Positions 1 to 64,000 of a stretch of 64,000 nt of DNA are shown here, piece after piece. A program made the position numbers and the translations under genes. Location of the stretch: NCBI GenBank assembly GCA_905221605.1, contig CAJNDS010002390.1:707113-771112 (forward strand), given 5' to 3'. Every line of letters begins with the position of its first letter. Positions within the stretch are counted from its first letter, which is position 1. Source of the DNA: Symbiodinium natans (taxonomy: Eukaryota > Sar > Dinophyceae > Suessiales > Symbiodiniaceae). The notes beneath the pieces are model-generated. The model was given only the letters and a program-made list of their open reading frames with translations, was not told the DNA's origin and ran no database searches.

Positions 1-50
1 AACCCTTAAACCCTTAAACCCTTAAACCCTTAAACCCTTAAACCCTTATT
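1..50. repeat. Telomere-like array, 8-nt variant, C strand
   Basis: Tandem copies of an 8-nt unit AACCCTTA, one base longer than the common CCCTAAA heptamer in this window. It lies about 90 bp before the first PPR exon. Confidence 0.9.
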
Positions 51-138
51 TATATAAAGGGGATTTAAAGTACCTAGAGCCTTTAATCCCTACGAAGAAC
101 CAGTAAGAAATCTCTGCATGGACGTATCGGGTTCTGAG

Positions 139-186
139 GCTGCAACAGCGCCATCAGCGCCTGTGGGCGTGGCAGCTGCTGGCCAG
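139..186 (+). CDS. PPR exon
   Basis: Acceptor tctgag|GC; encodes CNSAISACGRGSCWP; donor GC (CCAG|GCTTGG), leaving phase 1. The next exon (1579) starts with two bases, so the phases fit. The first half of the repeat is here and the second half is in the next exon. Confidence 0.6.
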
Positions 187-3100
187 GCTTGGATGGTTTT
201 CAGGGATTAGGGTTTAGGGTTCAGGGTTTAGGGTTTAGGGTTCAGGGTTTAGGGCTTATGGCTGAGGGTTCAGGGTTTAGGGTTCAGGGTTCAATTTTAG
301 GGTTGTGGTCTCGGAGTTGCGATGGAAGGCTAGTTCAGGGGGTTCCTCGCGGGTTGGTTCAGGATCACTGGGACCTCCTCCTATATACTCCCAATTGCAC
401 AAAGAAAGCAGGGAGTCCTGCCTTAAACCCTAAAACCCCCTTAAACCCTAAACCCCTAAACACCTAAACCCCCAAACCCTAAAACCTTTCCCCTAAGCCG
501 TAAACCCTTCCCCCGACTGTTAGTTGGGGTTCACGACTTCGAGTTCAGAGTTTAGGGTTAAAGCCCCCCCCAAAACGACCAGACCCTAAACCCTTAAGCG
601 CCACGATGTCCAACGTGAATTTCTGCTACTACTGCTTATATTGCTATTACTGCCGGAGGCTAGTACTAGTTGCGATGATGACGTAGTGTGCCGCACGCTG
701 GGGTGGATGCCATGCAATTTAGCATACTTGGAGGTTCATGGTACCGATTAATTAACCCAATTCTAACTGCACTTATAGCCTGCTTATAACCATATTTGGG
801 CACTTCAGGGGGCTTGTAAGTGGGTTATAGGTACAGGTATAATGGGGTTATAAGTACCTTGAATATTCAAGTAAGGGCTCCGGATTCCCGAAGATGTTTG
901 GTGCAGGGTTTAGGGTTTGGGTTTAGGGTTTAGGGGGTAGTGCTTAAGGTTTCGGGTTTAGGGTTTATCAGGTTTGGGGCGGTTTAGGGTTTAAAGTCCC
1001 AAGTGATCCTAGCCACAAAAAACCCCAAACCCGAAGCCTCAATACCCAAAACCTTAAATACGTAACGCGCAACCTAACTGAAGCCCTTAACCTCCCCCCC
1101 CCCCCCCCCCCCAACAACCCTTGAATCCTAAACCTAACAACCCCTATAACCCTATAAACCCTACACCCCCCTGTAACCCAATAAACCCTAAACCCCCAAA
1201 ATCCCAAAAACCCTACAAACCCTAAATCCCAATAACCCTTAAACCCTAAACCCCTATAACCCGATAAACCCTAAACCCCCATAACCCTATAAACCCTAAA
1301 CCCCAATAACCCTAGAAACCCTAAACCCCTATGACCCTAGAAATCCTAAACCCCAATAACCCTCAGACCCTAAACCCCTATAACCCTAGAAACCCTAAAC
1401 CCCAGTAACCCTCAGACCCTAAACCCCTTGAACCCTAGAAACCCTAAACCTCTATAAACCTACAACCCTAGAAACCCTAAACCTCTATAACTCTATAACC
1501 CTAGAAACCCTAAACCTCTTTAAGCCTACAACCCTAGAAACCCTAAGGCTCTATAACCCAACCCCCCCACCATTCCAGGAGCCCTGGCCCTCCTCCAAGA
1601 GCTCCGTGCACGGAAGGAAGGGCTTCAGGGAACTTAGGGGGTTTAGGGGGAACTTAGGAAGTTGAGGAAGTTGAGGGAGTTTAGGGAGTTTAGCGAGTTC
1701 AGGGGTTTAGGGGGAACTTAGGGGTTTAGGAAGTTGAGGGAGTTTAGGGAGTTTAGCGAGGGGGTTTAGGGGGAACTTAGGGGGTTTAGGAAGTTGAGGG
1801 AGTTTAGGGAGTTTAGCGAGTTTAGGGTTTAGGGTTTAGGGTTTAGGGTTTAGGGTTTAGGGAATATTTGGGGTTTAGGGTTTAGCGATTAAGGGTTCAG
1901 GATTTGGGCGCTAGGTTTGGGCTTTCCACCTGCAGGGGTCTCTGGGGCTACTGCAGAGGTTGAGGGGTTCGGGGTCAAGCGGAGAGGGATTTAGGAGTTT
2001 GGGCTTCTCTGAGCTTAGGGTAGGGCGTTTTGGGCTTCATTTTGGGTAGGGGATGCTTCGGGAAGGGGTACCTTAGCAAAGGATCCCACACGCAAAACCC
2101 AAGAGGATAACAAAGAGGTCGGGCGTTTCATTGCGCTGCGTGGCAACCCCCAGAGCTGTCCTTGCCCCGAAATCCTGAAAGCAAGTCCAGACTTTGTTTA
2201 AAGCCTTGACCCGCGAAAACCCTTAAACCTTTCTCCGCTACTCCCCTAAGGCCTGTAGACAAGGGCCCTGCCGGCCCAACACAAAAGAATAGCAAGTAAG
2301 AGCCCTGGAGCGTGGTACATGCAACCCGCCAGACACGAAACTTGGCCCTGAAGCCCTTAAACCGTAACCCCCTCCCAAAGCCTCCTAAACACCCAGACAC
2401 CCCAACCTTTAAATCCTAAATCTCCCTGAGCCCTCTACCCTCAGCCCTAAAACTCTAAATCCCGCCAGACCTTAAGCAAAGAAAGCACCCCTCGACCCTA
2501 AACCCAGCCCCCTCCCCCCCCCCACCCCTTCTCAGACCTTTAAAGACCGAAAAGTGCCCTAAACCCTAAGCCCTAAACCCTAAACCCTAAACCCTAAACC
2601 GCCAGACTCGGGTGGACTTGGTCGGCCTGAACGCGACGGCCAAGGCCCTGGCGAAAGCGAGTCGCTGGCGCCAGGCTGGAAGTTCAGGGGCTTTACGACG
2701 GTTTAGGGTTTTGGGGTTTTAGGGTTTTAGTGTTTAGGGTTATATAATGGTTTAAAGGTTTAGGGTTTGGGGTTTTGGGGTTTAAGGGTTTGGGGTTTAG
2801 AGTCCCTATGTGGGTACTGCCCAAAAAAGGAGGCTTTAGGGTTTAGGGCTTTCTTAGGGTTTAGGGTTTTATGGTTTTTTGGGGTTTTAGGTTTAGGGTT
2901 AAGGGTTTAGGGTTTAGGGTTTCTCAGCGGCTCAGGGGGTTGGTTTAGTGCTTGGCTTGAAGGGTCTCAGGGTTTTAGGGTTTAGGGTTTAGGCTTAGGG
3001 GCTTTGGGGGCTTTTGGGCTTTAGGGGCTGTAGGGTTTTGGGCTTGAAGGGTTTTAGGGTTTCGTAGGTAGGACCTTTACGGTCGATTTGGCGCGTGCTT

Positions 3101-4549
3101 TTGGGGCTCTTGAATCTCAAAGATGTTTTAAAGCCCCGGGAGCCTAAACGTTGGGATGTTCCCCCTTATACTAGCAGCCCTCATTGAGGATTGTAATAGG
3201 GGGTACTATAATCCCTCTGATCGGAGCTGTGAGTATAAGGGTAACATCCCAAAATGTATACACGCTTTAACAACATTTTGAAAGGTCTTACTGAAACATG
3301 TTTTGGGGCTCCGGATGCTCTGGGTCTTCCGGGGGCCTCTTTAAACGGATTTAGGGTTTGGGGTGTCGGGTTTAGGGTTGGGTTAGGGTTTAGGGTTTAG
3401 GTTTCAAAGTTTAGAATCTTTATGAACCTGTAGGATTTAAATGCGCCGAAAGGCTCCGGGGCCTCCCTGGGCCTTAGAAACTTTTGAAACCTTTAGAATC
3501 TTTAAACTTTACATGGGGCTAAGGGCTCCGGGGCTACCCGGGGCCCCAAATCTTTAAAAAGTTCCAGATCTTGAGTTTAAGTGGGGCTTCAGGCTACAGG
3601 CCTTCCGGGGCCTTGCTTGAAATCTTTGAAATTTAGGGGTTAGGGGTTAGGGGTTTAGGGTTTAGGGTTTAGGGTTTAGGGTTTAGGGTTTAGGGTTCCT
3701 TTCAAGACTTGAAAAATTAGATGGGGCCGCAGGCTGCTGTTTTGGCGGCAGTTACCTTGCGAATATTAGCAAAGTCGAAGACGCCCCAGGGGCCCGGGAG
3801 CCCTTAGCCCCAATTAACCCTAAACCCTAAACCCTAGCCCTAAACCCTAAACCCTAAGCCCTAAACCCTAAGCCCTAAACCCTAAACCCTAAACCCTGCA
3901 ATTTTTGGAATTGACTTGGGGTCTGGAGCCTCCCGGGGCCTTGAATTCTACGATATCTATAGAAACATGAAAACGATCGAGCTTACTCCCGGGGCCCTTG
4001 AACATATCATAGTGTTTAGGGTTTTGGGTTTAGGGTTAGACTTAGAATGTTCACAGCCATATTTACATGGGGCTAAAGGCTCCGAGGGCCTTGATAAAGC
4101 TTTCGACCTGAAGCCCTAAACCCCTCAACCCTGAACCCGAAACCTTGTACCCTCAACCCAAAAAACCTGAAATTGCACGAGACTCGATGTGGAGTTTAGA
4201 GTTTAGGGTTTAGGGTTTAGGGGTTAGGGCTTAGGGTTTAGGGTTTAGGGTTTAGGGTTTATTGGGGCTAAAGGCCTCCCGTGTTCGACTTAGCAGTGAG
4301 GGTTCAGGATCTTTCTCGCTACCCTCTTCTTCCAGGGACCTGAGAGTCGAATCCTTAAGGGTCGGTTTAGGGTTTAGGGTTTAGGATTTAGGGTTTAGGG
4401 TTTAGGGTTTAGGGTTTAGGGTTTAGGGTTTAGGGTTCAGGGTTTAGGGTTTAGGGTTTAGGGTTTAGGGTTTAGGGTTTGGGACTATACAAGGTATGTG
4501 TATCTGTATATAACCTGTATGTATACTTATATATAGAGCATACATGCAT

Positions 4550-4582
<33 letters not shown>

Positions 4583-7500
4583 TTATTTATGTGTGTACAC
4601 ATTGTTATATCTGCGTGTATAGGAGTTATATAGGCTAGCAAAATTAAGGGTCCGTTCCACGGGGGTTTGGAGGTCCTTGCCTTGCTGGATTCACTTCGAG
4701 AGGAGGGCATTGAGCCCGAGACTTGGAGACAAGTATTCAAGGGACTAAAGGAGGGACCCTTATAACTTCTAAGGGACCTTAAGTAAGAATATTTTGGGGT
4801 TTATCAAGGGGGGGGGGAATATGATTAGGGTCCCTCTAGAATTCCCTCCTTAAACCCCGAAAAATATGTGGTTCACTTGGAGGTTCATGGGTAGTTAGAG
4901 GTGGGTCATAAGTTAGAAGTAAGCAACTACAATTATGATTGTCTATTTCCTTTTTTTAGGGTGCTTATCACCCTGCTTATAGCTACCCCTGAACCTTCAA
5001 GTAGGGTTTTCGGATGCAATCTAAGCCTTATAAACGCGGACTCGTCACGGTTTAGAGTTCAGGGTTTAGCGTTTAGGGCTTAGGGGGCGCCGCAAGCTCG
5101 TTGTATAAGAAGCTTTGCCGTCCTCATCCGTCCTCATTCGATTTCCCAGCACGTATCTTTGAACTGCCCTAAGCACAGGTGTACAGGAGCCTAAACATTA
5201 CTTGCTACAGTGATCCCCTGACAGTCTTGTATAGGCAGAACCTAGACTGCTTAAGAACCGTGCTGGCCCTTTTTTGTTAATAACCCTAAACCCTAACCGG
5301 TCTGAGTACCACAAATGTCCTGGACCTGAACTCTACAGTCTCTAGGCTGGGTCGCCATCCAGAAAGCTTAAATCATTTTACCGTATCATGGTCATATGTA
5401 TGTATAGATATATATGTATATACAGGTACACCTTGTGAAGAACATGGCTCCTGATTATGGTACCTTACTGTCAGTCCTTAGCAGCAACCATGCAGAGCAC
5501 TGGATTTTCCAACAGCTGATGACACTGCCACTGCCACCCTAAACCCTAAACCGCAACCCCGCAGAGAACATGTGCTTGAAAGCAAGACATTTTCTAAACC
5601 CTAAACCCTAAACCCTAAACTTCTGGTCCTTCTCCTACACCCCAAAGATCCCTCCAGCCTCCGCCGAGGATGTTGTGACCTACACCGTGCTCATGGAGGC
5701 GGCACAGAGGTGCAACCCCAAGCAGCGGTTTAGGGTTTAGGGTTTGGGTTTTGGGGTTTGGGGTTTGGGGTTTGGGGTTTGGGGTTCGGGTTTACGGTTG
5801 AGGGTTTAAGGGGAGTTCACAACCCAAGGTTCCCGAATACTCCCCAATACTCCCTAAGCTTCCCGAAGGTCCCCTATAGGTACCTACCCCCATGAACGCC
5901 CCTCCCTTAAGAACCCTATAACCTAAGCCGCCATACATGCCGAAAAGCTTGGGTTTACATGCGGCGCTTGGGGTTTGAGGGTTTGGGGTTTAAGACATTA
6001 GCCTTGGGGTTTCAGGGCTTCAGAAGCCTAGGGTTTACGGAGCTTCGGGTTTTGGGGTTTAGGGTTTGGGGTTTAGGTTCAGGATTGCGGGTTGAGGGTT
6101 TCGGGAGGTTTTGCGAGCAGAACGCCGGACGTAGATTGAAAAACACCACAACCACCGCTCCCACGGTTTTCGATCAGGGGTTTTGGGTTTAGGGTTCAGG
6201 GTTTATGTTTTTGGGAGTTAAAGAGGGCTGCAAGAAGCCACATGTCGATGCCTTCGCCTACTAGTTGCTTGAGAACCCCCAAAAAACGAAGATAATGCTC
6301 CCAATGTTACACTTATAAGGAGTAATCCCTTGTTTTTGGGAATTCTTAAGCTAACCCTAAACCCTAAACCCTAAACCCTAAGTATCGAGTAGTCGCAGGA
6401 GCAGAAGTTGGTCCAGAGCCTTTGACGCCCTTCACGAGCTGCGGCAGCGAGCCTCGGACTGGGTCGGCAGAGGGTGGTTCTGGGGTTTCAGGTTTTGGGT
6501 TTTGCCCAAAACTCTAAACCCTAAACCCTAAAACCTAAACCCTACACCTAAACCCGAATCCCTAAACCCCTGCGTTTAGGGGCTTTAGGATTGCAGGGTC
6601 CTAACCTTGAGGTCCTACAGCACGCAGCTTCCTCAGCTTTTAGTGCTTGGGGTTTAGGGTTTAAGGTCTATTCGCCCTAAACCTTAAGCCCTGAACCCTA
6701 AACTCTAAACCAAACCCTGAAGTCTAAACCCCATATAGGGTTTAGGGTCGTCAGCTGCCATGCTTCAGCTTGGCGAATTCTATGTTCATGGGGCTAAATG
6801 GGCCCTAAAAGGGTTTATGGTTCGTTTAGGGTAGGGATTGTAGTAGTATAGCTATCTAGTCTCAGGGACCTAGTAATCGAGTCCTTAAGAGTTCGAGTAG
6901 CCTAAGTACTCGGTCCTTGGAAGTATAGGCTGGGGTATGCTACACCCTAAACCCTGAATCCTGAACCCTACACCCTAAACCGTAAACGCTCACCCCATTT
7001 TTAGGGTTCATTTGGTTCCCAGTGATGTGGCCCGCGTTGTGAAGGCTTTGGAAGGTACTGGTACGTCTCTATTAGGAGCTTTGTCAGGGGAAGGGTTCAG
7101 CTTTAGCCCATTAAACCGGTTTAGGGTTTAGGGTTTAGGGTTTAGGGTTTAGGGTTTAGGGTTTATGGTGTACCACAAGGCTCGAATGTAGTTCCTTTCC
7201 GGGTAGGGGATTCGACCCAACAAGGTACCTTTTGGGTAGACCTTAAACCCGGACACTCAGGACAGCTGCAAGCAGATGCGTGCCACGGCTGTCATTTTGT
7301 TTACACACCCGGGTGCGGTCGCGAGAACAAACTTCAAGTTGAAGAAGGCATTTTTCCCTAGTCCCTATGCCTATATTGCATAAACTTGAACCCGATCAAG
7401 GTTTGGGGGGGGGGGGGGGGAGGGGGGGGGGGGAGGGCGGGGGGGGGGGAGGGGGGGGGGGGGGGGAGGGGGGGGGAGGGGGGGGGGGAGGGGGGGGGGG

Positions 7501-10500
7501 GGAGGGGGGGGAGGGGGGGGAGGGGGGGGGGGGGGGGGGGGGCGGGGGGAGGGGGGGGGGGAGGGGGGGGGGGGGGGGGGGGGCGGGGGGGGGGAGGGGG
7601 GGGGAGGAGGGGGGGGGGGAGGGGGGGGAGGGGGGGGGGGGAGGGGAGGGGGGAGGGGGAGGGGGGGGGGGAGGGGAGAGGGGGAGGGGGGGGGGAGAGG
7701 GGGGGGGGGGAGGGGGAGGGGGGAGGGTGGGGGGGAGGGGGGGGGGGAGGGGGGGTCCTGCATTTTGAAACTCGAGGAGCTCGGAGGATGTGGGCTTGGA
7801 GGGTCTGTGGCTTGCTTGGCGCTTTGGGATTTCGAGTCTCAGCAGGTCCATGCACGCACATGGTGCACAGTCCCTACCTAATGTAGTTCCTTTTTGGGTT
7901 AGTTAAATGGGATTTCAGTATACTACCCGAAAAAGGTACTACATAGGAGCCTTTGGGTAAACCCTGAACCCAAGAGCCCCGCATGAGGCGCCAACAGCGT
8001 TGTTGCCTTGCGGTGCGGAACACATTTGAGGGTTTACGAAAATCGGGGACCCCCTAAATAGACCCCCCCCAAGTAGAAGGATCCCCTTATAATGAGGAAC
8101 CCAAAAAAGGTACCCCCTCCCCCCTATTTTCGGAAACCCCCATTTCTGTTCATGAGGAGGGGCAAGGTTTGTAACCCTTCTCTCTGTAGCCCAGGCCAAC
8201 GCCTCCCAATCACGTCTTGCAACATTTTGACTGTTTCCGACGTCTCAAGTTATGTTAGCATTTAGACCGTTTCGTTATCCGTTAAGAACTCTTTACATGG
8301 CAAGTTTGCATGGGTAGTTCTCGAAATTAGGGTCCCTTTCGGGGGTCCTCATTACAAGGGTGCCATGCTATATGTAGGATCCCAAAAGGGACCGACGTTT
8401 AGAGCGTATGTTTTTTCAATTGCAATTGAAACAATTCCTGTTTTGCGAAGGGCTCAAGACAGTCCTTCGCCTTCGTTCAGGATTTAGGGTTTAAGGTTTA
8501 CCCAAAGGCTCCTTTGTAGCACCTTTTTTGGGTAGTATACTAGAATCGCCTTTATCTAACCCCAAAAGGGGCTACATTGTTAGCCTTCAGATATGGGTTT
8601 AGGTTTTTGCGTTTCAGCGAAGGGAACGCCTTGCAAGCGGAAAGAAAGGTTCGGGTTTGGGCTTCAGGTTCAGGGCTTAGAGTTTAAGGTTTCGGTTTTA
8701 GGGTTTTGCGGGTTTCAGGGTTTTAGGCATTTAGGGTTTTAGGGGTTAAGGTTTTAGGGTTTGGGGTTCAGGGTTCTAGGGTTTAGGGTTTCGGGTTCCG
8801 GGCCCTTCCCCAGGATTTGCTTCACTGCGCTGCTGTCCGCAGTTCAGGGTGGCGCGCAGTGGCGGCTGGCACGGGAGGTGCTGGCAGACATGGCGAGGAG
8901 GGGGGAAAATTTGTAGACAGGAGGGTCTAGCGTTTAGGGTTTAGGGTTTATAGGGTTTTAGGGTTTAGGGTTTAGGGTTTAGGGTTTATAATAGGGTTTA
9001 GGGCAGACATGGCGAGGAGGGGGGAGCCCATGGGGTAATGTAGAGGTATAATAGTTAGAATAGCGCTTTGCGGGATTATTATTGTGGAGTTATATAAGGG
9101 CCATAAGGGAATAGCATCGATTCGTAATTATTCCGACCCCTATGTTAGAGGGTTTAGGGTTGGGAGTTTGGGGTATGACTTGCCCGAACTACACCCTAAA
9201 GTGTCAACATTTCCGACACCCTAAACGCCTGAGGCTAACACGCACTGCAAGGGTTGTGTAAGTGCTGCGGGCAGAACCTCAAAGGATGTCCGCTGCGGAG
9301 CTTCTGTTCAGATCCAAGGTGTACGGTTTATGGTTTAGGGTTTATAGGGTTTTGTGGGGTTTAGGGTTTAGGGTTTGGGGTTTAGTGTTTAGGATTTGTC
9401 GGGTTTAGTGTTTAGGGTTCTGGGAACAAGTTGGCGGAGCTTCGTCTCTCGGCGCAGTGGTTTTACGAGGACGGGTGTAGCTTCAGCTCTCAAGTTTTTG
9501 AGAGCAGCATCTTCAAGTGAGCAACTTCTACCAACGACATATGGAGGCAAACATCTGAACCTAAATCTTAGATCCTGGAACACGCACAAACGCTAGGGAA
9601 ACAAGAGCTATGCAGACCCCGGCGTTTTAGGACCCGAGTGCAGTGCGACCTCATCAGCAGCTTGGACGCAACATTTATCGGCTAAGTGCTATTTCATGTT
9701 TGTTTTCCAAAAATCTTCCATATTCCTTTTAATTCTAATGATTTAGTTTTGTAGCTTTTTTTGTGCTTTTGTTTAAGTTTTATTCATGCTACTTGTGTTA
9801 AAGGGGGGCAAGAAAGCGTGTCCGGGTTGACGTTGTCGGGTTGGGATGCGTTCAAGCTTCAATCAAGTCGCTGAAAGGAACTTGACTTCAGGGTGCTCGA
9901 AGTCTCTTCTACTGTGGCACTACTTGTTCAGGTCTCAGCTAAGACTTGTTGTCTAGCTTGATGCTGAGGTCCTTGGCGAACTCTGACGGTTACTCCAACG
10001 AAGTCTTAGGCCGAAATCATAGGATCCGCAACCCCAATCTCGGAGCTCACCCGCCAGCAGCTCAATGCAGGTTTAGGGTTTAGGGTTTAGGGTTTAGGGT
10101 TTAGGGTTTAGGGTTTAGGGTTTAGGGTTTAGGGTTTAGGGTTTAGGGTCATTGTCAGGACGAGACTCACGTTTCCGAGCCCGCAACCAGCTTCCAGCCC
10201 ATGAGCTCGCCAGGTACCCGAAACCGGACTCCACTTCGCTAAATCGTGTTGAACAGTGCCCGAAGGTTCATGGGCATATTTCTCCCCTACACCCTAAACC
10301 CTAGACCCTAGACCCTAAACCCTAAACCCTAAACCCTAAACCCAATTCTGCTAATTCAAGCCCAACGAAAAACAGGCTACAATGCTGCACTGGCCGCTTC
10401 TCAGGAGGGCCCTTGGTGGTTAGCAGCGGCTGGGCCCAAAGGGATTTCCCGCAGCATTGGGGTTTGGGTTTGAGTTTAGGGTTTAGGGTTTAGGGTTTAG

Positions 10501-13500
10501 GGTTTAGGGTTTAGGGTTTAGGGTTTAGGGTTTAGGGTTTAGGGTTTAGGGTTTAGGGTTTAGGGTTTAGGGTTTAGGGTTTAGGGTTTAGGGTTTAGGG
10601 ATGGTTGAGGATTTTAGGCGGTCGGATTATGTCAGGTCGCCACCAACAGAAAACCGAGATTTCGGAGCAAAGCGCTCAAAGTCGAAAGCGCAGTTTCTCA
10701 CTTTCAAACAAGGGGCTAGGTGGTCGAGATTCAGGGCTCGGTTGACGTTTGTTTAAGGTTCAGGAGTTCGGGAAGTAGTCTTTTTGTGATAAAGGCTCAA
10801 TCCTTAACCCCTAAACCCTAGGTAGAGTGGCTTTCCTTAAGGCTGAACCTTAAGTCCTGAAGCCTATCCCCTCAGCCCAAAGAACTGAAGCCTGAATTCA
10901 GGGCCTAGGGGATCGGCTGGTTGGCGAGATCAGGGTTTAGGGTTTAGGGGTTAGGGGTTAGGGGATCCGAGTTTGCAAAATGTCTTAGTCGGCAGAGTTA
11001 TGCTGTACCCCGTGCAGCTCCGTCTAAAGAGCAAACCCCAAACCCTGATCCCCAAACCCTGATCCCCAAACCCCTAAACCCCAGACCCTAAACCCCAAAC
11101 CCCTAAACCCCAAACCCATAATCCCCCAACCCCTAAACCCCAAAACCGCAAACCCTAATCCCCAAACCCCTCAACCCCAAACCCTAAACCCTAAAAGCCC
11201 GAAACCCCAAACCCCCAAACCCCTAATCCCCAAACCCATAAACCCCAAACCCTAAACCACAAAACCCTACACCCCAAACCCCTAACCCCTAAACCCCAAA
11301 CCCGTACTCCCAAAACCCCTAAACCCTTACTCCCCAAATCCCCAAACCCCAAACCCCTAAATCCAAAACCCCCAAACCCCCAAACCCTAAAACCCTAAAC
11401 CCCAAACTCAAGACCCCAAACCCCTGATCCCCAAACCCTAGCCCTATACTTCCAGGGACCTAAAAATAATTGAGTCCTTGAGGGTTCTAGTATGGTCCCA
11501 GGAAGTTTAGGGTAAACTCTAGCCCTAAACCCTAAACCCTAAGCCCCAAACCCTAAACCCTAAACCCTAAACCCTAAACCCTAAACCCTAAACCCTAAAC
11601 CACATGAGGTGGGGCTCCTCGATGAATTGCGGAGCAGCACGGTCTCTCCAGACGTTGTCAGCCACTCGGCGGCTCTGAGGCGGATCATGGTGCGAAGAGG
11701 GGCTGTGACTATAAGGGTTGAGTTTAGGGTTTAGGGTTTAGGGTTTAGGGTTTAGGGTTTAGGGTTTAGGGTTTCGTGTTTAGGGTTTAGGGTCCCTAAA
11801 CCCTAAACGAAAAACCCGGGCTTAGGGGGGCCATGGGGGCCTCTTGGGCCCCTGGTCCTTGAAACCCAGGGGGAGGCGAGGTTTGCTGGGCTGCGTCTGC
11901 TCTCCTGGGACTTAGGGTTTGCGATCCAGGGTTTGGGGTTTGGGGTTTAGGGTTTAGGGTTTAGGGTTTGGGGTTTAGGGTTTAGGGTTTGGGGTTTAGG
12001 GTTTAGGGTTTAGGGTTCAAGATAAACTACAAAATCCCTGAATCTCGCGAAGCCTGGGGTCATCGAGGCTTCAACGCCACCATCACAGCCTGCCTAAAAA
12101 GCGAGCGCTGGCAGCAAGGACTCCACCTCCTAGAGGCCTGCCTTTCGCCCTGGTTCCCTAAACCCTAAACCCTAAACCCTAAACCCTAAACCCTGGTTCC
12201 CTAAAAAAAACCCTCAGGTCCCTTAAAAGGTTCCCGCCTTTCGTTCCTTGATAGTAGGGAATGAGGGAATGAAGGCCCTTCATATACTATACCCCTTAAG
12301 GGATTACATGGGGCTTATAGGGTTGATAGAGGGTTGATATAGGGTTGATATGTAGGGTTGGTACATGTAGGGTTGATATGGAGAGTTCCCTAAAGTATGG
12401 CCCCTTTTATGGTCCGCATTATGATGCGGCCCCTCTTATTTCGGGTGCCCAAAAAAGGGACCGTAATTTCCCTAAACCCTAAACCCTAAACCCTAAACCC
12501 TAAACCCTAAACCCTAAACCCTTGGATTCTGTAGAGTTGATGGAGTTTTTTCAAGGGCTCAGAGGGCTGATGGACTCGAGGGCCCCCTGCCTTATTGGGT
12601 TGGTAGGGCTGCGGCCCAAAGGAGTTGAGGGTTTAGGGTTTAGGGTTTAGGGTTTAGGGTTTAGGGTGTAAGGGTGTAGGGTTTAGGGTTAAGGGGTTCA
12701 GAGGTTTAGGGTTTTTTGGGCTTAGGTTTTTGTTGGGGCTTTTGGGTTTTTTTTTTTAAAGGGCTTGTAGCTTCTTGTTCACAGGACTTGGGGGTTTTTA
12801 GGGATTTGGAGCTCGGGACCTTTCTAGGGTTTTGAGTTTCGGGTTTAGGGTTTAGGGTTGTGCGACTACAGCACGACATCCTAACGATTCCAAAGGGGAG
12901 CAGATCGGAGGTCGTACTGGACCCGAGAGCGTAAGTTCCTACGCATGAACCCTATCCGCCCTATAGACTCCACCCCTAAACCCCCAAACTCTCACACCCG
13001 AAGCCCCTAAACGCTTGAACCCTAGACCCTAAACCATGACTTTCGGCTGAGGGTTCCAGTTTTCCTACTACTACAATGAATGCAAACTACTTCAGCACTA
13101 TCTTATTTATGGACCCTGGCAGCTCCTGTTTCATTCGGGTGACTCTTTTGTTGTTCTCAGGTGTTCTGGGTGCGAATTTATGTGGGTTTCCAAGATTCCA
13201 CTCAGCATGTCCCAAACAACGGCGGACTCCGTCGTACGAGCTCTCGATGTACCTTCTGGTGGGGCGGGCACATACACCAGCGAGGTCTACGTTTTCCAGG
13301 AACAGGAGAAGTTGGATTTCTGCGGGTTGGCGCGACCCCGTGTCTTCTGGGTTGTGCGCCGTCTGGTGGCCTTCCTGGGCGGACACAACGGGACCAACTT
13401 CGTCGCAACTTCCATCGAGGCCTGGGCAAACAAGCTTGCGAAACTGCTTGGCGGCGTAGAATCCACCATAGCGACGGGCGAGACGGCCCGAACCCCTTCA

Positions 13501-16500
13501 CCCTATACTCCTAAACTCCTGAACCCCTCAACCCTAAAACCCTCAACCCTAAATGCCTAAACCCTAACCCCCAAACCCCTAGACCCTAAACCCCAAACCC
13601 TCAACCTTAAACCCTCAGTTGCTCATTTTTACGATCCTTTGTGTGATCCGGCAGCCCATCCTAAACCCTAAACCCTAAACCCTAAACCCTCAACCCTATA
13701 CACCTAAGAGGTGCTACGAGACCAACATCTGCAGCCGAAGCTTCAGCTGCAGACCCGAATTTTGTGGCTTCGGGCCTATGAGTTTCTTGGTAGGAGGGAA
13801 GGTTAGGGTTTAGGGTTTAGGGTTTAGGGTTTAGGGTTTAGGGTTTAGGGTTTAGGGTTTAGGGTTTCGGGTTTCGGGTTTCGGGTTTCGGGTTTCGGGT
13901 TTCGGGTTTCGGGTTTCGGGTTTGGGGCCTAGGGGTTGAGGCTTCAGGGTTCTAATTTCGGAAACCCATATATAGCTTAGGGCTTACCCAAAGGCTTGTA
14001 TGTAGTACCAGTTTTGGGTAGTATACCAGAATCCCCTCTAGCCAACCTAAGAAGGAACTACGTTCGGGCTCCAGGTAGACGCCGCCTGCCTTTTCGGGGG
14101 CTCTCTGGGTAAGGTTTAGGGTTTTGGGTTTTGGGTTTTGGGCTTTAAATTTTGGGTTTAGGGTTTAGGGTTTATGGGTCTTGGAGCCGTGTAAACCTCA
14201 AACCCCGAACTCCTATAAGCCCTCAACACCTAAAGCCCCGAAACCTAAGCCCTCAACCCCCGCCCCCCCCCCAAATCAGGGAGCTGCTAGGGGGTTCAAG
14301 GGTTTGGGGTTTGTTGGGTGTAGGGGTTTAGTGGTTTAGGGTTCAAGGGATCAAGGGTTCAAGTATTTAGGGTTGAGGGTTTTGGGGGTTGCGGGCCTCT
14401 AAGTGTTGCGGAGTTCGGTTTTCAGTTGGGGTGGTCAAGGCTCTACGGCTTGGGGGTTTACAGGAGTTACAGGAGTTACAGGAGTTACAGGAGTTACAGG
14501 TTTTAGGGCTTGCCTTAAGAACCCATAACCTTTTTTGTAGGTTACCTGAGAACCTTATAAGGGGTTTTGGAAGAAGAACCTACAAAAAAGTAAGTTTGGG
14601 GTTCTTAAGGTAGGGCCCAGGACCTCTGCCACCTTTGATGCCGCCACGAGCGCATGCGAAAAGGGTACAAGGCGAATCCGCCTGTTGGTTCGGGGTTAAG
14701 GGTTTACCCGAAGGGTTTAGGGTTTAGGGTCTATAGGGTTTAGGGTTTAGGGTTTAGGAATTACACATTTACATACCCGACTCATAGCCTCCTGAACCTT
14801 TTTGGGGTACTGTACTAGAATCCCCTTGAACTAACCTTCAGGTAGGTTTTAGGGTGTAGCGTGTGTAGGGGTTGGAAATATGGGGGGTTGGGGGCTTATT
14901 ATAAGGCTTCTCGGTTCAGGCTATGGGTTTAACGACTCTGTCCACTCACTGTCCCCGAAGTTCATGGTTTAGCCTTCAGGGTGGTGCCTTCGTTGTGAGA
15001 AGATGAGTTTCAGAGTGTTTAGGGTTTGGGGGTAACGCTGCTTGCCTTGGGAGGAGGGGATGTATCTTCTGGGTAAAGAGCTTGACTGGGATCCTTCGAT
15101 ACATGGGCTGCCTAGTTGCCCCCTCTCCAGCACACCCCCAGAAGCGGTGCGACGACTGTCACGTGACGATTCTGGGGTCGTTGTTTGAATTGGGGACACC
15201 TTCAACCCTCACCCTTAACCCTGGAGCTCAAACCCTAAACCCTTACACTCTAAACCCTTATTATCGGTGATATTGGGGTGTGTACTTGAAGCCCCCCCTC
15301 CCCCCCCTCCCCCACACCCGGAGACCTCCTAAAACCCTAGAAAGGAGACCTCCTGAAACCCTAGATCCCCCAAAGCCAGCCCTAATGTTTAGGGTTTAGG
15401 ACCCTCAAAGGCACGCGGCTGCATGTCTCGCCGCTGCCGCTTGTCCAGCCCAACAGAAGGTTATACTGTCACACAAGCCCCTTGAACCCTTAAACCCTAC
15501 AGTAAACCCCTTTCGCTGAGCCCCAAAACCTTGAACCTTACACACAAACCCTAAACCCTAAACCCCAGACCCTAAACCCTAAACCCTGTTCAGGTGGCTC
15601 GCAGCCTTGTCATTCCTGCGAGCGCGCTGGTCGAAGGCAGAGAAGGCCGATTCCCATGGCATCTCGGAGGATTTCCATGGATACTTATATATATATATAT
15701 ATATATACACACATGAATACATGAATACATGAAATCATGAATACATGGTCTTATCTTTTCTTATACTATACTATAAAAAGTGTAAATACGTTCACTATAG
15801 TATATCATATGATTGAACATTCTATTGGTTTGTATTCTAATTTACTGTATTATATTATATGATATGATATTATATTCTATGATATTATATGATATTATAT
15901 GATATTATATGATATTATATAAAGCTTTCTATGGTAGTCTAAAGCGCGGCTCAGGGTTTAGGCTTTAGGGCTTCGGGGTTCAGAAGCTTTGCAGGGCTTT
16001 AGAGATTTCGAGGCACCGCAAGCCTCCCTTCCAGCCGGTTGAGAGTCTAAACCTCCCAGTCCCTGACCCCTGGAGAACTGGGGGCCTGAACCCCCGAATC
16101 CTTGAACCCAAACCCCAAACCCTAAACCCCAAATCCTAAACCCCAAACCCTAAACCCTAAACTCTAAACCCTAAACCCTAAGCGTCTGAGCCTGAGGCAG
16201 CCGTTCCTTCAGAGGCGAGTCGCCCCTGTTGCAGGCCAGGGCCCCGTGGCTTCGGCCTGGCTTTTTAGCGGTTTTTGGAGCTCACTGGGGGGGGGGGGGG
16301 GGGGTATGTAAGGGGTTTGGGGTTTAGGGTTTACGGTTGGGGTTTAGGGTTTAGGGTTTAGGGTGTGGGGTTCGAAGGAGAGTTAAATGGGTATAGAAGC
16401 GGTTTTTCAGGGGCCCGTTTTGGGACCATGTTACTACCCTCAGATGTTAGGGTTTGGGGTGGGGGGGGGGGGGAGAGTTTTGGGGTTCAAAAATCTAGGT

Positions 16501-18355
16501 GCTTAATAATTAGAATAGGGTTCTGGCCGTTACTATAGTGTAATTCTATAGGGGCCACAAGGGAATACCATTGGCAGTTATTCCGACCCCTAGATTATCC
16601 CTAAACCCGAAAACCTAAACCCGAAACCCCAAACCCTTAAACCCTAAACCCTATTAAGTCCCTAGAGGGATTGGGGTGTAGGGTTGAGGGTTTGGGCGCA
16701 GGGTCTTTCTTGCCGTGTCCTGCCAGCTTGTTCCTGCATCCCAGGCTCCCTGCAGTGTGGAAGAGCCATGCAAGACGTGGGTTTAGGGTTTAGGGTTTAG
16801 GGTTTAGGGTTTAGGGTTTAGGGTTTAGGGTTTAGGGTTTAGGGTTTAGGGTATCAGCTTCTCGGTAACTAGCCCAGTGGTACCCTTTACCCTTTTTTTG
16901 GTTCTGGGTTCCCTTGTAAAGTAACAAACCCCAAAAAGGGTACCTTTATCACAATATGGTTACTGGGTTACTAAGGGTTAATCCTGCAGGGACTAGGCGG
17001 GCGTGGCTTTTCCACCTTAGACGGCGTGCGGTGGGAGATGGCGTCGCACGTGACGCGGTACGAGGAAATCTAAACTCGTCTCTATCCTAATATAACTCTC
17101 GCAGCTTCCGCACGAAATCACAGCAATCGGCTCTAAACCTCATAATCCTGATGCCCTGAACCTTCAACCCTTGACCACCCACCCTAAACCTCAAACCCTT
17201 GGGGTTTAGGCTTTAGGGTTTAGGGTTAGGGTTCAGAGTATATAGGGTTTATGGTTTAGGGTTAGGGTTCAGGGTATATAGGGTTTAGTAGCCTGTAAAC
17301 CCTTGAACCCTCAGCCCCACCACCCAGATGCGCCTGAACGCCTTCTGGTCGGCGACGCGCAGCTTGGCCGCGCTTTCTTTTTGTTGGCAGGGTTTGGGGT
17401 TTAGGGTTTAGGGTTTAGGGTTTAGGGTTTAGGGTTTAGGGTTTAGGGTTCAGGGTTTAGGGTGTAGGGTGTAGGGGCATGGGTGGGTTCAGGGTTTGCG
17501 CGGTTTATCATGTTTAGGGGGTTTTAGGGCCTGGGTCAGGGAAGAGGGGTTGGGGCTGAGATTTGATTTCATTGGCTTTGGGCTTTTGTTGCGATCCTGG
17601 ATGTTGTCCTAGGACTGAGGGCTTAGGAAGAGGTTGCTGTTGATCTATAAGCCGGAACGCAAGGGCCCTCCATGCATTCGAGAGCTGACCAAGTCCCGAA
17701 CCTCGAAACCCTAAGCCCCAAAGCTCCAAGGCTTTAGGGTTCAGCGTTGGGGGTAAAGGGGGTATGTCGGGGGAAATTCAGGGTAAAGGGGTATGTCGGG
17801 GATTGTTCCCTCAACCCTAAGCCCTATAAACCCACAACACTGAGCCCCAAAGACTCAACCCTAGACCCTAGACCCCAAACCCTCTAGAAGCCCTAAACCC
17901 CCAAACCCTATATAAGCTCTAAGTCCTAAACCCTAAATAAGCTCTAAACCTTACACCCTCTACAAGCCTAAGCCCCAAAACCTATACAAGCCCCAGCCTA
18001 GAGAAGCCCCCTAAACCCTAAACCCTAAACCCTAAACCCTAAACCCTAAACCCTTAGCCCTAAACCCTAAACCTCTCACCCGACTCACCGCCCCGGGGAG
18101 ATTGCTGAGGGGCCTGCGAAAAGGCGCTTGCTTGGGAGACCGCGCTTTCCCTGCTTGGCGAGGCGCCAGTCCCTGAAAGTATCGAGTTTAGGGTTTAGGG
18201 TTTATAGGGTTTAGGGTTTAGGGGGTTCAGGGTTTAGGGGGTTTGGGGTTTAGGGCTTATTTAGAGAGATATCTATGTTCGGATGCTCTGGGTTTTTGGG
18301 CTTTAGGGCCGAACGATTTCAGGGGGTCTAGGGTCCTGGGGCTGACTTGTTGTTC

Positions 18356-18427
<72 letters not shown>

Positions 18428-21400
18428 AGACCTATCCCTAAGGGTCCATGCACCTGTATGGTATATACTGGGCCCCAAAGCTAGTATATGGGAACCCTTT
18501 TAAGGCCCATCTTGATGCGGTCTAGGTTCATGGACTCATGGACCCTTACTTAGGGTATGCCTGTGACTATCATTCGGTGACTGACTGACTCACTGCCCAC
18601 GCCCTTCCCGGACACAAGGCATTGACGAGACCCGGAAGCCCTAAGGCCTAGACCGTAGTCGTCGTCGTAGGAAGAGCAGTGGTATCAATGGGAAACGAAA
18701 TCGCAAGAGTAACATCGTAGTATAAGTCATAATTTCATCACAGGAATAGCAGTAGCGAAATGAATGAGTAGTAAAATGAAAGACTGGCCACATGTAAGAA
18801 CGAAGCCCAAAAAGTTACCATGATTATCCCCTTATGTTCCCAATTGGGTTTGAATATCAAGTGCCCCGAGCACATCTTCTGGCTTCACTACATAGGCCCT
18901 TATGTTTTAGTCCCTGTTCTGACTAGGCATCCGATCTGTCAATCCACTGCGATGAGCAGCCCGGCTGCTCATTGGGTTTGGGACCCTTTCGTCCCTGATC
19001 TCCAAAAGCCATACGTAGTCCCAACGGTTAGGACAGGTGCGCATTGCTGTCCCTAGCCTTTTAATCTTCCTCCAGATTCGCACCTTGGGGTTTGGGATTT
19101 CGGGTTTGGGATTTCGGGTTTGGGGTTTAGGGTTTGGGGTTTAGGACTTTGGGCGCTTACTGACTTGGTTGGCTACAGGGTTCTACAGGTATCAAACAAT
19201 TAATACTGTCTGCATTGATTAGGGACCTAAACCCTAAACCCTAAACCCTAAACCCTAAACCCTAAACCCTAAACTAGGCCCTAAACCCCTTGAATCCTCA
19301 CCCTCTTAGAGCTTCAGAGTTGGGCCTTCGATGAACGCGTGAGTATGCGGGGTGGGGGAGTCGCTAGAACTGGGGTTACGAGTGGGACAACTATAGTTAT
19401 AAGTGGTTACAACCTCATCGAGGGCACTTGTAAGCCTACTCAGAACTTCCCATGAAGCTGGCCCTAAACGCTAAAGCCTAAACCTTCAAGTAGGTGCGCT
19501 GGCTGGTGCAAAGGGGTTTCAAGGTTTAGGGTTTTGGGTCTGGCGGTTTATCGTTTTATCGTTTTAGGGTGTAGGCTCGAAGTTTTTTTTGGGTTCAAGC
19601 CAACCACCTCAAACCCAGTGGATTCTGGCCGTGGGGAGGTAGGGGTTCAGGAAGTATAGGGTTTGTTGGAGCTTCGTGGGTTGTGGGTTTTAGGGTGTAG
19701 GGTTAGAGTTTGGGTTTTTGGCGGGTCGAGGGTTTGGGGATATGTTTGGCTGAAAAGCCCTATGGCCCAGGTTCAAAAAACGTTGAATCCGATAAGACCC
19801 TGCACTCTGAACTGAAATTTGTCGGTTGAGGGCTTCAAGGGTTTGGGGTTTAGGGTTAAAGCCTGAAATGCTAGGTTTAAAGCCCTAAACGCTACAGGGA
19901 CTTGAAGCCCAGGACTGCCTTCTGTTCCGCGATTCTGGCATGCGCGAGACTTACCTGCACTTGTTGGGCTTGGGGGGCATTGCGGGGGGGGGGGGGGTTT
20001 CGTAACCTTAGTAAGGGCCTAACTTTTCTGCCGAAATCACAAACCCCCAAACCCTGTTTTCCCACCCGGCCTACCAAATTCTTGTGAGACGCAGCAGTGC
20101 ACAACCTCGCCCCTGACGGCTCCCATGGGCAAGAAGATGACGAAACCACAACTTTGAAGCTCCAAGCAGCCCTGTCAGAACAAACGAAAGGACGGTTTCG
20201 GGTTTAAGGCTTCCTTGCGCACACCTTGTTGGGGCTCATGAAAATTGCTGGTGAAGTGCATTCCTCTGCACTCTAAATACAGTATCGGTCAAGATGCCTC
20301 CACTGCCATTTATGGGCTATGGGGCCATCTCGCCTTTCAGTTTTCTTTACAAGTGATACGCCAGAAGGGTCAAAGTGCGGCAAAAAAGGAGCCACTTTGG
20401 CACTCTAGACCAGCCCAAGACATCCCCAGACTCCACTGGGCTTCGGATCCTACTTGCGTACGCAAGTAATTAGGGTTTAGGGTTTGGGGTTTGGGGTTTG
20501 GGGTTTAGGGGGGCTCAGGGGTTCAGGGGTTTAGGGGGGCTCAGGGGTTCAGGAGTTAGGCAAGCGTTTTGGGCTTAGGATTTAGGATTTGGGATTCGTT
20601 TTCGGGAGTAGGGTTTCAGGTTTCAGAATTACCGGGTGTTGGCTTCCTTTGTTGCTCATGACAACTGCACGGTGCACCCAAATCCGCATTCTCAAGGAGC
20701 GCGCGCGAATGGCAGAAGTCTCTTGAGGCACGCCGGGCATGTACACCGGAGCTTACCCCTAAACCCCTAAGCCCGCAAACCCCCGACAAACCCTAAACCC
20801 TAAACCCCAAAATCCTAAACTTTAAACCTGTTAGGGGAGGTGGCAGACTTGAGTCTGGAGGGCTGGTGCTTCCATGGTTTTTTTTGTTTGCTCTCTTTTG
20901 CCGCTTGTGGGCTCTCAGAGGACCCTGAAACCCCTCGGAGGACCCTGCGCTCGAAACCCTAAGGCCCCCGCAACCCACACTCCAACCCCTGAACTCTGGG
21001 ATTCCTTAAAGTAGGTGAGAACCAATGAACATGAAAGTTTCATTACCTATCACCCACGCATATAACGACCTATGAACCTCCAAGTAGGGTTAGACTTAAA
21101 CGCAAAGCCCCTAAATCCCACGGGCGGGCAACCCTACATGGGACCAACTTTGGTGGTTGGCGGTAGCTACTGACCCTATGTCACAGGCCTGGCAGAAACC
21201 AAGCCATAATCCCTGCTTGGAGGCTGACAGGTCGCTGTAAGTGGGGGTTCGAGGTAAGGCAACTTTCATCTTGACTGGTCCTAACTTTGTTTAGGGATCT
21301 TATAACCCTACTTATCACGCGCCCTAAGCCCTAAACCCTACAAGTGTTTTTTTAGTAAGGTAAATTTCGTTGCAACTGGTTATAACCTTATTTAGGCAAC

Positions 21401-22552
21401 TTAACTCTACTTGTCACCCGCCATGGTCGCCATGAACCTTGAACTACTAGGACCTAGGACCCACAATAAGCCCTTATTCCCTTCTGTCGTGTTTAGGTTC
21501 CCTTTTTTAGCGCCTTGAAACCAAAAAGGGCACCCTTTTATTCCTGGGTTACTCTTGGGTCACCCTAAACCCTAAGCCCTAAACCCTAAACCCTTGGAAG
21601 TTCCTTCAAAGGAGTCGAGAGTAACTCCCGTGTCACAGGCTTGGAACGAGATGTGCCGCCGGGGCATTCGGCCCAGCTGCTCGAGCCGGACGCTGGCCAC
21701 GCTGCTCATGGACCCCATGCAGCCCTGTTTAGACTTTTTTAGGGTTAGGGCTTAGGGTTTAGCGTTTCAGGGTTGAGGCTGAGCCACGTCCACCCTCAAC
21801 CCTCAACCCTCAACCCTCAACCCTAAACCCTAAACCCTAAACCCTAAACCCTAAACCCTAAACCCTAAACCCTAAACCCTAAACCCTAAACCCTAAACCC
21901 TACCGAAGCCCTAGTAATCCCTAAGCCAGCCCGACAGAGTTGAGGGCGTGGGGGTACAAGGTGAGAAAGAAGCTGGGAGCTGAAGATGCACCTGGTCGCA
22001 GCCTGAGGATCAACTCAGAACAGCCCATGAATACGTTTCTACCATTTGCACAAGAACCCCCCCCCCAAACAAAATGAGGATACTTTTGCTTATAAGGGCA
22101 ATACAGGGAATATTGTTCTTTCTTTTTCGGGGGCCAACTCTAAATTTGGGGCCCTTCTTGGGGCAACACGCCAACTGTTGTTAGCCTATTTAAACAGACG
22201 CGTGCGCTTCGAGTTTGGGTTCAGGGTGTACGCAGGACGACAAAGGTAGCCCTCAACCTCCAATCGTCCCGAAACCGGAAGTTTTCACCCTCAAGGTTTA
22301 GGGTTTAGGGTTTAGGGTTTAAGACTTATGGTTTAGGGTTGAGGGCTTCAGGGCTTCAGGGTTTAGGGTTTAGTGTGGGTTTGCGCCCACAAGCCTACAA
22401 CAGGTGGCCCTGATCCCTAAACCCTAAAGCAGTCCGCAGGAGTTGGAGCAGAGATGCCTCTGGCAACAGCAGATGGAGTTGCTGCATCCCTTGAAGACTG
22501 CCTACGACACGAAGGGCACAGGCATCTTAGGGGGAAGAAGCAACGCAGATTA
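139..22552 (+). CDS. Pentatricopeptide-repeat (PPR) protein gene, many short exons, 5' end outside window
   Basis: At least 16 short + strand blocks encode PPR motifs of the kind common in dinoflagellates (xNAAISACEKxxxWxxALxLLxEM). PPR proteins bind organellar RNA through 35-residue helical repeats and act in its processing. Joining blocks at GT/GC/GA-AG boundaries restores the motif in phase. Examples: 139-186 + 1579-1616 + 2606-2674 gives CNSAISACGRGSCWP, then ALALLQELRARK, then LNATAKALAKASRWRQ. 19913-19945 + 20697-20727 + 21639-21726 gives SAILACASAREWQKSLE, then AWNEMCRRGIRP. Trp falls at position 13 of the repeat in most cases. Gaps in the repeat series show that some exons were missed. 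A TAG in frame at 22551-22553 could be the stop, but it arises in ATTAGGG and may be intronic. It is unproven that all exons belong to one transcript. Whether the protein has an organelle-targeting peptide cannot be seen. Confidence 0.6.
205..260. repeat. TTTAGGG array (G strand) with GTTCAGGG variants
   Basis: About seven heptamers directly downstream of the PPR exon at 139-186, in the 5' part of its intron. Confidence 0.9.
480..905. other. Intronic DNA without a recognised exon
   Basis: Degenerate CCCTAAA variants, then unique sequence, then an inverted-repeat element at about 726-872. No supported exon was seen. Confidence 0.5.
726..872. mobile_element. MITE-like element, family A
   Basis: Starts CTTGGAGGTTCATGG and ends with its imperfect inverted form (CCTTGAATATTCAAG). 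The same ends recur at 4875, 23379, 42831 and 48499. Non-autonomous: no ORF inside. Confidence 0.6.
1125..1562. repeat. Long degenerate CCCTAAA-variant block (C strand)
   Basis: Units such as CCCTAAACCCCTATAAC and CCCTAGAAA recur in mixed order for over 400 bp and end about 15 bp before the acceptor of the exon at 1579. A poly-C run lies at about 1089-1112. Confidence 0.85.
1579..1616 (+). CDS. PPR exon
   Basis: Acceptor attccag|GA; encodes ALALLQELRARK; a GA donor (CGGAAG|GAAGGG) makes the joined repeat exactly 35 residues. Ending at 1628 instead adds four residues. Flanked by C-strand repeats upstream and G-strand repeats downstream. Confidence 0.65.
1629..1862. repeat. Minisatellite built from telomere-like units, G strand
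   Basis: A unit of about 60 bp (GGGGGAACTTAGG, GGAAGTTGAGGGAG, TTTAGGGAGTTTAGCGAG) is repeated about three times and runs into pure TTTAGGG near 1820. Confidence 0.8.
2560..2600. repeat. CCCTAAA array (C strand)
   Basis: Five or six heptamers ending 5 bp before the PPR exon acceptor at 2605. Confidence 0.9.
2606..2674 (+). CDS. PPR exon
   Basis: Acceptor gccag|ACT; encodes TRVDLVGLNATAKALAKA then SRWRQ, with PPR Asn-1 and Trp-13 in place. The donor is probably GC after CAG at 2674; a GA donor at 2679 is also possible. Confidence 0.65.
2701..3060. repeat. TTTAGGG array and variants (G strand)
   Basis: TTTAGGG, TTTTAGGG and TTTGGGG units scattered over 350 bp, immediately after a PPR exon. 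Confidence 0.8.
3151..3252. mobile_element. MITE-like element, family B
   Basis: Inverted ends TTGGGATGTTCCCCCTTATA / TATAAGGGTAACATCCCAA around about 60 bp. At least seven more copies lie in the window. Confidence 0.75.
3300..3790. repeat. Dispersed repeat family with GGGGCT...CTCCGGGGCC core
   Basis: Related blocks (TGGGGCTAAGGGCTCCGGGG and variants) occur at about 3300, 3430, 3515, 3585, 3720 and again at about 3915 and 4070, separated by TTTAGGG runs (for example 3640-3698). Function unknown. Confidence 0.5.
3795..3898. repeat. CCCTAAA array with CCCTAAG variants (C strand)
   Basis: About 14 units, mixed CCCTAAA and CCCTAAG/CCCTAGC. Confidence 0.9.
4196..4480. repeat. Two TTTAGGG arrays (G strand)
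   Basis: Arrays at about 4196-4260 and 4362-4480 are separated by a short unique stretch that contains CAGGGACCTGAGAGTCGAAT. Related motifs recur at about 6862 and 11452. Confidence 0.9.
4545..4590. repeat. (TA)n microsatellite
   Basis: About 20 TA dinucleotides with minor breaks inside a wider AT-rich 100 bp. Confidence 0.9.
4875..5003. mobile_element. MITE-like element, family A
   Basis: Ends ACTTGGAGGTTCATGGGTAG and TAGCTACCCCTGAACCTTCA are near-perfect inverted repeats. About 130 bp, no ORF. Confidence 0.75.
5010..5640. other. Intronic stretch, no certain gene
   Basis: Short CCCTAAA runs at about 5283, 5540 and 5595 and a (TA)-rich patch at about 5395-5425. One or two PPR exons are expected between 2674 and 5648 but none was identified with confidence. 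Confidence 0.4.
5648..5709 (+). CDS. PPR exon
   Basis: Acceptor caaag|AT; encodes IPPASAEDVVTYTVLMEAAQ; donor GT (CAGAG|GTGCAA) in phase 2. The next exon supplies one base (AG+G = Arg), giving a continuous repeat into SRSWSRAFDALHELRQR. Confidence 0.7.
5728..5805. repeat. TTTAGGG/TTTGGGG array (G strand)
   Basis: Starts 18 bp after the PPR donor at 5710. TTTAGGG changes into TTTGGGG within the array. Confidence 0.9.
6399..6455 (+). CDS. PPR exon (3' limit approximate)
   Basis: Acceptor tcgcag|G; encodes SRSWSRAFDALHELRQRAS, in phase with the exon at 5648. A CCCTAAA array ends about 20 bp upstream. The donor is unclear. Confidence 0.6.
7001..7119 (+). CDS. Candidate exon, unidentified
   Basis: Open frame after TTTTTAG (VHLVPSDVARVVKALEGTG...) running to AAACCG|GTTTAGGG. 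It sits between C- and G-strand repeats like the PPR exons, but the motif is not convincing. Confidence 0.3.
7110..7167. repeat. TTTAGGG array (G strand)
   Basis: Seven to eight perfect units. Confidence 0.9.
7404..7757. repeat. G-homopolymer satellite interrupted by A (rarely C)
   Basis: About 350 bp of runs of 4-20 G separated by single A, a pure purine strand except for a few C and one T. Long Gly/Pro frames on both strands here are artefacts of composition. Prone to G-quadruplex or triplex folding. Confidence 0.95.
7878..7962. mobile_element. MITE-like element, family C
   Basis: AATGTAGTTCCTTTTTGGG... and ...AAAAAGGTACTACATAGGAG form the inverted ends, with a shared core AGTATACTACCC. 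Copies recur at 8499, 13981, 14771, 24805, 25990, 34509, 42151, 48703 and 58628. Confidence 0.75.
8034..8150. mobile_element. MITE-like element, family H
   Basis: AAAATCGGGGACCCCCTAAA ... TTTTCGGAAACCCCC, with internal CCCCTTATAATG and AAAAAAGGTACCCC. Related to sequence at 37066, 42400 and 63195. Confidence 0.55.
8497..8592. mobile_element. MITE-like element, family C
   Basis: TACCCAAAGGCTCCTTTGTA ... GGGTAGTATACTAGAATC ... GGGGCTACATTGTTAGCC. Opposite orientation to the copy at 7878. Confidence 0.7.
8814..8901 (+). CDS. PPR exon
   Basis: Acceptor ccccag|G; encodes ICFTALLSAVQGGAQW then RLAREVLADMARRG, one of the clearest PPR motifs here. The donor is not fixed, but a TAG lies in frame at 8914-8916. 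Its last 24 bp (8883-8906) are repeated at 9002-9025 on the far side of a TTTAGGG array. Confidence 0.7.
8931..9001. repeat. TTTAGGG array flanked by a 24-bp direct repeat
   Basis: Array between two copies of a 24-bp sequence beginning GGCAGACATGGCGAGGAG (8883-8906 and 9002-9025). Confidence 0.85.
9040..9145. mobile_element. MITE-like element, family F
   Basis: TAATAGTTAGAATAG ... ATAAGGGCCATAAGGGAATA ... AATTATTCCGACCCCTA. Similar copies at 16500, 43222 (reverse) and 56200. Confidence 0.65.
9420..10066. other. Array-free stretch of unclear nature
   Basis: About 650 bp without telomere-like repeats, including a T-rich patch at 9700-9790. Short frames exist on both strands at 9389-9596 but overlap each other and show no family motif. 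The last part (to CAATGCAG|GTTTAGGG at 10068) could be an exon. Confidence 0.3.
10070..10149. repeat. TTTAGGG array (G strand)
   Basis: Eleven perfect units, beginning directly after AATGCAG so that the array itself offers a GT donor. Confidence 0.95.
10290..10344. repeat. CCCTAAA array (C strand)
   Basis: Seven units, two of them CCCTAGA, ending about 17 bp before a PPR acceptor. Confidence 0.9.
10361..10428 (+). CDS. PPR exon
   Basis: Acceptor ttcaag|CC; encodes QRKTGYNAALAASQEGPWWL, AA; GC donor (GCG|GCTGGG), phase 0. Joined to 11609 it gives WLAAVGLLDEL, the exact PPR W-x-x-A-x-x-L-L spacing. Confidence 0.7.
10465..10600. repeat. TTTAGGG array (G strand)
   Basis: About 18 units, one of the longest pure arrays in the window. 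Confidence 0.95.
11038..11420. repeat. Degenerate CCCCAAACCCCTAAA block (C strand)
   Basis: Mixed CCCCAAA, CCCCTAA, CCCTAAT units over about 380 bp, locally amplified and diverged. Confidence 0.85.
11520..11600. repeat. CCCTAAA array (C strand)
   Basis: About 11 units ending 8 bp before the PPR exon at 11609. Confidence 0.9.
11609..11701 (+). CDS. PPR exon
   Basis: Acceptor catgag|G; encodes VGLLDELRSSTVSPDVVSHS then AALRRIMVRRG, a nearly textbook PPR boundary. A GC donor after GGG (11701) or a GT donor at 11717 are both possible. A C array lies before it and a G array after it. Confidence 0.75.
11722..11791. repeat. TTTAGGG array (G strand)
   Basis: About nine units just downstream of the PPR exon, followed by a two-unit CCCTAAA at about 11793. 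Confidence 0.9.
11930..12018. repeat. TTTAGGG/TTTGGGG array (G strand)
   Basis: Twelve units in mixed order; here a G-strand array precedes an exon, against the general trend. Confidence 0.9.
12068..12135 (+). CDS. PPR exon
   Basis: Acceptor atcgag|GC; encodes FNATITACLKSERWQQGL, HLLE; GC donor (GAG|GCCTGC), phase 0. It joins in phase to 13711 (VLRDQHLQP), keeping the 35-residue period. Confidence 0.75.
12148..12205. repeat. CCCTAAA array flanked by a 15-bp direct repeat
   Basis: CCCTGGTTCCCTAAA at 12148-12162 and again at 12191-12205, with about four CCCTAAA units between. Confidence 0.8.
12250..12310. mobile_element. MITE-like fragment, family G
   Basis: TAGTAGGGAATGAGGGAATG, shared with 24288, 25003 and 28730; here only part is clear. 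Confidence 0.45.
12470..12525. repeat. CCCTAAA array (C strand)
   Basis: Seven units; followed after about 100 bp by a G-strand array (12628-12675). The segment between has an open frame (LMEFFQGLRGLMDSRAP), but no family motif. Confidence 0.85.
13180..13500 (+). CDS. Hypothetical coding stretch inside an intron, unrecognised
   Basis: GC-rich open frame (MWVSKIPLSMSQTTADSVV...) with CCCTAAA repeats on both sides and no array inside. Other frames are also open, so coding is not certain. It may be a remnant of an inserted element. Confidence 0.25.
13711..13793 (+). CDS. PPR exon (3' limit approximate)
   Basis: Acceptor taagag|GTG; encodes VLRDQHLQPKLQLQTRILWL then RAYEFLGR. It continues the repeat begun at 12068. 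Donor: GA at 13794 or GT at 13802 (GAAG|GTTAGGG). Confidence 0.6.
13803..13930. repeat. TTTAGGG array switching to TTTCGGG
   Basis: Nine TTTAGGG units followed by eight or nine GGGTTTC units, a clear local spread of one variant. Confidence 0.95.
13981..14077. mobile_element. MITE-like element, family C
   Basis: TTACCCAAAGGCTTGTATGT ... GGGTAGTATACCAGAATCCC ... GGAACTACGTTCGGGC. Confidence 0.65.
14461..14500. repeat. Short tandem repeat, 9-nt unit AGGAGTTAC
   Basis: Four units in tandem (CAGGAGTTA repeated). Confidence 0.9.
14505..14607. mobile_element. MITE-like element, family I
   Basis: TTAAGAACCCATAACC...TTTTTTGTAGG... and its complement ...CCTACAAAAAAG...GGGGTTCTTAAGG form the ends. 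A second, divergent copy is at about 31733. Confidence 0.65.
14771..14845. mobile_element. MITE-like fragment, family C
   Basis: Degenerate copy keeping TGTACTAGAATCCCC and CTAACCTTCAGGTAG. Confidence 0.45.
15594..15660 (+). CDS. PPR exon (limits approximate)
   Basis: Acceptor gttcag|G; encodes WLAALSFLRARWSKAEKA, matching W-x-x-A-L-x-x-L of a PPR second half. A CCCTAAA run ends just upstream. GC donors are possible after AAG. Confidence 0.5.
15684..15925. repeat. AT-rich microsatellites
   Basis: (TA)n at 15688-15709, ATGAATACATG units, then (GATATTATAT)n at about 15850-15920. Confidence 0.9.
16197..16262 (+). CDS. Candidate exon, possibly PPR
   Basis: Follows a CCCTAAA run and an AG|G acceptor; the frame SRSFRGESPLLQARAPW is open. 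The motif is weak. Confidence 0.25.
16500..16593. mobile_element. MITE-like element, family F
   Basis: AATAATTAGAATAGGGTT ... CTATAGGGGCCACAAGGG ... CAGTTATTCCGACCCCTA. Confidence 0.65.
16702..16780 (+). CDS. Candidate exon
   Basis: Acceptor gcgcag|G to CGTGG|GTTTAGGG; frame GLSCRVLPACSCIPGSLQ then CGRAMQDV. Placed like the PPR exons between C- and G-type repeats, but not a clear motif. Confidence 0.35.
16781..16852. repeat. TTTAGGG array (G strand)
   Basis: Ten perfect units beginning exactly at the possible donor GTTTAGGG. Confidence 0.95.
16868..16980. mobile_element. MITE-like element, family E
   Basis: TAGCCCAGTGGTACCCTTTA ... CCCCAAAAAGGGTACC ... ATATGGTTACTGGGTTACTA; terminal inverted repeats CCCAGTGGTA / TTACTGGG. 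Copies at 25145, 41620 and 61688. Confidence 0.75.
17328..17391 (+). CDS. Candidate PPR exon
   Basis: Acceptor cacccag|ATG; frame MRLNAFWSATRSLAALSFCW, ending CAGG|GTTTGGGG. It would supply the start of the repeat completed at 18120, but the spacing is not exact. Confidence 0.4.
17393..17462. repeat. TTTAGGG array (G strand)
   Basis: Nine units starting at the donor. Confidence 0.95.
18008..18073. repeat. CCCTAAA array (C strand)
   Basis: Eight to nine units about 45 bp before the exon at 18120. Confidence 0.9.
18120..18185 (+). CDS. PPR exon
   Basis: Acceptor gctgag|GG; encodes ACEKALAWETALSLLGEA then PVPESI, a canonical PPR core with Trp-13. The donor is GTTTAGGG (ATCGA|GTTTAGGG), so the telomere-like array starts at the splice site. 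Confidence 0.8.
18357..18428. repeat. (GA)n followed by (GGGACA)n
   Basis: About 12 GA units, then about eight GGGACA units. The long Arg-Glu/Arg-Asp frame here is an artefact. Confidence 0.95.
18437..18550. mobile_element. MITE-like element, family D
   Basis: AGGGTCCATGCACCTGTATG ... GGGCCCCAAAGCTAGTATAT ... CATGGACTCATGGACCCTTA, terminal inverted repeats GGGTCCATG / CATGGACCC. Copies at 27386, 39168, 46572 and 63838. Confidence 0.75.
18560..19080. other. Array-free stretch, nothing recognised
   Basis: About 500 bp of mixed composition, with a short open frame at 18820-19056 that has no motif. Confidence 0.4.
19225..19276. repeat. CCCTAAA array (C strand)
   Basis: Seven units. A possible micro-exon follows (19310-19338, donor CGC|GTGAGT), but the frame does not continue from 18185. 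Confidence 0.9.
19913..19945 (+). CDS. PPR exon
   Basis: Acceptor gcccag|G; encodes TAFCSAILAC; GA donor (TGCGC|GAGACT), phase 2. Joined to 20697 it gives SAILACASAREWQKSLE with Trp exactly at PPR position 13. Confidence 0.6.
20697..20727 (+). CDS. PPR micro-exon
   Basis: 31 nt; acceptor tcaag|G; encodes SAREWQKSLE; GC donor (GAG|GCACGC), phase 0, joining to AWNEM at 21639 with exact spacing. Confidence 0.6.
21470..21556. mobile_element. MITE-like element, family E2
   Basis: CCCTTATTCCC...GTTCCCTTTTTT / AAAAAGGGCACCCTTTTATT, then GGGTTACTCTTGGGTC. Relatives at 26572, 52145, 56493, 58258, 61495 and 63262. Confidence 0.6.
21639..21726 (+). CDS. PPR exon
   Basis: Acceptor gtcacag|G; encodes AWNEMCRRGIRPSCSSRT then LATLLMDPMQP. 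A GT donor at 21727 or a GA donor after ATG at about 21709 are both possible. Confidence 0.65.
21795..21902. repeat. CCCTCAA then CCCTAAA array (C strand)
   Basis: About four CCCTCAA units followed by eleven CCCTAAA units. Confidence 0.95.
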
Positions 22553-22553
22553 G
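22440..22553 (+). CDS. PPR-like exon, possible 3' end of the PPR gene
   Basis: Acceptor ccgcag|G; frame ELEQRCLWQQQMELLHPLK continues to a TAG at 22551. W-x-x-x-M-x-L-L resembles a PPR second half. The TAG may be intronic if a GC donor such as CACAG|GCATC is used. Confidence 0.45.
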   Translation, partial: ELEQRCLWQQQMELLHPLKTAYDTKGTGILGGRSNAD

Positions 22554-22594
22554 GGTTTGGGGTTTATAGGGTTTAGGGTGTAGGGTTTAGGGTT

Positions 22595-22655
22595 TAGGGT
22601 TTAGGGTCTAGGGTTTAGGGTTTAGGGTTTAGGGTTTAGGGTTTAGGGTTTAGGG
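22595..22655. repeat. TTTAGGG array (G strand)
   Basis: Eight or nine units with one TCTAGGG. Confidence 0.9.
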
Positions 22656-22689
22656 CAACCACGCACCCTACACTTGTAGGGAGGGGCGC

Positions 22690-22710
22690 GGGGGGGGGGG
22701 GGGGGGGGGG
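22690..22710. repeat. G homopolymer
   Basis: A G run of about 21 bases. Confidence 0.9.
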
Positions 22711-23199
22711 CTCTTAAGGGGGGCAGGTGGTCTTAACCCTCAATCCCTCCCTGCCTCCTTTGTGGCCATGAGCTCATGGAATCCCAACAACAGCAAAACA
22801 CAACGTTCATTCCAATCGCAGCTGCGTTATGCAGGGACACTAGAGCTTTCAGGTAACCCCAAAAAGGAATACATCAGAAGCCTTCAGGTAGGAGTTCGGG
22901 TTTTCCGGGCTTTGCCAGGCTTTGGGTTGGCGAGGAGCGCCGTTGCCTTCGCGCCCAACCCGGGCGCCCGAGCTGCTGGTTCGGCACTGGGGGGCTTCCA
23001 TCCTAAACCCTAGACCCTAAACCCTAAACCCTAAACCCTGAACCCCAAAACCCCTACTTTCAAGCAACTCAAGGAGGGACCCTTAGGGGTTATTTGGGGC
23101 ATAGAAATAGGGACTATATAAGGAATACATCGGGAGAAAAAAGGGTAATAAGATTCAGGTTCCCTTCTAGAGGTCCGTCCTTTCCCTGGGCTTATGATA

Positions 23200-23322
23200 T
23201 GAAGCAGGGATATTACTGTTATTGGTGAGTGTGTATAAGGCTCCTTTTTAGTCTTGGTGAGTGTATATACCGGTGTCCTTTTGGGGGTACAAAAAAATAT
23301 AAACCCTACTTCATATGGCGTT
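23200..23322. mobile_element. MITE-like element, family J
   Basis: TATGAAGCAGGGATATTACT ... GTACAAAAAAATATAAACCC then TACTTCATATGG; ends ATATGAAGTAGGG / CCCTACTTCATAT. Copies at 26820 and 44815. Confidence 0.75.
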
Positions 23323-23378
23323 TAGCAGAAGAAACTTTAAGGTATTGAGTGAGGGTTTAGGGTTTAGGGTTTGGGGTT

Positions 23379-23488
23379 CCTTGGAGGTTCATGGGTAGTT
23401 CAGGTAGTTCTAAGTGGGGCTATATGTCAGGCAACTATAGTAATATTTGGCGACAACCTACTTATCACTACTCATCAACCTTCAAGTA
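23379..23488. mobile_element. MITE-like element, family A
   Basis: CCTTGGAGGTTCATGGGTAG ... CTCATCAACCTTCAAGTA. Confidence 0.7.
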
Positions 23489-24029
23489 AACCCTGCCTAA
23501 AACTCCAAACCCCCAAACTTACTTAGCCAAGATTTGAACTACAACCTTTGGGGTTTGTTCTTGTTTTGCAGGAATATTGAAGTTTAGTTAGCTTTGTATA
23601 TTGCTTGAGTTGGTTTTTGGAGAAGAAACCCCTAAAAACCCGACAACGTTTTGGGTTAGGACTTCGAGTTTAGGTCTTCTGGCATGTAACTCTATTTGGG
23701 GGTTCGTAGAGCTCTACGTGTATCTACCCCATGAACCTTCAAGAGGGCTGCATTCAACGGCCTTGTACGCTTCATTCCCTGTTCTTTTTTTTAGGGCTTG
23801 GGGTTTGGGGTTTAGGGTTTAGGGTTTAGGGTTTAGGTTTCAATCTTAGGGTTCAGGGTCTACGGTGTTCAGGGCGTTTAGGGTGGGCTGCGTTTCAATC
23901 ACAATTGTGCGCTGCCTTGCGCGTGTTCAATTGGTCTTGGGTCTCCTTATTTTCTTTAGAGGTGTTCGATGCCATTGTCCTGATCATGACTGTTGATGGC
24001 TCTTCTTATCCTTTGGAAACTATTCAGGT

Positions 24030-24112
24030 TATCCCTAAACCCTAAACCCTAAACCCTAAACCGTAAACCCTAAACCCTAAACCGTAAACCCTAAACCCTG
24101 AACCCTAAACCC
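24030..24112. repeat. CCCTAAA/CCGTAAA array (C strand)
   Basis: About ten units including three CCGTAAA. Followed by an open frame (DALALKLFPEHKEEFNVFGG) of uncertain status. Confidence 0.85.
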
Positions 24113-24287
24113 GATGCCCTTGCCCTCAAACTATTCCCCGAACACAAGGAGGAGTTCAACGTGTTTGGGGGAGCCCCGCACTTTAATGTGAGCCCAAATC
24201 TCCTCGGCCTCTCTCCCTCAACTCTCCTATGACATTCAGCTCTAAACCCTAAACCCTCAAACACAGCAAGACCCTACTGGCTCGCAG

Positions 24288-24362
24288 TAGGGAATGAGTT
24301 AGGTACCCTTTCGAATCCCTTAAAAGGTGTAGGAACCCTACCGAATCCCTTGAAAGGTCTGC
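24288..24362. mobile_element. MITE-like element, family G
   Basis: AGTAGGGAATGAGTTAGGTA with CCCTTAAAAGG and CCCTTGAAAGG. Confidence 0.45.
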
Positions 24363-24364
24363 AT

Positions 24365-24445
24365 AGGGTTTAGGGTTTAGGGTTTAGGGTTTAGGGTTTA
24401 GGGTTTAGGGTTTAGGGTTTAGGGTTTAGGGTTTAGGGTTTAGGA
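24365..24445. repeat. TTTAGGG array (G strand)
   Basis: Eleven perfect units. Confidence 0.95.
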
Positions 24446-24804
24446 AAGGGGGATGCAAGGTACCTAAACCATAAACCCGAACAAAACATCTAAAGCAGTC
24501 GAAAATCTCTAGAGGTTGCAGGGCCCATGAGAACCGGGTTTAGGGTTGAGGGTTTCGGGACCCCTCTCGACAGCCTCGAAGAACTGAGAACCCGTTTACG
24601 GTTTAGGGTTTGGGGTTTGGGGTTTTTGGGTTAAGGGCCCCTAAACCCTGGGTTTAAACCCTAAACCCTAAACCCTAAACCCTAAACTCACAGAGCCTTT
24701 GAGAGAGGCGACTGCGGCTCCCCTTTCACACGACGTCGTGCGCTTCGTGCGCAGGGCGGTAGCCAAAAAAAAGTCCTAGCCGGGCTTCTGCTGGCTGGTT
24801 CTTA

Positions 24805-25000
24805 CCTGGAGTCTTCAATGTAGTCCCCTTTTTGGGTTAGTTATAGGTAATTCTAGTATACTACCCCAAAAATGTAGTCCCTTTTTGGGTTAGTTACAGG
24901 TAATTCTAGTATACTACCCCAAAAATGTAGTCCATTTTTGGGTTAGTTATAGGTAATTCTAGTATACTACCCCGAAAAAGTACTACATAGGAGCCTCTAG
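24805..25000. mobile_element. MITE-like family C, partial tandem triplication
   Basis: The segment AATGTAGTCC...GGGTTAGTTATAGGTAATTC...AGTATACTACCCC occurs three times head to tail (about 24819, 24871 and 24925), with a full 3' end only after the last. Confidence 0.75.
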
Positions 25001-25002
25001 GT

Positions 25003-25085
25003 AGTAGGGAATGAGGGAATGAGGTACCCTCTAACATCCCTTAATGGGTATATATAGGGCCCGAATTCCCTCATTCCTTACTAAG
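25003..25085. mobile_element. MITE-like element, family G
   Basis: TAGTAGGGAATGAGGGAATG ... TTCCCTCATTCCTTACTAAG, terminal inverted repeats clear; directly abuts the family C copy. Confidence 0.7.
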
Positions 25086-25144
25086 AACCAGGGGATCCGG
25101 GGGGGGGGAAGAGGAGGAACCATCCGAACCCCATCACTTTGACC

Positions 25145-25250
25145 ATAGTGGTACCCTTTACCCTCTTTTTTTGTTGCAAGGTTCCCTACTAAAGTAGCCA
25201 ACCAAAAAAGGGTGCCCTTATTCCAAGATGGCTACTGGGCGACCAAGTCA
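25145..25250. mobile_element. MITE-like element, family E
   Basis: AGTGGTACCCTTTACCCTCT ... AAAAAAGGGTGCCC ... GATGGCTACTGGG. Confidence 0.7.
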
Positions 25251-25556
25251 TGTACCCTAGAGTACTACAATTATGAAGCCAATGCTGATAAGGTATGGGT
25301 CATAAACTCTTTTCGTGTTCATTTAGCACCCCAGGGTGGGTTAGGGGGAGTAGATGCGCAACTCCTTCCAAACGTTCAAGACGTCGTTGGGCTTACTTAT
25401 ATTTCTTGTTTGTACAGGGGTGGCGGGCTAGAGTTTTGCCGTTCAATGGCGTTTGTTCTTTTTTCTTTCTCAGCCTGCAGTTCCTTAACTCAGTGCACTC
25501 GATGTCTGGCAACCCGCAAAAACCCTAGCCTTCCAGGGTTACTGGAACCCTTAACG

Positions 25557-25645
25557 GGGGATGTTCCCCCTTATACCAACAGTCCTTAACATTGATGATA
25601 ATAGGAGTACCATAATCATTATTGAGGACTGTGAGTAGAAGTCCC
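25557..25645. mobile_element. MITE-like element, family B
   Basis: GGGGATGTTCCCCCTTATAC ... ATTGAGGACTGTGAGTAGAA; the 3' end is degenerate. Confidence 0.6.
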
Positions 25646-25685
25646 CTGAAACAACCCTATACCCTAAACCCGAAACCCTAAGCAG

Positions 25686-25730
25686 GAGCTTCAGACTGGC
25701 GACGTGGAGAGAGCCCGCGCAGTGTATGAT
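25686..25730 (+). CDS. CRNKL1: CRNKL1-like exon 1 (first recognised)
   Basis: Acceptor agcag|G; encodes ELQTGDVERARAVYD, aligned to the EELEAKDPERTRQVYQ region; GC donor (GAT|GCGCGG). Phase 0. Confidence 0.75.
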
Positions 25731-28700
25731 GCGCGGCCCTCAAGTGATGTTCGGCCTCCAAGGTGGCAACCCTCAACCCGAAACCCTAAGCCCCAAACCC
25801 TAAACCTAAACCCTAAACCCTAATCCCTAAACCCTAAACCCTAAACCCCCGTAGCCCCCTAGCCCCCCCAAGCTCCCCAAACCCTGAACTAGTCTTCAAC
25901 TCAGTCCCCTGGAGCCCCAACCGCCGCGAAGCGCTAATGCCCTAAACCCTCAGCTCCAAACCCGAACCCTGGGCCTTACCTGCAGGCGCTAATGTAGTTC
26001 CTTCTTGGGTCAGTTAAGGGGTTCTAGTAAATACTACCCGAAGAAAGGTACTACATAAGAGCTTTGGGTAAACCCTACACGCACAAGCCCAAAATTGGCA
26101 GGTGGGGTTTTGGAGGAGTAGAGTTTAGGGAGGACTTGGGGTTTAGGAATATGGGAGCTGGTGTGTCTATACGGTGGTGTGTGCTGTTGTGGTATGTTGT
26201 GTTGGGGTTTACGGTTTGGGTTTAGGGTTACTAGCACCATACGCCCTACTTCAGGATAACCTCTACTACTATGAGTCGAGGCTCCTCCGGGCATGTGGAC
26301 CCTCAAGCCCTAAATCCTTTTAAGGCTCATTTTGGGGCCTCCGGTAGTTTAGGCTTTAGGGTGTAGGGTTTAGGGTTTACGGTTTAGGGTTTAAGGGCCG
26401 TGCCTCGCCAGCAGCCGACGCCTGAAGCCTAAAGGTGTTTAGGGTTTAGGGTTTAGGGTTTAGGGTTTAGGGTTTAGGGTGGGTTGTTTTCAGGGCTTAA
26501 GGCTTGATGGAGCTGATGTTGTTTCAGGGCTTTTTGGAGCTGACGAGGTTTCGAGGGCTGGGGCCCAGAATAGGCCCTTGCTCATCTTTTTTTTGGGCCT
26601 TATAATATAGAAGCCCCTTCAGACCAAAAAAAGGGCCTTTCTATTCCTAGGTTACTCTTGGGTCTAGGAGGGTTTGTTTTTATTTTTTTGTTGGGTTGAT
26701 AAGGCTTCTGATACGTTGAGGGCTTGCAGGTCTTATTGGCTTAGAGGGTTGTAGGGCTAAACGGCCCTAAGCCCTGAACCTTGAGAAGCCCAGGTAGAAG
26801 CTCTTGACCGCACGTAAGGTTATATGAAGTAGGGTTTATAATTATTGTTATTGGTGAGTGTATATATGGGGTGTCCTTTTCGGGGTACGAGAAATATAAA
26901 CCCTACTTCATATACTTCTAGCTTATACCTACAAGTGCCAGTGAACTTTCAACTGCAAGAGTCTTCTGCCAATGTTTACGGCAAGCCCTCAATCTCGTGC
27001 CGGAAGCTCATACCTTACTCAACCCCAAAAAGTACCCTACTCCGTGAACCTGAAACCCTGCAACCATAAAACCCTAAGCCCTCAAACTCCAACACCCTGA
27101 AACTTTAAAACCCTGAACCCTGAACCCTGAACCCTAAACCCTAAACCCTGAACCCTGAACCCTGAACCCTGAACCCTGAACCCTGAACCCTAAACCGTAA
27201 ATCAAGTCCGAAGCCGTTCTACTGGAGGCGCTCCTGAAGATGGTCCCGCACAAGCAGTTCTCCTTCGCGAAGGCGCGTGTGGGCTCAGGGTTTAGGTCTC
27301 AGGGCAACACCTTTCGGTTTAGGGTTTAGGGTTTAGGGTTTAGGGTTTAGGGTTTAGGGTTTAGGGTTTAGGGTTTAGGGTTTAGGTGTCCATGTACCCG
27401 CACAGCATATACTTGGGGCCCTAAAGCGTCTACATGGGAACCCCATGAAGGCCCAAGTATAGACGATGCAAGTACATGGACCCTTGGGGTTTCTTGCCCT
27501 TGAAAAGAGGTACATGTAGGTACGGTTTCGGGTTTAGGGTGCAGGGATTAGCGGCACATCTACAACTTCGTAAACAAAGGTGAGGCGGGGGGGAAATTGC
27601 AGAAAAGGGCTCGATGGAGCTGGCAAGCGCAACGTGTGCGGGCCTCCAGAAATCTCCCAATCTGCGAACACGTCGCACCACTGGGGCCCAATAGGATTCA
27701 GGGTTTGGAGTTCCTACGCCTTCAACCCCAAATCCCAAGCCCCGAGCCTTTTAACCTCTAATGTTGACTTCGCATTAATAAACCCCCCCCCCCCCCCCCC
27801 TTCATTGATCAATCTCTCCGGCCAGGGCCTCCTCAATAATATTCGCCTAAATCCTGGTAGGACGTAGTATTAGTTTTAGTATTAGGTAGTAGCACCACGC
27901 CCGTAAAAAAGAAATATTCCGGGCCTGATTTTATAATTGTGGCGGGCTACATTATTGTGTTCTGGCAGCTGGATTTTACAATTGCGGCGGGAATTCCTAA
28001 TGTGAAGTCAACATTAGCCCGAAAACCTAAATCCTACACCTCGAACCGACATTTTCATCCCTACAAGCCTAGGGTTGCAACCCCCATACAAGCACCCCGA
28101 ATCAGCACCACAAACTCTCCCCCCACGTGGGGGGGTGGGGGTGGGGGCGGCCCTAAACCCTAAACCCTAAAGCCTAAACCCTAAACCTTTTTTGGGCGTC
28201 TAAGACTCTGAGGAAACCTGTCTCCGGAGAAGTAAGGGGCCTTAGGCCAGCTGGAAAGCTCTTCATAGGATGCCCAGGTAGTACCCTTATTCCCTTTTTT
28301 GGGGGGTGTAGTCTCCCTTATAAACCGGGGCACCCTTTGTAATCCTTCGCTCCTGAGAATCCCAGCTTCTTCTTCATGAATAGGTATCACTGGGGTTCCA
28401 AGTAGGTTAGATATAGTAGTGCCACCGCCTCGGGGTACCTGGAACCCTACATACTTCAAGTAAAACAACAATAAACCCTCAAGTGCACTCCACACCCCTA
28501 CACCTCGAAAACTCCATAAACCCTAAACCCTAAACCCTAAACCCTAAACCCTAAACCCTAAACCCTAAACCCTAAACCCTGCGAGGTGTGGAAGCTCTAC
28601 GCCGAGTTTGAGGCGAGGTCCCCAGCCTTCACCTCTTCCAGGTCTGAAGGGGCTGCTGTCTTCGTAGGGTTTAGGGTTTAGGGTTTAGGGTTTAGGGTTT

Positions 28701-29484
28701 AGGGTTTAGGGTCTCAAAGGGGGCTGGTTCTTAGGGAATGAGGGAATGAGGTGCCCTATATCCCCTATCTAAATGCCCTTTAAGGGATTCTATAAGGGTG
28801 CCTCATTCCCACATTCACATTCCCTACGAAGAACCCAGGGGGGTCAAGGGGCCCCTGATATTTTTCAGGTGTCGGGTCAACCTAGAGCAACCTTGTACCT
28901 CAAAAAAGGGAACAATAAGCATGATTGAGGTGCACCCTCGCTTTTTCAGGGTGTCTAGGCTACGCTGGGAAGTCTCTGAACCTGAACCCTCCAGACACAA
29001 ATCTCAAACCTGGTTTAGGCTTTAGGACTTTGGGGACTTGCGGGGCTCAAGCTTGAGACGCCGTACTGCGTGGCTTAAAGGGTTTCCTGCCTTCCCCGCT
29101 CGTGCTTAGCTAGGGTGCATCTGGGTCCCGAGGGCAATTTCGCCCTGAAGTCCCCAACAACCAGGTGAGGCAGCTGGAGCTCGATCGCGCGCGGCGGATC
29201 TTCGGCCGCGCCATTGCCGAATGCCAGAAGGTGACTCGGCGCGTACCTTCTTTTGGGCTCCTAACCCCTACACTTCAAAACCCTAAACCCTACGGTCTAT
29301 ATGTTTAGGGCTGTATAGGGCTTGGGGTATGCCGTCCCAGGGCTGAGAACACGGAAGCGCATGCAGTATGCGCGGGCATACATGCACTTAAATGTTAATT
29401 GGTACGTACTTGGCAACTGACGAGACCAAGTATGTATATACATATACACATGAGTATACGTATATGTATATGTAGTTATTTATT

Positions 29485-29524
<40 letters not shown>

Positions 29525-32500
29525 TTGCGCCTACATCTATATCTATGTCTGAGCTGCCCGGGATGTTTTCTGAACCGGAGCATGTAACATCAGGTTCAGA
29601 TTCCCAAGGTACTTCAGGAACTCCAATTCTCAGGAAGACTAACGCGCAGACCGCCAGACCCCGACCCTAGCATGGGTTCAGGGTTCCGGGTTCAGGGTCT
29701 AGGGTTTAGGGTTTAGGATATCCCAAACCCCGCATCCCTGACCCCCTAATCCGTGCCAGGAGCGCATCTTCCTGGACTACGCGGAGCCTTGGTTGATCCA
29801 AATAAAAGCAAAGGCCCGTCTCAAGGCCTGCACCCTAAACCTAAACCCTATATACCCTATGCCCTAAACCCAATGACGAAATCCTCGTCCGAAGCCCTAA
29901 ACCCTAAACCCGAAGCCAAAAAACCCTAAAACCCTCAAGCCCTAAAGCCCTATAAACCCTAAAATCCTAGACCCTAGACCCTATGAACGAGATCCTCGTC
30001 TCAAGCCCTATCATGAGGGCTCCTGGGTTCCTAAGCCAACACCCCTTTTCTTGTAAGGAACGAAGGTTCTACTACGGGATGTGCCCTTAGTAGGGATTCT
30101 AACAGGGGGGTACTATAGTCCCTATTAAGGACTGTGAGCATAAGGGGGAACATCCCCAGTTCTACTAGTACTTCAACTGGGAGTTGCTGGTACATGGATT
30201 TAGGGTTTAGGGTTTAGGGTTTAGGGTTTAGGGTTTAGGGTTTAGGGTTTAGGGTTTAGGGATGACCCTCAGCTCCGGTCAGCCTTGTTCCTCCAAGCCT
30301 CAAAGCCCTAAAGTCTTCTGGTACTGTGCCCATGAACCCTGAACACAAAACCCTACCTAAACCCGAAACCCCACACCCTAAACCCAGCTTCCTACTTCTG
30401 AGCCCTAATCCCTAAACCTCAACCTTTTAAACCCTGAACCCTAAGCCCTAAACCCTAAACCCTAAGCCCTAAGCCCTAAACCCTAAACCCTAAACCCTAA
30501 CCCAAACATATCTCCAGTTCCGGTGACGCCCCGAAATCCGAAGCCCAGGACCTGGAGATGCGCCTGGGAAACATCGACCGCTGCCGCAACCTGGCTGGTT
30601 TGGGGTTTAGGGTTTAGGGTTTAGGGTTTAGGGTTTAGGGTTAGGGGTCAGGGGTCAGGGGTCAGGGTTCAGGGTATAGGGTTTAGGGTTAGGGTTTTTG
30701 GGGTTCAGGGGTTTAGGGTTTAGTTCGGGTTTTAGGGGTTTAGGGGTTTCAGGATTTCAGGATTTCGGTTTGGGGTTTGGGGGTCTCAAGATTTAGGCTT
30801 TAGAGGGTTGGGAGCACATTCAGAGCACGTAGGGGATTTCCTTTGGACTTTGGAGATGTGTGTTTTTCGCTCCCCCCCCCCACCCCAACACCCACATGCA
30901 CTGCAGCCTTTTGAAGTCATAGGGCTTTAGAGTTCAGACTTTTAGTGCCTAGGGTTCTTGAGTTTAGGTGCTTGGGCATAATGGCAATGCCACATGTGCC
31001 CCAAGCGCCGCGGACCAATAGTTGCCCAAACCCCGGAAAGCGCACACTAAGCTTATAAACCCCTACGCCCCTCAAACCTCAACCCCAAGTCGAGTGCTAC
31101 CTGGGGTAGGCGTTCAAGGTCCAAGCCCTCACCCCAAAGCCCGAAACTCGGATCCGGATGGCTTGCAGGGCCTCTGAGGGGTTTAGGGTTTTTAGGGTTA
31201 GGATTAAGGTTTTGGGGGTCGCAGGGTTCAGGGGTTGGGTTTAAGGTTTAGGGTTCAGGGCGTCAGGCTGAAACACTGCAAATCCACACTTCTCCGACCC
31301 CCCAAAACCGATGTGGTAAACCCTAAACCCTAAACCCTAAACCCTAATCTGCTGAGGCACGATCTATGGCAAGTTCCTGGAGGCTCGGGACGCAAGCGGG
31401 AGCCCCCTTCTGAAGCAGAAGCCCTGACTTGGGGGGGAAGTTGGGGCTTTCTCAAGCCCTCGAAGCCCTCAGCCCTATGGACCCTAAACCACGAACTAAG
31501 CCCAAACCCCAAACCCCCAAGCCCCAAGCCCTAAACCCCAAACCCTATAACCCTAAACCTCTGAGCTCTCAGCCCTAAACCCTAAACCCTAAACCCCAAA
31601 CCCTAAACCTCTGAGCCCTCAACCCAGAACTGCAGTGCTGGAGCCGCAGCAGGGCGCAGGGAGACTCCCAGACTGCTCGAGATGCGAGCCTCCAGATCCA
31701 TGAAGCTCACGGGGTTTAGGGTTTAGGGTTCCTGAAGAAACCCAGAACCTGCTTTTTTTAGGTTACCTAAGAATCCTCTCTGGGGTTATGTACAAAGAAC
31801 CTACGGAGTCTCTTTTTTGGGCTTAGAGCCTTAAGCAAGTCTCTTTCCTATGCCCTCTAAGAGCCATAAGCCCAAAACGCGACACCCCCTCACCCAGGAC
31901 CTCAAATCCGAAAGACCCCAAAACCCTAAATCCTAAACCCAAGACCCTAAAGCCCCTGGCCCCACTCTAAAATGCAGCCAAACACCAGACCCCCGCCCTG
32001 TCGATGGACACTGTGGCTTAGGGGTTCGGGCTTTAGGGTTGGGTGTTTGTCGCCACGGCTTGGGGCTTGGATCATCTCGCGGAGGGGGCCGGAGCTGGTC
32101 CGACAAGCCTCGGAGTTCAAATTCAGAGCCTAAACCCCGAATGAAACCCTAAACCTAAACCCCAAACCCTAAACCCTGAACCCTACTACCCTGTAGGGGT
32201 TGAGGCTTTAAACCCTACAGCTCCCAGACCCCCAAAAGCTCCCCCAAACCCCCAAACTCTCTGGAGGGCTTTAGGGCTGTTGGCCCTAACAGACCCCCAA
32301 ACCCCTACAGTAAACTCCCAAACTCTATAGTGGTTTTGGGTTTGGGCAACAGCCCTAAAGCCTCTAGAGTTTTGGGGTTTAGGTTTGGGAGCCCAGCTGT
32401 AGGGGTTTTGGGTTTCGCGGCCCTGCGCCAGGTTCAGCCGCACAACCCCAAAGCATGGACTGTCTTCGTGGACTTGGAGGACCACGACTCGGATTTGAGT

Positions 32501-35500
32501 GATGTAGGATTCAGGTTTTAGGGTTCAGGGTTTCGGGTTCAACATAATAAAAGGAGGCTACTTACGGTTCAGGGCCTAGTTTAGGGTTCAGGATCGAGGG
32601 TTTAGGGTTTAGGGTTTAGGGTCCCCTAAAGATCCCAAGCCCGAAGCACCCTGAAACCACGAAGCCGAAATCCCATGAACCTCTAACTTCTAAGCCCCTT
32701 AGGGTTTAGGGTTCAGGGTTTAGGGTTTAGGTTTTTGCGTAACCCTGAAGCCTAAGCCGCGCCGCCAAAAAGCTCTAAGGCTTGCCAAAAAATAGTCCCA
32801 AAAACCAAGGCCTGTAACGCCTGAACTCTAAACCTCAAACCCTGATTGAACCCCAAACCCCTTATCTTAAACGCTAAGCCGGCCGGGCCCCAAGCCAAAA
32901 GCCAAAAACAGAACAACCTCGAACAAGAAACAACCTACAGCCCCAAAGCCGAAGCCCTAAACCCGCTAAACCCAAAACCGAAACCCCAAACCCTAAACCC
33001 TAAACCCCAAACCCCAAACCCCAAACCCCAAACCCTAAACCCTAAACCCTAAACCCTAAACCCTAAACCCTAAACCCTAAACCCTAAACCCTAAACCCTA
33101 AAAGCAGCCCATGGAGCCACAGGACTCGGTGGGCGAAGTTGAGCGTGCTCGTGCCGCTGGGCTGAAACCCCAACATGGCTGGTTCAGGGCCTTGGGGTTT
33201 AGGGTTTAGGGTTTAGGGTTTAGGGATAGGGCTTCTAATTTGTTTTGGGGTTTATGGGGTCTACAGGCATTCTAGGGTTTGGGGCGTTCAGGGTTAGGTT
33301 GTAGGGTTTATCGTTCTTGGAGGTTTAGGGGTTTAGGGGTTTGGGGTTTGGAGTTCGGCGTTTATGGCTTCCACCTGCGACTCGAAGCCGAAACCATACT
33401 CAATAGAATGAAAAAATACTCTTTTGGGTTGTGAGTTCCGATTATTGCTACTTCTACCTAACAAGTGTATACGTTTTTTCCAGGGTCTATGCCAAAGTAG
33501 GGCGATGGATCCCAAAAAACCAAACCCGCAACTCTCTAAAGCTTGGGGCACCTGCCGGTACCGTAAACAGAATCCTGTGACCATAACTTCTATCAACACC
33601 CGTGAAGGTTTCTGTACGAAACCCTAAACCCTAAACCCCAAACCCTTAACCCTAAACCCTAAACCCTAAACTATACCCTAAACCCATACTTGGACAGGGC
33701 TGAGGTGAGGATTTTGGGAGTTCGAGTGGAGGGCAGAGGGGTCCCTGAACGCCAAGCCCTGAACCCTCGACACTCCACCCTAGACAGGCCCTCTGCAACC
33801 TGGCCATCACCCAGGCCGGTTTAGGGTTTGGGCTTTGGGCTTAGGGTTTAGGGTTTAGGGCTTAGGGCTTAGGGTTTAGGGTTCAGGGTTTAGGGTTTGG
33901 GGTTTGGGGTTTTTTGGTTGCAGGTTTTGGGGTCGCTGAATCTCAGGTTGGGTTTGGGGATTCAGGGGGAGGGGGGGCTTTAAGTGTTTCTACGGGTTAG
34001 AGGGTTAAAATTCTAGCGTTTTTTTTCGCTATTCAGGCTGAATTCCTAGACAGCTTGTTGCGGTCCGGGTTGAGGGTTGAGGGTTTAAGGCAAGTTTAAG
34101 GTGTAGAACGAGGGCTTAGGGTAAAGTGACCTGAGCTTCGAGGCTCCAGCTCAACAAGTTCCGTTCAGGCTTGGCATCCTCCTTCCACACGGCTGCAAGC
34201 AGCCCTAAACCCTAAACCCTAAACCATGAGCCCTGCAGCCTACAGCCTAAAACCAATGTCTTAGGGTCTTTCAACCCTAGTCTAAAACCAACAACCAGGT
34301 CCGAGCATCCTAATATAGAGCCTAAAATCAATATCCGAAGACTTATTAGTATTAATATTCTAAGTGACTTAGAGTTTTTTCTAAGCGACGTAGAATATCA
34401 ATATGAAGCCTTGTTCTAGGGGCCTGGAATCTCAAAGCCGATCGTGGCGGGACAGGAACATCCGCACCCTTGAGGATGCCAGGGTGCATGGAGGGTGAAG
34501 CTCAGGTTTGGGCTTTGCCCAAAGGCTCCTATATGTGGTACTGCACCCCGTTCTTGGGTGGCATACTAGAATCCACCCTAAACCCTAAACCCTAAACCCT
34601 AAACCTAAACCCTAAACCCTAAATCCCCTATAACTAAACCAAAAAGGAGCTACATTAGAGCCTTCAGGTAGAGCCCCAAGGTAAACCCCACAAAACCCCT
34701 TCAGCGCCCTGAAGCCCGAAAGCCTACATGAAACCCTAAACCCTAAACCCTAAACCCTAAACCCTACATCCTAAACCCTAAACCCTAAACCCTAAACCCT
34801 AAACCCTAAACCCTAAACCCTAAACCCTAAACCCTAAACCTAAACCCTAAACCCCCTTGTTCAGGAGCGCCTCGACATGCCGGAGCTCGTCTGGAAGCGC
34901 TACATCGACTTGGAGGCGCGCCGCAGTAGAAAAGACCTTGCTGATGAGGGTTTAGGGTTTAGGGTTTAGGGCTACATGCCTAGGGTAAGCTTGTACCTTA
35001 AATGAAGCCATGCCTGCAAGGCTAGAGCAAGAGCGCTACCCCACGTATCTAGAGACCTGGACAGCTAATTCGAAACCCCAAACTTGAGGGTTCCCCTACT
35101 GCCCCCCTGTATACTACCCCCCCCCCTAGGTTTCCCCCATAATTAAAGCTATTTAAGGATAATTAAGCTTAACTAAGGCTATTTACCGGGGGAACCTAGG
35201 GGGGTAGTATAGAGGGGGGTAGTAAGGGAACCCTTTATAAACTGAAGAGGGGGTTTGCGGCATGAGGGGGTACCTTATTGGGGTCCTTAGCAGAAGGAGA
35301 TCCTAGTATTTGGGTGTCTGTACCAGGGGCCCCTTATTACCGGAAACCTCAAGAGCTTTGTTTCCTGTCGGTTTTCTGGCCGTAACTAGGGTCCAGAAGT
35401 TTTCCGTCTTCGGGGTCCAGGGTTTATGCAAGGCACCCCCAAGGCCTCTATGTGGTAGAACCGCTGGTGGATTAGGGTTTAGGGTTTAGGGTTTAGGGTT

Positions 35501-38500
35501 TAGGGTTTAGGGTCTAGGGAAACTACACACAGTGGCAATGAGATGAGGGGGCACATCTCCGAAAATGCGTGTCAGGCACAACCTCACCGCCAACATAAGC
35601 ACAACATCACGACTACACAACCAAGAGCACCCTAAACTTCCAAAACCCCTAGGGCCCCTAAACCCTCATCCTAAACCCTAATTAAACCCTAAACCCTAAA
35701 AGTTCCAAGGGTTTTGAGACCTTGGCTCCATTTTCGCTTCTTGCTTTGTGTACCCTCGAGATGCGAAGACCCAAGCATTGGTCAGGAGCCTCGACCCCGC
35801 AACCCTCAACCCTAAACCCTAAGCCTTAAACCCTAAACCCTAAACCCTCAACCCTAAACCCTAAGCCTTAAACCCTAAACCCTAAACCCTAAACCCTAAA
35901 CCCTAAACCCTAAACCCTAAACCCTAAACCCTAAACCCTAGACCCTACGCAGCAGCAGCCGAGGTTAGCCAGAACGAAACCGACAACGCGCGCAAGGCCG
36001 ACTCTCGTGGCCTTTTGTGGGGTCGCCACCTCAAGGGATTGTTTGGGTCGCTGATTCTTTTTGAGTTTTAGGGTTTTTTGGGTTTTGGTTTTTTTTTGGG
36101 TTTTTGGGTTTTGGGGTCCTGTGGGTTTGTGGGTTTTTGTGTTTCCCTAAACCCTAAACCCTAAACCCTAAACCCTAAGGTGTTTGGGTTTTGTGGTTGT
36201 AGGTTGTAGTGTTTAGGGTTTGTGGCTTGGGTTTTAGGGCTTGGGGTTTCCGAACCAGCACTTCAGAAAACTCCAAGCCCAGGAGCGGCTCCCCGCAAGA
36301 GTTTCGCAGGCCCAAACAAAAAAGCAACTCGGTTTAGGGTTTAGGGTTTAGGGTTTAGGTTTTAGGGTTTAGGGTTTAGGGTTTAGGGTTTAGGGTTTAG
36401 GGTCCCAGCCAGCATCCACAGCCCTCAAAACCTGGACTATCAAAGTGCCTTCTCCAGATGCTCTCTCTCTCTCTCTCTGTACTTGTTCTTTCTTTCTTTC
36501 TTTCCTTTCTTTTTCTTTCTTTTTTCTTTCTTTCTATACACATCATGTATATATCTAGATACATATATATATATGTATATGTAATCATGCAGGTTTGGCA
36601 GCAGCTGGTCAGCAAGTCGCACCACGTGCGCGTCTATATCGCCTACAGCGATTTTGAGGCCACCGTCGGATGCCACCCCAGACGCGAAAACAGAGGCCCC
36701 AAAAGCCCCAAAAGGCTTAGGGCTAAGGGCCCTAAACCCGTTTAGGGTTGAGGTTGAGGGTTAGGGTTTAGGGTTTAGGGTTTAGGGTTTAGGGTTTAGG
36801 GTTTAGGGTTTAGGGTTTAGGGTTTAGGGTTTAGGGTTTAGGGAAGCCCTAAACCCTAAACACAAACCCTCAAGCCCAAGCCTTTCTTTTGTCAGCCCGG
36901 GCGTCAGAACTTCAAAGCAGGCCCTATGGGCCCAGGCTCTTCGCCCTGAGACCGAGAGTTCAAAACCTTTTTCACAATATGGAAAAGAGCAAATGAGGGT
37001 TTCACGGTTTAGGGTTTAGGGTTTAGGGTTTAGGGTTTTTAGGCTTTGGGGTTTAGGGTTTAGGAAAATAGGGGACCCTAATATAGACCCCACAATTGGT
37101 AGGGTTCCCTTAAAATAACGGCCCCAATAAGGTACCCCTAATTTCGGAAATTCCCAAATAAGCTAATCAGCACATGCAACACAGATTTCTTCATAGCTTC
37201 ATAGGTAATGTAGTGTACTGAAATGTAATGTATTGGTAACGTAATGTAGTGAAAGGCAATGTGATTTAGTGAAGTGTGGTGCAGGGGTGTCTGTATGCAT
37301 GTATACTCCCTGCCACCAAAGAATGCCAAAAGCCGCATTACACCAAGTTTAGGGTTATATAGGGAGCTCCAAATCCCCATGATAATCTACAAAGCTCCCT
37401 CATAAAGTTGCCGCCCCCTCAGTCGCCTTAAACCCTGAACCCTTACTAAACCCTACTAAACCCTAAACCCCAAACCCCAAACCCTGAACCCTAAACCCTA
37501 AACTTTCTTTGCAGGCCGTGACATGCCAGTCCATGCCAAAGGCGAGAGAAGCCCTGGAGGCAGGTTCGCGCCACTTCAAGGCGGGCTTTTGGTTTAGGGT
37601 TTAGGGTTTAGGGTTTAGGGTTCAGGGTTTAGGGTTTAGGGTTTAGGGTTTAGGGTTTAGGGTTTAGGGCCACTTAAGGCGGGTTTTCGGTGCTCATCAG
37701 GGCCACTTAAGGCAGGCTGTTGGGGGCTTGTTAGGGCCACTTAGGGTGACTTCGGGCTATTTCGGGCGCTTTAGGGCTCTGCTTAGGGCTATTTGCGGGG
37801 TTGGATTGTTATAGGCTTTGGGGTTTAGGGCTTTAGGGCTTGAGAGGCTAGGAGCTTCAAATTTTAGGGTTTGGGCTTTAGGACCTTCAAGTTTAGGTAT
37901 GGGCTTCGTCGTTTTCAAGTTTGCGGATCTCCGGGTTTGGTAGTTGGGTTTAGGTTTAGGGCAGAATCGGCTCGACCCTGTCCGCACAGTGCGTACCCAG
38001 CAAGGAGTGTGGGCATCAGCATACAGGTCACTTGACCGCTACACAGGCAACGAGATACGTCTGGAGCATCTGTACTACAACCGGATGGTGGAATGCCTGG
38101 TTGAAGTGCCCCGCGGACGTGACGTCATCGGTGTAACTGCTGTGCTCGTGCTGCCGCGGTCTGAAAGGGGATGTGGCGTGAAAGACTTTTCGAGCGTGGT
38201 GCATAGGGGTGCACGAGATTTGGCTTGGCGAAGTAGGGTTAACAAGGGTAGATACGGAGCATCCCAAAGGAGTCAGGGGCCCGTATCAAGGGCCCTTGCA
38301 TCCACTCCGTAGAGTTTAGGGTTTATGGTTTAGGGTTTAGGGTTTAGGGTTTACGGTTTAGGCTTTGAGGAGTTTGGAAAAGCCAGCAATGTAGACTTAT
38401 CACCTGCTTTGGGGTACCCAAGACCGCTTTGGCTAAACCGTATAACCCTTATAAGATTCCATGTGCCCTCATAGAAAGCTAGCGTCTTTGTACTATACAG

Positions 38501-41500
38501 GTACGTGGCACTTCTGGTAAACCTCAAACCCCTAAATCCTGACACAGGAACTGGAACGCAAGCCCTAAACTCCTGAACAGGGTTTAGGGTTCAGGGTTTA
38601 GGGTTTAGGGAGACCCTAAACCCCTGAACCCCATCTAAACCCCCCCCCAAATCCCCCAAGAAACGGAAGGTGGAGAGCCGCAACGAGGAGCGCGCCATGC
38701 TCCTGGAACACCTGCCGGTGTCCCCAGCATTGCTAGCAGGTAAGGGTCTGCAGGGTCTATACTTTGTTGTAGTGGGGTACTTGTGCATTTGTTCAGGGTA
38801 CTTAAGCTCAATAAGGAATAGAATTTTAAATTCTTAATACTATCCCAACCATGAACTAGTATAAGGTTCAGGTTGAGATGCTTGCCCCGGGTTTTCGGGC
38901 TTAGGTGCTTTGCAGGGTTTCATGGGTTTCAGATGCCTCGGTTTTAGGGATCATTCTTCATCTTTCTTCTTTCCGGGGGTTGTGTTTCCCCTGAGCTCTA
39001 TAATCCCTAAACCCTTTGGAGGTCTGTTAAGCAAGAAGGGACACCCTGTCATTCTTAAACGGCACAAGGGTTCAGATGTTTGTCTTAGCGCGTCGAGCGA
39101 CTTGGGGTTTGGGGTTTAGGCCACGGTGTTCCATGGGCTCCCAAGCGACACCCACCCTAACCACCCTAAGAGTCCATGTACCTAACAAGTATATATACTT
39201 GGGCCCTGAAGCTACTATAGGGGAACCCCTTTAAGTCCCTAAACCCTAAACCGTAGATAAAACTCAAGTTGCCTGACCGGGTGGTCCTTCAAACTTGTGA
39301 CCTTAAGCAAGGGTTGAGGGTTTAGGGTTTAGGGTTTAGGGTATCTCCATAGGCCTTTTTGGACATTTTCTATTTTCCCTTGTTGGGTGTAAGAGGATCG
39401 TATTCTGGAATATGTTTCAGAGGGTTTTAGTTGGCCATCCTCGTCATTGTGAGACACAGTCCTCATCCTCAGTTGCAATGGGGTTATAGGCACGTGTCCT
39501 AACCTGATCAACCACAACCACGGCTCCCAGCCATTTTCCTCGCCGTCTGACAGCGTGTCCTCCACTAGAGTTATAGCTGCAGCTACAGTTGCCCAACCGT
39601 CAAGCAGAAGCCCCGCATGCCTCAAATCCCCCTTTTCCCACTAACATCCTAACCCCGGAAAGCCTAAAACCTTGCTTCAGAAAACCCTAGAAGCTCTACG
39701 CCTAGACCCTGAACCCTAACCCCCTAAACCCTCAAATGCCCTAAGCCCTGCTACAGTCAGGCTCAAGCTCGAGAAGGAGCATGGCGATGACGACTCGGTG
39801 AAGGCTCTCGGGTTCTCTCCTGCTTGGAGAGTGTCGAGTCTAAAAGTATGGCACAGGTTTGCTTTAGGTTTTAGGGTTTAGGGTTTAGGGCTTGAGGGTT
39901 TAGGGTTTAGGGTTTAGGGTTTAGGGTTTAGGGTTTAGGGTCACAGAGCTTCAAGGGTTGGATGTGGGGGTCGTAGCGCAACGCACGCTTTGCATCGAAA
40001 TGCGCAGCCTGCGTGAGCCTGACAGCACCGGAGCCCTAAAGCCCCCAGGCCAAACCCTAAACCCTAAACCCTAAACCCTAAACCCTAAACCCTAAACCCT
40101 AAACCCTAAACCCTAAACCCTAAACCCTAAACCCTAACCTTGAGCTTCGGTTTTTGACAGCTGCATGATTCAGTCCACGAGTGGTCGTTGACCAGACTCG
40201 TGAGTCTCCTTGGTGCCGTTGAACTCGACGGACCATGCCATGCTGGAGACTCCCCAAAGGTTAGGGTTTAGGGTTTAGGGTTTAGGGTTTAGGGTTTAGG
40301 GTTTAGGGTTTAGGGTTTAGGGTTCAGGGTTCAGGGTTCAGGGTTCAGGGTTTAGGGTTTGGGGTTTAGGGCCCCAAACACTGAAGCCAATTTAGGGTTT
40401 GGGGTTTGGGTTCGGGCCCCAAAGCCCGAACCCCCTGATGGAGAAAGCGCAAGTGAAACTTCACATTTTCACACGGGCACACGCTATTTTGCTTCATGTC
40501 GTCCAGAAGCTCGCGAACGAAATGAACTTGCCTCGTCCTTTCGCGAGCATTTCTTCTACTATCTTCCGATGTAGTCCCTAAGCTCTAAGCCCCAAACCCT
40601 AATCAATATGAGTGGAGTACGACCTTGTCATCTTTATGACTTAGTGAGGTGCAGACCCTCTACACCCCTACGAGACCCTGCTAAACCCTACAATAGATCT
40701 GTGCCTTACAAAAGTGTACGGAGGTTTCCGACAATAGGGGTACCCTTTGTGGGGTCCCTTCAAGGGGGTTCTAGTCTAGTTGGGGTTTCAAAGGGGTACC
40801 TCAACTTGGGAAATACCCAATATACCTATTTAAGGCACGCTTGTATTTTGTTGAGGGTCTAGAGGTTCCTCCAGGTAAGCCACCCTAAACACAACCAACT
40901 TGGGAGGAGCTGCTGCCGTTGAGGGTTGAGGGCTTGAAGTTCTGCCCGGGGTTGGGGTGCAGGGCTTAAAGTTCCTCCGATCCAAGCAACTTCAGTGCTG
41001 TTTGCAGACCTTTCCTCACCCGTGCTTTTGGTAGGTTTGTGCTGGCTACAAGGAAAGGGACCCGCAAAACAGGTTTTCATTTTGGGTTTGCAAACTATAG
41101 GCCTTAAACCCTAAGCTCTGCAGATTGAAGTGTGCCCAGTACTGAGATCTGTCCCCAAAGCTTACTTGCCGAGCCCAAACCCGCACATTCTTATACAGAC
41201 GCAAGTTTTGCTTGCTGGAATTCCAAGTAGCAAGCTGAAAGGTTGTCGAGGGGAAATCAGCTACTTCATGCCCCCATAGAAAACAGTTGAAGGGATTATA
41301 TAGGACACCCGAAACGCCCAAATGCACTACTCAGAGCCAGTAATGTTGGTCCAGGTTTAGCGGGGGCCCCCCTCACTTTAAAGAGGCAAGCCGCTGGGCT
41401 CTTTAAAGACAGGTCTCCGGGCATCGTAAGACTATTTCGTGTCTGGCGCGCCTTAGAAATCAGTTACCGGGGCCGGTCTCCCCAGACCGTGTAAAGAGGA

Positions 41501-44500
41501 CACCAATCGGCTTCGACTTTTCTGGGCGGAGGGGGGGGGAAAGGTCACATTACAAAAGCAAGTCCCACTTTCAACATCAAGCCAACAAGCTGCAACTCTC
41601 CTCGGAACCTATCCTTGGTAGCCCAGGGTACCCCTTGCCATTTTGTTGGGGTTCTGGGCTCCCTTGTACAGACACCAACCAAAGAAAGGGTTTAGGGTTT
41701 AGGGTTTCGGGTATGGGGTTTAACATTACAAGATGGATACTGGGACAATGGGCATCGCGAAGCAGAGAAGAAAGACCCAGCGCCAGGCCGCCGAGAAGAA
41801 GCAGCCAGAGCGTGTGAAGAAGAGGACCTTGTCTTGGTTCAAGACCTGCAACCCTAAACCCTGAGCCCCTAAACCCCTAAACCCTCAACTCTAACCCCAA
41901 AACCCTACCCCAAACCCTAAACCTTAAGCCCTAAACCCTGTGCCTCAGGTTTCTGGGGAGAGCTTCGGGAACCCGAAAGCCTGAAGCCTCCCCCCCCCCC
42001 CCCCCCCCCCCCTCCCATAACCCAAAGCCTTCGAAAAGGCACCCAAGCCACCGAACCCCAACCCCAGGCCCTAAACCCTAAACCCTAAAAACTAAACCCT
42101 AAACCCTAAACCCTAAACCCCAGGCCCTAAACCCTAAACCATAAACCCTACCTGAAGGCTCTAATGTAGTTCCTTCTTGGTTTAGTTATTGGGGATCTTA
42201 GTATACTACCCAAAAAAAGGTACTACACAGGAGCCTTTGGGTAAATTCTGGCTCTCGGGTGCATGTGTGTGGCTTGGGGTGCAGTGTTGGGGACTCGAAG
42301 TCTTGAGATCAGGGTGCTACCGCTGGGCACCGTATAGTTTACTTCACCAAATTGGGGTTTATGGGGTTTGGGGTTTAGGGTTTCAGGGGGTGCTTCCCCC
42401 AAAATCGTAAGATCCATATTATAGGAACCCCCCCCCCAAGAAAGAACTACCCAAAAAGACTGGTACCCCTGTGTTCGGAAAGCTCCTATGCGTGGTACCA
42501 CGCAATCCTGCAACAAGCGCCCTGCCTCGGCCAGGAAAGCCATCCAAGGCGAAGATGGGCAGGAGGCCTTTGAGGCCTTCGGGGTTTTGGGTCTTGGGGT
42601 TTGGGGTTTGGGGTTTAATTAGGGTTTAGGGCTTAGAGTTAATAATGTTTTCGAGGTTCTAAGTAGGGTTAGAAGTATGACAATTGCAAATGTAACCTTA
42701 TTTCGGGCACTGACAACCCTACTTGCCGCTGTCCATGAACCTCCAAGTACCTGTGATTTACACGAGCCGCGCCACATAGGTGTGGAGTAAATCAGAGTTT
42801 TGGTTTATAAAAATTGGGGGGGGGGGTACCTTCTGGAGGTTCAAAGGTGCTTGTAACCCCAATTATATCTGTACTTCTAACCTACTTGGAGAACTTAGGG
42901 GGTTGAAGAAAGTACAGTTATAATTGGAGTTATATGTACCCTTGAACCTCCAAGTAGGGTCTGTGGGATTCAGCGGGGCTTAGGGTTTCGAGTCTGGAGT
43001 TTGGGGTCTGGGGGTTTAGGGTTTAGGGTTTAGGGTTTAGGGTTTAGGGTTTAGGGTTTTACAGTAGGGTTTAGGATTTCGGGTGTGTTTAGGGTTTCGG
43101 GTCTAGCATTTGGGGCTAGAGCGCTGTGTCAGGTTCCCGGGGTCGAGGTCGTAAACCCTGCACCCCCTAAACCCTAATAATTTACTGGGCTACTTAGGCA
43201 GGTACTGGGCTAATGGAGGTAGTATAGGTGTCGGAATAATTACAAATATTATTCCCTTATGGTCCCTTTGTAAATGTACTATAATACCCCCCCCCCCCAA
43301 AAAAAAAAAACTATTCTAATGATTAAGGGAACAGTCGTTGAAAGGAGGGGTATAAGAACCCCATTCAGTTTCTGATTGCAGATATACCATACGTGTAACC
43401 CTACTTACAGGCACCCACCTCCAAGTATCCGCCTCTGGAACTTCGAGTTCTGTTTTTTGAGACCAGCCACCTCGCATGCAGACATGTAGCCCTACTACCT
43501 AAGCCCCTAAACCCGAACCCTTCAACCCTTGTAGCATTGAACCGCCCTTTTTCAGGAGTACATGGATTACAACTTCCCAGAGGACTGCGTGAATTAGCTG
43601 AGGGCTCGGGGTTTTGGCTGTGTAGGGCTTTGCATGAGGCCTTGGACCCTTGAACCTTGAACCCTAAACCCTAAATCCTAAACCCTAAACCCTAAACCCT
43701 AAACCCGACTTGTACAGCGCGTTTGTCGAAAGACGAAGACCGGCTCTCCGGCTTGGGGGGCCGGAATAAACAAACGTGCTGGAAAATGTGCACTGGAAAT
43801 ATGCACTATTGCAGGAACGACCTTTGCCCACTACACCAATCCTAATTCAACAGACAACTGTGTGTATATATATATATATATATGATTATGCTACAGATGT
43901 GCAGTTTTCGTAAACCCTAAACCCAAACCCTGCACCCTAAACCCTAAAGCTTAAACCCTAGACCGCAAATTCACCTCCTTGGGCGTCAGAAGAGAGGGTT
44001 TAGGGTTTAGGGTTTAGGGTTTAGGGTTTAGGGTTTAGGGTTTAGGGTCAATAGTCTTGACCAGATGGTAACCAGATGGTATCGCGCCGGGGTTTCGGGT
44101 TTAGGGTTACCAATGCCTGGTTTTGGGTACGGCTTGGGTTCAAAACCCTCAACCCCAAACCCAAAATTTCTTGAATTGTGGTGGAATCTTCGTCCTAAAC
44201 CCGAACGCCGCGAGGACAGCTCAGAGACGCAGAATCTCAAGATTCTCGAGATGGCGAGGATGTGGAAGAAGAGAAGCCTGACCAAGGTTCATGGTCCCTT
44301 GGGGCTCTAGTTCTTAGGGGTTCTGTAAGGACAGGAGAACTTGGCGTGGCATGGCCCTAAACCCTAATACTTCCATGGGTTCCCATACCAACCCCCTCTG
44401 TACTAGCCCCTCTAGGTTCCCCGCCCTTTACAAGAATCCTTTATTAGGCTTGACTATCCTTAAATAGGGCGGGGTAGCATAGTGGGGGGGGGGGGGGGGG

Positions 44501-46844
44501 GGGGGTAGTAGGGGAACCCATGATACCTAGGCCCCAAAGCTGCACTTTCGGAGTACCCTAGTCACAAGGCTCCGTCTGATAGTAAAAGGCCCCCCCCCCT
44601 CCCCCCCAATGGCGACCGTCATGTAGGAAACCCCCCAAAACCCTAAACCCTAAACCCTAAACCCTAAACCCTAAACCCGAAACCCTAAACCCTAAACCCT
44701 AAACCCTAAACCCTAAACCCTAAACCCTAAACCCTAAACCCTAAACCCTAAGACAGGACACTGGCAGGATGGTAGCACTCGGTTACCTACCTCCCTTGAG
44801 CAGTTGTTTCGTTCATATGACAATATGAAAGTAGGGTTTATACTTCTTGTACCCCAAAAAAGACACCAAGCATATACACTCACCAATATTAAAAGGAACC
44901 TTATATACACTCACCAAAAACAGTAGTATAACCCCTACTTCATATACTTCCAGTGTCAGAAGAGTTCTGTTACTAGCACCCTTAAGAACTTAATGCTTAG
45001 GGCCCCGGACATACAGGGTAAGTCCAAAGGGTGCTTTAGCACGATTGTTTTTGTTTTTCATGGCCCTGCTAAGAGGAGTGTGGCGGACTCCCTCCCTTAA
45101 GGACATTGCGACGGCTCTTCGTTCCAAGCCCCTCCTAGCTCACTCGTAAACCTTACGGTGACGATTTTTAATGAGTGGAGGGCGGCCAACCTGCCACGGC
45201 AAGGGGGGTAGCATAAAAGACCAGTTCAAATCCGCGTGTTTTCAATCTCCACCCCTCCACCCCTCCACCCCCTCCGCCCACTCCACCCCTCCACCCCTCC
45301 ACCCCTCCACCCCTCCACCCCCCTCCACCCCTCCACCCCCCCACCCCTCCACCCCTCTCCACCCTCTCCACCCCTCTCCACCCCTCTCCACCCCTCCGCT
45401 CCGACACCCCTCCACCTCCACCCCTCCGCCCCTCCACCCCTCCGCCCCTCCCCTCCCCCCCACCCCTCCACCCCTCCTACACCCCAGAGGTGGGGAGGTG
45501 GAGGGGGGTGGAGGGGTGGGGAGGTGGAGGGGTGGAGGGGTGGGGAGGGTGTTCGGATGTTTAAAATGCTGGGCGGCCTGACGCCGCGCTCTATGGAGGT
45601 AGTATGAAATACCTGTTTTTTTTTTATGTCCGGGTGTTTAAAAACCGGCACCGTAAATTGGGATGTTGCCCCTTATACTAGCAGTCCTTAATCGGGAGTA
45701 CAGTACCCCCTCATTATAACCCCGAATCAGGACAGTTAGTATACAGCAAGCTCCACAAAGTTGGAACATCCATACCCCAAAAGGTATCCTAAAGAGTATC
45801 CCAGCTCTAATCATCCTTAAAGCCATGCTCCAACTTTCTGGAGTTTACTATAAGGGGGAACATCCCAAACCTTTTACGCCAGTACCCTAAACCCTAAACC
45901 CTAAACCCTAAACCCTAAACCCTAAACCCTAAACCCTAAACCCTAAACCCTAAACCCTAAACCCTAAACCCTAAACCCATATGCCTTAATTTCGTAAAAC
46001 CTTCGACAAAGTGTCCGAGGAAAGCTGGAGGCCTCGCAGCCGCCGCCCGAGTCGGCGTAGCTCCCGATGTGCGGAGGCAGTCCCAAAGGGTTTAGGGTTT
46101 AGGGAAAAGGGTTTAGGGTTTAGGGTTTAGGGTTAGGGTTTAGGGTTTAGGGTTTAGGGTTTAGGGTTTAGGGTTTAGGGTTTAGGGTTTAGGGTTTAGG
46201 GTTTAGGGTTTAGGGTCCATACACTCCAAACCCTTGGGCTTGAGGGCTTGAAAGTATAGGGTGCTCCTGCATTGAATGGCCTCAAACCAGAACTGTCAGG
46301 GAGCTTCAAATAAACCCCTAGCCCTAAGGGTCCATTTACCTAGAGTAGAAGCCACAAAGTTGGAAACTCAATAGCCTCAATCCCTAAAAATCCCAGCATC
46401 CCAGCACTAGCACACCCTGACTGCATACATTCTACCCCCCCCCCCAGAAACCCTTATAAGGAATGCTTAGGGGTTTAGGGTTTAGGGTTTAGGGTTTAGG
46501 GTTTAGGGTTTGCATATAAACACCACAAACCCATTAAACACTTCACCCAATCGGCTGAGGATCGCAGGTGATGGTCCATGTACCTGTTATAGTATATACT
46601 TGGGCCCTACAGAAGTTCTCAAATAGTAGCTTTAGGGACCAAGTATGTAATTACTACAGTAGCGCCGTCCGTTGAAGTGTACCGATTTCAGGGTCGAGGG
46701 GTTAGGCTTTAAGCTTTAAGGGTTTTGGGTTTAGGGTTGCTGTCTTAGCTGCTATAAACTTTAAGCCCAGCACCCCTGAGCCTTGTCCAGGAATTCGTGC
46801 GATTCCGGCTGCGTTGGGGCCGCCCGGACGACCCGGACGCGTAA
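25686..46844 (+). CDS. CRNKL1: Crooked-neck-like HAT-repeat splicing factor (CRNKL1/Clf1/Syf3), at least 20 micro-exons
   Basis: Twenty exons of 24-66 nt, in order on the + strand, splice into a protein collinear with the C-terminal half of CRNKL1/Clf1, a scaffold of HAT (half-a-TPR) repeats in the spliceosome's Prp19-associated (NTC) complex. Landmarks: ALLKMVPHKQFSFAKAR, VWKLYAEFEAR, DLEMRLGNIDRCRNL, PHNPKAWTVFVDLE, ERLDMPELVWKRYIDLE, HHVRVYIAYSDFE, RNEERAMLLEHL, KKQPERVKKR, EYMDYNFPED, TQNLKILEMARMWKK. The introns are GT-AG (about 7), GC-AG (about 9) and GA-AG (4), and most acceptors are AG|G. Joined exons often match the length of the human protein to the residue. The N-terminal HAT repeats (roughly the first 430 residues) were not found upstream. 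The gene is therefore a truncated paralogue, part of a longer transcript, or has N-terminal exons too divergent to see. No frameshift or stop was found in the joined frame. Confidence 0.85.
25990..26073. mobile_element. MITE-like element, family C
   Basis: TAATGTAGTTCCTTCTTGGG ... AAATACTACCCG ... GGTACTACATAAGAG. Confidence 0.7.
26572..26666. mobile_element. MITE-like element, family E2
   Basis: GCCCTTGCTCATCTTTTTTT ... AAAAAAAGGGCC ... CTAGGTTACTCTTGGGTC. Confidence 0.55.
26820..26922. mobile_element. MITE-like element, family J
   Basis: TATATGAAGTAGGGTTTATA ... AATATAAACCCTACTTCATA: an almost perfect terminal inverted repeat of over 18 bp, about 100 bp long. Confidence 0.85.
27108..27198. 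repeat. CCCTGAA/CCCTAAA array (C strand)
   Basis: Blocks of three to six CCCTGAA units alternate with CCCTAAA; it ends about 30 bp before exon 2. Confidence 0.9.
27228..27278 (+). CDS. CRNKL1: CRNKL1-like exon 2
   Basis: Acceptor actggag|G; encodes ALLKMVPHKQFSFAKAR (family ASLELIPHKKFTFAK); GT donor (GCGCGT|GTGGGC). Joined length equals the human protein here. Starting at 27207 would add seven residues. Confidence 0.85.
27318..27385. repeat. TTTAGGG array (G strand)
   Basis: Nine to ten perfect units, 40 bp after the donor of exon 2. Confidence 0.95.
27386..27486. mobile_element. MITE-like element, family D
   Basis: GTCCATGTACCCGCACAGCA ... TGGGAACCCCATGAAGGCCC ... GCAAGTACATGGACCCTT; terminal repeats inverted. 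It begins at the array edge. Confidence 0.75.
27782..27800. repeat. C homopolymer
   Basis: A run of about 18 C. Confidence 0.9.
28515..28580. repeat. CCCTAAA array (C strand)
   Basis: Nine perfect units ending 5 bp before the acceptor of exon 3. Confidence 0.95.
28586..28617 (+). CDS. CRNKL1: CRNKL1-like exon 3
   Basis: 32 nt; acceptor gcgag|G; encodes VWKLYAEFEA plus AG; GT donor (GCGAG|GTCCCC), phase 2. HAT motif W-x-x-Y-A-x-F-E. Confidence 0.9.
28667..28712. repeat. TTTAGGG array (G strand)
   Basis: Six to seven units, 50 bp after the exon 3 donor. Confidence 0.95.
28730..28838. mobile_element. MITE-like element, family G
   Basis: GGTTCTTAGGGAATGAGGGA ... CATTCCCTACGAAGAACC; terminal inverted repeat GGTTCTTxGGGAATG. 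Confidence 0.75.
29170..29230 (+). CDS. CRNKL1: CRNKL1-like exon 4
   Basis: Acceptor ggtgag|G; encodes (R)QLELDRARRIFGRAIAECQK, aligned to RQKNLPLARRALGTSIGKCP; GT donor (AAG|GTGACT). The earlier AG at 29163-29164 would give an in-frame TGA. Confidence 0.9.
29440..29532. repeat. AT-rich microsatellite, (TA)n
   Basis: TATGTATA, TTTATTTA and a (TA) run of over 15 units. Confidence 0.9.
29760..29783 (+). CDS. CRNKL1: CRNKL1-like exon 5, 24-nt micro-exon
   Basis: Acceptor gtgccag|G; encodes ERIFLDYA (family NKLFKVYI); GA donor (TACGCG|GAGCCT). Phase 0 on both sides. The exact spacing with exon 6 supports the GA donor. Confidence 0.75.
30076..30157. mobile_element. MITE-like element, family B
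   Basis: GGGATGTGCCCTTAG ... AGGACTGTGAGCATAAGGGG ... GAACATCCCC. Confidence 0.6.
30198..30262. repeat. TTTAGGG array (G strand)
   Basis: Nine perfect units in the middle of intron 5. Confidence 0.95.
30430..30502. repeat. CCCTAAA/CCCTAAG array (C strand)
   Basis: About ten units ending 47 bp before exon 6. Confidence 0.9.
30549..30597 (+). CDS. CRNKL1: CRNKL1-like exon 6
   Basis: Acceptor gcccag|G; encodes DLEMRLGNIDRCRNLAG (family ELELQLREFDRCRKLY); donor GTTTGGGG, so the intron opens with a telomere-like unit. Phase 1, matching the two-base start of exon 7. Confidence 0.9.
30598..30700. repeat. TTTAGGG array with GGTCAGG variants (G strand)
   Basis: Starts exactly at the donor of exon 6; six heptamers then GGGGTCA units. 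Confidence 0.95.
31318..31348. repeat. CCCTAAA array (C strand)
   Basis: Four units ending about 9 bp before exon 7; it is the partner of the G array at the other end of the same intron. Confidence 0.95.
31357..31393 (+). CDS. CRNKL1: CRNKL1-like exon 7
   Basis: Acceptor gctgag|GC; encodes TIYGKFLEAR (family LYEKFLEFG); GA donor (CTCGG|GACGCA) inferred because it gives the exact human spacing to exon 8. Confidence 0.75.
31733..31835. mobile_element. MITE-like element, family I
   Basis: TTTTTTTAGGTTACCTAAGA ... AGAACCTACGGAGTCTCTTT; relative of 14505. Confidence 0.5.
32438..32479 (+). CDS. CRNKL1: CRNKL1-like exon 8
   Basis: Acceptor gttcag|C; encodes PHNPKAWTVFVDLE (family PENCTSWIKFAELE, identical length); GA donor (GAG|GACCAC). 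The earlier AG at 32429-32430 would add two residues. Confidence 0.8.
32980..33102. repeat. CCCCAAA then CCCTAAA array (C strand)
   Basis: About 17 units ending 20 bp before exon 9. Confidence 0.95.
33123..33152 (+). CDS. CRNKL1: CRNKL1-like exon 9, 30-nt micro-exon
   Basis: Acceptor gccacag|G; encodes DSVGEVERAR (family TILGDIDRAR, same length); GC donor (CGT|GCCGCT). Confidence 0.8.
33788..33814 (+). CDS. CRNKL1: CRNKL1-like exon 10, 27-nt micro-exon
   Basis: Acceptor tagacag|G; encodes ALCNLAITQ (family AIYELAISQ); GC donor (CAG|GCCGGTTTAGGG), with the TTTAGGG array four bases into the intron. Confidence 0.85.
33819..33905. repeat. TTTAGGG/CTTAGGG array (G strand)
   Basis: Starts at the donor of exon 10; mixed TTTAGGG, CTTAGGG and TTTGGGG. 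Confidence 0.9.
34509..34672. mobile_element. MITE-like family C interrupted by a CCCTAAA array
   Basis: Element ends (GGGCTTTGCCCAAAGGCTCC ... GAGCTACATTAGAGCCTTCA) are intact. Between TACTAGAATCC and CCCCTATAACTAAACC lies an array of about eight CCCTAAA units that other copies lack. Confidence 0.8.
34735..34855. repeat. CCCTAAA array (C strand)
   Basis: About 17 units ending 10 bp before exon 11; pairs with the G array at 33819 across the same intron. Confidence 0.95.
34865..34915 (+). CDS. CRNKL1: CRNKL1-like exon 11
   Basis: Acceptor gttcag|G; encodes ERLDMPELVWKRYIDLE (family PRLDMPEVLWKSYIDFE), the strongest single match; GC donor (GAG|GCGCGC). Confidence 0.95.
34945..34970. repeat. 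Short TTTAGGG array (G strand)
   Basis: Three to four units, 30 bp after the donor of exon 11. Confidence 0.9.
35087..35234. mobile_element. MITE-like element, family K
   Basis: GGGTTCCCCTACTGCCCCCC ... GGGGGGTAGTAAGGGAACCC, a long inverted repeat with an inner AATTAAAGCTATTTAAGG / TTAACTAAGGCTATT part. Related copy at 44378. Confidence 0.8.
35808..35945. repeat. CCCTAAA array with CCCTCAA and CCTTAAA units (C strand)
   Basis: About 19 units ending 18 bp before exon 12. CCCTAAGCCTTAAA occurs twice as a higher-order unit. Confidence 0.95.
35964..35996 (+). CDS. CRNKL1: CRNKL1-like exon 12, 33-nt micro-exon
   Basis: Acceptor gccgag|G; encodes VSQNETDNARK (family IEQEETERTRN, exactly the same length); GC donor (AAG|GCCGAC). 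Confidence 0.8.
36332..36402. repeat. TTTAGGG array (G strand)
   Basis: About ten units, here nearer the 3' end of intron 12, against the trend. Confidence 0.95.
36461..36572. repeat. (CT)n, (CTTT)n and (TA)n microsatellites
   Basis: Pyrimidine tract 36461-36535 followed by (TA)n, directly before exon 13; it may serve as its polypyrimidine tract. Confidence 0.9.
36593..36658 (+). CDS. CRNKL1: CRNKL1-like exon 13
   Basis: Acceptor atgcag|G; encodes VWQQLVSKSHHVRV then YIAYSDFE (family [22 protein letters not shown], same length); GC donor (GAG|GCCACC). Confidence 0.95.
36755..36843. repeat. TTTAGGG array (G strand)
   Basis: Twelve units, about 100 bp into intron 13. Confidence 0.95.
37066..37152. 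mobile_element. MITE-like element, family H
   Basis: AAAATAGGGGACCCTAATAT ... AAGGTACCCCTAATTTCGGA. Confidence 0.5.
37515..37559 (+). CDS. CRNKL1: CRNKL1-like exon 14
   Basis: Acceptor ttgcag|G; encodes AVTCQSMPKAREALE (family ..SLTKCRQIYEE); GC donor (GAG|GCAGGT), or GT at 37564 out of phase with exon 15. TTTCTTTGCAG is a good pyrimidine tract. Confidence 0.75.
37592..37668. repeat. TTTAGGG array flanked by near-direct repeats
   Basis: GCCACTTCAAGGCGGGCTTT (37570) before and GCCACTTAAGGCGGGTTTTC (37669) after the array; a third copy starts at 37702. Confidence 0.9.
37950..38310 (+). CDS. Hypothetical open frame inside CRNKL1-like intron 14
   Basis: About 120 codons, including YRSLDRYTGNEIRLEHLYYN and VPRGRDVIGVTAVLVLPR. 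No array inside. Possibly a remnant of an inserted element; family not recognised. Confidence 0.3.
38661..38713 (+). CDS. CRNKL1: CRNKL1-like exon 15
   Basis: Acceptor cccaag|A (or ggaag|G at 38670); encodes KRKVESRNEERAMLLEH plus CT (family EEKEERLMLLES); GC donor (CT|GCCGGT), phase 2, fitting exon 16's one-base start. Confidence 0.8.
39168..39238. mobile_element. MITE-like fragment, family D
   Basis: AGAGTCCATGTACCTAACAA ... GGGCCCTGAAGCTACTATAG; the 3' end is lost into CCCTAAA. Confidence 0.6.
39761..39797 (+). CDS. CRNKL1: CRNKL1-like exon 16
   Basis: Acceptor agtcag|G; encodes (L)LKLEKEHGDDDS (family WRSFEEEFGTASD, same length); GT donor (TCG|GTGAAG). Confidence 0.75.
39892..39942. repeat. 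TTTAGGG array (G strand)
   Basis: Seven units, about 95 bp after the exon 16 donor. Confidence 0.95.
40052..40136. repeat. CCCTAAA array (C strand)
   Basis: Twelve perfect units. Confidence 0.95.
40260..40370. repeat. TTTAGGG then TTCAGGG array (G strand)
   Basis: Nine TTTAGGG followed by four GGGTTCA units and back. Confidence 0.95.
40600..41600. other. Long array-free stretch of intron 16, nothing certain
   Basis: Contains a family-H-like piece at about 40725-40810 and short open frames on both strands without motifs. Confidence 0.4.
41620..41750. mobile_element. MITE-like family E interrupted by a TTTAGGG array
   Basis: GGTAGCCCAGGGTACCCCTT ... ACAAGATGGATACTGGG are the family ends; GGGTTTAGGGTTTAGGG stands where other copies have GGGTACCCTTATT. 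Confidence 0.7.
41781..41824 (+). CDS. CRNKL1: CRNKL1-like exon 17
   Basis: Acceptor gacccag|C; encodes RQAAEKKQPERVKK plus AG (family ..DKLMPEKVKKR); GA donor (AAGAG|GACCTT), phase 2. Confidence 0.8.
41988..42012. repeat. C homopolymer
   Basis: More than 20 C in a row. Confidence 0.9.
42062..42140. repeat. CCCTAAA array with a 23-bp direct repeat at its ends
   Basis: CCCCAGGCCCTAAACCCTAA at 42062 and again at 42118. Confidence 0.8.
42151..42246. mobile_element. MITE-like element, family C
   Basis: CTGAAGGCTCTAATGTAGTT ... AGTATACTACCC ... GGTACTACACAGGAGCC. Confidence 0.75.
42400..42485. mobile_element. MITE-like element, family H
   Basis: CCCCAAAATCGTAAGATCCA ... TGTGTTCGGAAAGCTCC; degenerate. 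Confidence 0.4.
42535..42574 (+). CDS. CRNKL1: CRNKL1-like exon 18
   Basis: Acceptor ggccag|G; encodes KAIQGEDGQEAFE (family RKVQTDDGSDAGWE); GC donor (GAG|GCCTTC). Its one-base start completes the Arg codon from exon 17. Confidence 0.8.
42651..42749. mobile_element. MITE-like element, family A
   Basis: GAGGTTCTAAGTAGGGTTAG ... TGTCCATGAACCTCCAAGTA; 5' end degenerate. Confidence 0.5.
42831..42956. mobile_element. MITE-like element, family A
   Basis: TTCTGGAGGTTCAAAGGTGC ... GTACCCTTGAACCTCCAAGT, good inverted ends. Confidence 0.7.
43018..43062. repeat. TTTAGGG array (G strand)
   Basis: Six units in intron 18. Confidence 0.9.
43222..43345. mobile_element. MITE-like element, family F (reverse)
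   Basis: GTCGGAATAATTACAAATAT ... TTATGGTCCC ... CTATTCTAATGATTAAG, with a C/A homopolymer inside. Confidence 0.65.
43556..43588 (+). CDS. CRNKL1: CRNKL1-like exon 19, 33-nt micro-exon
   Basis: Acceptor tttttcag|G; encodes EYMDYNFPEDC (family EYFDYIFPEDA); GT donor (TGC|GTGAAT). Read-through would meet TAG at 43595. Confidence 0.9.
43865..43885. repeat. (TA)n microsatellite
   Basis: About nine TA units. Confidence 0.85.
43995..44048. repeat. TTTAGGG array (G strand)
   Basis: Seven perfect units. Confidence 0.95.
44227..44286 (+). CDS. CRNKL1: CRNKL1-like exon 20
   Basis: Acceptor ctcagag|A; encodes TQNLKILEMARMWKKRSLTK (family QPNLKLLAMAKLWKKQQQ); GT donor (AAG|GTTCAT), phase 0. Confidence 0.9.
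44378..44522. mobile_element. MITE-like element, family K
   Basis: GGGTTCCCATACCAACCCCC ... GGGTAGTAGGGGAACCCATG, with a poly-G run of about 20 in the right arm. Confidence 0.7.
44638..44752. repeat. CCCTAAA array (C strand)
   Basis: Sixteen units with one CCCGAAA. Confidence 0.95.
44815..44950. mobile_element. MITE-like element, family J
   Basis: ATATGACAATATGAAAGTAG ... CCCCTACTTCATATACTT; carries the shared inner GTACCCCAAAAAAGACACC. Confidence 0.7.
45246..45550. repeat. Inverted CCCCTCCA satellite
   Basis: About 230 bp of CCCCTCCAC units followed by about 60 bp of the complementary GTGGAGGGG units, turning at about 45480-45492 (ACCCCAGAGGTGGGGAGG). Long Pro- and Gly-rich frames here are artefacts. 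Confidence 0.95.
45658..45869. mobile_element. MITE-like element, family B, enlarged
   Basis: TTGGGATGTTGCCCCTTATA ... CTATAAGGGGGAACATCCCA, about 210 bp instead of 100, with an internal GTTGGAACATCC suggesting a nested or duplicated end. Confidence 0.7.
45884..45978. repeat. CCCTAAA array (C strand)
   Basis: Thirteen perfect units, about 40 bp before the exon at 46020. Confidence 0.95.
46020..46076 (+). CDS. CRNKL1: Probable CRNKL1-like penultimate exon
   Basis: Acceptor gtccgag|G; encodes ESWRPRSRRPSRRSSRCAE, Ser/Arg-rich; GC donor (GAG|GCAGTC), phase 0 on both sides. No family counterpart, since the C-terminal tails of this family vary. Confidence 0.45.
46087..46215. repeat. TTTAGGG array (G strand)
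   Basis: Seventeen units with one short unit, starting 11 bp after the exon. Confidence 0.95.
46572..46662. mobile_element. MITE-like element, family D
   Basis: GGTCCATGTACCTGTTATAG ... TAGCTTTAGGGACCAAGTAT. Confidence 0.6.
46791..46844 (+). CDS. CRNKL1: Probable last exon of the CRNKL1-like gene, with stop
   Basis: Acceptor ttgtccag|G; encodes EFVRFRLRWGRPDDPDA then TAA (46842-46844). In phase with 46020-46076. Acidic end recalls the DPDK/DEPES tail of relatives, but the match is not decisive. Confidence 0.5.
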   Translation, partial: EFVRFRLRWGRPDDPDA

Positions 46845-47508
46845 AGCCGAGGAAAACAGCTGTCCTGAACGCCGAATCCCCAACTTAGGCCCTAAAGCCC
46901 CGAAGCCCTTCCGCAAACCCCAAAGCCCTGAGAAACCCTAAAGCCCTGAAAGCCCTGATATCCTTACACCCTCAGTCGCCGTCAAAGCCCTGAACCCTGA
47001 AGCCCCTGAAGCCCGAAGCTCAAATCCCTACAGGGGGCGAGCGCCTGACAAGCGCGTAGGGTTTAGCATTCCACCCTAAACTCAGTGGTGGCCCTAGACC
47101 TTTCGCAGCTTGTCTTGCCCAGTTCCAGAGGCAGACGTCCGTGCACAATCGACCTGCGTGTGTTGCTGGCACTGCTGTTTCTGGCTCCATTTAGCCGCGA
47201 AACATTGAGGCGCAAAGCTAAGCTTAAAGGAGCTTTTCAGATTGGAGAGGGCTTAGGGGTTCAGGGTTTGATTGGGGTTTACGGTTTCGGGTCTAGGGTT
47301 TAGGGCGTCTAGAGTCTTCGGAAGCCCCTGTGACTTGTTGGCGGCTCCCCCACGTTCTCCTCACTTTTTGGGGAGAGAAACTGAGGCCAAGGTAAAACCC
47401 CAACACCCAAAACGCAAGACCGCAGGGGCCCTAAACCCTAAACCCTAAACCCTTAACCCTAAGCCCTGAAAACCCTATAAACCCTAAGTTTCTCTCCCCA
47501 CGTATCAG

Positions 47509-47575
47509 CAATGTGCTTCGCGGCATGCCCATGCAGAACTTCTGCCTTTGGCCCCTTGAATCGAGATTGCCTTTT
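47509..47575 (+). CDS. Candidate exon of third gene
   Basis: Pyrimidine-rich tctctccccacgtatcag|C; frame NVLRGMPMQNFCLWPLESRL. 3' limit unknown. Confidence 0.4.
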
Positions 47576-50500
47576 GTTTTTGCGTGGGGGGGGGGGGGGG
47601 GGGAGGAAGAGTTTTTTTTTGCTTTGTTGGGGGGAGGGGGCGTGGGGTGGTTAGGTTTAGGGTTTCGGGTTTCGGGTTTAGGGTTTAGGGTTTAGGGTTT
47701 AGGGCTTAGGATCAGCTCTCCCAAATAGAGCACCCAGTCCTGGGGCCCCCAGCTCTTGACTGAGTCGCAAGCTCGATGGGGGGCTTCGCACTCACTCATA
47801 GCTTGGGATGTTCCCCCTTATACGAACAGCTCCCTAATGGGGCTTCTAGTACCCCCTTACTATATCCCTATTACGGACTGTTAGTATAAGGGGGAACATC
47901 ACGGAACATCCCAACTCATAACCCTCTCGGTGTCTGTCGGCCTCGGGCTGAGAAGCTTGCCTTAAACCTTGAGCTGGACGGGGGCTGAGATTCGCAGACC
48001 TCCTTGCCCCCCCGGGGCCCTTTGCAAGCTGCGAGCTTCGCAATAAAAGAGGTTTAGGCTTTGGGTTTCCGGGTTTTATCCGACGCCGAGAACTACTCTA
48101 CTGTAGTATTCTATACCATAAATATACGATACGATACTTTTCTGGCTATACTACCTCAAAGAGCACCATCATTCTAGAACATTCTAGATGACTGGTGCGT
48201 TGCGGGCTTCCCTGGCCCGATATGTCAACAAGAGCCGAAGGCCAAGCTCTCGTTTGTGTAAGTGTTTTCTGGAGGGGACCTTCGAGGGATTTTCCCAAGA
48301 CTACCACCAACCACATTCCCGAAACTCTTTTGGCTTCAGAAGCCGTCCAACAGGAGAGTACTCTTGAAGTATTCTGATGGAACATACTAGTAGTACTCTT
48401 GAAGTATTCTCATGGAAATGTACAACGAATCCATACTATTTGGGGGCTTTGCGCACCTACTCTGAAGGAAGGATTAACAAGAAAGTCACCGAGACATGCT
48501 TGGAGGTTCATGGGTAGCTATAACTAATTTTAATCAATTTTAATTACTTGTAAATTAGTTTTAATTAATGTTACCTAATTTGTCTTTAATTTTTTAATAA
48601 TTTTAATCAATTTTACATAACTGTAATTAACTGGGGTTATACGTGGGATTCCTGCAGCTACAAGAGGGCATCACCTTACTTAGGGGTGCTTCGAACCCTA
48701 CTTCTACCTAGAGGCTCCTATGTAGTACCTTTTTGGGGTAGTATACTAGAATCCCCCTATAGCTAACCCAAAAAAGGACTACGTTGGAGACTCCAGGTAG
48801 CTACCCCTGAACCTTCCAGTGAGGCTTCTCTTGCTGCTCCCGCGCCGCGGCACGCGCATCGCGGCCTCTGTTCTCAGCTCCAGCCAGCCCGACCCGCAGA
48901 TCTCTCTGTGAATCTCAGGGTTACTGGCAGGTTGCCTTGGAGGTTCAGGGCTTTGGGGGCTTTAAAAGGGTCAGGGTGTTGTGGTTTAGGGTTTTGGGTT
49001 TTGGGTGCAGGGCTTTAGGGTTTTGGGGGTTTAGGGTTTAGGGTTTTGGCCTTCGTAAGCCCTACTTAAGGAGCCATTAAAAAGGTACATACGCCAAGAA
49101 CTAATTAGCCACACTTCTCGTTTTGAAGGAACGGGTAGAGGTTACTCCAGGTAAACCCTAATGTCCTGGTCATCCTACTCGAGCCCTGAAACAACCAACC
49201 CCCTTCCCTCTAAACCCTAGACCCTCCACCCTCCAAACTTAACCCCCAAACCCTAAACCCTGAACCCTAACTCTAGACCCTCTGCCCTCCAAGCCCCTAG
49301 CATCCTAACCCTGAGCCCTAAACCCTAAACCCTAAACCCCCTACCCTCTAAGCCCCTAGCATCCTACCGCGACTAGGTTGGAGGCCTGCACCAACGATGG
49401 GTCGGAGAATATGGACTGCGAGTTCAAGGTCACACAGCCCAGGGGTTTCCCAAAGGGCTTCGGGTTTAGGGTTTAGAGTTTAGGGTTTAAGGGTTTAAGG
49501 GTTTATAAACCCTAAACCCTAGAGGGTTTAGGGTATAGGGTTTTAGGGTTTCCGGGGGTTGGGACCTAAGGTGTTCGATTAAGACCTAAGGTGTTCGAGT
49601 AAGGTTTGTTTTTAGTTTGGGGTTGCGGCCTTAGGTTAGTTTCAAGGTGTTGGATGTTTTCTCATCTGGGTTCCTCATGAGGCAGACTCGTTAAGAGGAT
49701 TTTTTCTTCTTGGTCCCGAACAAGAAGAGGATGTTTTTTTTCCAGGGTTAAATGTTTAGGGTTTGGGACTTTAGCCTTTCGGTTTGTTTGCAGATTTGGA
49801 GTTCAAAGCTTCAAGCTTCCGACAGGAGCTTTACGCCACCCCTAAACCTAAATTCTAAACCCTAAACCCTAAGCCCTAAGCCCTAAACCCTAAACCCTAA
49901 ACCGCAGCTTCAGTCTTGACAACCCTTGCGTCTCCCCAACGTCTTTGGTGAAGCTCATGCACGGAGGTTCCCCCGAGGCGCATATATTTTCTAGGCCATA
50001 ATGTGCCATTCTCGAGAGCTTAGGGTTTTGGGGGGGCCCTGAGGGTTTGGGGGCTTAGGGTTACTCGTCCGAAACCCTAAGCCCTAAGCCCTAAACCCTA
50101 TAAACCGTAAACCCTATAAACCCTAGACCCTTGGAAGCCCTCAAGCCCTCAAACCCTATGGGTTTGGGGGTTTGGGGGTTTGGGGTTTCGTGTTTAGGAG
50201 TTTGGGGTTTTTGGGTTTTGGGGTTTTGGGGTTGGGAGTCAGGCCCATGGAGTAGAAGGCGTGTCGGCTGAGCCCAGGTGATACCACAACCCCGAAACCC
50301 CCCTAAAGCCGAACTCCTGCGGGATCCAACTGTTCAGGGTTCAAGGTTCAGGGTTTAGGGTTTCGGTGCTTAGGGTTCAGGGTTTAGGATTTAGGGCTAG
50401 GGTTTAGGGTTTAGGGTTTAGGGTTTAGGGTTTAGGGCTTGAAGGGCGTTCAGTGCTACCGGGCCCCGAAATCCTGTGCAGGTGGTCCTCACGGTCACCT

Positions 50501-53500
50501 TGGAGCATGGTCAGCCCCCTCCCCAGCTGGTGGGCCCATGGGTTCTGAGGGTTTAGGGTTTAGGGTTTAGGGTTTAGGGTTTAGGGTTTAGGGTTTAGGG
50601 TTCAGGGTTCAGGGTTCAGGGTTTAGGGTTTAACTAGGGTTCAGGGTTCACCGGGTTTATGGTGAGGCTTTACGAGGCTTAGTGTAGAGTCTGCGGTAAA
50701 AGTTGAGTTTGGGTATTAACTCCGGCCGTATCTTGTGCTCCCCGAACCCGATAAACCCTACATCCAAACCCCACACCCTAAACCCAAAACCCGAAACCCC
50801 AAATCCTAAACCCCAAACCCTAAATCCCAAACCCTAAACCCTGAACCCCAAACCCTAAACCCCAAACCCTAAACCCTAAACCCCAAACCCTAATCCCCAA
50901 ACCCTAAACCCTAAACCCTGTGAAGTTTGCAGGGCATCTCGGCCCTGAGGGGTTTCCATCGAGTTCAGGCAGGACCAAGCCACAGAAGCCGCCACCCCGT
51001 CAGGGTTTAGGGTTTAGGGTTTAGGGTTTAGGGTTTAGGGTTTAGGGTTTAGGGTTTAGGGTTTAGGGTTTAGGGTTTAGGGTTTAGGGTTTAGGGTTTA
51101 GGGTTTAGGGTTTAGGGTTTAGGGTTCAGCCCCGAACCCTAAAGCCTCTGAGGCAGCTCTCAGGGTTTAAGGTTCAGGGCTTATCGGGTTTACAGGCCAG
51201 ACAGCCCCCCGCAGACGCAGACACCTGCGCCTAAAGTATAGGGTCCGGGATAATTTTACATGTTTCCTTTTTTGAGTTTAAGAGGATCATACGTAGGAAT
51301 TATAGCGGATCATACTGAGGAATTCGTTTTCAGAGGGTTTTTTCAGGGGCCATCCTAGATAAACGAAGTTCGAGAGCCCAACCGTCCCGTCCGCAACAGA
51401 GGCAAAGCACCGAGAGCGCGCACTTCTTCATCCGCGAGGTCTGCATCTCGGGGTTGAGGGTCCTCTAAACCCGAAACCCTAAACCCTAAACCCTAAACCC
51501 GAAACCCTAAACCCTTTATCCTAAACCCTAAACCCTAAACCCTAGGGTTTAGGGCTTAGGGCTTAGGGTTTAGGGTTTGTAGGAAGAAGAATGGCGCATC
51601 TGTTTGGAGCATGAAGGGGCTTTGGGCTGCCGTCAATTCGGAGAAATGAGGGCTCAGGGCTTCTTGAAGTTTACGAATAACAAGGGTTCTGCGTTGTGTC
51701 TAAATTTGGGTTCAGGGTGCCAATTCTGGGGGTGTAGGCTCATGAAGGCTCTATTGTTGAGGATTTAGGGGTTTCCTCCCTACCCCTGTAAACCTAAACA
51801 CTATACACCCCCAAAAACCCTAAACTTTCTTATAACAAGGGTCACTGAGTTTAGACCGACCCACCCATCCCTGTTGTGATCAAAGCCTTTGATTCAGGCC
51901 ACCTCCCCAAGAAGCAACAAGACGCTCGCAGTGTTCGGGGTTGCAGCATCGCGGGGTTATGGGGTTGTAGGGCCATGAAAGGTTCTAGATTCTAGCGCTT
52001 AGGGTTTTTCAGGGTCGCTTCGGCTAGTTTTGTTTTGTTGTGACGACGTGTGGGCAGTCGGAAGCCCTGAACCCTACAGTCTTACGGCACGGAAAGTCGA
52101 GGGCCATCTCCTTTGAACTCTCCTGATGGTTGAGTTGGGGCTGCTAGGATGCCCAGTAGTGCCCTTATTCCCTTTTTGGGGGCTCTAGGTTCCCCTATAA
52201 ACCTCTTTAAGCAAAAAAGGGCACCCTTTTTAAGCCATAGGTTACTGGGCAGCCTAGGCTGAGGGTTTCGGGTATGGGTTCCCAAATTCCTTGAAATCCG
52301 AAGCCGCATGCAGACCGGAGGCCCTAGGGGGGCCCCATACCCTAGACTCGGGATGTCTATAACAGTCCTGACTAGGGATTATCGCAGACCCCCTTACGAT
52401 CATGCCTATTGAGGATTGTTAGTATAGCTGGGAACATCCCAACCCTAGACCCCAAAGCCCTAAACCCCTAAACCCCTAGCCCCCTAAACCCCCTAAACCC
52501 CTAAACCCCTCAACCCCTAAACCCCTCAACCCCTAAACCCCTAAACCCCTAAACCCTATAACCCCTAAACCCCTAAATCCCTAAACCCCTCAACCCCTAA
52601 ACCCCTAAACCCTAAACCCCAAACCCCTAAACCCCTAAACCCCTAATGTGAGAGTCCCATTTATAAATGGGGTGGTAATACTAAAATTCGCCAGGCCAGA
52701 GGGGTCCAGCCGTTTTCGGGCCGATGTATGTAAACAAGTCTATATAGGGGGGTGCGGTGATAATAATAAAGGGTGGTAATTCTAAAATTTTTCCGGCCTG
52801 GAATTGAAAATTTTACTGAGAATCGCTTAAGAGTTCCATTGCAGAGAAGACTTTTCAGCTGAGCTGGCTTGAAAGAGCTCCGAGGCTCAGTCTTTAGAGA
52901 AGCAGAAGCCTTCAAGACAAAGCAAAGCAGACCCTGACAGCTGACCCCCCCCCAGACCCCCAGACCCCCAGACCCCCAGAATTGATTATTGGCACCCCGT
53001 CTTTTTTTCCACCCCTCCAAACCCCGGGGACCAAAACAAGATTTGGGGGGGGGGGGGGGGGGTTTTTAAGGGGACCCTAACATTAACCCCGAAACCCTAA
53101 ACCCCTAAACCCTAAACCCCCCAAACCCCCCCCCCCCCCCCCCCCCTCTTCTCTGCCCTCCAAGCAGATGCGAGGTTGCCGACGCAGAGGATGAGAGCAG
53201 AAAGCTCAAGAAGCCGTGGAAGGCGCTCCCCATTGCCATAGGTTTAGGGTTTAGGGTTTAGGGTTGAGGGTCTAAATTTTCCCCTGCGGTTTTGTGTAAA
53301 CATGCTTGAAGAGTGCCTCCATATGTTGTTAACTAGGGCTTGCAGTCAGGTTGTTGTTTGCAGGGTTTATGCGCAAAGAGGTTTAGGGCTTCTTTCGGCT
53401 ATAGCTCCCTTTTTGTTACTAGGATTTCGGTGTTATTTGGGTCTTCGGGGTGGGCTCGAATTGGGAATAATTAGGGTTTAGGGTTTAGGGTTTAGGGTTT

Positions 53501-56500
53501 ACGGTTTAGGGTTTATTTGTTTGCAGATTGCAAATTGTTTTGGTTTAATCAGGGTGCAGAGTCTGTGGTTTAAGGCCTTGAGAGTTGGTGAAAGCTGAGG
53601 TTCGGGGCTTTTGGTGTGCGCATGTAGGGTGTGCGTTTGAGGGGAGAGGCTCATGTTTAGGTGTTAGGTGGGAGGATGGCATTTAGGATTTTGTGTTCAG
53701 AGGGTGTTAGAGGTCAGCCTAGACTTGGTGTGGTTCGTGGAAAGGGAGGTTTCGGTTTAGGGTTTAAGGTTTTTCAGCGTTTAAGGATGTTGGGGGTAGA
53801 CTCTGTTTTTTTGTTGGTATCGGGTTCTCGCTAGTTGTTTGTGGCCGATATGCCGCTGCCAGGAATTGTGGCTGACCTAAACTCCTAATTTTTGCTCTAG
53901 AGGTAGACCAGTTGGATATAGTTGGATGTTTCTTCTTCAGAGGGGTTGAAGAGGATCTTATTGAGCATTTTTGGACGTGTTTCTAGGAGCCTTGGCTATA
54001 AGTCTTTCTGGACATGGATTGGAAAGCCTTCACCTACAAGACCCCAAGCCCTAAACCCTGAACCCAAAACCCTAGACCCTAAACCCAAAACTTTTGGTCC
54101 AGGTGAGCTGGGAGAAGAGCCGTGCGTTCTGGCGCTACCCGATACGGCCTCACGGCACAAGTTGGGCTGCTAGGGAAATCTGTCTTTGGGGGTTCTAGGC
54201 TTTCAGGGTTTCAGTGTTTAGGGTTGAGCGTTCGAGGCTGGTTTTTCTTTGTGCTTGTAGGGTTTCAGGGTTTTAGGATTTAGGTGAAAATACCTGAACT
54301 TGAAACCTGATGGCTTTTTCTGAACCTAGTCTTGTCTACTTCCTGGAGAAAGGCACCGCACGTTGCTGTAACACTTTCGGGAGTTGGCAGGTTGAGGGCT
54401 CAAGCTCTTCAGGGGATACTCGGAGGGAGCCTCCCCCGCACCAAAAAAATATATTATCTTATCAGGAAGAATATGTTATATTGTTTGGGGTCAACCAGTG
54501 GTCTTCCAGGGAATGCCCAGAAGGCCTAAGACGCATTGTCCTTTACAACCCTGAATACTTCACGGCGACCCTAATGTCTGGTGTCAGATTGCGTCCCTAG
54601 AATTTGAGGTTTAGGGTTTAGGGTTTAGGGTTTAGGGTTGAGCCTGCCTAACTCTTAGGTCCCTGAAGCATCGGGTAAGCACCCAAGGACCCTGAAGCCG
54701 AAGCCCCGGAGCACCAAACCCAGACGGACCCTAAACCCTAAACCCTAAACCCTAAACCCTAAACCCTAAACCCTAAACCTCAAGAGCTCAACTCTGCACA
54801 TCTTTTTTTCTGCTTTTATATCCGCTATTTCCGATGACTTTTGTTTTCTACTCTTATTTCTCATTCTTGTTCTCATCTTTTTTGTCATCTGAGTACGCTA
54901 GAAACCTACCAAGCCCCCAAACCTCCCCTGTTCAACCCCGGCTCCCTCCAACCCGAAACCCCACAAGCGCCCAGGTACGTCCAGGACGTCAACAACCAGC
55001 CCACAGAGGGCGTCAAACAGGCGGGGTTGCCGGTGCACCCTAAACCCTAAACCCTAAACCCTAAACCCTAAACCCTAAACCCTAAACCCTAAACCCAGGG
55101 CAGGGCTCAGGGACTACTATCGAGCCGGAGGAATTGCAACTCATATTCCCTTATGGCTCCTGTGTACTTCGTGGTACTTTACTGTAACTTTAGATCTTTA
55201 GCCTTTTTGGGCTTACTGGGTTTCTTAATCAGGCAGCTAAGAGTTTAAGTTTTTTTGCTACCTCCTAAGTGCAGCCAAGTGTAGATATACTCATAATAAC
55301 CACCCCCCCCCCCCCCCTAAACCCTAAACCCTAAACCCTAAACCCTAAACCCTAAACCCTAAACCCTAAACCCCCCCAAAAAAAAACGCATTCATATCAT
55401 TCAGGCCCCCCTATATCGCAAGCTCTCCAGTGCTGGGAAACCCTAAGCCGCCCTGCCTAAGAGCATCCCGCACACCCTGAACATGCGGTTTAGGGTTTAG
55501 GGTTTAGGGTTTAGGGTTTAGGGTTTAGGGTTTAGGGTTTAGGTGGTGTTTATGGATTCATCATCCGATGTACCCCCCCCCCCCCCCTCGGCAAAAAACC
55601 GAGGACCTCTCGAAACCCGAAACCCTAAACCCGAAACCCTAAAAACCCTAAACCCTAAACCCTGAATCGGCGAAGCATAGTCACAGATTGGGCGCCTTCG
55701 TGCGGACGACGAGACGACGAGAAGGGGGGGGGGGGGGGGGGGGGGGAGGGAATCCCTAAACCCTAAACCGTAAACCCTAAACCCTAAACCCTAAACCCTA
55801 GTACGAGGGGTTGTCCTGAATCACGCGGAGTGGGGTAAGAGACAGAGAGCTTCCAAACCCTTAGCTCGAGGCTTCCCTAAACCTGGTGGCCCATAGGTTT
55901 AGGGTTTTAGGGTTTAGGGTTTAGGGTTTGGGGTTTGGGGTTTAGGGTTCAGGGTTCAGGGTTTAGGGTTCAGGGTTCAGGTTTCAGAAGCTCGAGGTCG
56001 GCTGGCTCTCCTGCAACGACAACCCGCTCAGCACCGACGAGGCTGACCGGAATCTAATATGGCGGTTTGAGTAATTAGAATAGGATTTAGGGTTTAGGGT
56101 TTAGGGGTTAGGGTTAGGGTTTAGGGTTTAGGGTTTAGGGTTTAGGGTTTAGGGTTTAGGGTTTAGGGTTTAGGGTTTAGGGTTTAGGGTTTAGGGCCTG
56201 AATAATTGTAATAGGTGTTTTTTTTGTTTTTTTTTTTTTGGGGGGGGGATTGTAGCATAATTACAAAGGGGCCATAAGGGAACGCTATTTGCAATTATTC
56301 TGACCCCTCGATTATATCCAAAATAAACACCAAGCCCCACACCCCCAAGCCTAAACGCCGACCCTTCACCCCAAACCCCCAGCTCTAAACCCCAATCCCA
56401 AGCCCTAAACCCTAAAACGCCGACTCGAAAAATGTTCAAGCACCAAGCCTGGAAAGACTAGATCTGCTAGACCTTCCAAGGTCATAGGTGCCAAGGACCC

Positions 56501-59500
56501 AGAGTAGGCCATTGTTTCCTTTGTGCAGGGTTTCGGCTCCCTTATAAGGCCCTTTAAAGCCAAAACGGGTACCCTTTTATTCCTCGGTTACTCTTGGGTC
56601 TGCACCCTGTAAGACGGTGACCTAAGGGCTCACACAGCAGAAACCTGTCAAGCAGAGCAGGGACCATGTCAAGGGACCATATACCTAAACCCTAAACCCT
56701 GCACCCTAAACCCCTAAACCCTACACTCTAAACCGCCCTTAGAGGCTGTCTTGCAACACAGAAGCCCTCACCCCAAGCCCGGAACTGCCAACTTGAATAG
56801 CGGGATGTGGAGTTCATGTTCAGAAGGCACACGGCATGAACCCAATGAACCCTAAACCCTAAATTTCAGTTCGCAAAACCGCCTCCGAGCATGACCCCGG
56901 TTTAGGGTTTATAAGGGTTAAGGGTTTAGGGTTGAGGGGTTTAGGGGTTTAGGGAGGGTTCTGACATTGGGCAGGCTTCCCACCTTTCCTCATGCCCGAT
57001 GATCCGAGGTGTCTCAGTGCATCTTCATAACCCCTGTGCTGCAAAAGCTTGCACATGTCCGCGGCCTCTCTCAAGCTGTTGCAGTCAGAGAGATCTATAC
57101 TTTGAATTTGTACTTACCACATGCTGAGATTGAGATAGAAGAGGGATGATATTCTTTACAAAAACCCTCGGAGCTTGTAGAGTCTAGGGCTGAGGATGAT
57201 CTTGATGTTGTTGGGTTTAGGGTTTAGGGTTTAGGGTTTAGGGTTTAGGGTTTAGGGTTTAGGGTTTAGGCTGCAGAAGTCGAGTTCTACTCAAAGCTAC
57301 CTGAGAATCATGTCGGCCCACCTGCGATTATGCTGTGCGAAGGCGGGGAGCCCCGTTTTTCTCTCAAGCCCCTTGTTGCGAAGGCTTCACCCCCGATCCT
57401 AAACCCCGAAGCCCGTAGACTCCTAGACCCCTGACCCTGGTAGGGTTTAGGGTTTCATGGTTTAGGGTTCGGGTGTAGGGCTTGGTGTTGAGAAGATTTT
57501 CGCTGTCGTCTGAGTCACGGAACTGGTTGGGAGCTCAGGAAAGGTACAGAGGGCGGTTCGGGTTTAGAGTTTAGGGCTGGGATGTTCCCCCTGATACTAA
57601 CAGTCCTTAATTAATAGGGATTCTAGTGCCCCCCTATTAGAATCCCTACTGTTAGTATAAGGGGGAACATCCCAAGTTTCGGGCTGTGTACACGCGATGC
57701 TTAGTGGTACCCTTAACCCTAAAACCTTAATTGCCTCCACTCTAGACTTAGACTCCCGGGCCCGCTTAAGCAGAGCTGGCTGTACCCAGCCATAACGTGT
57801 AGGGTCTACACGGGGGTAGGTTTGTGGGCGAGGACATCGGATTCCGGGCTCAGGACATCGGATTATTCAGGATTGCCCGAAACTCATCCTCGTGCTACCC
57901 TGAGCTTTACATGCGTCCTAAACCCCATACTCTACTTGAGCGGGTGTGGTGTTCAGGGTTTGGGAGAAGGTCCCTCTCTACGCGCGCTTTAGCGGAATGC
58001 TGGGCCTTGTGATCTGTGCAGCTGGAGCACTGTCTGAAAATGGACGGCTTCGGTTTCGGAGTTGAGGGTGTAGGGTTTAGGGTCTAGGGCATCGGGTAAG
58101 CCCTAAAGCCTAAATCAGGGTTAAGAGCAGTAATCCAAAACTCTAAGCAACCGCAAGCCTTAAACCCCAAGCCCCCCTTGAGCGTCAGGACAGGAAGGCC
58201 CCCTGAGAGGTTTTGTAATCGGGATTAGGGTTTAGGGTTTAGGTCTTAGGGTTTAGGCCTATAAGCCCCTTTAAGCCAAACAGCGTACCCTTTTTTATTC
58301 CTAGGTTACTCTTGGGTCCATGGATCATCTTCTCAGGGTGTTCAAAGGCAAAGCAAGCCTCGGAAAAAAGTTCAGATTGCGGGCTTAGGAGTTCACTGTT
58401 GTTGGATGGATGTCCCCGCTTATACGAAAAGTCCTTAGTGGTGATTGTAATAGGGGGATAGGGGGTACTATGATCCCGATTATGGACTGTTAGTATAAGG
58501 GGAACATCCCAAGTTTACGGCGGTTTTTTTCGAAGACACCTGGGTGCAGGGATGTTGCTTGGGTCAGGCCAACGGCTAGACCCTACAACCATTAACCCAG
58601 AAAATGCAAACCCACCCCCTAAAACCTACCCAATGGCTGCTATGTAGTACCTGTTTGGGGTGGTATACTAGAACCCCTAGAAGCTACAGTAGAGGATTCA
58701 GGTAAACCTGCCCTAAATCCTAAGCCCCCTCAACCCCCTCAACCCCCTCAACCCCCCTCAACCCCCCTCAACCCCCCTCAACCCCCCTCAACCCCCCTCA
58801 ACCCCCTCAGCCTCGAGCCCCAGCTGGCCCGAAGCTCCAAAAGCCCTAAACACTGAGTAAGCCCCAAACCCTGAATAACCCTAAACCGTGAATAACCCTA
58901 CACCCCGAACTCTGAAACTTAAAGCCTAAACCCTAAACCCAAGACGAGGATTTGGCATCCCGCCAGTTCTGTCTCGCCTTGGCCGCTTAGTGGTCGTCTC
59001 TGTACGGGCCCTGGCAGGGGGTTTAAGGTTTAGGGTTTAGGGATCGGGGTTTAGGGTATAGGGTTTCAGGTTTAGGGACTAGGGCTCGAGAGTTGGGGGG
59101 GGGGGGGTGGTCGATTTGGGCTTAATGTTTGCGGTTGAGGGTTTCGGGGTTAGGGTTCAAATTTCGCCTAAGTCTATGCTTCAGGGCCTCTCGGGTTGCT
59201 CTTGAAGCCTCCGCCCACCCTGTCCAAAACAGTGGGCCCTGCAGTTCCTAGTGGTTTAGGGCAAAGGGCTTACGAGTTGCAGGGGGGGTTCGGGTTTTAA
59301 GGGTTAGAGTCTTAGAGCTTGAGGGTGTAGGCTTTTGGTTTTTCGGGTTTTCAGGTCTTCGGGTTTTCGGGTTTCGGGATGTAGGGTTTGGCCACAGACT
59401 CCTGAGTAACTTGGCACGGTTGTGGCTCCAAGGTTGGGAAGGGTGGTCTAGGGTTTAGGGTTTAGGGTTTAGGGTTTAGGGTTTAGGGTCTAGGGTCTAG

Positions 59501-62500
59501 GGTCTAGGGTCTAGGGTCTAGGGTCTAGGGTCTAGGGTTTAGGGTTTAGGGTTTAGAGGGTCAAGGGTTTAGGTATTAGGGTTTTAGGGGTTTCGGGCCG
59601 AACCCGCCGGCTTGGCCCCAGAAGAGTGCAAGTCATCTTTACCCTAGGCCCTATAATTCCTAAACTTACACCCTATACCCTAAACCCTTGTTTTCATGAA
59701 AGCCAACATGTGAGGATCCATTTCTCACCCGGAGATTCTGCAAAATCACCCGGTCCCTCCCCAACTTGGCCAAGTTTAGGACCCTAACTCTCAAACCTGA
59801 TCCTACGGCTGTGAGTCACCACGGCCGTTTACTAAAGTTCTTTTTTTGCTTAACGTTGTTATGACGGGCAATAGTTGCTTTAAGGTTATTCAGATTTGTT
59901 ACTGTCAATTTTCATTTGTGCAGTGACCTTGTTTCTTTGGCAACTACTTTTTAACATGTTCTTCTGGCTGTTGACGATGTTGCGGTCATTATCAAAGGGA
60001 GATATCCCCTTGAACCCTCCCCACTCCCTCAGTCATGCCCTTAAACCCTCCCCACTCCCTCAGTCAGTGCTCAACCCTAAACCCTAAACCCTAAAGCCTT
60101 ACTCTCTTGACGAGTCGTGGGTAAGAATGTGCATAAGAAGGGCTCTGGTGCCAACAAAATCCTTTCATGCTTCTGCGTGAGGCATGTGAATCTTTTGAGG
60201 ATGGAGGGAGCCTACGACTGCGTCTATGCATCTAACAAAGTGCGCAGGTGGACCGAGGTCAGATGGGCTGCTGTTGGCGACGAGGTTGACGTGCTGCATC
60301 GTGATGTTCAGCTGAGTGCTAAACACGGCAAAGTGACCCCCGCCCTTCATGATCTCAACTTCCTACACGCCGTGTATGCTGCGGAACCACGCTCCCCCCC
60401 CCCCCACACTGTTGTGTTTACGACAGCCTATAAAGACCGTATCAAAGTAACGGGACGTAGAAGGGGTATGCAATATCCCCCCTGGATTGAAGTGGTTACC
60501 AAACATCATTTTGCAGATGTATGGGACCTAACCGTTTCCAAGGGGATCTTTGGACCATACACCCAGCATGCCACAATCGCCCGTAGACTGCGAAATCCCT
60601 CTTTTGCTGAGCCGGTGCCAAGGCTCGCATACCAGCGCGCAAGGCCATAGCAAACAACACCCCAAACCCTAAACCCTAAACCCCCTAAACCCTAAACCCT
60701 AAACCCTAAACCCTAAACCCTAAACCCTAAACCCTAAACCCCAGGTTCAGGGTGTATATGGCTCAGGTCCTGCTCCGGCGGCTCCTTCGGAGTCTTTTCC
60801 GCGTCCCCAGCCGCCACTGCGCCTTCCGAGGTGTGGAGATGGAGGTGGGTTTAGGGTTTAGGGTTTTGGGTTTAGGGTTCAGGGTTCAGGGGTTAGGGTT
60901 TAGGGTCTAGGTCAGGGTTTAGAGTTCTGGGTTCTGGGTTTTGGGTTTTGGGTTTTGGGTTTTTGGGTTTAGGGTAGGTGTTTCGGGGGTGCCATGGGTT
61001 TTGGGCAGCCCTCAACCCACTTAAACCCACTAAACCCACTACGTGCGAAATCCTAAGCTCGAACCATAACTGTGTGTTTTGGATCGCGGCTAGTTCGCGC
61101 TCACAGCCAAGACTATCCGACCCCCCCCGCGCGGGCTTTTAGGGTTTCGGGTTGCGGAAGCTGAGCCAGAAGCTTTCTTGCATGAAAAGACTTAAACACC
61201 AGGACCCAGGGCAATAAGATGTTGGAGAGGACAATCATGCTCGCCTTCCTGACAACAGCGCTTGGTGGCTGCTGGTTCATAGAGCAGCCATCAGGGTCGG
61301 TCCTGGAAGCTTACCCTGTTTTGCTTGAGCTCCTGCGGACCCACTATGATGCTACAGAGTTTCATGCCGTGACCAGAACTTGTTGGTGGATGGGGCAGTC
61401 TTCTGCTCCTGGCGCCTAGAAGGCATGATGCGTGGAGCAACTCTCCAAAGGTTGGGTTGGCGGCCTTTGTCGGGGGAAACTGCACAGGACCCAGGGCAGG
61501 CGCCCTTATTCCCTTTATTTTGGGTGCAGGTCCCTTCCTTCTAAGCCCCCCACTCTTGTTTTTCCTAGGTTACTCTTGGTTCTAGACATGTCCCAAATCA
61601 TACCAAAAAGGGTCATTCTTTAACAGCCCATAGAGGGATACTTTTTGGATCCTCGTAGGGGTTTACAAACATGTTTTGAGTAGTCTAGGTAGCCCAGTGG
61701 TACCCTTTAGCCTTTTTGGGGGGGTCTGGGTTCCCGCATACAATAGCCAATCAAAAGGAGGTACCCTTATTATAATATGGAAACTGTGCTACTAAGACGT
61801 GCTTCGGTTTGTGATTGATCACAACAACGAGACCTTAAGCGCCCCATAAGGCCTTAGGTCACCACACATAAGCCCTAAACCCTCATCTCCAAACCCTAAA
61901 CTCCAAACCCTAAACCCTAAGCTCTAAACCCCAAACCCTAAACCCTAAACCCTAAACCCTAAACCCTAAACCCTAAACCCTAAACCCTAAACCCTAAACC
62001 CTACGCCCTGGCACCCCATCCCGCGAGGCTTCCGTGGAGGGCCTGCACCGGCGCTTCGCAGCGCCTCGGCGCAAGATAGAGAGGGTTTAGGGTTTAGGGT
62101 TTAGGGTTTAGGGTTTAGGGCTTAGGGTTTAGGGTTTAGGGTTTAGGGTTTAGGGCTTGGGGTTTAGGGTTTGGGGTTTAGGGTTTAGGGTTTCGGGTTT
62201 AGGGTTTAGGGTTTAGGGTTTAGGGCTTGGGGTTTAGGGTTTAGGGCTTGGGGTTTAGGGTTCGGGTTTGGGGTTTTGGGTTTAGGGTTTCGGGTTTAGG
62301 GTTTAGGGTTTAGGGTTTAGGGCTTGGGGTTTAGGGTTTAGGGTTTAGGGTTTAGGGCTTGGGGTTTAGGGTTCGGGTTTGGGGTTTTGGGTTTAGGGTT
62401 TGGGGTTTGGGGTTTTGGGTTTGGCGGCCTTTGAGTTTGATTGGGCTCGCGGGCAGTTCAAAAAGTTCAAGGAACTGTCGCGGTTGGAGGTCATGGGAGA

Positions 62501-63608
62501 ATTAGGAACTCGGCCGCCAGGGTTAATCGAGCCAACAGACACGGGCGGGTTTGTGGCTCAGGGTTTAGGATTTTCGGTCTGGGGCTTAGGGTTCAGGATT
62601 TGGGGATCGGGGCTTAGGGTTTAGGATTCGGGATTGGGGGTTTTGGGTTTCGGGTGTAGGGCTGAGGATTGGTTTTTAGGGTTTTGGGTTCGGTGGCTTC
62701 CGGTGTCAGGGGTACGGTTTAAGCTATTGAGGTTTATGGTTTTTAGGCCTGTGAGATTTAGGGTTTAGGGCTTACCCTAAACCCTAATCCCTAAGCCCTA
62801 GGTTTAATTTGTAGGGGCTTTGGCTTCAGGGTTCAGCGTTTGAGGATTTGGGGTGTATGGTGTTACACCCTTAAACCTTGAACCCCCAACACCAAGCCCG
62901 TTTAAGGTACACTTCAAGCCCTTCTTTTGCAAGGGACAAGGTTACCTCGATGTAGGCTGAGGCCTTCTGAAGCGTTTCGGTGGCTTAGATTAGATGTAGG
63001 GTTAAAGCTTAGGGCATGGGCTTCAGGGTTCTTATTGTGGTTTAGGGTTTCATGGTTTAGGGTTATTAGCTAGGGTTTAGGGAATATATATGATTCAGGT
63101 CTTGTATGATGTAGGTACACTTATCCCCCCTGCTTTGGTCAGACGTGCGAGTGCTCGGCTCCCTTGGCGCGTTCCGCGACCTATGGGGCCTTATGAAAAC
63201 AAGGGACCCCCCCCCCCCCCGCCCCCATATAGACCCCCAAATAGTAGTCTAGGACCGGGAGTAGGCCCGTTTTTCCTTTTTAGGGTTGGGGTTCCCTTAT
63301 AATCCCCTTAAAGCCAAAAAGGGCACCCTTTTTCTAAGGACACCAAATAAGGCACCCTTAATGTCGGAAACCACCCCATAGCCCGAGGAGCTTTATCTCA
63401 TGGACAAGTCGGACGATGAAGCCAAAGGCCGCCCCAAAAGCCGTAAACCCCAAACCACAAACCCCAAACCCTAAATCCTAAACCCTAAATCCTAAACCCT
63501 AAACCCCAAACCCTAAACCCCAAACCCTAAACCCCAAAGCCTAAACCCTAAAACCCTGAACCCAAAGCCCTGAAACTGGGACAGGGCAAGGATGTTTGCG
63601 AGTGGCAG
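47509..63608 (+). CDS. Third series of short exons, product not recognised
   Basis: About 13 blocks on the + strand behave like exons: an AG|G acceptor, a protein-like open frame of 30-90 nt, a GT/GC/GA donor, and often a C-strand array before and a G-strand array after. Several join phase 0 to phase 0 (50482 to 51400; 54975 to 55988 to 56870; 62028 to 62457; 63388 to 63585). The spliced peptide pieces (for example VVLTVTLEHGQPPPQLVG, YVQDVNNQPTEGVKQ, KLEVGWLSCNDNPLSTDE) do not recall a family to me. Gene ends are unknown and more than one gene may be present. It could continue beyond the window. Confidence 0.4.
47803..47913. mobile_element. MITE-like element, family B
   Basis: TTGGGATGTTCCCCCTTATA ... 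GTATAAGGGGGAACATC, then a second ACATCCCAAC, so the right end is partly doubled. Confidence 0.8.
48499..48822. mobile_element. Nested MITEs: family C inside family A
   Basis: Outer ends CTTGGAGGTTCATGGGTAGC (48499) and GCTACCCCTGAACCTTCCAG (to about 48822). A family C copy occupies about 48703-48799 (CCTAGAGGCTCCTATGTAGT ... GACTACGTTGGAGACTCC). Part of the outer element is AT-rich (TAATTTTAATCAATT). Confidence 0.7.
49377..49438 (+). CDS. Candidate exon of third gene
   Basis: Acceptor gactag|G; encodes LEACTNDGSENMDCEFK; GT donor (AAG|GTCACA). An earlier GT donor (GATGG|GTCGGA) would fit the next exon's phase better. Confidence 0.45.
49908..49990 (+). CDS. Candidate exon of third gene
   Basis: Acceptor accgcag|C after a CCCTAAA array; frame FSLDNPCVSPTSLVKLMHGG then SPEAHIF. 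Confidence 0.45.
50482..50550 (+). CDS. Candidate exon of third gene
   Basis: Acceptor gtgcag|G; encodes VVLTVTLEHGQPPPQLVGP then WVLR; donor GTTTAGGG (AGG|GTTTAGGG). Phase 0; 23 codons. Confidence 0.55.
50551..50632. repeat. TTTAGGG array (G strand)
   Basis: Eleven units beginning at the donor, with three TTCAGGG. Confidence 0.95.
50770..50920. repeat. CCCCAAACCCTAAA array (C strand)
   Basis: Alternating CCCCAAA and CCCTAAA units. Confidence 0.9.
51003..51126. repeat. TTTAGGG array (G strand)
   Basis: About 17 perfect units, one of the longest in the window. Confidence 0.95.
51400..51438 (+). CDS. Candidate exon of third gene
   Basis: Acceptor caacag|A; encodes RQSTESAHFFIRE; GT donor (GAG|GTCTGC); phase 0. 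Confidence 0.4.
51500..52080. other. Intronic stretch, CCCTAAA/TTTAGGG back to back, no exon seen
   Basis: CCCTAAA units to about 51543 are followed at once by CCCTAGGGTTTAGGG, a head-to-head junction of the two orientations. The rest is unassigned. Confidence 0.5.
52145..52257. mobile_element. MITE-like element, family E2
   Basis: GGATGCCCAGTAGTGCCCTT ... AAAAAAGGGCACCC ... GGTTACTGGGCAGCC: terminal GCCCAGTAG / TACTGGGC inverted. Confidence 0.7.
52349..52442. mobile_element. MITE-like element, family B
   Basis: CGGGATGTCTATAACAGTCC ... TAGTATAGCTGGGAACATCC; left end degenerate. Confidence 0.6.
52440..52650. repeat. CCCCTAAA variant array (C strand)
   Basis: About 26 units of the 8-nt CCCCTAAA with CCCCTCAA, a locally amplified longer unit. 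Confidence 0.95.
53044..53150. repeat. G and C homopolymers around CCCTAAA units
   Basis: About 20 G at 53044, CCCTAAA variants, then about 20 C at 53126. Confidence 0.9.
53168..53241 (+). CDS. Candidate exon of third gene
   Basis: Acceptor caagcag|A; encodes CEVADAEDESRKLKKPWK then ALPIAI; donor GTTTAGGG (ATAG|GTTTAGGG). Confidence 0.5.
53250..54100. other. T/G-rich intronic stretch, no exon recognised
   Basis: Short TTTAGGG runs at about 53243 and 53472; otherwise unique. Confidence 0.4.
54725..54782. repeat. CCCTAAA array (C strand)
   Basis: Eight perfect units. Confidence 0.95.
54975..55020 (+). CDS. Candidate exon of third gene
   Basis: Acceptor gcccag|G; encodes YVQDVNNQPTEGVKQ; GC donor (CAG|GCGGGG), phase 0. 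Confidence 0.5.
55037..55096. repeat. CCCTAAA array (C strand)
   Basis: Eight perfect units, here just after an exon, against the trend. Confidence 0.95.
55303..55384. repeat. C homopolymer, CCCTAAA array and A homopolymer
   Basis: About 16 C, eight CCCTAAA units, then CCCCCCC and about nine A. Confidence 0.95.
55488..55545. repeat. TTTAGGG array (G strand)
   Basis: Eight perfect units. Confidence 0.95.
55725..55800. repeat. G homopolymer then CCCTAAA array
   Basis: A run of more than 20 G followed by seven C-strand heptamers. Confidence 0.95.
55988..56041 (+). CDS. Candidate exon of third gene
   Basis: Acceptor gtttcag|A; encodes KLEVGWLSCNDNPLSTDE; GC donor (GAG|GCTGAC); in phase with 54975-55020. 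Confidence 0.55.
56088..56197. repeat. TTTAGGG array (G strand)
   Basis: Fourteen or more units, 45 bp after the exon donor. Confidence 0.95.
56200..56313. mobile_element. MITE-like element, family F
   Basis: CTGAATAATTGTAATAGGTG ... GGGGCCATAAGGGAACGC ... GCAATTATTCTGACCCCTCG, with T and G homopolymers inside; abuts the array. Confidence 0.65.
56493..56602. mobile_element. MITE-like element, family E2
   Basis: GGACCCAGAGTAGGCCATTG ... AAAACGGGTACCC ... GGTTACTCTTGGGTC; terminal GACCCAGAGT / ACTCTTGGGTC inverted. Confidence 0.7.
56870..56899 (+). CDS. Candidate exon of third gene, 30 nt
   Basis: Acceptor atttcag|T; encodes FAKPPPSMTP; donor GTTTAGGG (CCG|GTTTAGGG). Phase 0, continuing from 56041. 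Confidence 0.45.
57212..57270. repeat. TTTAGGG array (G strand)
   Basis: Eight perfect units. Confidence 0.95.
57277..57366 (+). CDS. Candidate exon of third gene
   Basis: Acceptor ctgcag|A; the frame VEFYSKLPENHVGPPAIM then LCEGGEPRFSLK looks most protein-like; phase 0 instead gives KSSSTQSYLRIMSAHL. The frame is not settled. Confidence 0.45.
57578..57674. mobile_element. MITE-like element, family B
   Basis: CTGGGATGTTCCCCCTGATA ... GTTAGTATAAGGGGGAACAT, near-perfect hairpin. Confidence 0.85.
58258..58320. mobile_element. MITE-like fragment, family E2
   Basis: TATAAGCCCCTTTAAGCC ... TTTATTCCTAGGTTACTCTT; left part lost into TTTAGGG. Confidence 0.5.
58405..58512. mobile_element. MITE-like element, family B
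   Basis: GGATGTCCCCGCTTATAC ... GGACTGTTAGTATAAGGGGA then ACATCCCAAG. Confidence 0.75.
58628..58705. mobile_element. MITE-like element, family C
   Basis: TACCCAATGGCTGCTATGTA ... TGGTATACTAGAACCCC ... GGATTCAGGTAAACC; right half shortened. Confidence 0.6.
58724..58808. repeat. Minisatellite, unit CAACCCCCCT
   Basis: About nine units of CAACCCCC(C)T. Confidence 0.95.
59450..59555. repeat. TTTAGGG array with a block of TCTAGGG
   Basis: Six TTTAGGG, eight TCTAGGG, then three TTTAGGG. Confidence 0.95.
60117..60650 (+). CDS. Intact 177-codon open frame, unrecognised
   Basis: Longest array-free, complex open frame in the window. It begins after a CCCTAAA run and ends at TAG (60648-60650) just before another. 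Segments include VRRWTEVRWAAVGDEVDVLH, GKVTPALHDLNFLHAVYA and WIEVVTKHHFADVWDLTV. Not a low-complexity shadow. It may be a gene fragment of an inserted element or a long internal exon. Function unknown. Confidence 0.45.
   Translation: MGKNVHKKGSGANKILSCFCVRHVNLLRMEGAYDCVYASNKVRRWTEVRWAAVGDEVDVLHRDVQLSAKHGKVTPALHDLNFLHAVYAAEPRSPPPHTVVFTTAYKDRIKVTGRRRGMQYPPWIEVVTKHHFADVWDLTVSKGIFGPYTQHATIARRLRNPSFAEPVPRLAYQRARP
60660..60743. repeat. CCCTAAA array (C strand)
   Basis: Eleven units, about 8 bp before the next acceptor. Confidence 0.95.
60751..60844 (+). CDS. Candidate exon of third gene
   Basis: Acceptor ggttcag|G; frame VYMAQVLLRRLLRSLFRV then PSRHCAFRGVEME; donor GAG|GTGGGTTTAGGG. Confidence 0.45.
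61219..61419 (+). CDS. Small open frame resembling a repeated Symbiodinium protein family
   Basis: MLERTIMLAFLTTALGGCWF, IEQPSGSVLEAYPVLLELLR, then TCWWMG. The pattern ...W-(F/L)-(I/V)-E-Q-P-x-(G/S)-S-x-(L/M)-E...W-M-G... matches, from memory, a sequence seen in many copies in Symbiodinium genomes, probably tied to retroelements. Here cut short by TAG; likely a fragment. Confidence 0.45.
   Translation: MLERTIMLAFLTTALGGCWFIEQPSGSVLEAYPVLLELLRTHYDATEFHAVTRTCWWMGQSSAPGA
61495..61582. mobile_element. MITE-like element, family E2
   Basis: GGCGCCCTTATTCCCTTTAT ... TTTTTCCTAGGTTACTCTTG. Confidence 0.5.
61688..61798. mobile_element. MITE-like element, family E
   Basis: TAGCCCAGTGGTACCCTTTA ... 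AAAAGGAGGTACCC ... ATATGGAAACTGTGCTACTA; good terminal inverted repeats. Confidence 0.75.
61868..62005. repeat. CCCTAAA array (C strand)
   Basis: About 17 units with CTCCAAA variants at the 5' side, ending about 20 bp before the exon at 62028. Confidence 0.95.
62028..62084 (+). CDS. Candidate exon of third gene
   Basis: Acceptor ccgcgag|G; encodes ASVEGLHRRFAAPRRKIER; donor GTTTAGGG (AGAGG|GTTTAGGG). Phase 0; C array before, G array after. Confidence 0.55.
62085..62425. repeat. TTTAGGG array with higher-order repeats (G strand)
   Basis: About 45 units. A block with GCTTGGGGTTTAGGG and TTCGGGTTTGGGGTTTTGGG is repeated (about 62235-62295 and 62355-62415), showing segmental duplication within the array. 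Confidence 0.95.
62457..62548 (+). CDS. Candidate exon of third gene
   Basis: Acceptor gggcag|T; encodes FKKFKELSRLEVMGELGTRP then PGLIEPTDTGG; donor near GGCG|GGTTTGTG. In phase with 62084. Confidence 0.5.
62560..63190. other. Degenerate TTTAGGG-like and unique intronic DNA
   Basis: Scattered TTTAGGG variants to about 63085, then unique sequence; no exon recognised. Confidence 0.5.
63195..63378. mobile_element. Family H element with a family E2 copy inside
   Basis: AAACAAGGGACCCC...TATAGACCCCCAAATAG at the left and AATAAGGCACCCTTAATGTC then GGAAACC at the right are family H. CCGGGAGTAGGCCCGTTTTT ... AAAAAGGGCACCC between them is E2. A C homopolymer lies at 63207. Confidence 0.55.
63388..63420 (+). 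CDS. Candidate exon of third gene
   Basis: Acceptor gcccgag|G; encodes ELYLMDKSDDE; GC donor (GAA|GCCAAA), phase 0. A longer reading continues AKGRPKSRK. Confidence 0.45.
63460..63560. repeat. CCCTAAA/CCCCAAA array (C strand)
   Basis: About 13 mixed units, ending 25 bp before the next candidate exon. Confidence 0.9.
63585..63608 (+). CDS. Candidate exon of third gene, 24 nt
   Basis: Acceptor gggacag|G; encodes GKDVCEWQ; if not spliced at 63608 it reaches TGA at 63618, so it could also be a last exon. Confidence 0.3.
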
Positions 63609-63837
63609 GGGCTCGTGTGACTAACCCTGAACCCTAAACCCTAAACCCCTAAACCCGCTTTCGGGACCTGCATGTGAGAACAGAGTGGTCCTTGCAGTTA
63701 TGGAAGCCCATCCACAGGTAGCCCCACGCCCCACTCCCTAGGTCTCTCCTAAACCCTGAACCCTAAGCCCTAAACCTTAAACCCTAAACCCCAAACTGTA
63801 ACCCAAAGCCCCAAACCGCAAACCCCAACCTCAGCCT

Positions 63838-63940
63838 TCCATGTGCCTATGACCATCATAGTAGATACTTGGGCCCTAAAGCTACTATACGGGAACCCCT
63901 TTCAGGCCCAAGTGAGAAGTGTAGAGGTGCATGGACCCCG
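63838..63940. mobile_element. MITE-like element, family D
   Basis: TTCCATGTGCCTATGACCAT ... GGGCCCTAAAGCTACTATAC ... GTAGAGGTGCATGGACCCC. Confidence 0.75.
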
Positions 63941-64000
63941 TAGGGTTGCGGCCTTTGGGCAAAGAGCAGAAATGGCCGTCAGCTGCATCCCCTCCTATTT

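Follow-up and report, generated by a model that had tools for sequence, protein, structure and literature searches.

Telomere-type arrays in opposite orientations near the two ends of introns in a CRNKL1-like gene of Symbiodinium natans, and their order across the genome

Why should the introns of a dinoflagellate gene carry telomere-type repeats near both ends, and why should the repeats at the two ends tend to point in opposite directions? The question is raised by a stretch of 64,000 nucleotides from S. natans contig CAJNDS010002390.1, the whole of which was analysed and is called the window below. It holds 139 array clusters of at least three exact units, 74 of TTTAGGG (G arrays) and 65 of CCCTAAA (C arrays), and the canonical telomere unit is present in 138 of its 149 seven-base TRF rows. 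PMC11453091 names TTTAGGG as the telomere unit of dinoflagellates, and the window arrays fit interstitial telomeric sequence, the unit being taken from dinoflagellates generally. Other repeats were also noticed in the window: a run of about 350 bases, nearly all G with some A (7405-7755), a 53-bp tandem repeat of 3.1 copies (24817-24982), which an intronic sequence at about 42160-42215 resembles by eye, and a long CCTCCAC-type pyrimidine repeat with several frames open (45217-45561), within the last CRNKL1 intron. A search of the window with Rfam gave 0 matches at gathering scores.

The exons of the CRNKL1-like gene were set from the homologs P0001, P0002 and P0013 together with the splice consensus, and the arrays played no part. 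By these means 21 exons and 20 introns were fixed between 25686 and 46060; joined, the exons keep the frame to the stop codon and encode the C-terminal half of CRNKL1. A previous version of the join, differing in small details, matched solved 'Crooked neck-like protein 1' chains (E 9.5e-78), and a query built from the window exons matched the deposited 'CRNKL1 [Symbiodinium natans]' (P0013, 164 aa). After filtering, tblastn left ten pieces of this protein collinear in the window (34862-45097), nine of them at 87.5-100% identity and four of these at 100%; the first piece shows 74% identity, and its alignment overruns the exon end. For the N-terminal half of CRNKL1, tblastn gave no convincing match. 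The exons and the arrays beside them are as follows, in window coordinates.

25686..25730, + strand, CRNKL1-like exon A (homology to P0032, in-frame join)
27109..27196, + strand, variant C-type array (AACCCTG)12.6, upstream of exon B (TRF)
27228..27272, + strand, exon B (P0001, gene model)
27318..27380, + strand, TTTAGGG array after exon B donor (array scan)
28521..28576, + strand, CCCTAAA array before exon C acceptor (array scan)
28586..28612, + strand, exon C (P0001, gene model)
28670..28711, + strand, TTTAGGG array after exon C (array scan)
29165..29230, + strand, exon D (P0001, gene model)
29231..29759, + strand, intron between D and D2, arms in reverse (C on the donor side, G on the acceptor side), sole GT donor
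29760..29783, + strand, exon D2 (P0001, gene model)
30446..30494, + strand, CCCTAAA array before exon E (array scan)
30549..30585, + strand, exon E (P0001, gene model)
30606..30640, + strand, TTTAGGG array after exon E (array scan)
31321..31341, + strand, CCCTAAA array before exon F (array scan)
31357..31382, + strand, exon F (P0001, gene model)
32432..32479, + strand, exon F2 (P0001, gene model)
33033..33102, + strand, CCCTAAA array before exon G (array scan)
33123..33152, + strand, exon G (in-frame join with P0001 residues)
33198..33225, + strand, TTTAGGG array after exon G (array scan)
33788..33814, + strand, exon H (in-frame join with P0001 residues)
33820..33895, + strand, TTTAGGG array after exon H (array scan)
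34734..34851, + strand, CCCTAAA array before exon I (array scan)
34865..34915, + strand, exon I (S. natans P0013, gene model)
34951..34971, + strand, TTTAGGG array after exon I (array scan)
35810..35935, + strand, CCCTAAA array before exon J (array scan)
35964..35996, + strand, exon J (P0013)
36593..36658, + strand, exon K (P0013)
36741..36843, + strand, TTTAGGG array after exon K, then two CCCTAAA units within 4 bp (head-to-head)
37461..37502, + strand, CCCTAAA array before exon L (array scan)
37515..37580, + strand, exon L (P0013)
37593..37669, + strand, TTTAGGG array after exon L (array scan)
38670..38713, + strand, exon L2 (P0013, gene model)
39761..39803, + strand, exon L3 (P0013 residues, in-frame join; absent from the listed tblastn pieces)
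41787..41824, + strand, exon M (P0013, gene model)
42535..42574, + strand, exon N (P0013, gene model)
43556..43582, + strand, exon O (P0013)
44215..44272, + strand, exon P (P0013, P0001, gene model)
45885..45975, + strand, CCCTAAA array before terminal exon Q
46020..46060, + strand, terminal exon Q with stop (P0001, in-frame join)
46091..46215, + strand, TTTAGGG array after terminal exon Q
12070..12138, + strand, PPR exon in the opposite order (G-exon-C), an exception (profile HMM match)

The median intron length is 918.5 bp (n = 20), and 16 of the 20 introns lie in phase 0. Donors are GC in 14 cases, GA in 5 and GT in 1, and all 20 acceptors are AG|G; by these sites the introns are of the dinoflagellate spliceosomal type, a test that depends in part on the gene model since the splice consensus guided the exact boundaries. 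The usage is consistent with the S. natans table of PMC10666404 (GC 58%, GA 18.4%, GT 23.6%, AGG 97.1%), a source that also gives 0.76 Gbp, 35,270 genes and 2,855 scaffolds for this species, with 15.7 exons per gene and a mean exon of 106 bp.

Several further observations concern the gene and its surroundings. The deposited P0013 seems to begin inside the intron between H and I (MEGEA, 34488-34502) and to end within the last intron (RSVADSLP, 45074-45097), not in terminal exon Q, so that the deposited model looks truncated and mis-ended. PPR exons lie upstream of the CRNKL1 C-terminal half (window 1-25730), and a eukprot protein, P0032, joins PPR and CRNKL1 in one chain; the neighbourhood or the fusion may therefore be conserved. 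The PROCN domain of a PRPF8 homolog (locus L051) is a single uninterrupted open frame of 922 aa, whereas the CRNKL1 C-terminal half has 20 introns, so the intron load is strongly unequal between spliceosome genes. For this reason the PROCN family was dropped as an intron-rich comparison gene.

Array orientation at the CRNKL1 splice sites was scored with exact arrays of at least 14 perfect bp and, separately, with degenerate arrays. Of the nearest exact arrays within 60 bp in the 20 introns, those at donors were 7 TTTAGGG and 3 CCCTAAA, those at acceptors 8 CCCTAAA and 2 TTTAGGG; degenerate arrays gave G to C ratios of 12:4 at donors and C to G ratios of 14:2 at acceptors. Among 5000 rotations of the arrays within each intron, an excess as large as that observed arose 28 times at the donor end and 0 times at the acceptor end with exact arrays; the corresponding counts for degenerate arrays were 6 and 0 of 5000. 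Near its acceptors this gene carries mostly C-strand arrays and near its donors mostly G-strand arrays, the bias at the acceptor end being the stronger. The proposal of the initial annotation that oriented arrays are intronic and lie near splice sites beyond chance is borne out by array rotation in these 20 introns.

The resulting C-exon-G order at CRNKL1 exons is a tendency, not a rule. By sign, 15 of 20 introns lean this way and 5 the opposite way with exact arrays, 17 and 3 with degenerate ones. A G array near the donor and a C array near the acceptor, both within 60 bp, occur together in 4 of 20 introns (exact) or 10 of 20 (degenerate), and one intron, 29231-29759, has the reverse; exceptions had been anticipated and they are real. 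Six introns had been singled out earlier as clear cases. Five stood with exact arrays, TTTAGGG beginning 17-102 bp past the donor and CCCTAAA ending 5-23 bp before the acceptor: 27273-28585 (43 and 5 bp), 30586-31356 (17 and 9 bp), 33815-34864 (26 and 10 bp), 34916-35963 (31 and 23 bp) and 36659-37514 (102 and 11 bp). The sixth, 42575-43555, conforms only once degenerate arrays are admitted (3/26); the closest exact ones are both TTTAGGG, 437 and 496 bp off. The intron coordinates given earlier were mostly right, two donors having shifted (27273, not 27279; 30586, not 30598).

Viewed from the arrays, the same order emerges. Six of the eight short C-G intervals (80-200 bp) in CRNKL1 contain a homology-defined exon, against one in nine intervals of other orders (G-C 0/3, C-C 1/4, G-G 0/2), and terminal exon Q lies inside one further short C-G interval. 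Base composition follows suit: AG is scarcer over the final 62 nt of introns than in their interiors (0.025-0.050 vs 0.071 per step) and G is enriched after donors (0.31-0.35 vs 0.25; 19 introns), figures in which the arrays themselves are counted and which therefore restate the bias and prove no cause.

The PPR exons were located with a profile of 28 PPR proteins, those with an organism name being from dinoflagellates. Eight HMM matches of at least 9 bits were obtained, all in the window, and 20 nine-kb stretches from elsewhere gave no match at 9 bits or more. The C-exon-G order that had been claimed for many PPR exons is seen in part: the nearest upstream array is C in 5 of 8 and the nearest downstream array G in 6 of 8, and the remainder depart from it. 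The G-exon-C order noted around 12068 was confirmed, PPR exon 12070-12138 being fully reversed. The homology-fixed exons behind the orientation result are those of one gene and these eight PPR matches.

C-then-G reads the same on both strands, so a test of the order needs no gene annotation. Patterns were counted over 759,417,921 bases in 2543 contigs, overlapping starts included and with no exon choice. The pattern CCCTAAACCCTAAA then TTTAGGGTTTAGGG at 90-120 bp occurred 134,342 times genome-wide and the converse order 47,188 times, so that C-then-G order at exon-like spacing, claimed from the window, recurs in genome-wide excess. Expressed as sites, these counts correspond to about 74,000 and 19,000, as extrapolated from 100 matches listed for each on one contig; in a common span of 313 kb, 43 C-then-G and 14 G-then-C sites were found among the matches listed. 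C-then-G at 300-330 bp was counted 143,516 times genome-wide.

Local data came from the window, 30 kinase-domain loci and 20 stretches of 9 kb on 20 contigs, each stretch chosen for a copy of a dispersed repeat and the 20 therefore not a random sample. Array density per 10 kb was 21.7 in the window, 12.9 in the stretches and 2.9 in the kinase loci. Adjacent arrays 80-160 bp apart were C-G and G-C in 36 and 4 cases in the stretches, 21 and 8 in the window, and 6 and 0 in the kinase loci. At 80-200 bp, the window had 23 C-G pairs (permutation mean 11.6, maximum 21 of 2000) and 10 G-C (mean 11.5), the stretches 38 (mean 18.0, maximum 32) and 8 (mean 18.1), and the kinase loci 6 (mean 3.0, maximum 7) and 1. 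By distance, in the local data, the C-G excess peaks at 60-240 bp, is lower to 600 bp and is absent at 600-900 bp; as it also appears at 300-330 bp (C-then-G vs G-then-C, 26 vs 9 in the window and 33 vs 27 in the stretches), the short-range excess is a peak and not the sole excess. Below 60 bp in the window, G-then-C exceeds C-then-G by 16 starts to 1, from two places.

That the genome-wide C-G sites are exons was shown only in part. On one contig, C1, 13 of 17 listed C-G sites had AG|G with a reading frame behind it that stayed open as far as the sequence was displayed (shuffled control: mean 8.7 of 17, with 13 or more in 30 of 1000). Codon usage gave C-G segments a median coding signal of 7.9 vs 6.1 for other gaps (p 7e-4) and 7.2 for shuffled C-G segments, and only 15% of C-G segments passed the 90th percentile of the background; the coding signal outside CRNKL1 is weak. 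Rule-based exon calls on C-G segments were inconsistent in strand and were set aside as evidence.

We tentatively favour, with somewhat under even confidence, an explanation in which telomere-type TTTAGGG/CCCTAAA arrays have spread through S. natans introns and been sorted by splicing constraints at each end separately. Beside an acceptor, a CCCTAAA array would be harmless or useful, having no AG and 57% pyrimidine, and its repeated CTAAAC may resemble a branch-point site. Each TTTAGGG unit in that position would form a competing TTTAG|G acceptor and would tend to be purged, because 97% of S. natans acceptors are AGG. Beside donors that are mostly GC or GA, the G-rich TTTAGGG array might be tolerated, and its G runs may aid donor recognition. 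Avoidance of extra acceptors explains the acceptor end and not the donor end, as G arrays carry possible GT donors; the donor-side step requires an enhancer role that is unproved. Sorting of each end by itself is supported by the lack of partner-specific pairing and the non-significant excess of complementarity described below. A local scan of splice words was without acceptor bias (TTGCAGG preceded by C in 2 cases and by G in 2; TGCAGG in 4 and 9), a scan confounded by G-rich context. Around 22 copies of the dispersed repeat there was no clear array order (G-G 7, G-C 6, C-G 4, C-C 3, two one-sided).

The mechanism put forward in the initial annotation, a stem between donor-side UUUAGGG and acceptor-side CCCUAAA of one intron that draws the splice sites together, appears unlikely. 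Arms suitably placed for it lie within 60 bp in 4 of 20 introns with exact arrays and in 10 with degenerate ones, the reversed intron 29231-29759 is still complementary, and PMC7789003 proposes hairpins that join exon boundaries for the introners of Amoebophrya. However, a preference of arrays for their own partner was not found in 19 introns: the mean duplex energy was -84.0 kcal/mol for the ends of the same intron and -86.9 kcal/mol for ends of different introns, and in 68% of 5000 shuffles the exchanged partners equalled or bettered the true ones. First-first duplexes (-89.9) were as strong as own-partner ones, so duplex energy alone says little. Complementary nearest arms occurred in 11 of 20 introns vs 10.2 expected with exact arrays (p 0.53) and in 14 vs 11.6 with degenerate arrays (p 0.23), neither a significant excess; with 20 introns to go by, the orientation of one arm does not clearly depend on that of the other, though a modest partner effect could go unnoticed in a sample of this size. 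A looser test of a donor G and an acceptor C within 120 bp (19 introns; counts 7, 3, 2, 7) leans towards dependence, with an odds ratio of 8.2 and p 0.07. Complementarity exists, but no result clearly marks the two ends of one intron as partners; pairing that bridges the intron is not supported.

The nearer partner of an array lies across the exon, and pairing there would loop the exon out. In a second, likewise improbable explanation, the arrays would pair across each micro-exon with a loop of about 100 nt, leading either to structural exon definition or to exon skipping and circular RNA. Seven exons have a C array no more than 120 bp upstream and a G array no more than 120 bp downstream. In these, 90-137 nt (median 99) separate the two arrays across the exon, and the next C cluster downstream of the donor-side G array lies at a median of 680 nt. 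Duplexes across exons were the strongest class (-99.7 kcal/mol). In a first set of folds, the donor-side array paired across the exon in six of seven; for exons C, L and Q, whose next C cluster lies past the next exon or the gene end, the folded pieces held no competing downstream cluster, so only four folds are informative (E, G and I pair across the exon and H does not, 3/4). A second set folded each of 19 exons with both whole introns and scored pairing of the 150 nt nearest the splice sites. Across-exon pairing was predicted to exceed that across either intron in 10 of 19, a result that tells against the bridging stem; an intron was predicted to win in 5 of 19, in that stem's favour, and neither won in 4. 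Paired bases numbered 561 across exons, 286 across downstream introns and 112 across upstream introns. Minimum-energy folds are, however, blind to co-transcriptional timing and proteins. Inverted repeats flanking an exon tend to favour back-splicing, which should be harmful at such a scale. A still bolder version, to which we give a smaller chance, would have each micro-exon marked by a telomere-type hairpin (CCCUAAA before, UUUAGGG after) that compensates for weak GC/GA donors in tens of thousands of exons. Exon looping, if true, would be the more surprising outcome.

Creation of the introns by transposon-like elements with telomere-like terminal inverted repeats, the introner-like origin also suggested earlier, has a similarly low probability. 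In its favour, S. microadriaticum introners carry 4-bp TSDs and TIRs according to PMC9860276, simple inverted repeats at both intron ends are suggested in PMC10666404 to be prevalent in free-living dinoflagellates, and 16 of the 20 introns are in phase 0. The hallmarks are nevertheless weak or absent. Introns masked for exact telomere units share no core, giving 6 short matches (24-102 bp) among 19 and none end to end, and the array distance to the splice site is variable. Direct repeats at the boundaries average 3.63 bases vs 3.24 for shuffled partners (p 0.047, 19 introns) and are mostly the AG|G consensus. The short C-G segments are not copies of one another, with one C-G/C-G match among 74 and 33 matches between C-G and other gap types. 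Where introner inverted repeats are defined as 8-20 nt within about 30 nt of both intron ends, G..C arms within 30 bp at both ends occur in 2 of 20 introns (exact) or 7 of 20 (degenerate).

Less probable still is a relic of telomere healing and fusion, in which telomerase added caps to either side of an intragenic break, the capped ends were rejoined, and the TTTAGGG..CCCTAAA insert was then spliced out. G-then-C within introns is the head-to-head order expected from such repair, and mammalian short interstitial telomeres arise at repaired breaks according to PMC7215372. Two head-to-head junctions are present in the window, and in both the C arm has two exact units: one abutting at 11793/11794, the other 3 bp apart at 36843/36847, inside the intron between K and L. 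Such junctions are rare, however, and 0 of 101 G-C neighbours with at least three units each lie under 40 bp apart. An artefact of assembly or of exon choice near arrays is highly improbable: repeats are hard to assemble and the 20 stretches are not random, but the deposited P0013 maps to the window exon by exon, the exons were set by homology and splice consensus and not by arrays, and the whole-genome counts involve no exon choice.

For the preferred explanation, arrays sorted at each intron end separately, the source of the arrays would probably be telomerase or telomeric-RNA insertion at breaks, with local tandem expansion afterwards. For mammals, short internal telomere arrays have been proposed to stem from break repair by telomerase (PMC7215372), and by analogy we infer it for S. 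natans. The variant (AACCCTG) array beside exon B has grown to 12.6 copies, so in-place expansion does occur. The dispersed repeat around whose 22 copies array order was scored proved to be a MITE-like element, some 250-260 bp long and bounded by terminal inverted repeats (TAATGTTGACTTC...GAAGTCAACATTA); it was observed at window 27758-28016 and in loci L001, L003, L005, L006, L009, L011, L012, L017, L019 and L020. In several loci it lies inside or against a telomere-type array, apparently at TA, having inserted into pre-existing arrays.

In searches of open-licence literature, we found no published description of telomere arrays at intron ends. The introners described for Amoebophrya (PMC7789003), Prorocentrum cordatum (PMC10666404) and S. 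microadriaticum (PMC9860276) are alike in having inverted repeats near both ends, non-canonical splice sites and large numbers. In S. natans, by contrast, the arms are tandem arrays of telomere type that vary in length and in distance, and the gene shows no shared core, convincing target-site duplication or own-partner matching. Mammalian short interstitial telomeric sequences are likewise internal arrays of telomere units, many of them intronic; as reported in PMC7215372, they fit random insertion, with 31% of the human ones in introns, whereas in S. natans the arrays keep an order around the exons of CRNKL1 and, as judged by spacing, across the genome. In Polarella glacialis one repeat is also widespread, (TTG)n simple repeats making up about 19% of the genome, but the unit differs, and oriented placement at exons is not described in the available part of PMC7245778.

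Inverted Alu pairs flank exons and are linked to circular RNA. They resemble the present case in placing complementary repeats on both sides of an exon; the S. natans arrays differ in being of telomere type, about 100 nt apart around micro-exons and characterised at the DNA level.

These results carry a warning that inverted repeats near intron ends need not imply introners. They also bear on how exons are recognised in dinoflagellates with mostly GC and GA donors. If the bias holds on transcript-mapped introns, S. natans would offer a vast natural experiment in which splicing filters or recruits repeat insertions, and the very large number of candidate sites makes the question of a splicing filter directly testable.
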